DNA of 21,301 bases, from the IMG/VR virus record IMGVR_UViG_3300021960_005611, positions 1 to 21,301 of that record, one strand, 5' to 3'. The first letter of the stretch is position 1. The number at the start of each line of letters is the position of its first letter. Under the pieces are notes generated by a model, which was not told the DNA's origin, made no database searches, and was given only the letters and a program-made list of their open reading frames with translations. The position numbers and the translations under genes were made by a program. This document shows positions 1 through 21,301 of the stretch, one piece after another. The stretch comes from a virus.

Positions 1-111
1 CTTCAATTGTAGAGAATTATTTGCTGCCGCCTGAGCAGATGGCAAGGACACCGAAACTTGTTGTGGTCCTTGTGATGTATTTACATTTATCTTAGCTGTA
101 ATATCAGGCAT
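1..111 (-). CDS. N-terminal 37 residues of an unrecognised phage protein (runs off left edge)
   Basis: An open frame begins at the ATG at 111 and continues through the left edge without a stop, so only 37 codons are visible. The visible part starts MPDITAKINV and is rich in Gln, Ser and Ala. No domain can be recognised from so little. The start is well supported: GGAGAG lies five bases upstream (117-122) and a perfect TATAAATA lies at 130-137. It follows two small minus-strand genes and is probably another late virion-associated gene, but that is inferred only from position and promoter. Confidence 0.7.
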   Translation of the reverse strand, partial: MPDITAKINVNTSQGPQQVSVSLPSAQAAANNSLQLK

Positions 112-116
112 TTTTT

Positions 117-122
117 CTCTCC
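117..122 (-). promoter_or_regulatory. Ribosome binding site of the left-edge gene
   Basis: GGAGAG on the minus strand, five bases before the ATG at 111. It falls inside the short leader predicted from the TATAAATA at 130-137. Confidence 0.7.
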
Positions 123-129
123 GTATGTA

Positions 130-137
130 TATTTATA
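130..137 (-). promoter_or_regulatory. T4-type late promoter TATAAATA
   Basis: Perfect TATAAATA on the minus strand in the 42-base gap between two genes. In T4-like phages this octamer spans about -13 to -6, which puts the transcript start near 124. That leaves a 13-base leader carrying the GGAGAG site before the ATG at 111. Sequence and spacing are directly visible; promoter activity is inferred from T4 biology. Confidence 0.7.
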
Positions 138-153
138 ACAAAAAAGAGTTGTA

Positions 154-495
154 TTAGATAGATACTTGAGGTCTAACTGTAATAATACCTTCAATAACCC
201 TTGTAACATTACCACTAGAGGTCTGTGTAATCTCTAAATCGTACACATATCTCTCTGCGTCCAGGTTTGCTGAAACTGTAGATGTTAATGATAGTGTGAC
301 AACACCAGTTGTGGCGTCAGCGGCTATCGTTGTAGTTATTGATGTTCTTGTTCGAGTAGAAGAATATCCTTTGGACATTTTAGCTTCAGCAGTATAACCT
401 GTTAAGTTAAACGGATTATTGTTTGCGTCTTTGACTGTTACATCTGAACTGAATGTTGTTCCTTGGTCGATTGTAAGGTTAGCTATGGCTGCCAT
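154..495 (-). CDS. Small beta-rich virion structural protein (Ig-like / baseplate type)
   Basis: 113 aa with a Thr/Ser/Val-rich alternating pattern typical of an all-beta fold. The order is an N-terminal LTIDQGTTF strand, then NPFNLTGYTAEAKM, a Thr-rich middle, and a C-terminal GRY-like turn (DAERYVYDLEI) ending in GIITVRP. This layout matches small structural proteins of T4-like marine phages that resemble the N-terminal domain of BppU-like baseplate proteins. The match is from memory of the family, not a search. The ATG at 495 directly abuts the stop of the upstream 68-aa gene at 496, so the two are probably translated from one late transcript. A purine-rich AGAAGAAG precedes the ATG. Confidence 0.65.
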   Translation of the reverse strand: MAAIANLTIDQGTTFSSDVTVKDANNNPFNLTGYTAEAKMSKGYSSTRTRTSITTTIAADATTGVVTLSLTSTVSANLDAERYVYDLEITQTSSGNVTRVIEGIITVRPQVSI

Positions 496-702
496 CTACT
501 TCTTCTCTTCTGGTATTTCTTTTTTTACTAATTCTGCAATTTTTTTGTTATAATGTGTTGTTAACACTTCGATTTTTTCTAGCTCAAGATTGTGTCTTAC
601 TTTAGAGGCCTGAATTTCTTGTCTTACCACTAGGTAATTTTGTAATTCTGGACTCAATTTTGCGACATCAAACTCTTTGCCATCAATCATTACTGTATTC
701 AT
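496..702 (-). CDS. Small conserved phage protein (DUF6447-like?)
   Basis: 68 aa. It begins MNTVMIDGKEFDVAKLSPE, followed by a charged, probably helical segment and a Lys/Glu-rich tail (KKEIPEEKK). The 'IDGKE(F/Y)D..LS' opening resembles small phage proteins assigned to DUF6447, but this is a tentative recollection. No catalytic or membrane feature is visible. The start is firm: AGGAGA at 708-713 and two TATAAATA motifs at 716-731 stand just upstream. It heads a short late unit with the 113-aa structural protein and lies divergent to the plus-strand nitroreductase-like gene. Confidence 0.65.
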   Translation of the reverse strand: MNTVMIDGKEFDVAKLSPELQNYLVVRQEIQASKVRHNLELEKIEVLTTHYNKKIAELVKKEIPEEKK

Positions 703-707
703 AATTA

Positions 708-713
708 TCTCCT
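708..713 (-). promoter_or_regulatory. Ribosome binding site for the 68-aa gene
   Basis: AGGAGA on the minus strand, five bases before the ATG at 702. Confidence 0.7.
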
Positions 714-715
714 AT

Positions 716-731
716 TATTTATATATTTATA
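716..731 (-). promoter_or_regulatory. Two back-to-back TATAAATA late promoter motifs
   Basis: Two perfect TATAAATA octamers stand head to tail on the minus strand at 724-731 and 716-723. With T4 late-promoter spacing they would start transcripts near 718 and 710. Only the upstream copy leaves a leader containing the whole AGGAGA site, so it is the better candidate. They lie in the 45-bp divergent gap between the minus-strand structural genes and the plus-strand cassette. Confidence 0.65.
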
Positions 732-734
732 CAA

Positions 735-742
735 GATAAATA
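735..742 (+). promoter_or_regulatory. Late-promoter-like GATAAATA for the plus-strand cassette
   Basis: GATAAATA on the plus strand, five bases before the ATG at 748. It matches the relaxed NATAAATA form of the T4-like late promoter. With standard spacing the transcript would begin at the A of the ATG, giving a leaderless message. No ribosome binding site is visible between motif and start. The A+T background makes a chance match possible. Confidence 0.4.
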
Positions 743-747
743 AGTGT

Positions 748-1344
748 ATGTCTGTAAAATCGTTATTAAAACTTCGTAACACTACAAAATGGTGGTCAAA
801 AAAAGAGGTAGAACAACATAAACTCGATTATGTATTAGACTGTATATATAGGTCTCCTTCAAAACAACTAAAATACAATTATAAAGTTTTGATATTTGAT
901 GAAACGAAAAAATGCAAACAAATAAAAGATTGGTTATATTGGGAACACACATATTGTTTGAATAAAATTAGAGGCGCTAAAGGTAACGGTTTAAGAAGAT
1001 ACAATGGACAGGTGTTAGCACCTATTGTCTTAGCGTGGGCTTCTGAAAAAAATAATTTAGAAGTCATAGAAGATATCATGGTCAGCTCAACAACTGCATT
1101 ACTGGCCGCTGAAGATATAGGTTTAAATACCGGGTTTAATGGTTGTTTAGAATCGAGAGAGTTAGGACAAAAAATAGGCGAAACTCATGTACATATGTTA
1201 TTAGGTTTAGGATATGCTGACAAAATTGATACCGAACCTACTAGAAAAGTATTCAAAGATGGTGTAGAAATGGGATATGACCTAGGAAATGGTGTACAAG
1301 GTGAACGCATAAATAATAGTATAGGAGAATATTATGACAGATAA
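748..1344 (+). CDS. Nitroreductase-like flavoprotein
   Basis: 198 aa, the usual length for the FMN-binding nitroreductase fold. An N-terminal segment 'CIYRSPSKQ' (residues 32-40) followed by 'YKVLIFD' matches the family's R/S-P-S-x-x-N-x-Q-P-[WY]-x-v region in weakened form. 'VLAPIVLAWA' (89-98) fits the core strand. 'SSTTALLAAEDIGLNTGFNGC' (113-133) is the helix and glycine loop that contacts flavin, and 'LLGLGYAD' (151-158) is the typical late strand. The family reduces nitro groups, quinones or enones with NAD(P)H. The substrate here is unknown. It is the first gene of the plus-strand cassette and overlaps the following oxygenase gene by 11 bp. The call rests on motif order, not a search. 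Confidence 0.65.
   Translation: MSVKSLLKLRNTTKWWSKKEVEQHKLDYVLDCIYRSPSKQLKYNYKVLIFDETKKCKQIKDWLYWEHTYCLNKIRGAKGNGLRRYNGQVLAPIVLAWASEKNNLEVIEDIMVSSTTALLAAEDIGLNTGFNGCLESRELGQKIGETHVHMLLGLGYADKIDTEPTRKVFKDGVEMGYDLGNGVQGERINNSIGEYYDR
1308..1328 (+). promoter_or_regulatory. CATAAATA plus ribosome binding site before the oxygenase gene
   Basis: CATAAATA at 1308-1315 is followed by AGGAGA at 1323-1328, five bases before the ATG at 1334. Late-promoter spacing would start the message near 1321 and leave a 13-base leader containing the whole AGGAGA. The ribosome binding site is convincing. The promoter, which lies inside the end of the upstream gene, is a candidate only. Confidence 0.5.
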
Positions 1345-2041
1345 TGTAATAGTGAAACCAGGTGTAAGTGGTCAGTCAGTAAAATTTAATGCGAAAAAAG
1401 TAGATTGTGAAACTCTAGCCAATGAAGTAGCGTTGTTAAGTTTAGGTGATTGGGAAGGCCTAAAGGTAAAAGTTAATTGTGGTCAATACTCAAAACAAAT
1501 TAAAGAATTTGAAAACGATTGGGTAGATTATTTACCTAGAACCGATAAGATTAATAATCGTAAAGCACTATCTCTTTTAAATTTACCAGGCAAAACTCAT
1601 CAAGACAATCCTAGTTTAGCACAAGCGTGTGTAGAGGCGAATAGATATGTCAATGAGGCAGAGTTTAATGTACCTACTAAAGTTTATAATAAGTTAGAAT
1701 GTTTACACCCACTTTTAAATATATTTCCTACTTTAGGCAGAACCTTTTTAGTAAAATGTGGCGAGGGCGCTTACTTTCATCCACATAGAGACCATCCAAC
1801 TATGCCTAGAGATTCATTTAGAATAGCTGTGTTTTTGCAAGATTGTGGTCCTATGCAATTCGATTGGATACATGGCCATGAGAAAATGTTAATTGAACAT
1901 GGCAGACCATATTATGTAAATACAAAAAGAGTACATAGAACTATGAGTTGGTCTAAAAACAGTACACATTTAATTATTAATGTACCATTCACTTCGGAGA
2001 ATGTAACAGCTTTAATTGCTAATTTACAACATGCCCACTAG
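1334..2041 (+). CDS. 2OG-Fe(II) oxygenase, Asp/Asn beta-hydroxylase-like
   Basis: 235 aa. The iron site of a double-stranded beta-helix oxygenase is visible: 'YFHPHRDHP' (147-155) gives His151-Arg-Asp153, and 'KRVHRTMSW' (198-206) gives the distal His201. Arg163 in 'DSFRIAVFL' and the closing strand 'THLIINVPF' fit the fold. The order HxD, then R-I-x-V-F-L, then VHR, resembles aspartyl/asparaginyl beta-hydroxylase-like proteins, which hydroxylate side chains using 2-oxoglutarate and O2. The substrate is unknown. The start overlaps the nitroreductase-like gene by 11 bp and has a strong AGGAGA site. Confidence 0.75.
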   Translation: MTDNVIVKPGVSGQSVKFNAKKVDCETLANEVALLSLGDWEGLKVKVNCGQYSKQIKEFENDWVDYLPRTDKINNRKALSLLNLPGKTHQDNPSLAQACVEANRYVNEAEFNVPTKVYNKLECLHPLLNIFPTLGRTFLVKCGEGAYFHPHRDHPTMPRDSFRIAVFLQDCGPMQFDWIHGHEKMLIEHGRPYYVNTKRVHRTMSWSKNSTHLIINVPFTSENVTALIANLQHAH

Positions 2042-2714
2042 GTCGCAAGAACATAAAGATTTCATATTATCAAATTTAGAAGAAACATACTATATAGAAA
2101 ATTTTATATCAAAAGAAGATATAGAAACATTAAGTATGGAATACTATGGTAATATTAATAAAGTTTACAAAAATACAGGACCTATAACCTCTGATATAAA
2201 ACATTATGACTCGCCAACACTAAACAAAATTATAGATAAAATATCTAAATTTTATCCTAATAGTAAAGTAATGTCTGGTATGTTTTTTGAAGTAAAACAA
2301 CCACATATCATACACAATGACGATAAACATAGTTTACCACTAACATATAAAGCCTTTAATATACCCTTAGAGTATGACACAAAAGAAGAACCATATTTGT
2401 GTTTTTTTGACCAAGTATATCTTGACGGACCTAGTAAGTTTTTTAACGGTGAAGAAAATATAGAAACCTTTTACAACACTATTGTATATGATTATGAAAA
2501 TGTTGTAGGCAAATCAAATATACCATTTGATACTATAATGAAAGAAAAGTATCTAACTCATTTAGAAGATAAATGGTTGAAAGGTTTAAGTTTTAACTCC
2601 GCTCACGCATGGCGACCTGGTAATGCAATTGTTTTTGATTGTGTAAGATTGCATTGTGGAAGTAACTTTAAAGGTAAAAAATTAGGGTTGAGTATATTTA
2701 CAGAATATCTTTAG
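2031..2714 (+). CDS. Putative 2OG-Fe(II) oxygenase
   Basis: 227 aa from the ATG at 2031. A TTG at 2016 would add five residues but has no better ribosome site. A cupin-type iron site can be read as 'PHIIHNDDKH' (His95-Asn-Asp97) and 'VRLHCGSNF' (distal His208). These are followed by 'KLGLSIFTEYL', where the Lys may bind 2-oxoglutarate. 'WRPGNAIVFDC' before the distal His is the usual late strand and turn ('pGd.v.fd..') of prolyl-4-hydroxylase/phytanoyl-type enzymes. The substrate is unknown. It overlaps the upstream oxygenase gene by 11 bp and its 3' end overlaps a minus-strand gene by 17 bp. The oxygenase call is motif-based. Confidence 0.65.
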   Translation: MPTRSQEHKDFILSNLEETYYIENFISKEDIETLSMEYYGNINKVYKNTGPITSDIKHYDSPTLNKIIDKISKFYPNSKVMSGMFFEVKQPHIIHNDDKHSLPLTYKAFNIPLEYDTKEEPYLCFFDQVYLDGPSKFFNGEENIETFYNTIVYDYENVVGKSNIPFDTIMKEKYLTHLEDKWLKGLSFNSAHAWRPGNAIVFDCVRLHCGSNFKGKKLGLSIFTEYL

Positions 2715-3312
2715 TGCCATCTAAAGTAAACATTAAAGCTATCCTAGCCTTTTTACTCATAGACACGACACCGTGAGTATAACCTATATTCAAGAAATTG
2801 GCAACTCCGTTTTTAAGATTGTAAGCTTCTATTTTATTATTTCTTTTAAATAGGTTAATAACATTATTGTCACCATAGATAGGAACAATTACTCTTACAC
2901 CATATGATACATCATAATCAACATGCCATGGTATCATTTTACCTGGTGCTAATTTTGTAATTCTAATTCTACTTGCTGGTGATTTACATTGTGTAACAAT
3001 CTCCTCAAAATAACTACCTTTATAATCATCTGTAGGTACATTATATAAATGTTCTTCTCTTCTTTTCAATCTTTCTTTAATACTAGTGGTGTGAGGTAAT
3101 ATCTCACTAGGTGTAGTTAAGTTGATTTGTTCAAAGTTATCATAAACATCTTTAACTAATTCCTCATGATTCATACATAACATAGGATTAGCAGACCTCA
3201 CATCTGTAAACTTTTCAGCCAACTCATCTGTAGCTTTTCTTAACTTATCTAAATCTATATTAAGATTTAATTCTTTTACAGTAGGTAAACTGTGTTTAGA
3301 TAATTTGTCCAT
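2698..3312 (-). CDS. 2OG-Fe(II) oxygenase / Asp-Asn beta-hydroxylase-like
   Basis: 204 aa from the ATG at 3312; a second ATG stands at 3315. AGAGGA at 3319-3324 supports one of these over a TTG at 3327. The core is 'GKMIPWHVDYD', with His130-Val-Asp132. It is followed by 'YGVRVIVPIYGD', the distal 'YTHGVVS' (His180) and 'KKARIALMF' with Arg190. This is the His-x-Asp...His...Arg pattern of small 2OG-Fe(II) hydroxylases. 'RITKLAPGKMIPWHVD' is very like the aspartyl/asparaginyl hydroxylase family ('R.t.l.pG..i..H.D'). It is the last gene of the long minus-strand chain, overlapping the GNAT-like gene by 17 bp and the opposite-strand oxygenase gene by 17 bp. Confidence 0.75.
   Translation of the reverse strand: MDKLSKHSLPTVKELNLNIDLDKLRKATDELAEKFTDVRSANPMLCMNHEELVKDVYDNFEQINLTTPSEILPHTTSIKERLKRREEHLYNVPTDDYKGSYFEEIVTQCKSPASRIRITKLAPGKMIPWHVDYDVSYGVRVIVPIYGDNNVINLFKRNNKIEAYNLKNGVANFLNIGYTHGVVSMSKKARIALMFTLDGTKDIL
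2709..2726. terminator. Weak symmetric hairpin at the convergent junction
   Basis: CTTTAG, six unpaired bases, then CTAAAG: a 6-bp stem centred where a plus-strand and a minus-strand gene meet tail to tail. It lacks a T-run on either side and the stem is mostly A-T pairs. It is at best a weak bidirectional terminator and may be chance. Confidence 0.2.
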
Positions 3313-3877
3313 CATGTTTCCTCTCAATTATATAATCTGATTTAGGTTGCCAATCATAATTCTCTTGTAGTCTTATGCTATAAACATATTGCAACATATC
3401 ACCAGTCTTAAATAAAAAATTCTTCTCTACTTGTAATTTTGTGTACCACTCACCATTTATATGTTCTTTAAATGCCTTATCTGTCATTTGTTTTCTTCTT
3501 TGATAAAGGTTATTTATGGCTTTGTTTTTTATGTCATGTGTAATATATAATATCTTAAATCCTTTATCTCTTGACCACTTGATTTGATGTTCTCCCATAA
3601 TCAAACCACAATGACTAAATCTATATTTCTTTAGTATATGATAACGACATACTCTTACTGCAATATTAGGGTCATTTGTATAATGAGATTTTTCAGCAGC
3701 TGATATTGATATTAATTTATTATCTTTAAAACACATCCATGTTTCTATGTCTTTATTATCGGGGTCATACTTATCATAACCGATACTATTATTACCCTCT
3801 TTAAATGATTGTTGTCTAAACTTTTCAATCAATGGCCAATACTCATTAGGGTTTTCTGAATATCTTTTTACTTCCAT
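3296..3877 (-). CDS. GNAT-like acyltransferase (tentative)
   Basis: 193 aa. The middle reads like an N-acetyltransferase fold: a strand with polar ends ('VRVCRYHILKKYRF', 74-87), then 'HCGLIMGEHQIKWSRDKGFKILYITHD' as a helix and strand, and 'NKAINNLYQRR' (118-128) resembling the family's 'N..a..LYek.GF' motif. The acetyl-CoA loop (Q/R-x-x-G-x-G/A) is not clean. GNAT is therefore a fold-level suggestion and the protein may be an inactive or divergent member. GGAAAG precedes the ATG. The start overlaps the upstream flavin-reductase-like gene by 10 bp. Confidence 0.5.
   Translation of the reverse strand: MEVKRYSENPNEYWPLIEKFRQQSFKEGNNSIGYDKYDPDNKDIETWMCFKDNKLISISAAEKSHYTNDPNIAVRVCRYHILKKYRFSHCGLIMGEHQIKWSRDKGFKILYITHDIKNKAINNLYQRRKQMTDKAFKEHINGEWYTKLQVEKNFLFKTGDMLQYVYSIRLQENYDWQPKSDYIIERKHDGQII
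3319..3324 (-). promoter_or_regulatory. Ribosome binding site deciding the start at 3312/3315
   Basis: AGAGGA on the minus strand. It is three bases from the ATG at 3315 and six from the ATG at 3312. It rules out the TTG at 3327, which lies upstream of it. Confidence 0.6.
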
Positions 3878-4494
3878 TTATCTTTCCAATTATTATATGA
3901 ACTTATCATATCATCTTTATTTTTCCATTGTTTTGATTCATGTTTTTCAATGGTCACCAAATCTTTTTTGAATTCATTAATATATTTACATTCTTCACTT
4001 ATGAAACTCATGTTTTCTCGATACAGATTATCCCAACAATCATTTTTTACAAAGCTCTTTACAACATTACCACCCATTTTTTCTAATAAGTGTTTAGTCA
4101 TGTCAAAGTGTCTATTACCAGCCTTTTTTGATGGTGTAAATGTAATTAGTATTATAGGTTTATGTGAAAATCCGTATGATGTTCCTAGATTATTATTCAT
4201 GTTAGATTTTACAACTAACCAATCTAACGCATTTTTAAAAACTGCTGAATAATGGCCTGTGTGTTCAGGAACAGCAAAAACAAAAACATCTGTGTCATGC
4301 AAATCTTTATCAAATTGATTTATACCATCATCAACTTTACCATCAACATCATTTGTATCAATCAGTTTCATATTATAATCACACATAGATTTACATACAT
4401 GAAATTTAATATGGTCATCCATCATTAGAAGACCTTTACTATTCATACTATCTAAGTTATTACTAAAACTAAATGCTGAAATTTTACAAGACAT
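3868..4494 (-). CDS. NADPH-dependent FMN reductase-like flavoprotein, copy A
   Basis: 208 aa with a flavodoxin-like fold. The strand 'DVFVFAVPEHTGHYSAVFKNALDWL' (69-93) is the diagnostic region of the NADPH-dependent FMN/quinone reductase family, with Pro-Glu-His where most members have Pro-Glu-Tyr. 'KPIILITFTPSKKAGNRH' (112-129) is the next strand and flavin loop. Such enzymes reduce FMN or quinones and can feed electrons to partner enzymes. It is paralogous to the copy at 6146-6784, with shared 'FKNA(L/M)DWLVVK' and an equivalent 'SHKP....TF(T/S)PS'. The ATG at 4494 is preferred; a TTG at 4500 has AGGA at a better distance and cannot be excluded. It overlaps the upstream TauD-like gene. Confidence 0.75.
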   Translation of the reverse strand: MSCKISAFSFSNNLDSMNSKGLLMMDDHIKFHVCKSMCDYNMKLIDTNDVDGKVDDGINQFDKDLHDTDVFVFAVPEHTGHYSAVFKNALDWLVVKSNMNNNLGTSYGFSHKPIILITFTPSKKAGNRHFDMTKHLLEKMGGNVVKSFVKNDCWDNLYRENMSFISEECKYINEFKKDLVTIEKHESKQWKNKDDMISSYNNWKDKWK

Positions 4495-5365
4495 ATTCAA
4501 AATGATTCCTATTTTTATACCAACATGCTGACCTCAATAATTCTCTAGTTTGGTCTTTTGCTATCGTAGGCCGTCTATGAATGGTTGTTAACTGGTCCAT
4601 TAATAAAATATCACCAGGTTTCCATTTATGTTTATAAGTGTACTTGTCAGTTATAAAGTCTTTATATATTTCATTATATAATTCTTTGTGAGAAAAGTTT
4701 AACAAACCGACAAATTCTGTAATTTCATAAGGTTGAAAAAATATACCCTCAATACCTAAAGGATGATTTGGTACTAGTCTATGTTTATCTAATACACCTC
4801 GCCACTCTTTAAATCTTTTATCAACTAAATCAGCTCTACTTTTATTTCTATTTTGTTTTATACCGTTTAAAACTGTATCAGTATATTTTTTATCCCAATC
4901 AGGTTTCCATGGTTGATTTATAGGAATACCACCCGAATGATTTAATTTAGTGTATAAACTTTTATATAACTCTTTAGTTTTTGCACTTAATTTTTTCATA
5001 TAAGGAATACTAGTACATATCCATGTTTCGGTATCATATGTTATTGTTTTACCATACAAACCTATAACTTCTTGAGCATCAGCATGAGGTACCAAATTAC
5101 TGTGCCAATCCAATTCATCATCTGCAAATAGACCTTGATTTTCTCCGTCTATCTTTTTATTTGTTACACGCCAAAAGTATTCACTATGTTTCTTATCGGT
5201 ACACCAAATATCAGGACTTATATGATAACCAAATGCAAGATTCCATTCTGCAAATTCTTCAGGACTTGCACCACTATTTTCAATCACCAAATAACCATGC
5301 TCAGCAACCATTTTATTTGCGTCAATAGGGTCTATTGATTCTAATTTTTTATTTTGTAAAATCAT
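4484..5365 (-). CDS. TauD/TfdA-like 2OG oxygenase, copy A, with His-Ser-Asn iron motif
   Basis: 293 aa, close to the 280-300 of TauD/TfdA dioxygenases. N-terminal 'HGYLVIENSG' (23-32) matches the family's 'G...i.n' opening. 'DELDWHSNLVPH' (83-94) stands where 'WH(S/T)D' is expected and gives His88-Ser-Asn90. 'KPGDILLMDQLTTIHRR' (249-265) is the classic late strand with distal His263, and Arg278 in 'LLRSACWY' fits the 2-oxoglutarate-binding Arg 15 residues later. The Asp-to-Asn change at the iron site is shared with the paralogue at 7372-8181. Activity may be altered or lost. Partner genes are the FMN reductase just downstream and another oxygenase just upstream, with overlaps of 11 and 17 bp. 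The substrate is unknown. Confidence 0.75.
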   Translation of the reverse strand: MILQNKKLESIDPIDANKMVAEHGYLVIENSGASPEEFAEWNLAFGYHISPDIWCTDKKHSEYFWRVTNKKIDGENQGLFADDELDWHSNLVPHADAQEVIGLYGKTITYDTETWICTSIPYMKKLSAKTKELYKSLYTKLNHSGGIPINQPWKPDWDKKYTDTVLNGIKQNRNKSRADLVDKRFKEWRGVLDKHRLVPNHPLGIEGIFFQPYEITEFVGLLNFSHKELYNEIYKDFITDKYTYKHKWKPGDILLMDQLTTIHRRPTIAKDQTRELLRSACWYKNRNHFEYVL

Positions 5366-6164
5366 CTTTTGTTATTACATAATCCTTATATTTTTCTATA
5401 CTTCGTTCTAACAAATCATGCCATTTAGGAATATTTAAAGTACCCATTGGCATTAATTGAATTCTTTTTGTAGGGTGGTAACCTGCGTCCGCTCCATGTT
5501 CATGTACTGTACCGTCATATGCCATAGCATTTGTTTCTGGTGGCAACATAGGATATATTCTTGTTTGAGCATGGTCTTTTGTAAAATATAAATGTTCTTT
5601 TTCCCAATCAGTAACTTTACTCCACCTAACTCTAACTTGACTAGGTTCTTGGTATTTTAAATCTTCTCTTGCCTTATCGTATTCATCATAATGGGGACCA
5701 ACACCGTGTGTATCTCTACCCACAAATGCCAACCACCTTACATTATCATAGGGCATTGAATCAATAAATTTTACTACATCTGGAAACTCATCATGTACAA
5801 AGTCACACCACTCACCTTTAACATCTCCATAATATGCACCATTCGTAAATAACATTAATGCTCTGTAGTCGTGATTAATATATGTACTATGTCTTGAACT
5901 ATTAATATCAGATTTGTCTTTGTCAAACCATACATGTTTTTTATCATTAATACTTGTCCATCTTTTCCACATCAAATCTAAATCTAAATTTACATAAGGT
6001 ACATCTAATGGTGTCCATACAACACCTTTATAACCATTATAATGATTATTATAATTTACCTTAGTATGTTCAGGATTTTCTGGATTTTCTCTGTCAATAT
6101 ATTTTTGTATATCATCACCAGGCAATTTTTCATCTATATTCTTTACTATTCTATATCTTGCCAT
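5349..6164 (-). CDS. Putative 2OG-Fe(II) oxygenase, larger beta-hydroxylase-like form
   Basis: 271 aa. A likely iron site is 'GVGPHYDEYD' (154-163), His158-Tyr-Asp160, with a distal His at 221 or 223 in 'GTVHEHGAD' and Arg234 in 'TKRIQLMPMG'. 'RWLAFVGRDTHG' before the HxD fits the strand that precedes the iron motif in beta-hydroxylase-like proteins. The N-terminal 100 residues are rich in Tyr, Asn and Asp and unrecognised. Functional assignment is by motif geometry only. A GTGGGA sequence near the ATG at 6164 may serve as a weak ribosome site. The gene overlaps its neighbours by 19 and 17 bp, sitting between FMN-reductase copy B and TauD copy A. Confidence 0.6.
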   Translation of the reverse strand: MARYRIVKNIDEKLPGDDIQKYIDRENPENPEHTKVNYNNHYNGYKGVVWTPLDVPYVNLDLDLMWKRWTSINDKKHVWFDKDKSDINSSRHSTYINHDYRALMLFTNGAYYGDVKGEWCDFVHDEFPDVVKFIDSMPYDNVRWLAFVGRDTHGVGPHYDEYDKAREDLKYQEPSQVRVRWSKVTDWEKEHLYFTKDHAQTRIYPMLPPETNAMAYDGTVHEHGADAGYHPTKRIQLMPMGTLNIPKWHDLLERSIEKYKDYVITKDDFTK

Positions 6165-6784
6165 TTTTTATCCCACTCTTCATACAAATGAATCCATTTA
6201 CATATTGTTCTTACATCCGTATGTTCAGTAATTTTGTTTTTCTTTTCATAAGGTTCTGATAATACTTTATTCATATTTTCAGCGTCTTCTTTTACCCATT
6301 CATAGTTGCCTGGAACACATTTTTCCCAACCATGATTAAATACAATATGGCCGTGGTTTACAACTTGAAAATTTTTTAATAAGTCTTTCATCATATTTGC
6401 ATGTCTACCACCATTTTTATTACTAGGTGAAAATGTAACACTAAACATTGGTTTATGACTGATACTATAAGGTATATTTAAATCTTTATCATAGTTTGTT
6501 TTTACAACTAACCAATCCATAGCATTCTTAAATTGTCCACAATATCCACCCATGAATTCAGCAACACAAAAAACATAAGCGTCTGCGTCAATTAATGCCT
6601 TGTCAAACTCTATTACACTATCAGGTACATTACCATCAGCCATGTTACTATCTAATACAGGTATACAAAAATCTCTTAAATTAATAACTTTGTAAAATGG
6701 AATAAATTTATCTAAAAGTTTTAAACCTCTACCTTGCATAGAGTTAGAAGCATTACTAAAATTTACTGCTACAATCTTATTCAT
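6146..6784 (-). CDS. NADPH-dependent FMN reductase-like flavoprotein, copy B
   Basis: 212 aa from the ATG at 6784, chosen over a GTG at 6796 because AGGTGA at 6793-6798 is correctly spaced. The N-terminus 'MNKIVAVNFSNASNSMQGRG' is the phosphate-loop region ('i...s.S.r..S'). 'DAYVFCVAEFMGGYCGQFKNAMDWL' (68-92) is the flavodoxin-like core. It has Ala-Glu-Phe where the family has Pro-Glu-Tyr, so the flavin-side residues differ from copy A. 'HKPMFSVTFSPSNKNGGRH' follows as in copy A. The two copies share an 18-bp identical DNA stretch over DWLVVK (6500-6517 and 4207-4224). Role: presumably reduced-flavin supply or quinone reduction; the partner is unknown. Confidence 0.7.
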   Translation of the reverse strand: MNKIVAVNFSNASNSMQGRGLKLLDKFIPFYKVINLRDFCIPVLDSNMADGNVPDSVIEFDKALIDADAYVFCVAEFMGGYCGQFKNAMDWLVVKTNYDKDLNIPYSISHKPMFSVTFSPSNKNGGRHANMMKDLLKNFQVVNHGHIVFNHGWEKCVPGNYEWVKEDAENMNKVLSEPYEKKNKITEHTDVRTICKWIHLYEEWDKKWQDIE

Positions 6785-7385
6785 ATGATACTTCACCTAC
6801 CAATCTTTTACCACAAAATATTTCTGCCTCTACAATAGTCTTTTCTTTAAAATTATATTGTTGCATATCATTTGTGATTGATTTTAATTTTAATTTTTCT
6901 TCATAATATGTTTGTTCGTGATATGGCTCTTGTATAATCGCATTTTTGCAATCATAAAATTTCATTATGTTTGTGAACATTTTATAATGGTCTTTTTCAT
7001 ACAATAAAACACCACTAAAAATTATACAATCTACTTTGAAGTTAACATCTTTTAATGTTGCCCAATCTCTAACTTCGTATTGATAGTTTGGCCACCGTTT
7101 TTGTGCATATTCAATAGGTTCAGGTGAGGTGTCAAAACCATAATACTGATAATCTTTATAAGACTTTTCATGTAGAAAATCATTTACAGGTCCATGCCTG
7201 CAACCTATATCAACAATACCTTTGTAATTGTTTTTAATGATAATATCGGCTTGTTTTTCAAAAATAGGCCTTGCCTCTAGTGTGTCAAGATAAGACATAT
7301 CTCTTAATGCATATCTTCTTTTCATAGGTATTTCACCGGTCATGGTGCCTATCTTTGGCCAAGGTACTTCTTTACTTGTAAACAT
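6777..7385 (-). CDS. Class I SAM-dependent methyltransferase
   Basis: 202 aa. Motif I is 'GIVDIGCRHGPVNDF' (56-70), the glycine-rich SAM loop. 'YYGFDTSPEPIEYAQKRW' (81-98) carries the acidic residue (Asp85) that binds the ribose, 'YEVRDWATL' (103-111) is the next loop and 'VDCIIFSGVLLY' (118-129) is motif IV. This is a complete small Rossmann methyltransferase of the Methyltransf_11/25 kind. The C-terminal third is shorter than usual and contains 'IQEPYHEQTYYEEKL', possibly substrate-facing. The substrate is unknown; neighbouring oxygenases and glycosyltransferases suggest a small molecule or sugar. The start at 7385 overlaps the TauD-like gene upstream by 14 bp, and the 3' end overlaps the FMN reductase by 8 bp. 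Confidence 0.8.
   Translation of the reverse strand: MFTSKEVPWPKIGTMTGEIPMKRRYALRDMSYLDTLEARPIFEKQADIIIKNNYKGIVDIGCRHGPVNDFLHEKSYKDYQYYGFDTSPEPIEYAQKRWPNYQYEVRDWATLKDVNFKVDCIIFSGVLLYEKDHYKMFTNIMKFYDCKNAIIQEPYHEQTYYEEKLKLKSITNDMQQYNFKEKTIVEAEIFCGKRLVGEVSYE
6793..6798 (-). promoter_or_regulatory. Ribosome binding site deciding the start at 6784
   Basis: AGGTGA on the minus strand, eight bases before the ATG at 6784. A GTG at 6796 overlaps this site and is therefore unlikely as a start. Confidence 0.55.
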
Positions 7386-8181
7386 TGTTAAAATCCGATG
7401 CTATTCGCCATAGTAAACGATTGTTATCCATAACAGGTGTTCTACGGTGTAAACTTGTAAATTGGTCCATGAGAAGTAAATCACCCTCTTTAAATATGTG
7501 GTGATATTGATACTGTGATTTAAATATCTTTGGTTTTAATTTACTGATTAACTCTTCATGGTCAATTTGTTTTTTGCCTTCCCATGCTTTACAAATAAAG
7601 TGGTATGGAAAGTAAAAATATTCTGACATGTTATGTGGGTGTACATCTACCAACTTACGAATACTACCTTTATTTTTACTCATAAATTCTAACTCTGGGT
7701 CACCCTCTTCTAAGTCATATATTGTATTGTTTTTAAATTTTAATCTGATTGTAATAGAACGATAATACTCTTGTTCATCTTTAGACATATCATAAAAAGG
7801 TTTAGAAGTATTACATACACTTAATGTGGTATTAATGTCTTCTTTAACACAATACAATCCAATTAATATCTTATCAATCAAATGTCTTGAATTACCATTT
7901 GAATGCCAACCTAACTCTGTATCACCAAACATACCAATTTTCTTACCGTCAACTTTTTTACCTGTGACTAAAAAGATTTCTGGATGTTCTTTTGGATTCA
8001 TAAACAAATCAGGTGATTCACATTCACCAAATCTTTTCATAAAATAAATATAATCACTTTCTTTTAGATTTTGATTATAGATTACAGCTACACCGTCTTG
8101 GTGTATATCTCTTGCTAATTGTCTTATATGTCCGTCATCAAGACCTCTAATGTCTTGAATTGTCTTATGAGGTTGTATCAT
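7372..8181 (-). CDS. TauD/TfdA-like 2OG oxygenase, copy B, with His-Ser-Asn iron motif
   Basis: 269 aa. 'DGVAVIYNQNL' (29-39) is the family opening. 'DTELGWHSNGNSRH' (87-100) gives His93-Ser-Asn95 where His-x-Asp/Glu is expected. 'KEGDLLLMDQFTSLHRR' (231-247) gives distal His245, and Arg259 in 'RLLWRIASDF' fits the co-substrate arginine. The C-terminal half closely parallels copy A (GD(I/L)LLMDQ.T..HRR), while the middle is diverged. TauD-like enzymes hydroxylate small acidic molecules such as taurine; nothing here shows that substrate. It lies between a PLP enzyme and a methyltransferase, overlapping them by 17 and 14 bp. Confidence 0.75.
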   Translation of the reverse strand: MIQPHKTIQDIRGLDDGHIRQLARDIHQDGVAVIYNQNLKESDYIYFMKRFGECESPDLFMNPKEHPEIFLVTGKKVDGKKIGMFGDTELGWHSNGNSRHLIDKILIGLYCVKEDINTTLSVCNTSKPFYDMSKDEQEYYRSITIRLKFKNNTIYDLEEGDPELEFMSKNKGSIRKLVDVHPHNMSEYFYFPYHFICKAWEGKKQIDHEELISKLKPKIFKSQYQYHHIFKEGDLLLMDQFTSLHRRTPVMDNNRLLWRIASDFNNVYK

Positions 8182-8950
8182 ATTCTTCCTTTATTAAATC
8201 ACATAAACTAATTCTATTTACATCACCCTTTTTAAACTTATCATAATCACTATCTTTTGTTGTAGCTAACCACACACTATCAGACGGTGTAAAGTTTAAA
8301 TCCTGACATATTTTTTCTTGATATTTTTTTAGTCTTGTACTAACATGTGTTGGTAATACTTTTCTAATTATCTCTTCACCTAGTTGCATTGAGTGATAAT
8401 TATAATACTTAGCAGACCCAATTAATCTTTCTAATTGTGAATCTGGTGTCCTTGACCAATAATATCCTATACGATAATTTCTCATACCAAAACATTTACT
8501 TAATGAGAAAAATACCTTTTCGACATTATCAGGCACTTTAATTTTTATATCTGAACTACACGAACCTATGTGTGCAATATCTAATACAACAGGTATATTA
8601 GTAGGTATATCTTTTAAATTGCCATCGGCTGATGATGGATTTGACATATACAACACTTCACCAGTTTCACTTTCAGGTAACCATACATAATCATCTTTAT
8701 GTCTAATTATTTTTCTATTTTCTTGCATGTACCAATAGTTGATACCCTCAGTAACACCGTTAGCTGGATATAAGTATTTAAAATCTGATAAGTCTATGAT
8801 AGGTTTCAACCATTCAGTAATATCTGAGTGAAATGGTTTTACCTCTGTATAATCATCATACTTGAAATTATCACAAACAATTTGAACTTCAATAATAGGA
8901 AATGTTCTAATAGCTAATGATTGTTTAAGTATTTTTTCTTTGTTTGTCAT
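8165..8950 (-). CDS. Compact PLP-dependent aminotransferase-like protein (fold type I)
   Basis: 261 aa, far shorter than the 350-430 usual for the family. The large-domain landmarks are nonetheless present in order: 'YPANGVTEGINYW' (61-73), 'MSNPSSADGNL' with Asn104, 'VVLDIAHIGSCSS' with Asp124 for the pyridine nitrogen, and 'VFFSLSKCFGMRNYRIGYYW' (146-165) with Lys152 as the PLP lysine and Arg160 after it. 'DVNRISLC' (243-250), with Arg246, may be the substrate-carboxylate arginine of the small domain. The small domain and N-terminal arm appear cut down. It could be an aminotransferase, for example for a keto-sugar or amino acid, or another fold-I PLP enzyme. GGAGA lies about nine bases before the ATG. 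It overlaps the desaturase gene by 26 bp. Confidence 0.7.
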   Translation of the reverse strand: MTNKEKILKQSLAIRTFPIIEVQIVCDNFKYDDYTEVKPFHSDITEWLKPIIDLSDFKYLYPANGVTEGINYWYMQENRKIIRHKDDYVWLPESETGEVLYMSNPSSADGNLKDIPTNIPVVLDIAHIGSCSSDIKIKVPDNVEKVFFSLSKCFGMRNYRIGYYWSRTPDSQLERLIGSAKYYNYHSMQLGEEIIRKVLPTHVSTRLKKYQEKICQDLNFTPSDSVWLATTKDSDYDKFKKGDVNRISLCDLIKEEYDTTS

Positions 8951-9575
8951 AAAATAATTTCTCCGCTAACCAACCACCTGTATCAAACTTATGCAATCTA
9001 ATTCGTTTAAAGTTTTCGTGATGATTTTTATGATAGCCTTCACCTGCAATAAACATATTTAACCAAGGTACATTAGCGCCACCTGGTGTTTTATGTCCGA
9101 CTGTATTCAATAGTCCAAATCCTATTTTTGCAAAAACAAATGGTACGGCACAAAAGGCCACCCAAAAATATGGACAAATAATGTAACTAACAACATTTAC
9201 ACCTATTAGTATTTTCAACCAATGTTTATGACAAAATACTAGATTAGGATTTTTATATAAATCTCTAGCGTATTTCATAGGTATTTTCTCGATATTCCAT
9301 GTAGTCAATAATACTTTCCAGAAACCTACATGTTTAGCTGCGTGTGGGTCATTTGGACCGTCAGAGTGTGCATGGTGCATACGGTGACTCGCAATCCACC
9401 CGATTGGTGTTCTAATACATGCTATCATTAACATTGCTAAACCAACTCTTTCAAACCATACTGGTACTTTGAATTGGTTATGACAATAATGTCTATGTAA
9501 TAGTATGCTAGCACCAAAGTGTGAAATAATTTGAGACCACACTATGCCTATTAATATTGAAATTGTTAACCACAT
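8925..9575 (-). CDS. Membrane fatty-acid (acyl) desaturase, short form
   Basis: 216 aa integral membrane di-iron enzyme. All three histidine boxes are visible: 'LHRHYCH' (His27, His32), 'SHRMHHAH' (His64, His67, His68) and 'GEGYHKNHHEN' (His182, His185, His186). A further 'NTVGHKTPGG' (His161) is as in delta-9 desaturases. Hydrophobic stretches at about 3-25, 41-60, 120-135 and 136-156 are likely membrane segments. The arrangement is that of acyl-CoA/acyl-lipid delta-9 desaturases, which put a double bond into fatty chains, but the protein is shorter than the usual 250-350 aa because the termini are trimmed. It would act in the host membrane. A GATAAATA motif precedes its ATG. Confidence 0.88.
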   Translation of the reverse strand: MWLTISILIGIVWSQIISHFGASILLHRHYCHNQFKVPVWFERVGLAMLMIACIRTPIGWIASHRMHHAHSDGPNDPHAAKHVGFWKVLLTTWNIEKIPMKYARDLYKNPNLVFCHKHWLKILIGVNVVSYIICPYFWVAFCAVPFVFAKIGFGLLNTVGHKTPGGANVPWLNMFIAGEGYHKNHHENFKRIRLHKFDTGGWLAEKLFYDKQRKNT

Positions 9576-9579
9576 ATTA

Positions 9580-10137
9580 CTATTTATCTATCCCCACATG
9601 ATGAACTATTTTAGTATTTTCATTTATTGTATTTTTACTATACCATTCAATAGGCATATGAGTTATTTTACCACCGTTCTCTAAGACTGTATCATATACA
9701 AAATTTTGTTCACCGTAATACTGATAATGAACTGTACCATTATTATAATAATGAAGTTGCCATTTTTCTATATCGGAATTGAATTTATCCCACACATACT
9801 GCAAACTACCAGATTTGAATTTATACCAACCACCGTTTATTGGACACTTAGGAGAATGGTCCCACCAGTTTTTGTAGGTAATTAACTCATTGTCTTTAAC
9901 AGGATAGTTAATCATATCTGATATATCACCTACTATTGTCTGGTCTATATCAATTATTATAGTATCTTCATTTGTATTATCAAAGTATTTTAATTTATGC
10001 CAATGTTCTTTTATAGATTCAAAGCTTTTTATATGTTCACACTTTAATTTTACATCATGTTTTTTAAACTCTCTCTGTAAAGTTACAACATTTGAATACG
10101 AATATCTATTGCCATAGAATATACAATGTGCTATCAT
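9580..10137 (-). CDS. Glycosyltransferase-like protein (GT-A, family A)
   Basis: 185 aa. 'DTIIIDIDQTIVGDI' (58-72) holds the Asp63-Ile-Asp65 metal/nucleotide-sugar motif of GT-A glycosyltransferases. 'NGGWYKFKSGSLQYVWDKF' (101-119), 'YGEQNFVYD' (141-149) and 'KIVHHVG' (176-182) follow the order seen in GT8-like enzymes: acceptor loop, then a late metal-binding His. It is clearly paralogous to the gene at 10807-11520 (YKFK.G..QY..DKF..DI..WQ, GEQ.FV). It transfers a sugar to an unknown acceptor. The start overlaps the preceding gene by ATGA. The 3' end is separated by four bases from the desaturase. Confidence 0.65.
   Translation of the reverse strand: MIAHCIFYGNRYSYSNVVTLQREFKKHDVKLKCEHIKSFESIKEHWHKLKYFDNTNEDTIIIDIDQTIVGDISDMINYPVKDNELITYKNWWDHSPKCPINGGWYKFKSGSLQYVWDKFNSDIEKWQLHYYNNGTVHYQYYGEQNFVYDTVLENGGKITHMPIEWYSKNTINENTKIVHHVGIDK
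9581..9588 (-). promoter_or_regulatory. Late-promoter-like GATAAATA before the desaturase
   Basis: GATAAATA on the minus strand, exactly five bases before the ATG at 9575. This is the same motif and spacing as at 735-742 before the nitroreductase-like gene. It overlaps the last codons of the upstream glycosyltransferase gene, so part of the match is constrained by coding sequence. Standard spacing predicts a leaderless transcript. Confidence 0.35.
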
Positions 10138-10820
10138 ATCCAGTTTTCCTTAACAATATCATGTTCTAAACAATCATGTATTTCAGGTTTTTGATGAAAC
10201 AAAGCTACAGAATATTCTTTACGATATTTAAAAGATTCATTGTCATCATTATAATGAGCACCATCTCTATATGAGTATATTATAGGTGGCCTTTTTTTAG
10301 TAGGAAAAGTTTTTGGTTCTGTTTCGTGTGTTAAAAATCTGTCATCACCCTTATATTTAAATATATAATATTCGGGGTCTTTCATAAATTTATTGTATAT
10401 TTCTCTACTATCATTCCAATTCATTACCGAGGAGTTATGTAGAGATGTACCTATATCTGGTCTATCAGAAACAAACTTTGCTTTTCTGGGGTCTTTCCAT
10501 AACGGTAAAATCATATGAAAATTTCCTGTTGTCATAGCTAATTCGTCTATTGCTCCATGTATAATAACATCTAAATCAAAATATAAACATCTACCAGTAT
10601 ATTTAAATACAGATATTTTACTCCAATAACCTGGTAAATCATCTGATTTTATAGAAAAAGGATATAATTCAGGTTTATCTGTGATACACCAGAAATTATG
10701 AGGTTGAGTTAAATGTCTTTCAACAGCTGATTTAAGTTTAAACACATATTCAGGTCCGTATTTTTCCCCTACATTAACACAATAAACATCAACAGGAGTA
10801 TTCCAATTAATTTCCGGCAT
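10134..10820 (-). CDS. Glycosyltransferase-like protein (GT-A, family B)
   Basis: 228 aa. The N-terminal strand 'VDVYCVNVGEKYGPEYVFKLK' and 'HNFWCITDKPE' are the nucleotide-binding opening. 'GRCLYFDLDVIIHGAIDEL' (76-94) carries the Asp82-Leu-Asp84 motif, and 'SLHNSSVMNWND' is the acceptor-side loop found in GT8-like proteins ('N.gvm.f'). 'VALFHQKPE' (205-213) supplies a candidate late His. It groups with the gene at 12156-12758 (W.K...F......CL..D.D.II.G). AAAGG lies about ten bases before the ATG. It overlaps neighbours by 14 and 4 bp. Donor and acceptor are unknown. Confidence 0.7.
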   Translation of the reverse strand: MPEINWNTPVDVYCVNVGEKYGPEYVFKLKSAVERHLTQPHNFWCITDKPELYPFSIKSDDLPGYWSKISVFKYTGRCLYFDLDVIIHGAIDELAMTTGNFHMILPLWKDPRKAKFVSDRPDIGTSLHNSSVMNWNDSREIYNKFMKDPEYYIFKYKGDDRFLTHETEPKTFPTKKRPPIIYSYRDGAHYNDDNESFKYRKEYSVALFHQKPEIHDCLEHDIVKENWI

Positions 10821-11520
10821 AATGAATTACCTTTACATCTGTGTGCCAATCTTCATCTAATAGATATGGATTACCCGACCATTTTTTATAATCATGTTCA
10901 ATGCATGTTTGTATATAAAAGTCATTTTCATGCCACTTTACAATATGTTTTTCAGGAAACATTGAGGTTTTAGTTTTGTTATCTTCTAACATCTTTTGTA
11001 CAAAGTGTTGTTCGCCATTTACAGGTCCACTTGTTGTACCATTTTTAATAAAATATTCTTGCCAATAGTCAATATCTTTTTCAAATTTGTCAGAAATGTA
11101 TTGATGTTCACCATTTTTGAATTTGTATATGCTACCACTCAATGCAAACTTTTTATTTTCTTTATCTTCTCTCCATCTCCACCAAAATCTATGTGTGCCT
11201 CTAAATTCATTATCTTCAATATCATCAAATAAAAAATCACAATTTCTAATTATGACTTGGTCAATATCCATCAATATAATATCTTCTTCTTTAACAATAC
11301 CTTTTTTAAAAAAATCTAACTTATACCATTGTAGTTTTTTATCATCATTTTCTAACTCAATAATGTTTATATCTTCATCTAAAAACTCAGTATCATAATC
11401 TGTATAACAATAAAACTTAAAAGGCTTAGTCGTGTGTTTCTTCAAACTTCTAAAAATATTATTTACATCTTTAGTACCATATTTTGGTCCTTTTTTTAGT
11501 AGTGTACAAATACTAGTCAT
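10807..11520 (-). CDS. Glycosyltransferase-like protein (GT-A, family A)
   Basis: 237 aa from the ATG at 11520; a TTG at 11532 would add four residues without a clear ribosome site. 'KPFKFYCYTDYD' (32-43) is the usual second strand. 'DIILMDIDQVIIRN' (80-93) carries Asp85-Ile-Asp87. 'YKFKNGEHQYISDKF' and 'NGEQHFVQKM' parallel the shorter gene at 9580-10137. The final 'VKVIHYAGN' gives the late His expected in GT8-like enzymes. The extra length relative to its paralogue is mainly at the N-terminus. It overlaps the upstream methyltransferase by 8 bp and the downstream glycosyltransferase by 14 bp. Confidence 0.7.
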   Translation of the reverse strand: MTSICTLLKKGPKYGTKDVNNIFRSLKKHTTKPFKFYCYTDYDTEFLDEDINIIELENDDKKLQWYKLDFFKKGIVKEEDIILMDIDQVIIRNCDFLFDDIEDNEFRGTHRFWWRWREDKENKKFALSGSIYKFKNGEHQYISDKFEKDIDYWQEYFIKNGTTSGPVNGEQHFVQKMLEDNKTKTSMFPEKHIVKWHENDFYIQTCIEHDYKKWSGNPYLLDEDWHTDVKVIHYAGN

Positions 11521-12187
11521 TTCTTTTACCAATCACCATAAATCTTTTGTATTCTTTATTGTTTCTACCTTTTAATTTTAATCTACTATAATAATAAGGT
11601 TTTGTAATATCAGATTGTTTCATCAATTCATAGTAATCTTCAACACAATTTACATGTTCTCTTTCATCTTTCATGTTGTTTGATTGTAAGATATATAATA
11701 CTTGTTTATCATTTGAAAAAGATATTGACGACATAGGAAACATATGTTCGCAAGATGTATTAATACAAATGTTTGTATATCTTTGAGAATAATCTATAAA
11801 ATTAATATCTTCTTTTATATAATTAATATTAACATCATTATAACTTCTACCTAAAAACTTTCTACCTATATCTAAAGCGTCTTCGTCCATGTCAATTAAT
11901 TGTATATCTTCAACACCTTTTATATTGTCAACAATCAAAGGTACTAATACATTGCCATACCACGAACCTAATACGGTAATTTTTCTAGTTGATATGTTAG
12001 GCTTATCTTTTAATACTAAAAGTAGTTGCTCTATCAACCACTTTTTACAAGTAACTTGATTGCCTGAAAAACTATTGATGAAGTCTTTTAATCTATGTGG
12101 ATATTCTCGTAATACAACTCTGTTTAGTGTATCACCAAAAAGACCTAAATCATAATTAAATTTTATTTCTACCTTCGGCTCTTCCAT
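11513..12187 (-). CDS. SAM-dependent methyltransferase-like protein
   Basis: 224 aa from the ATG at 12187; a GTG at 12193 is the alternative. 'RKITVLGSWYGNVLVPLIV' (68-86) reads as motif I with Gly-Ser-Trp-Tyr-Gly replacing the commoner GxGxG. 'DIQLIDMDEDALDIGRKFL' (94-112) has the acidic ribose-binding residue, 'NYIKEDI' follows, and 'ICINTSCEHM' (140-149) occupies the motif IV position. The Asn-Thr-Ser-Cys-Glu-His stretch is unusual for a small-molecule methyltransferase and resembles what I recall of some phage-encoded methyltransferase-like proteins. The substrate is unknown. It overlaps the upstream glycosyltransferase by 32 bp, one of the longest same-strand overlaps here. Confidence 0.65.
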   Translation of the reverse strand: MEEPKVEIKFNYDLGLFGDTLNRVVLREYPHRLKDFINSFSGNQVTCKKWLIEQLLLVLKDKPNISTRKITVLGSWYGNVLVPLIVDNIKGVEDIQLIDMDEDALDIGRKFLGRSYNDVNINYIKEDINFIDYSQRYTNICINTSCEHMFPMSSISFSNDKQVLYILQSNNMKDEREHVNCVEDYYELMKQSDITKPYYYSRLKLKGRNNKEYKRFMVIGKRND

Positions 12188-12758
12188 TTTCACTTAATAT
12201 AATCGCTTTCTTTCTATCAAATTTTTCAAAGTTATGTATAGCATGTTGTACATATTTGTCTGGCCAAAAAGTATACCAATCTTTATGAACATGATAAAAC
12301 CATTTATCTGTGCCTTCAAATAACATTGATAATTTTTCTTTATCTTTTTCAACTGCTTGATAAATGTGGTCGCACTCATCATTATTAAATGCAAACACAC
12401 CACTATTTACATTACAAGATGTATATGTTGACTTATTTTTTTTCATCTTTTCATTATCAAACCAATGTACATGACTTAACATAACTTTACCTTTGACTTT
12501 ATTCTTTTTATAATAGTCAATAAGAATATTTAGGTCACCTTGGATAATGATATCTATATCTAAAAATAAACAATCGCCTAGATTTAACCTCTTATCAAAT
12601 AATGTCATTTTTTTCCAGGTGTGTTTGTAACTCATATCAATAGGAAAAGTTTTTATACCAGGTATTTCTCTATCAGAAAAACAAAAATCAATTGGTAATT
12701 TTTTTAAATCATCTACACTATACTTGTCTCCCCAGAAAGCAGTTACTATAGAGACCAT
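12156..12758 (-). CDS. Glycosyltransferase-like protein (GT-A, family B)
   Basis: 200 aa. 'MVSIVTAFWGDKYS' is a typical opening strand. 'HTWKKMTLF' followed by 'GDCLFLDIDIIIQGDL' (61-76) carries Asp67-Ile-Asp69. 'SCNVNSGVFAF' (114-124) is the Asn-Ser-Gly-Val loop near the sugar in GT8-like enzymes, and 'WPDKYVQHAIHNF' (165-177) may supply the later metal-binding His. This is the most canonical of the four glycosyltransferase-like genes. It follows the radical SAM gene with a 13-bp overlap. Donor sugar and acceptor are not evident. Confidence 0.72.
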   Translation of the reverse strand: MVSIVTAFWGDKYSVDDLKKLPIDFCFSDREIPGIKTFPIDMSYKHTWKKMTLFDKRLNLGDCLFLDIDIIIQGDLNILIDYYKKNKVKGKVMLSHVHWFDNEKMKKNKSTYTSCNVNSGVFAFNNDECDHIYQAVEKDKEKLSMLFEGTDKWFYHVHKDWYTFWPDKYVQHAIHNFEKFDRKKAIILSENGRAEGRNKI

Positions 12759-13975
12759 GGTGTTGCCTTTGCATTAATATACCATTTTTCAAACTCTGGA
12801 TAAACATCTAACAAATTTGTATCTCTAATACTATCAAGATACCTGTATCTATCCATAGCGTCTAAAAATCTAGTATCATTTCTTTCTTTATCGTTTCTTA
12901 AAGTGTGTATATGGTGAGCCATATTATAGAATTTTTTGTTACTATATTTTTTAATATACATTTCAGACACATCTTTAGGAACATTAACTGCTCTAGCCCA
13001 CACAGGAAAAGAAAGATTATTATTTAATTTTGCTTGCATACCAAATGTATCTTTCACAAAGGTGTGAATTTCATCTAAGTATCCAATGTTTAATAATTGA
13101 ACTGTTGTACTGAAAGATAGTTTTACTTTAGGAATTTGACCTATGTTTTTCATAGTTTCAACTTTTTGTTCCCATATAGTTCCGGTTCTTATATATTCAT
13201 CAATCTTGCCAACACCATCAATAGAAAACATTATGGTCACTTTTCTAAAATATTTAAATAAAGCAAACAACTCAAAATTTTCAGTCATGCCATTGGTTAC
13301 AAATCTCAACTCTAAATGTCTTGACATATTGTTGTCAACAATCCATTGTACAAATCCTGCAACTTTAGGATATAATAATGGTTCGCCACCTACAATTTCT
13401 ATTTGATTAGTAGTAGGTAATATTTTCTTTAAGTCATCTCTAAACTTATCCATATCCATTTTTTTAGATTGGTCTATTATAATTGGTCCTTTCCAATCTC
13501 TAGGCAAAGTACCCAATCTTTTTTGTTCAGCTGCTATTTTTGATGATACTAGAGGATTACACATAGTACATTTTAAATTACACAAATTTCCAAATATCTT
13601 AATTTTAAAAGAGTCCATATCAGTAGGTTCCAAGTCTACATTTTTGTCGTCTTTTATTTTTTCTAATGTTCTTTGTTTTAATGTATTTGTTTTATCTAAA
13701 TTTGTTGTGTAGTAATTTTGTAATCTTTTTGAATTGCCTGAGTTTTTTTCATTTGCTATACACTTATAACAAGTGTCTTTAATTAAGTCAGTAGGTTCAC
13801 CAGGTTTCAACATATCATATCGCAATTGTTTCATATGTTTACCATTGAAAAAGTCCATAGGCGATACATCAACAATATTTTCTGATTGTTTTTTAGCAAT
13901 ACAACATGCCTGATAATTACCAGCAACTGTAGTTGAAAATTGTACAAAAGGTAAAGTACAGTAAGGCTTAATCAT
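12746..13975 (-). CDS. Twitch-type radical SAM protein
   Basis: 409 aa. The radical SAM cluster motif 'GNLCNLKCTMCNP' supplies Cys132, Cys136 and Cys139 (CX3CX2C), and 'IEIVGGEPLLYP' (192-203) contains the Gly-Gly-Glu-Pro SAM motif. The N-terminal region has a separate cysteine set: 'YCTLPF' (Cys6), 'ACC' (Cys24, Cys25) and 'CYKC' (Cys69, Cys72). This fits the twitch-domain radical SAM proteins, in which an auxiliary iron-sulphur site precedes the barrel. The reaction is unknown. Relatives with auxiliary clusters often act on peptides or sugars. A good GGAG site lies seven bases before the ATG. It overlaps the PP-loop gene by 8 bp. Confidence 0.85.
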   Translation of the reverse strand: MIKPYCTLPFVQFSTTVAGNYQACCIAKKQSENIVDVSPMDFFNGKHMKQLRYDMLKPGEPTDLIKDTCYKCIANEKNSGNSKRLQNYYTTNLDKTNTLKQRTLEKIKDDKNVDLEPTDMDSFKIKIFGNLCNLKCTMCNPLVSSKIAAEQKRLGTLPRDWKGPIIIDQSKKMDMDKFRDDLKKILPTTNQIEIVGGEPLLYPKVAGFVQWIVDNNMSRHLELRFVTNGMTENFELFALFKYFRKVTIMFSIDGVGKIDEYIRTGTIWEQKVETMKNIGQIPKVKLSFSTTVQLLNIGYLDEIHTFVKDTFGMQAKLNNNLSFPVWARAVNVPKDVSEMYIKKYSNKKFYNMAHHIHTLRNDKERNDTRFLDAMDRYRYLDSIRDTNLLDVYPEFEKWYINAKATPWSL

Positions 13976-14636
13976 TCAACACTCCAAGTGCCCATTGTTT
14001 TTCTACACACCACCAACACCAGTTTTTAGCATTTGGTCCTTGTGTTTCGGAACAATGTTTTGTCCAATTTTCAGTTTTATCACCAGAACATATACAACTA
14101 TGTGTTAACGGATATATTTCATTCATTAAGAAACTATCTTTTTTATATTCAGAAACAATAAATTTTTTATCTACATTGTACCAAGGACATATTGTATAAC
14201 TTTCGCCTACTAGTGTAATATGAGTTAATTGGTCTACATCTCTTTCAGGTTTATAATAATTATATTTTGTTTGTATTTCTTTAGGTGGAGATAATGTGAT
14301 ACCTCTATAAAAAACATCTATATTATACTGTCGTTTATACTCTATAGTTTTACTTTTAAAAGTTGGTATTTTTGTTTCACCATCTGTGTAAATAAATTTT
14401 AATCTGGTATAAGAAGAACTAAATTTATCGAATAGTTTTTTACAGATATTGTCTGACCTAAAGCTGGCATATGGGTCACACACAGGTTCATCACCTGTAT
14501 TAATAAAAATATTTACTTTGTCTAGTTTACGAGATATCTTTAATTCATTTAACAATTTATAAATTAAAAGTGTCGAATCCATTCCTGAAGAATGGTTGAT
14601 TAATATATTTTTTGCACTATCCGGAACATATATCAT
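13968..14636 (-). CDS. PP-loop ATP pyrophosphatase, QueC-like
   Basis: 222 aa. 'ILINHSSGMDSTLLIYKL' (11-28) is the N-type PP-loop (Ser-x-Gly-x-Asp-Ser) that binds ATP and activates a carbonyl by adenylation. 'FINTGDEPVCDPYASFRSDNIC' follows as the second strand. The C-terminus has a likely zinc cluster in 'THSCICSG' (Cys181, Cys183), Cys195 and 'CWWC' (Cys207, Cys210), closely like the 'T.SC......C..C..C' end of QueC, which makes 7-cyano-7-deazaguanine. No QueD, QueE or transglycosylase is visible in the window, so a deazaguanine role is not shown. Amide or nitrile formation on another substrate is equally possible. ATGA overlap with the upstream radical SAM gene. Confidence 0.72.
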   Translation of the reverse strand: MIYVPDSAKNILINHSSGMDSTLLIYKLLNELKISRKLDKVNIFINTGDEPVCDPYASFRSDNICKKLFDKFSSSYTRLKFIYTDGETKIPTFKSKTIEYKRQYNIDVFYRGITLSPPKEIQTKYNYYKPERDVDQLTHITLVGESYTICPWYNVDKKFIVSEYKKDSFLMNEIYPLTHSCICSGDKTENWTKHCSETQGPNAKNWCWWCVEKQWALGVLND

Positions 14637-15814
14637 TTTCTAAGGCCTTCATGTTGTCGTACTGTAGTAAATTTATCTTTACCACATTGCCTAGAACAAA
14701 TGCGACAAGGCGACATGTCCCAACTTAAAGGTAATATATGTTGATACCAGTCTTCTTTTAGAATATCTATAAAGTCTTTTTCCCATGCAGGAATTAAATC
14801 TCTATGGTCTAACATCTCGTTTCCCATATGTTGATATTTTGTTTTTTCAGTTACATTATTAATTCTATGATATTCATTTGAACCAATCCAACAACAAGGA
14901 TGAACATAACCCATACAATCTAAGTAAACATCATTTCTTGCTTTTGTATGACAATATATTTTACCGGCAGATTCTTTTCTTGATTTTTCAGGATCCTCAA
15001 CAAATTTATTTTGATTTTTATTTGTTTGTATGTTAATTTCATCAGCAGATAAATCTTCAACTTTTTTACCGTCCCACAACTTATCTGTCCTATTTAAATC
15101 TTTAAATTCTTGTACATCCGTTTTTTCAGGTTGATATCTCATTACACTATAATTTCTTTTTTGCCAAGTATAATCAATACTATCTTTGCCATAAAATCTT
15201 TGTGTATTGACAGCAGTAAATCTTACAAATCCTAAATCTTTAGCAATTTGTTTACATTCTTCTTCTTGATGTTGATTGTGACCAAACCTAATAAATGACC
15301 ATTCAGCTCTTCCACCACCTTTCATAAATGCTGTAGCATTTTCTATAACTCTATGATATCTTGTATTTGTTCTATAGATATGGTGTGTGTCTTCTAATCC
15401 ATCAATTGCAAAATTCACTAGACCATTATAGGGAGCTAATAGTTTACCATAGTCATACCACCATTTGGCAGACCTCATACCTCCGTTAGTATAAATTTTT
15501 AAACTATCATCTTTGTTTTTTAAATGCCAATCTGTTAAAACATTAGTTAATGTGTATTCTGATATTTCGTAAATATCTTTAGCAAACATTGGGTCGCCCA
15601 TGTTACCACAGAATAATACAGCTTTGGCTTGTTTTTGGTAGTTTTGAAATATTTTTTTATATCTGTCAATGGTGATTTCGGTCAGACACAATTCTGGTCT
15701 TTCTTCTAACTCACCTTTCCGGTTAATTCTATTTCTTGAACATTGTACACATCTAGCGTTGCACTTGTCCGTTATTTCTATATGAAATGATAAAGGTTTT
15801 TCAAAGTCAAACAT
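14633..15814 (-). CDS. Radical SAM protein with SPASM-like C-terminal cluster
   Basis: 393 aa. 'ITDKCNARCVQCSRN' (14-28) supplies Cys18, Cys22 and Cys25 for the radical SAM cluster. 'LFCGNMGDP' (67-75) stands in the GGEP position. The C-terminal third has the SPASM-like set Cys288, Cys300, Cys307/308, then Cys370, Cys373 and Cys377 in 'CRICSRQC', matching sites for auxiliary iron-sulphur clusters. Proteins of this build modify peptides (for example peptide maturases) or alcohol groups. The substrate here is unknown and no small precursor gene lies beside it. The start at 15814 follows a 15-bp gap after the 173-aa gene, with AGGA about 13 bases upstream. Confidence 0.85.
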   Translation of the reverse strand: MFDFEKPLSFHIEITDKCNARCVQCSRNRINRKGELEERPELCLTEITIDRYKKIFQNYQKQAKAVLFCGNMGDPMFAKDIYEISEYTLTNVLTDWHLKNKDDSLKIYTNGGMRSAKWWYDYGKLLAPYNGLVNFAIDGLEDTHHIYRTNTRYHRVIENATAFMKGGGRAEWSFIRFGHNQHQEEECKQIAKDLGFVRFTAVNTQRFYGKDSIDYTWQKRNYSVMRYQPEKTDVQEFKDLNRTDKLWDGKKVEDLSADEINIQTNKNQNKFVEDPEKSRKESAGKIYCHTKARNDVYLDCMGYVHPCCWIGSNEYHRINNVTEKTKYQHMGNEMLDHRDLIPAWEKDFIDILKEDWYQHILPLSWDMSPCRICSRQCGKDKFTTVRQHEGLRK

Positions 15815-15829
15815 AACATGATTTAGTCC

Positions 15830-16351
15830 TTAAAATTGTGAAGTATATGAAATAATATCTTTAAAGGTTTCTGCTTTTCTAAGTTTAGCTTTTAATTCTC
15901 TATTATCTGATTCTTTCACAATAGGCAATTCAAATGCAGCTAGTTTAGCTTTGAACATCTGCTCTTTAATCAATTCATTATCATACTCTAATTTGTCATT
16001 AAAGATTTTCGACACCAATTCTTCCAGTGTGTAATCAATTTTAACTTCCACCTCTTTTACATTCGGTGCATTTGATTTAGATACTTTGATAATGCCTTCT
16101 TGTTTGGCAATATCAATCATTTCTTCTTTGAATCGTTTTCTTTGTTCATTACACCAATTATCAGTATAATGATGAATTTCGGGTAATGATTGAATAGATA
16201 GTAAATTTTTGTAATCAGGATGATTTTCGTCTAACTCTACGATATGTGGAAAAACTTCATTTTCTTTATCACCTTTTACAAAAACCTCAATTTGTGTTCT
16301 TTCATTATCACAAAATCTTGCTGAAACAAAATTGTCTTTTGTAATTTCCAT
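15830..16351 (-). CDS. Unrecognised 173-aa phage protein
   Basis: No known domain recognised. The N-terminal half looks beta-rich ('TQIEVFVKGDKENEVFPHIVEL', about residues 19-40), the middle has 'HHYTDNWCNEQRKRF', and the C-terminal half is charged and probably helical ('EELVSKIFNDKLEYDNELI'). The ending is 'FKDIISYTSQF'. No signal peptide or membrane segment is visible. It sits between an epimerase and a radical SAM enzyme but lacks enzyme motifs. It might be a substrate, adaptor or assembly protein; this is guesswork. The start is firm: TAATG overlap by one base with the epimerase stop, and GAGG eight bases upstream. Confidence 0.6.
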   Translation of the reverse strand: MEITKDNFVSARFCDNERTQIEVFVKGDKENEVFPHIVELDENHPDYKNLLSIQSLPEIHHYTDNWCNEQRKRFKEEMIDIAKQEGIIKVSKSNAPNVKEVEVKIDYTLEELVSKIFNDKLEYDNELIKEQMFKAKLAAFELPIVKESDNRELKAKLRKAETFKDIISYTSQF

Positions 16352-17076
16352 TAGTTTATCCTCTTTCCTATTTTGTTATCTAAGTATTGAAACAAATTTA
16401 TTTTTGGTTTCCATCCATATTTAGTCAAGATAGAGATGTCAGCTTTATTATCTTTTCTCTCGGTTTCTGGTCCTAATTTACTAGAAAACGATAACTTACA
16501 ATAATTCATAATATCTACTATTTTATTTGATATTCCTGTACCCATATCAATAACACCTGTTTCATTTGTATTCATCATCAATATAATAGCTTCGCATAAG
16601 TCATCCACATGTATAAAATCTCTACTATGGTCAACATTAATATATGGCACCACACCTTTGATAATTTGTGGTATTAACATGTTCTCCCGACCATTAGGTC
16701 CGTAAGATGTAGTAAATCTCATACCTAAACTGTTATCTGGAGCAAAATGTTCTAGTGAAAATTTACTAAATGCATATGGATTTCTCCATGGTTCATGTGC
16801 TGTGCTTGAACTTGCATATAATATTCTGGAGTTTTTATAATGTTCAAATATTCTTCGACTAACAATAACATTTTGTTTCCAATATTCAGCTGGATTGTCT
16901 AAAGATATTCTTACACCTGATAGTCCGGCTAAATGAATTACCACATCTATATTATCAGGTAACTTACATGTTAATAAATCTTCACCTAATTTTAAATCTA
17001 AACAAGTAACATTATCTAATTTATTTTTTAAATTAGAGCCTATGAAGCCCTCACTTCCAGTCAATAATATATTCAT
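16351..17076 (-). CDS. NAD-dependent nucleotide-sugar epimerase/dehydratase (extended SDR), short
   Basis: 241 aa, against 300-350 for most family members. 'MNILLTGSEGFIGSNL' (1-16) is the GxxGxxG NAD-binding loop. 'DVVIHLAGLSG' (44-54) is the next conserved strand. 'YASSSTAHEP' with 'NPYAFSK' supplies the catalytic Ser and Tyr101-x-x-x-Lys105. 'SRDFIHVDDLCEAI' (151-164) is the family's RDF-hV-D segment. The active site is intact and the shortening lies mainly in the C-terminal substrate-binding part. It probably makes or alters a nucleotide sugar for the glycosyltransferases downstream. It is the first accessory gene after the tail genes, one base after the stop of the structural gene. Confidence 0.85.
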   Translation of the reverse strand: MNILLTGSEGFIGSNLKNKLDNVTCLDLKLGEDLLTCKLPDNIDVVIHLAGLSGVRISLDNPAEYWKQNVIVSRRIFEHYKNSRILYASSSTAHEPWRNPYAFSKFSLEHFAPDNSLGMRFTTSYGPNGRENMLIPQIIKGVVPYINVDHSRDFIHVDDLCEAIILMMNTNETGVIDMGTGISNKIVDIMNYCKLSFSSKLGPETERKDNKADISILTKYGWKPKINLFQYLDNKIGKRIN

Positions 17077-17077
17077 A

Positions 17078-18010
17078 CTAAGATTTATTTATTTTTAAAT
17101 AATAAGTGTTTACTGTTGTTGACGAACCGTTTGGAAATTCTTGTGCTCTATAATCGTTAGCATTTACAAATCTTGTTTGATAATTACCAGAACCATTTAA
17201 TCTGGTATCACCCATACCTGTACCTCTGTTTGTACCTGAAGAGTAACTATAAGATAATGCATAACCATCAGTAGATGAAGCTGCTGTATATCTAACCCAT
17301 TCTTGAATTAATGATTCAAATGTTGCTTCTGGATAAGTTTGAAGATTATTTGAAGCGTCAACCAACATAGGAGTTGTATAAGATGTATCAGAACCATTAA
17401 CACTATGTAAATAATAATTTGTGATAGTAGTAGGTTGGTCTTGTGTTTCGGGAATACCTGAAGCTGTATATGCTGAAGTGTTTGCTCTAGTATCTGTAAA
17501 TACTGCCGTACTTGAACCACTAACTTCGGTAGCTCCAGTAACACTTGTTGATGTACTAATAAAATATGTTCCACCTTGTTGTGTGCCAGTAGAACCCGAA
17601 ACTAATAAATCTATCGCTGGATGTAAAAAGGTATCTTTTACATCTGCGAGTGACATAGCTTGAACTGCACCAGATGATGTGTAATAAACAGGCCAAGTCT
17701 TACCTGTATCTGTTGTAGGTGTTATTGAAGCTGTCGTTTGAGTTATTTTTGAATAGTTAACTGTAACGGTAGAGGGCTCTGCTGTTGTAGCTTCACTAGG
17801 AAATGCTGAAACACTTGTTGATTGAGCACCTGCCTGTAATCTAGTATCACTTAATGTACCTAAACTACCACCTGAACTAACAACTGATAATGATACACTA
17901 GGATTTAATGAGTATTGATAAACTATTTGGTCTACAATTTCTCCGACCATAGTTGTGGTCATCTCTTGTAGATTGCCTGAGTTATAGTAAAGTGGTTGTC
18001 TTACTGCCAT
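17078..18010 (-). CDS. Phage virion structural protein built of three repeats
   Basis: 310 aa, rich in Ser and Thr, with alternating beta pattern and no enzyme motif. It is made of three degenerate units of roughly 85-95 residues (about 6-89, 107-202 and 214-307). Each opens 'P.(Y/V)...S..(L/V)Q.(M/Y)', contains an Asp-Thr-Arg triplet (at 55, 173 and 268) and closes on a Tyr-rich strand (NYSKI, NYYLHS, TYYLKI). The composition and neighbours fit a tail-fibre or baseplate protein of marine T4-like phages. The exact position in the virion is unknown. GGAA lies about seven bases before the ATG. The 3' end carries a possible late promoter for the accessory genes. Confidence 0.7.
   Translation of the reverse strand: MAVRQPLYYNSGNLQEMTTTMVGEIVDQIVYQYSLNPSVSLSVVSSGGSLGTLSDTRLQAGAQSTSVSAFPSEATTAEPSTVTVNYSKITQTTASITPTTDTGKTWPVYYTSSGAVQAMSLADVKDTFLHPAIDLLVSGSTGTQQGGTYFISTSTSVTGATEVSGSSTAVFTDTRANTSAYTASGIPETQDQPTTITNYYLHSVNGSDTSYTTPMLVDASNNLQTYPEATFESLIQEWVRYTAASSTDGYALSYSYSSGTNRGTGMGDTRLNGSGNYQTRFVNANDYRAQEFPNGSSTTVNTYYLKINKS
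17086..17093 (-). promoter_or_regulatory. Late-promoter-like AATAAATA before the accessory chain
   Basis: AATAAATA on the minus strand, nine bases before the ATG at 17076. It lies within the last codons of the upstream structural gene (KINKS). It could start transcription of the 14-kb accessory chain, though the predicted leader is only about four bases. A chance match in A+T-rich coding sequence is possible. Confidence 0.3.
17090..17995 (-). repeat. Three tandem protein-level repeats in the structural gene
   Basis: Units at about 17744-17995, 17405-17692 and 17090-17371. They share an opening Pro-x-(Tyr)-x-x-x-S-x-x-(L/V)Q, a central Asp-Thr-Arg and a closing Asn/Thr-Tyr-Tyr strand. Similarity is at the protein level only; the DNA copies are diverged. 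Confidence 0.6.
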
Positions 18011-18029
18011 AATCTAATTCCATTTATTT

Positions 18030-19001
18030 TTAAGCACCAGCGCCATAAATTGTTTTCAAAGTGGTACCGGATGAGTTTAATATTTGTAATGTCACCAAAG
18101 ATTTTAATTCATTTTGACCAATAGCGTCACTTGCTATCATTGATTCTGTTATTGCGTCTATAGAACCTGTTGTTACAATTGTTCCTGTATTATCAGGTAT
18201 AGTTATAGTATTTGTACCTGTAGGGTCAGATACCGTAAGTGTCGTTCTATTTGAATCACTTGTAGAACCCTCATAAATTATTGTTCTATTTTGAGCAATA
18301 TATAAATTTGCGTCAATAGCTAAAGCAGCCGTAATTGCACCACCTGAAGCTGAAGAAGTTAAATATGGAAATCCACCTATTTCATTAACAGTTAAAAGTC
18401 CTGTTTGCGTTTCAAATGCATTTGCTCTAAATGAATCATTAATATTTAATCTAGTAGAATCTGTAGACCTTAAAGTATTACCTGATATCTCTACAGTACC
18501 TAAAGTGTGTGTTGCACCTGAACCTGTAATACTTGTTACTGTTATTGCACCAGCATTAAGTGTACCTGTTGTAATTAAATTTTCAGAACCAAAACTAATT
18601 GCCGTAGAATCTGTAGCAGTAATTGTGTTGCCAGATAATTGAAGACTGCCTGCATTTATTGTAGGTGTTGTTAAAGAAGTTGTTATTGTGACAGCACTTG
18701 GTAAACCAATTGTTAATGTATCTGTCGCACTTACAACCACTTCAATTTCATTTGAAGTACCAAATACTCTTAATACATCACCACCACCTATAATCTGTTG
18801 TGTTGATGTACTATCTTCTATTGTCCAACCAGCAGTAGATGTAGCAATACTAATTGTTTCATTCATAGCGTCAACTAAATTAGTTGCACTAATAGAAGCT
18901 GATAGATTTGCTTTATCACCAAAATCATTAGCCGCTAAGTCGTTAAACTCCGTTCTAAATGTTTCTAGCGTATCTGTTACTGCTATGTTTTTAACTGCCA
19001 T
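18030..19001 (-). CDS. Tail-fibre-like structural protein
   Basis: 323 aa, low complexity in Thr, Ser, Ile, Gly and Asn. The N-terminus 'MAVKNIAVTDTLETFRTEFNDLA' is very like the attachment segment of fibre-type proteins in T4-like marine phages, which commonly start 'MAVKNI.V.DTLETFR..FN'. The body is a series of short beta repeats, including two copies of '(L/I)SGNT(I/L)..TDST...(F/I)' at 122-137 and 172-187. 'TNTITIPDNTGTIVTTG' near the end is a common phage fibre motif ('tiTlPdatGtva'). It probably forms a trimeric fibre or baseplate spike. The start overlaps the 75-aa gene by 11 bp. The chance of host-range function is inferred. Confidence 0.75.
   Translation of the reverse strand: MAVKNIAVTDTLETFRTEFNDLAANDFGDKANLSASISATNLVDAMNETISIATSTAGWTIEDSTSTQQIIGGGDVLRVFGTSNEIEVVVSATDTLTIGLPSAVTITTSLTTPTINAGSLQLSGNTITATDSTAISFGSENLITTGTLNAGAITVTSITGSGATHTLGTVEISGNTLRSTDSTRLNINDSFRANAFETQTGLLTVNEIGGFPYLTSSASGGAITAALAIDANLYIAQNRTIIYEGSTSDSNRTTLTVSDPTGTNTITIPDNTGTIVTTGSIDAITESMIASDAIGQNELKSLVTLQILNSSGTTLKTIYGAGA
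18441..18638 (-). repeat. Pair of SGNT...TDST beta repeats in the fibre gene
   Basis: A 16-residue unit occurs at 18591-18638 and again at 18441-18488: (L/I)SGNT, two variable residues, then TDST. The spacing between units is 50 residues. It probably reflects repeated beta strands along a fibre. Confidence 0.55.
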
Positions 19002-19218
19002 TGATTAACTCTTTTATTAAACTTTTAATTTCTCTTAACTCGGTCTTTAAACTATTTATGTCTTTTACCGCTGTTCTAATTTGGTCACCATGTTGTTCTC
19101 TTGACCTAACTCTTTTCATATAAATTTCGTATTCTGTCACATTTGTGTTAACAATACCGTTTGAGTGTACATCTCTTACTAAACTTGTGTAACCTTCAAC
19201 TTTTAATCTTTGTGCCAT
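18991..19218 (-). CDS. Small structural-region protein with C-terminal coiled coil
   Basis: 75 aa from the ATG at 19218. A TTG at 19236 is less likely, since GGCGG sits seven bases before the ATG. It begins 'MAQRLKVEGYTSLVRDV' and ends in a heptad-like helix 'DINSLKTELREIKSLIKELI' (about 53-72), a probable coiled coil. Small proteins with this opening occur beside fibre and baseplate genes in T4-like marine phages, from memory rather than a search. The role is unknown; an adaptor or chaperone for the neighbouring fibre is possible. It lies one base after the large structural gene and overlaps the fibre gene by 11 bp. Confidence 0.65.
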   Translation of the reverse strand: MAQRLKVEGYTSLVRDVHSNGIVNTNVTEYEIYMKRVRSREQHGDQIRTAVKDINSLKTELREIKSLIKELINGS

Positions 19219-19219
19219 A

Positions 19220-21301
19220 TTATACCGCCAAAGCAATTGCTCTAAAGTCTTTTAGTCTTGCTGGGTAAGCAGAGTTTGTTCCGTTAAATACTACTTTAAT
19301 TTGGAATGATGTAAACTCTGGTAACGCAGCTACACTAAATTTGTAATCTTTAAAATCAATATCTGCAACTTCATCACCTTGTGATGGTGTGACATTTGTA
19401 TCAGATGAACCGTCTGTGTTAAATGGTGTAAACTCAATGTCCTGTATTCTTCGTGTTTCCTCACCACCAGATAGACGGTAATACATCTTGATAGAAGAAG
19501 TCGACCTCACACTAGCAGCCACTCTTACCTCTACTGCTGTAGATGGATTTTCTAAAGTAACTGGTCTAGTTAAGTAACTTCCTTCAGATGAACCACCCTC
19601 TGTAGCAGTATCATCTTCATAATCTACTGTATTACTTAATTTTGCTATAATTTTTGAACCACTTGCCGGAGCAGATGTTAAGGTCAAAGTTGTACCTGAA
19701 ACTGTAAAGTCATCAACAGGAGATAATTTTTTACCTGATTTTTTAACAGCTAATAAATGTACACTTGCTGGTGAAGATGACATTGTAAAGTCTGTAGTAG
19801 AACCATCACCTGTAAATGTATCTGTAGTAGATACTTGTGGTTTATTTAATCTGTTTGAAATTGCAAAAGCATTAACTCGTTTTAAATCAATAACTGGAGA
19901 TACATTAGCATTTGATGAACTGATTATCAAGTTAACAAACATTGACTTAGAACCTGCCATTTCATTTGTTTCATTTATAGAACTTGCAACCATTCTAGGA
20001 TTTGTAAAGTAAATATTATCTCCTAATACTACATTCTTAGATGATGTTGTTCCTTCTAAACTAAATGGCGATTCTGTACCATGAACTGATTTACCAGATG
20101 TTGTTCTTAGAGTTGCATTGATATTTGTTTGTGGGTGTATGACACTACCAATTTGCAATTGTAATACATCAAACAATCTATTCTGAGTAGCCGTTACATT
20201 TGAACCACCAACATCTCCCGTAGCAGAAGCTGTACCAGTTGTTGTAATATCGTAACTATCTAAAGTTATGTTTGAAATTGTTGTGTATGTTCCGTTAATA
20301 TCTGAGTGAGCAATACCATTGTATGTGCCTGAAGCAATACCGGCAATCGTAACATTGTTATTTGTACTATGCATACCATGATTTGCATGGAAAATTCTAA
20401 TTACACCAGAACCATTAAATGTTCTAATTGGATTTGAGTCTAAAGTTTTTGTAGGTAAAGTATCATTAGTCAATGTTAATGTACCTGTAGATGAAGTATC
20501 AAATACTGCTTTCTTTAAAGTAAACTTCATGTCTTCCATTTGTTCAGGAGTCCATGTTCTATTGTTAGCAGATTTGAATAATACACCAATATTTGGTTGT
20601 GACGATACTGTTCTATTTGAACCGATTTGAGTTTCACCTAATCTTGCAACATAAGCTGTGTAATCTGTTGAGTCAGAATATAATACAATCGCATACTCAA
20701 TACCTTCTTGTAAATAAACAGGTGAATCAAATGTAAATGTAGTTGCTGTTGTAGCGTCTGTACTAGTATTAATTGAACCAGGATTTAACCATTTTCTTGC
20801 AAAAGGTAATACTTTAGGTCCTGGATAACCATTGACCATTGTTCTAATTTCTGCCTTCACAGGAATTGTATCTGATTTTGTAGCAAAGAAAGCGTCTAAA
20901 GAAGTTATAAAAATACCATCTTCTTCATCAACAATAAATGATTGCGCTAATGGGTCACCTCTCTGAGCTCTATTGTTATCTTCTCTTCCTTGTCTTTGAG
21001 GTTGTCTGACTGCAATAACTCTATTTGATGTTCTTGTTTGTGCTCTATTACCTGTAGTAGATGTTCTAACTGTTCTAGCTTCTCTACTTGAAATAATTGC
21101 CTCTTGTGTGGTTTCTAATAAACCTTTTGCGTCATAATCACCCTCAGCTGAAGTTGCAACTGCTGTTCTATCGTTACTATTTGTAGATGAACTTGTTAAT
21201 CTGAATACTCTCTTACCTGTACGCCATCTAGGATTAGATGTAACATTAGGGTCAGGTATTGCAAAAGTACCTGATACAAAACCATTTGCGTCTGTTGTAA
21301 C
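19220..21301 (-). CDS. Large virion structural protein, C-terminal 693 residues (runs off right edge)
   Basis: The frame is open from the right edge to the stop at 19220, so the true start is outside the window. A GTG at 20860 is internal. The visible N-terminal part has Arg/Gln/Thr-rich sequence, then 'DPLAQSF' (20936-20956), 'GIFITSLDAFF', 'IRTMVNGYPGPKVLPFA', 'FTFDSPVYLQEGIEYAIVL' and a long Thr/Ser-rich beta region. The sequence closes on 'SFQIKVVFNGTNSAYPARLKDFRAIAL'. The DPLAQSF...NGYP...PVYL order is a hallmark I associate with large structural proteins of T4-like cyanophages and relatives. It is probably a baseplate or tail-fibre component. Its position next to the coiled-coil and fibre genes agrees. 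Confidence 0.8.
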   Translation of the reverse strand, partial: VTTDANGFVSGTFAIPDPNVTSNPRWRTGKRVFRLTSSSTNSNDRTAVATSAEGDYDAKGLLETTQEAIISSREARTVRTSTTGNRAQTRTSNRVIAVRQPQRQGREDNNRAQRGDPLAQSFIVDEEDGIFITSLDAFFATKSDTIPVKAEIRTMVNGYPGPKVLPFARKWLNPGSINTSTDATTATTFTFDSPVYLQEGIEYAIVLYSDSTDYTAYVARLGETQIGSNRTVSSQPNIGVLFKSANNRTWTPEQMEDMKFTLKKAVFDTSSTGTLTLTNDTLPTKTLDSNPIRTFNGSGVIRIFHANHGMHSTNNNVTIAGIASGTYNGIAHSDINGTYTTISNITLDSYDITTTGTASATGDVGGSNVTATQNRLFDVLQLQIGSVIHPQTNINATLRTTSGKSVHGTESPFSLEGTTSSKNVVLGDNIYFTNPRMVASSINETNEMAGSKSMFVNLIISSSNANVSPVIDLKRVNAFAISNRLNKPQVSTTDTFTGDGSTTDFTMSSSPASVHLLAVKKSGKKLSPVDDFTVSGTTLTLTSAPASGSKIIAKLSNTVDYEDDTATEGGSSEGSYLTRPVTLENPSTAVEVRVAASVRSTSSIKMYYRLSGGEETRRIQDIEFTPFNTDGSSDTNVTPSQGDEVADIDFKDYKFSVAALPEFTSFQIKVVFNGTNSAYPARLKDFRAIALAV

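What the first reader, a model, noticed from the sequence alone, without database searches (positions are those of the whole stretch)
748..17076. A 16-kb biosynthetic cluster lodged between phage tail genes
Structural genes lie on both sides (up to 702 and from 17078). Between them are 23 genes, almost all with enzyme motifs: six 2OG-oxygenase candidates, three flavin-enzyme candidates, two radical SAM enzymes, four glycosyltransferases, two methyltransferases, a PP-loop ATPase, a PLP enzyme, a desaturase, an epimerase and a GNAT-like protein. This is far beyond the usual one or two auxiliary genes and looks like a pathway for a decorated glycan, lipid or peptide. The product cannot be read from the sequence.
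Basis: partly seen in the sequence, partly recalled or inferred. Interest (0 to 1): 0.85.

Follow-up and report, generated by a model that had tools for sequence, protein, structure and literature searches.

The report
Travelling biosynthesis gene cassette in phages
A virus of abundant ocean bacteria carries 23 enzyme-type genes between its tail genes; about half belong to a gene set that moves as a unit between distant phages and also sits on chromosomes of predatory bacteria, so it very probably makes one specific, still unidentified, molecule or surface decoration.

Summary
The window is a 21.3-kb fragment of an uncultivated T4-like SAR11 phage (pelagimyophage). Between a tail-fibre-assembly gene and the VrlC baseplate gene lie 23 intact genes, nearly all enzyme-like, under purifying selection. 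The island type is known (the pelagimyophage 'host recognition cluster'), so gene number alone is not new.

What appears new is its structure. Half the genes belong to a conserved cassette: membrane desaturase, short PLP enzyme, TauD-like and AspH-like oxygenases, methyltransferase, FMN reductase, acetyltransferase. Three independent scans recover these together. Carriers include phages with portals only 25-53% identical but desaturases 79-84% identical. The same families cluster on chromosomes of two Bdellovibrionota genomes, partly in the same order; each genome's oxygenase and PLP-enzyme matches, and best desaturase matches, lie in that single locus. Among 50,697 phage records, the three core proteins tested occur only in Pelagibacter phage Mosig.

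The other half (glycosyltransferases, radical SAM, PP-loop) is variable between phages, though similar enzymes adjoin one bacterial cassette.

Best reading: a captured bacterial pathway that builds a modified amino- or acyl-containing group, probably attached to host envelope glycan to exclude rival phages. The pathway is well supported; product and purpose are inferred.

The parts
154..495 (-). g1: left flank, tail-fibre assembly protein
   Evidence: phrog_3304 / phrog_1084; 85% to Mosig, 47% to HTVC008M
496..702 (-). g2: small conserved flank protein
   Evidence: 91% to Mosig
748..1344 (+). g3: nitroreductase-like flavoenzyme
   Evidence: Pfam Nitroreductase E 4e-4, below cut-off
1334..2041 (+). 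g4: 2OG-Fe(II) oxygenase-like (HxD...H)
   Evidence: motif; 33% to a Mosig Asp_Arg_Hydrox-annotated protein
2016..2714 (+). g5: probable 2OG-Fe(II) oxygenase
   Evidence: motif only; homologues in L010, L013, L040, L044, L045, L060
2698..3327 (-). g6: AspH-type 2OG oxygenase, CORE
   Evidence: invariant HxD...H...R, mean column identity 80% over 20 relatives; model fold = 2OG hydroxylases of amino acids/nucleosides and AspH; bacterial homologue passes Pfam Asp_Arg_Hydrox cut-off
3296..3877 (-). g7: GNAT acetyltransferase-like, CORE
   Evidence: weak Pfam; 43% to a bacterial GNAT-SET fusion
3868..4500 (-). g8: flavodoxin-fold FMN reductase, CORE
   Evidence: FMN_red 6e-15
4484..5365 (-). g9: TauD-family protein (HxN motif)
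   Evidence: TauD 1.8e-19; 48% relative in Bacteriovoracaceae MAG
5349..6164 (-). g10: 2OG oxygenase-like
   Evidence: motif; homologues in 10 loci of the same cassette
6146..6796 (-). g11: FMN reductase, paralogue of g8
   Evidence: FMN_red 5e-17; 36% to g8
6777..7385 (-). g12: SAM methyltransferase, CORE
   Evidence: Methyltransf_25 7e-8; fused to FMN reductase in other phages; 62% family match in a bacterial operon
7372..8181 (-). g13: TauD-family protein with HxN, CORE
   Evidence: TauD 1.6e-20; Asn in 80/80 relatives
8165..8950 (-). g14: short fold-type-I PLP enzyme, CORE
   Evidence: profile hits HisC / Thr-P decarboxylase; model pLDDT 89, folds like Trp aminotransferase, HisC, alliinase
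8925..9575 (-). g15: membrane fatty-acyl-type desaturase, CORE
   Evidence: FA_desaturase 8.5e-10; all His boxes invariant in 23 relatives; nearest solved = SCD1
9580..10137 (-). g16: glycosyltransferase
   Evidence: phrog_1962
10134..10820 (-). g17: glycosyltransferase
   Evidence: phrog_1962
10807..11532 (-). g18: glycosyltransferase
   Evidence: phrog_1962
11513..12193 (-). g19: methyltransferase-like
   Evidence: Spermine_synth weak; related to a Mosig methyltransferase
12156..12758 (-). g20: GT8 glycosyltransferase
   Evidence: Glyco_transf_8 1.6e-6
12746..13975 (-). g21: twitch-domain radical SAM protein
   Evidence: NF033640 274 bits vs cut-off 170
13968..14636 (-). g22: PP-loop ATPase-like with C-terminal Cys motif
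   Evidence: SSGMDS motif; relatives in L046/L054 with SGGADS and CxxC; dN/dS 0.085
14633..15814 (-). g23: radical SAM protein
   Evidence: Radical_SAM 1.7e-9; dN/dS 0.063
15830..16351 (-). g24: unknown protein
   Evidence: 31% to Mosig, same position next to the epimerase
16351..17076 (-). g25: nucleotide-sugar epimerase-like
   Evidence: Epimerase 1e-21; phrog_540 7e-42
17078..18010 (-). g26: right flank, structural-like repeat protein
   Evidence: 74% to Mosig
18030..19001 (-). g27: right flank, structural-like protein
   Evidence: 66% to Mosig
18991..19236 (-). g28: virion structural protein
   Evidence: phrog_473 1e-23
19220..21301 (-). g29: VrlC C-terminal part (the DPLAQSF protein), cut by the fragment end
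   Evidence: phrog_358 1.5e-189; 52% to Mosig VrlC

Best explanation
The cluster is a composite metabolic island in the host-recognition region of a pelagimyophage. SHOWN: about half the genes form a core cassette (desaturase g15, PLP enzyme g14, TauD-like g13, AspH-like 2OG oxygenase g6, methyltransferase g12, FMN reductase g8/g11, GNAT g7, with extra 2OG oxygenases) that has been inherited and transferred as a unit among distant T4-like phages and exists on Bdellovibrionota chromosomes; the genes are intact. INFERRED: the cassette is one multi-step tailoring pathway for a small, amine- or amino-acid-containing aliphatic group. The PLP enzyme sets or removes an amine; the 2OG oxygenases hydroxylate or desaturate; the membrane desaturase unsaturates an acyl chain; methyl- and acetyltransferases cap it; FMN reductases supply electrons. 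MORE TENTATIVE: the variable half (four glycosyltransferases, epimerase, radical SAM enzymes, PP-loop ATPase) makes and attaches the sugar part, so the infected cell's envelope glycan or glycolipid is altered, which would block adsorption of competing phages.
For: Core as a unit: desaturase-anchored loci carry PLP 47, TauD 49, AspH-like 43, MT 49 of 58; AspH-anchored loci carry desaturase 45, PLP 45, TauD 45 of 50; MT-anchored loci carry TauD 51, PLP 46, desaturase 45 of 51. MT fused to FMN reductase in other phages. Bacterial clustering: in G087 and G013 (about 4 Mb each) all AspH-like, TauD and PLP hits and the best desaturase hits fall in one locus; of 369 genomes of the phylum the same two have the strongest AspH-like and PLP hits; G013 has GNAT-MT-2OG-FMN-TauD-AspH on one strand at 28-62% identity, same order as phage L033/L034 apart from single oxygenase insertions, about 5 kb from aroC/aroB/aroA. 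Transfer: portals 25-53% vs desaturases 79-84% identical. Selection: dN/dS well below 1 for all genes tested. Linked divergence r 0.47-0.69. Chemistry: folds like amino-acid and nucleoside hydroxylases and aminotransferases/C-S lyases. Envelope idea: glycosyltransferases, epimerase and the tail-fibre island; literature on serotype conversion (PMC7029224).
Against: No transporter, polymerase, ligase, acyl carrier protein or adenylation enzyme was recognised, so entry substrate and export are unknown. The variable half is not fixed to the core. No substrate or product is known for any of these exact families.
Confidence: 0.5

Rival explanations
1. The cassette makes a free small molecule (antibiotic-, toxin- or signal-like secondary metabolite) in the infected cell; the glycosyltransferase block is a separate neighbouring function.
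For: The bacterial clusters look like natural-product clusters (B12 radical SAM of KedN5/PhpK-like families, AsnB-like PP-loop enzyme, many oxygenases); a phage precedent is the S-SSM6a secondary-metabolite prediction (PMC7824862); the core also occurs in phages where no glycosyltransferase block adjoins it.
Against: No NRPS/PKS, carrier protein or exporter recognised; always under phage control in a lytic-type genome; pelagimyophage carriers have it beside tail-fibre genes.
Confidence: 0.28
2. The enzymes modify a virion protein, for example hydroxylate and glycosylate tail fibres.
For: Next to tail-fibre genes; AspH-type and prolyl-type 2OG folds; the GNAT homologue is fused to a SET domain, a protein-lysine methyltransferase fold.
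Against: Carriers of other contexts and bacteria lack the neighbouring tail gene; a membrane acyl-type desaturase and a PLP enzyme do not fit protein modification.
Confidence: 0.12
3. A hotspot that accumulates unrelated auxiliary genes, with no common pathway.
For: The region is hypervariable (PMC7029224) and the right half differs between phages.
Against: Reciprocal co-occurrence, gene fusion, conserved order and independent bacterial clusters.
Confidence: 0.06
4. DNA-base hypermodification pathway.
For: Oxygenases, glycosyltransferases, radical SAM and a PLP enzyme occur in such systems (general knowledge).
Against: No TET/JBP-type oxygenase, thymidylate-synthase-like or DNA-modification match in Pfam, PHROGs or NCBIfam.
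Confidence: 0.02

Closest known systems
Pelagibacter phage Mosig EXVC030M (MT647606), locus about 54.5-72.5 kb
   Same: Same flanks and same core genes at 77-94% identity
   Different: Has peroxiredoxin and a NodU carbamoyltransferase / DegT aminotransferase / MoaA-like block instead of the window's glycosyltransferase / radical SAM / PP-loop block; cluster not discussed in its genome announcement
Pelagimyophage host recognition cluster (mSystems 2020, PMC7029224)
   Same: Island beside VrlC with tail-fibre genes, GT8 glycosyltransferases and radical SAM cassettes
   Different: In the passages read, no desaturase/PLP/TauD/AspH/MT cassette, its transfer or its bacterial counterparts is described
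Jumbo cyanophage S-SSM6a-type secondary-metabolite cluster (PMC7824862)
   Same: Phage-borne cluster of 2OG oxygenases, methylases and sugar/amino-acid enzymes
   Different: That one is defined by carbamoyltransferases, a HemK-like methylase and an amino-acid halogenase; the core here has a membrane desaturase, PLP enzyme and FMN reductases
Cluster in Bacteriovoracaceae MAG JAFMBV010000002 (L088/L326) and G087 (L233/L327)
   Same: Same core families; in L326 largely the same order
   Different: Chromosomal, larger, with B12 radical SAM enzymes, a second desaturase and AsnB-like enzymes

Membership tests
Pelagimyophage host recognition cluster | Variable island bounded on one side by VrlC | tested here: met
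   g29 = VrlC C-terminus
Pelagimyophage host recognition cluster | Bounded on the other side by neck gene gp14 | not testable with these tools
   Fragment ends at g1; in Mosig and HTVC008M the neck genes lie beyond the fibre genes
Pelagimyophage host recognition cluster | Tail-fibre genes plus glycosyltransferases | tested here: met
   g1 fibre assembly, g16-g18 and g20 glycosyltransferases
S-SSM6a-type phage secondary-metabolite cluster | Carbamoyltransferase, HemK-like methylase and amino-acid halogenase | tested here: not met
   No such match in the window; a NodU-like carbamoyltransferase is in Mosig instead
O-antigen/capsule synthesis cluster | Glycosyltransferases and nucleotide-sugar enzyme | tested here: met
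   4 glycosyltransferases and an epimerase
O-antigen/capsule synthesis cluster | Flippase, polymerase or ligase | tested here: not met
   None recognised among the 23 genes
TauD/TfdA 2OG oxygenases (g9, g13) | Family profile match | tested here: met
   E 1.8e-19 and 1.6e-20, above cut-off
TauD/TfdA 2OG oxygenases (g9, g13) | HxD/E...H iron triad | tested here: not met
   HxN in 80/80 of the g13 family and in g9; aligns with an Asp of ScoE in its HxD motif; activity unknown
SCD-type membrane desaturases (g15) | Three His boxes | tested here: met
   HRxxxH, HRxHH and HxxHH invariant
Fold-type-I PLP enzymes (g14) | Schiff-base Lys, PLP-binding Asp and fold | tested here: met
   K152 and D124 invariant; fold match
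NF033640 twitch radical SAM (g21) | Curated score | tested here: met
   274 vs 170 bits
DNA hypermodification systems | TET/JBP oxygenase or base-modifying enzyme | tested here: not met
   No match
RiPP cluster | Precursor peptide next to the maturase | not tested
   ORFs under 60 aa were not surveyed

The most novel reading that the evidence does not exclude
Distant marine phages share, by horizontal transfer, a complete bacterial biosynthetic pathway for an undescribed class of metabolite or lipid/glycan decoration. It includes oxygenase-like TauD proteins whose iron-binding Asp is replaced by Asn throughout the family, and it is also used by predatory Bdellovibrionota.
Probability: 0.45. 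Interest if true: 0.85.

Novelty: new variant of a known kind. Interest (0 to 1): 0.67.

Why it matters
Phage auxiliary genes are usually explained one at a time. Here a many-gene cassette is kept together, under purifying selection, in phages of very abundant marine bacteria and in bacterial chromosomes, so a phage-encoded multi-step pathway becomes testable. Mosig, a cultured phage, carries the core, while HTVC008M, isolated on the same host strain, has no such cluster at the corresponding site, which gives a natural pair for comparative lipidomics and metabolomics.

Tried and rejected
Chance neighbourhood: rejected for the core by reciprocal scans and bacterial clusters. Decaying genes: rejected. 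Anti-phage defence: PADLOC gives only superfamily-level hits (methyltransferase, viperin-like radical SAM). DNA hypermodification: no supporting family. RNA elements and tRNAs: none. Halogenase reading of TauD: a WHTG motif search hit only an unrelated VWA-like protein; the TauD motif is HxN. PP-loop g22: no PDB sequence match and no similarity to a QueC-like bacterial protein. g6 has no sequence relative in the PDB. Bacteroidetes genomes searched with the PLP profile gave only general aminotransferases. Papers naming this cassette: none found with the terms tried. Roitman et al. 2018 on cyanophage desaturases was not available.
Full report
What the window is. The 21,301-base window is a complete IMG/VR virus record, itself probably a genome fragment. 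The only close DNA match among 50,697 phage records is Pelagibacter phage Mosig EXVC030M (84% over 22% of the window), a T4-like SAR11 phage (Kyanoviridae). The DPLAQSF protein at the right end is the C-terminal part of VrlC. The left flank is a tail-fibre-assembly family.

Observation. Twenty-three genes occupy 748-17076 with 99.9% coding density and overlapping ends. Profile searches confirm most enzyme calls; the GNAT, PLP and some 2OG calls are weak in Pfam and rest on homologues, motifs or folds. Every gene with a usable relative shows dN/dS well below 1 (0.00-0.36), including the PP-loop gene (0.085) and both radical SAM genes (0.06-0.08).

The site. In HTVC008M the two flanking genes are about 2.4 kb apart with no metabolic genes between them. 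In Mosig they are about 20 kb apart around a related cluster. A scan with the left flank gene gave 34 loci with at least 4.5 kb on the cluster side; 10 hold at least three core genes and the others hold other enzyme blocks (examples). This is the hypervariable 'host recognition cluster' of pelagimyophages described in 2020 (PMC7029224), where glycosyltransferases were read as O-antigen modification against superinfection.

A core cassette. A scan of viral contigs with the desaturase g15 gave about 65 loci at 73-100% identity. Annotation and clustering show the same partners: PLP enzyme (g14 or an alternative form), TauD (one or two copies), AspH-like g6, methyltransferase g12, FMN reductase, often a GNAT, a peroxiredoxin and further 2OG oxygenases. 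Independent scans with g6 and g12 recover the same set: g6-anchored loci have desaturase 45/50, PLP 45/50, TauD 45/50; g12-anchored loci have TauD 51/51, PLP 46/51, desaturase 45/51. These counts include related contigs and best-80 limits. Five loci have a methyltransferase ORF of about 425 aa; the two checked are FMN-reductase-methyltransferase fusions. Pairwise divergences of desaturase, TauD, AspH and MT are correlated (r 0.47-0.69).

Horizontal movement. Carriers have different neighbours. Three long carriers with a T4-type portal have portals 25-53% identical but desaturases 79-84% identical. One portal is nearest to PA5oct-like jumbo phages, another to phage C48C1. Among named phages, the g15, g13 and g6 proteins were found only in Mosig.

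Bacterial counterparts. A genome scan with the desaturase profile found a 57% homologue in a Bacteriovoracaceae MAG. A search of 369 genomes of that phylum with the PLP profile gave this genome (G013, E 3e-118) and a second (G087, E 4e-49) far ahead of the rest; the AspH-like profile gave the same two on top (3e-76 and 3e-39; next 7e-19). Within each roughly 4-Mb genome, all AspH-like and TauD matches, the PLP match and the best desaturase matches lie in one locus. G013 has, on one strand, GNAT (43%), MT (62%), 2OG (28%), FMN reductase (42%), TauD (59%) and AspH-like (55%), then more oxygenases, a B12 radical SAM enzyme, PLP enzyme (52%) and two desaturases; chorismate synthase, 3-dehydroquinate synthase and EPSP synthase lie about 5 kb away, so the contig is most likely chromosomal. 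The GNAT-MT-FMN-TauD-AspH order equals that of phage L033/L034 apart from single oxygenase insertions. G087 adds a second example with a GNAT-SET fusion and, directly beside it, glycosyltransferase-like and radical SAM genes related to g21 and g23 (22-27%).

Mechanism. Shown: families, linkage, conservation, transfer and intactness. Inferred from fold and family: g6 resembles free amino-acid and nucleoside hydroxylases and AspH; g14 resembles aminotransferases and C-S lyases; g15 has all the motifs of acyl desaturases. The most economical reading is a tailoring pathway for an amine- or amino-acid-bearing aliphatic group. Attachment to an envelope glycan or glycolipid by the adjacent glycosyltransferases, and a role in superinfection exclusion, fit the island's context and earlier literature but are not shown. 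A free secondary metabolite is the main rival and is close in plausibility.

An oddity. The g13-type TauD proteins have HxN, not HxD/E, in 80 of 80 members; g9 and the bacterial relatives examined keep it. The Asn aligns with the Asp of the HxD motif in ScoE (the role of that Asp as iron ligand is from general knowledge). Whether these proteins bind iron or have another chemistry is unknown.

Novelty. Phage-borne clusters of oxygenases and sugar/amino-acid enzymes have been proposed before (S-SSM6a-type; PMC7824862), and the island type is known. This core composition, its transfer between distant phages and its bacterial counterparts were not found in the literature searched. Hence 'new variant of a known kind'.

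Noticed in passing
window 7372-8181, 4484-5365 and about 80 relatives: TauD-family proteins with HxN in place of the HxD iron motif, invariant in the g13 family.
   Followed up: partly
L061:9677-10960, L045:6929-8203 (also L044, L051, L060 by length): Gene fusion of the FMN reductase and the methyltransferase of the cassette.
   Followed up: yes
L233:10491-11495: Bacterial GNAT homologue of g7 fused to a SET domain, next to TauD, AspH-like and PLP genes.
   Followed up: partly
L044:10310-11422; L234, L238, L240, L242, L327: A radical SAM protein 58-64% identical between phage contigs L044/L045 and Bdellovibrionota clusters.
   Followed up: no
L002 (Mosig) 25991-36306: In the slot of the window's glycosyltransferase/radical SAM block, Mosig has a NodU-like carbamoyltransferase, DegT-type aminotransferase and MoaA-like radical SAM genes.
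   Followed up: partly
L245, L255, L261, L269, L277, L287: Other host recognition islands carry a second desaturase type (about 39-46% to g15) without the full core, suggesting alternative cassettes.
   Followed up: partly
L055, L056, L087: A different cassette with the g15-type desaturase, a B12 radical SAM protein and a second desaturase; L087 is a contig binned as Bacteroidetes but looks viral.
   Followed up: no
L045 contig (G002), portal at 86247-87614: A core-carrying contig whose portal is closest to PA5oct-like jumbo phages, not to pelagimyophages.
   Followed up: partly

Follow-up and report, generated by a model that had tools for sequence, protein, structure and literature searches.

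Two TauD-like genes on the minus strand of a 21,301-nucleotide viral DNA (IMG/VR record IMGVR_UViG_3300021960_005611, positions 1 to 21,301; the window below means this whole stretch) raise the question of how an Fe(II)/2-oxoglutarate (2OG) oxygenase might work with Asn as the third residue of its iron site. To our knowledge, the carboxylate usually found there is the most constant feature of the Fe/2OG class, and its few natural losses, in halogenases and AspH, have marked new chemistry or a new mechanism. The genes of the source virus resemble those of marine T4-like myophages, and the closest named genome is that of Pelagibacter phage Mosig EXVC030M, whose copy of the second protein (B) is 83% identical.

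Iron site and fold of proteins A and B

Protein A (4484..5365, minus strand; an open reading frame of 293 aa) and protein B (7372..8181, minus strand; an open reading frame of 269 aa) match the Pfam TauD family (PF02668) with E values of 1.8e-19 and 1.6e-20, at 71 and 74.5 bits against a curated cut-off of 27. An earlier note on this DNA had placed a WHSN motif at the ligand-Asp position of both proteins, as is confirmed by translation and by every alignment made. The motif comprises residues 87-90 of A (5096..5107, minus strand), aligned to TauD W98-H99-T100-D101, and residues 92-95 of B (7897..7908, minus strand), aligned to the WHAD of ScoE and to TauD D101; the codon is AAT for both Asn90 of A (5096-5098, minus strand) and Asn95 of B (7897-7899, minus strand). 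The same Asn also aligns with the iron-ligand Asp of TauD-family chains from the PDB, which were aligned through a 50-row profile. The first His ligands, H88 in A and H93 in B, correspond in the alignment to TauD H99 and are invariant. The distal His and the 2OG-binding Arg had likewise been described as retained in both copies, and they map to TauD H255 and R270, respectively. The predicted distal iron ligands are His263 of A (4577..4579, minus strand) and His245 of B (7447..7449, minus strand), and the predicted 2OG-binding residues are Arg278 of A (4532..4534, minus strand) and Arg259 of B (7405..7407, minus strand), all of them invariant in the clade of HxN proteins. Along with His93, His245 and Arg259, Arg255 of B is invariant in the alignment of that clade.

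The AlphaFold2 models of A and B (mean pLDDT 85.4 and 92.0) show a confident TauD-type double-stranded beta-helix fold. The best Foldseek match of A is Pseudomonas putida TauD (3pvj, E 2.1e-16), and A also has a weak Pfam match to HalD (E 0.046). Model B matches SfaA (6l86) and ScoE (6l6w) best, as well as Rv0097-type oxygenases, with Foldseek E values of 1.9e-18 to 1e-15 for the ScoE/SfaA/Rv0097-MmaE group; its superposition on E. coli TauD (6edh) has a VIA-align Z of 26.4 over about 254 residues, with an rmsd of 2.7. The two proteins thus share with the TauD/TfdA family (PF02668) the fold, both His positions and the position of the 2OG Arg, but they carry Asn for the ligand Asp and are only about 14-15% identical in the structural alignment. 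One pocket position also differs from taurine dioxygenase proper: TauD N95, which contacts the taurine amine, is Glu in A and B. The isonitrile-forming oxygenases ScoE, SfaA and Rv0097-MmaE, although the closest structural matches of B, keep HxD, and the weak match to the ScoE NCBIfam equivalog reaches 22.8 bits where the cut-off lies at 400. Isonitrile pathways of the ScoE kind are expected to include an acyl-AMP ligase and a carrier protein, and neither was seen among the conserved neighbours of the HxN genes.

Distribution of the HxN motif

In total, 128 distinct TauD-like open reading frames were collected, a few of them from contigs of metagenome-assembled genomes (MAGs), and the site was readable in 126. 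These come from marine viral contigs and three MAGs and divide into 122 HxN and four HxD sequences, so that the Asp/Glu third ligand is replaced by Asn in A, B and 122 of the 126. The HxN motifs are WHSN (80), WHAN (23), WHTN (10), WHVN (6), WHQN (2) and WHCN (1), the middle residue changing among relatives while the Asn is constant. Some phages encode up to four tandem paralogues, all of them HxN. In the cultured Prochlorococcus phage P-HM2, the protein annotated as "taurine catabolism dioxygenase" reads WHSN, and together with its viral relatives this motif is found in 47 of 47 cases. The patterns used to collect viral contigs and P-HM2 relatives did not contain the motif, which means that those samples were not selected for Asn; one further profile query partly contained it. 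The P-HM1/P-HM2 protein (T4-GC447, phrog_24590) falls in the same clade as A and B but forms a separate cyanophage subfamily of about 350 aa, and the genome-paper passages on it call it only a taurine catabolism dioxygenase, with no mention of HxN (PMC3037559).

The bacterial search covered 368 genomes of one phylum, including the Bacteriovoracaceae (Bdellovibrionota) MAG L055, and found close relatives in only seven of them. These copies comprise nine HxN proteins in five genomes, one HxA protein in genome G356 and a fragment that does not include the site. The G356 protein (L250/L258) reads WHSA, the sole Ala in the clade, and a search for its relatives among viruses found none. HxN as a general trait of TauD proteins was rejected within this sample: the 25 other TauD-family proteins sampled from genomes of the same phylum, all outside the clade, are HxD (20) or HxE (5) and never HxN, and the Asp is likewise present (HxD) in E. 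coli TauD and in five TauDs from plasmids.

Evolutionary history of the Asn residue

In a maximum-likelihood tree of 71 rows, from which the motif column had been removed, all HxN proteins form one clade (support 99/98) that is sister to canonical HxD TauDs, and a separate quick tree agrees; the question of whether HxN would form its own clade is thereby answered in the affirmative. Long branches occur at some deep positions of the 71-row tree, where the exact branching order is uncertain. The HxN data in this tree require no more than one gain of Asn. Within the clade, protein A falls in HxN subfamily A and protein B in subfamily B. Close homologues with a normal HxD, which the earlier note had named as potential counter-evidence, do exist: four HxD sequences (about 48-52% identity) occur in two lineages of subfamily A. 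However, the HxD proteins L088 and L090 are nested deep inside that subfamily (100/99) and are for this reason read as a reversion to Asp, so that the claim survives. In the phages that carry L088 or L090, a copy of B with HxN is present as well. The G356 protein with WHSA branches within the clade next to the WHSN protein of G123 (96/88), and the only changes seen at the Asn site are to Asp and, once, to Ala.

The HxN clade spans a total of about 30 substitutions per site, over which the Asn column has undergone one amino-acid change, compared with 15 for the median column. At the codon level, the same column has 18 changes, about 17 of them silent, and the codons found in the clade are AAT (38), AAC (19), GAT (1) and GAC (1). 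Asp, which lies one transition away from an Asn codon, has nevertheless been excluded over this whole divergence bar one change. As judged from the codons, this shows strong purifying selection on the Asn, beyond chance, in line with the original suggestion that the shared residue is selected rather than random. Drift in base composition, with AAT favoured in AT-rich phages, was rejected as the cause because adjacent 2OG oxygenases keep HxD, and because AAT and AAC swap freely while the Asn stays.

Conserved gene neighbourhood

The co-occurrence counts cover 55 viral loci, each more than 10 kb in length, that carry B. All of the following genes lie on the minus strand of the window. An AspH-like 2OG oxygenase with canonical HxD (2698..3327; PDB beta-hydroxylase 7v4f, E 4e-6) is present in 52 of the 55 loci and serves as an internal control, as every full-length orthologue examined has HxD. 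Next to it lie a GNAT-like protein (3296..3877; weak PF00583 match, E 0.062; 35/55 loci) and an NADPH-dependent FMN reductase-like protein (3868..4500; PF03358, E 6.1e-15; 36/55). Between A and B lie an unannotated protein (5349..6164; 24/55), a second FMN reductase-like protein (6146..6796; PF03358, E 5.3e-17) and a SAM methyltransferase-like protein (6777..7385; PF13649, E 7.4e-8; 54/55). The unannotated protein has no Pfam or PHROG match, and its conserved H158-x-D160...H223...R234 pattern marks it as a probable further 2OG oxygenase. Beyond B, a short protein resembling fold-type-I PLP enzymes (8165..8950; 49/55) has a conserved S-x-S-K and matches histidinol-phosphate aminotransferases in the PDB (E 4.4e-5), and a fatty-acid-desaturase-like membrane protein (8925..9575; PF00487, E 8.5e-10) is found in 54 of the 55 loci. 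The same partners adjoin HxN genes on contigs from bacteria (118 kb and 349 kb), in varying number. In its gene content, the cassette looks like a portable biosynthetic unit, in which the HxN enzymes would carry out oxidative tailoring steps.

Proposed function and alternative explanations

Proteins A and B represent an ancient and separate subclade of TauD-like Fe(II)/2OG oxygenases whose third iron-site residue is Asn rather than Asp or Glu. With a normal TauD-type fold and with the two His ligands and the 2OG-binding Arg in place, they are most likely working oxygenases. The reading that we favour, on balance and with some reserve, is that A and B are Fe(II)/2OG oxygenases capable of catalysis through a 2-His-1-Asn site, acting as tailoring enzymes of the cassette and not as taurine dioxygenases. 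The Asn side chain would take the place of the Asp, either with its amide oxygen bound to iron (2-His-1-Asn) or by holding a water or an anion. The substrate would be an intermediate of the cassette, which combines the PLP enzyme, methyltransferase, desaturase, AspH-like oxygenase, flavin reductase and GNAT, and the one to four paralogues probably act at different positions or on different intermediates. The analysis shows the sequence, the position of the Asn, the clade, its single gain, the selection, the fold match and the co-occurrence; catalysis, contact between Asn and iron, substrate class and product are inferred. Against the favoured reading, model enzymes are usually inactivated when their ligand Asp is replaced: P4H tolerates only Glu at D414, and TauD D101A loses activity, which is rescued by formate (PMC2767507). 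In AspH, by comparison, a 2OG oxygenase works without the carboxylate, with two His ligands and a water in its place (PMC13168262), although in AspH no side chain acts as a ligand there, and it belongs to a different subfamily. The Ala in one clade member implies either that the family has no strict need of a ligand from the side chain, or that the function of this one protein has been altered or lost.

A more specific proposal, which may hold but to which we give clearly less credence, is that these proteins form a natural 2-His-1-amide class of Fe/2OG enzymes, common to marine phages and Bdellovibrionota-type bacteria within one cassette, in which Asn ligates iron and shifts the ferryl outcome towards ligand transfer, halogenation or desaturation.

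An altered outcome could also arise if a neutral or labile third site admitted chloride or another anion, leading to halogenation, other ligand transfer or desaturation in place of hydroxylation; we consider this rather unlikely. Fe/2OG halogenases of the SyrB2/BesD type have Ala or Gly at the carboxylate position, which leaves room for a halide. Like the SyrB2/BesD/WelO5-type enzymes (HxA/G), the HxN clade has no carboxylate as third protein ligand, in any of the 122 and 47 HxN members, and the G356 protein nested within it carries the SyrB2-type residue; a non-standard reaction becomes more credible because of this one WHSA member, and the weak HalD match of A was counted in the same direction. 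Yet A and B, and the clade apart from that relative and the HxD revertants, have Asn at this position, a bulky residue that is kept as Asn and not as any small residue, and subfamily A has reverted once to Asp, which would block the halide. AspH also lacks the carboxylate and still does not halogenate (PMC13168262).

The earlier note had further allowed that catalysis was lost in favour of binding. The notion that A and B are pseudoenzymes, which bind 2OG or another ligand and no longer catalyse oxidation, draws on the fact that most model enzymes cannot do without the canonical Asp (PMC2767507), but it is disfavoured here and appears improbable. Were catalysis lost, the His residues would be free to drift, whereas the two His ligands and the two C-terminal Arg have stayed invariant across about 30 substitutions per site; where paralogues stand in tandem, up to four of them, every one retains the site, the HxN genes are kept together with the other cassette enzymes, and the kind of changes seen at the site points the same way.

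It is equally improbable that the carboxylate has moved, with Glu89 of B (Glu84 of A), four residues before the first His, ligating iron or balancing charge. A different Asp or Glu at the iron site had been named as a finding that would overturn the interpretation, and the check for misalignment or another acid there found no clade-specific conserved Asp/Glu except this Glu. It is near-invariant in the HxN clade (69 of 71 rows, and 136 of 136 readable HxN rows in a further count), and precisely in the four HxD revertants it is Asp, accompanied by a change of Leu90 to Val. This coupling, however, amounts to one evolutionary event; of the canonical HxD enzymes in the sample, half carry an equivalent Glu, which is in that sense not specific to the clade, and two bacterial HxN members have Lys or Asp instead. 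The residue aligns with TauD N95 and, four positions upstream along the strand, is probably too far from the iron.

Post-translational deamidation of the Asn to Asp or isoAsp, restoring a 2-His-1-carboxylate site, is very improbable: Gly follows the Asn in 114 of 136 rows, the classic fast-deamidation pair, but the Asn is followed by Leu, Val or Met in subfamily A and by Glu in the cyanophage family, pairs for which deamidation is slow, and Asp, one base change off, has been kept out over about 30 substitutions per site.

Implications

No description of HxN or 2-His-1-Asn Fe/2OG enzymes was found in the open-access literature searched, a weak negative given that most subscription journals lie outside it. 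Viral tauD genes have been reported as auxiliary metabolic genes of sulfur or taurine metabolism (PMC9469726, PMC8940887). Viral "taurine dioxygenase" genes of the HxN kind probably carry out other chemistry, and members of this clade ought not to be taken as sulfur or taurine auxiliary genes without testing. With hundreds of members, a single origin, a selected Asn, a natural reversion to Asp and an Ala variant, the HxN clade offers a ready-made experiment on the third ligand of the Fe/2OG oxygenases.

The putative biosynthetic cassette at 2698-9575, which comprises AspH-like, GNAT, FMN reductase, TauD-like, methyltransferase, PLP-enzyme-like and desaturase-like genes, is conserved across marine phages and is also present, with a varying set of partners, in genomes of the Bdellovibrionota phylum. 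The FMN reductase-like gene occurs in two copies (3868-4500 and 6146-6796, minus strand), a duplication that parallels that of the TauD-like gene. The protein encoded at 5349-6164 (minus strand) has no match in Pfam or PHROG; it conserves H158-x-D160, H223 and R234, a residue layout that probably marks a further, unrecognised 2OG oxygenase family. The fold-type-I PLP enzyme-like protein at 8165-8950 (minus strand) contains S-x-S-K, is unusually short (261 aa) and is distantly related to histidinol-phosphate aminotransferases.

Between the cassette and a tail-fibre-like region lies a series of short glycosyltransferase-like genes (9580-12758, minus strand), only one of which has a clear Pfam match (GT8). 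The phage also has two neighbouring radical SAM genes. One (12746-13975, minus strand) encodes a protein with a Twitch domain (NF033640, 274 bits) and adjoins both the other and a PP-loop-like gene.

Some viral contigs (L107-L116) encode as many as four TauD-like paralogues in tandem, each with an HxN site. An 8.6-kb contig binned as Candidatus Paceibacter (L054, JABAAK010000084.1) encodes a relative of TauD-like protein B (7372-8181, minus strand) with 73% identity; since this protein groups within the phage B family, the contig probably represents phage DNA that was binned into a MAG. A bacterial member of the HxN clade, found in Bdellovibrionota-phylum genome G356 (L250:1444-2301 / L258:1582-2430), carries WHSA and stands in tandem with a TauD-like protein having WHRD; its Ala is the residue type of halogenases at that site.
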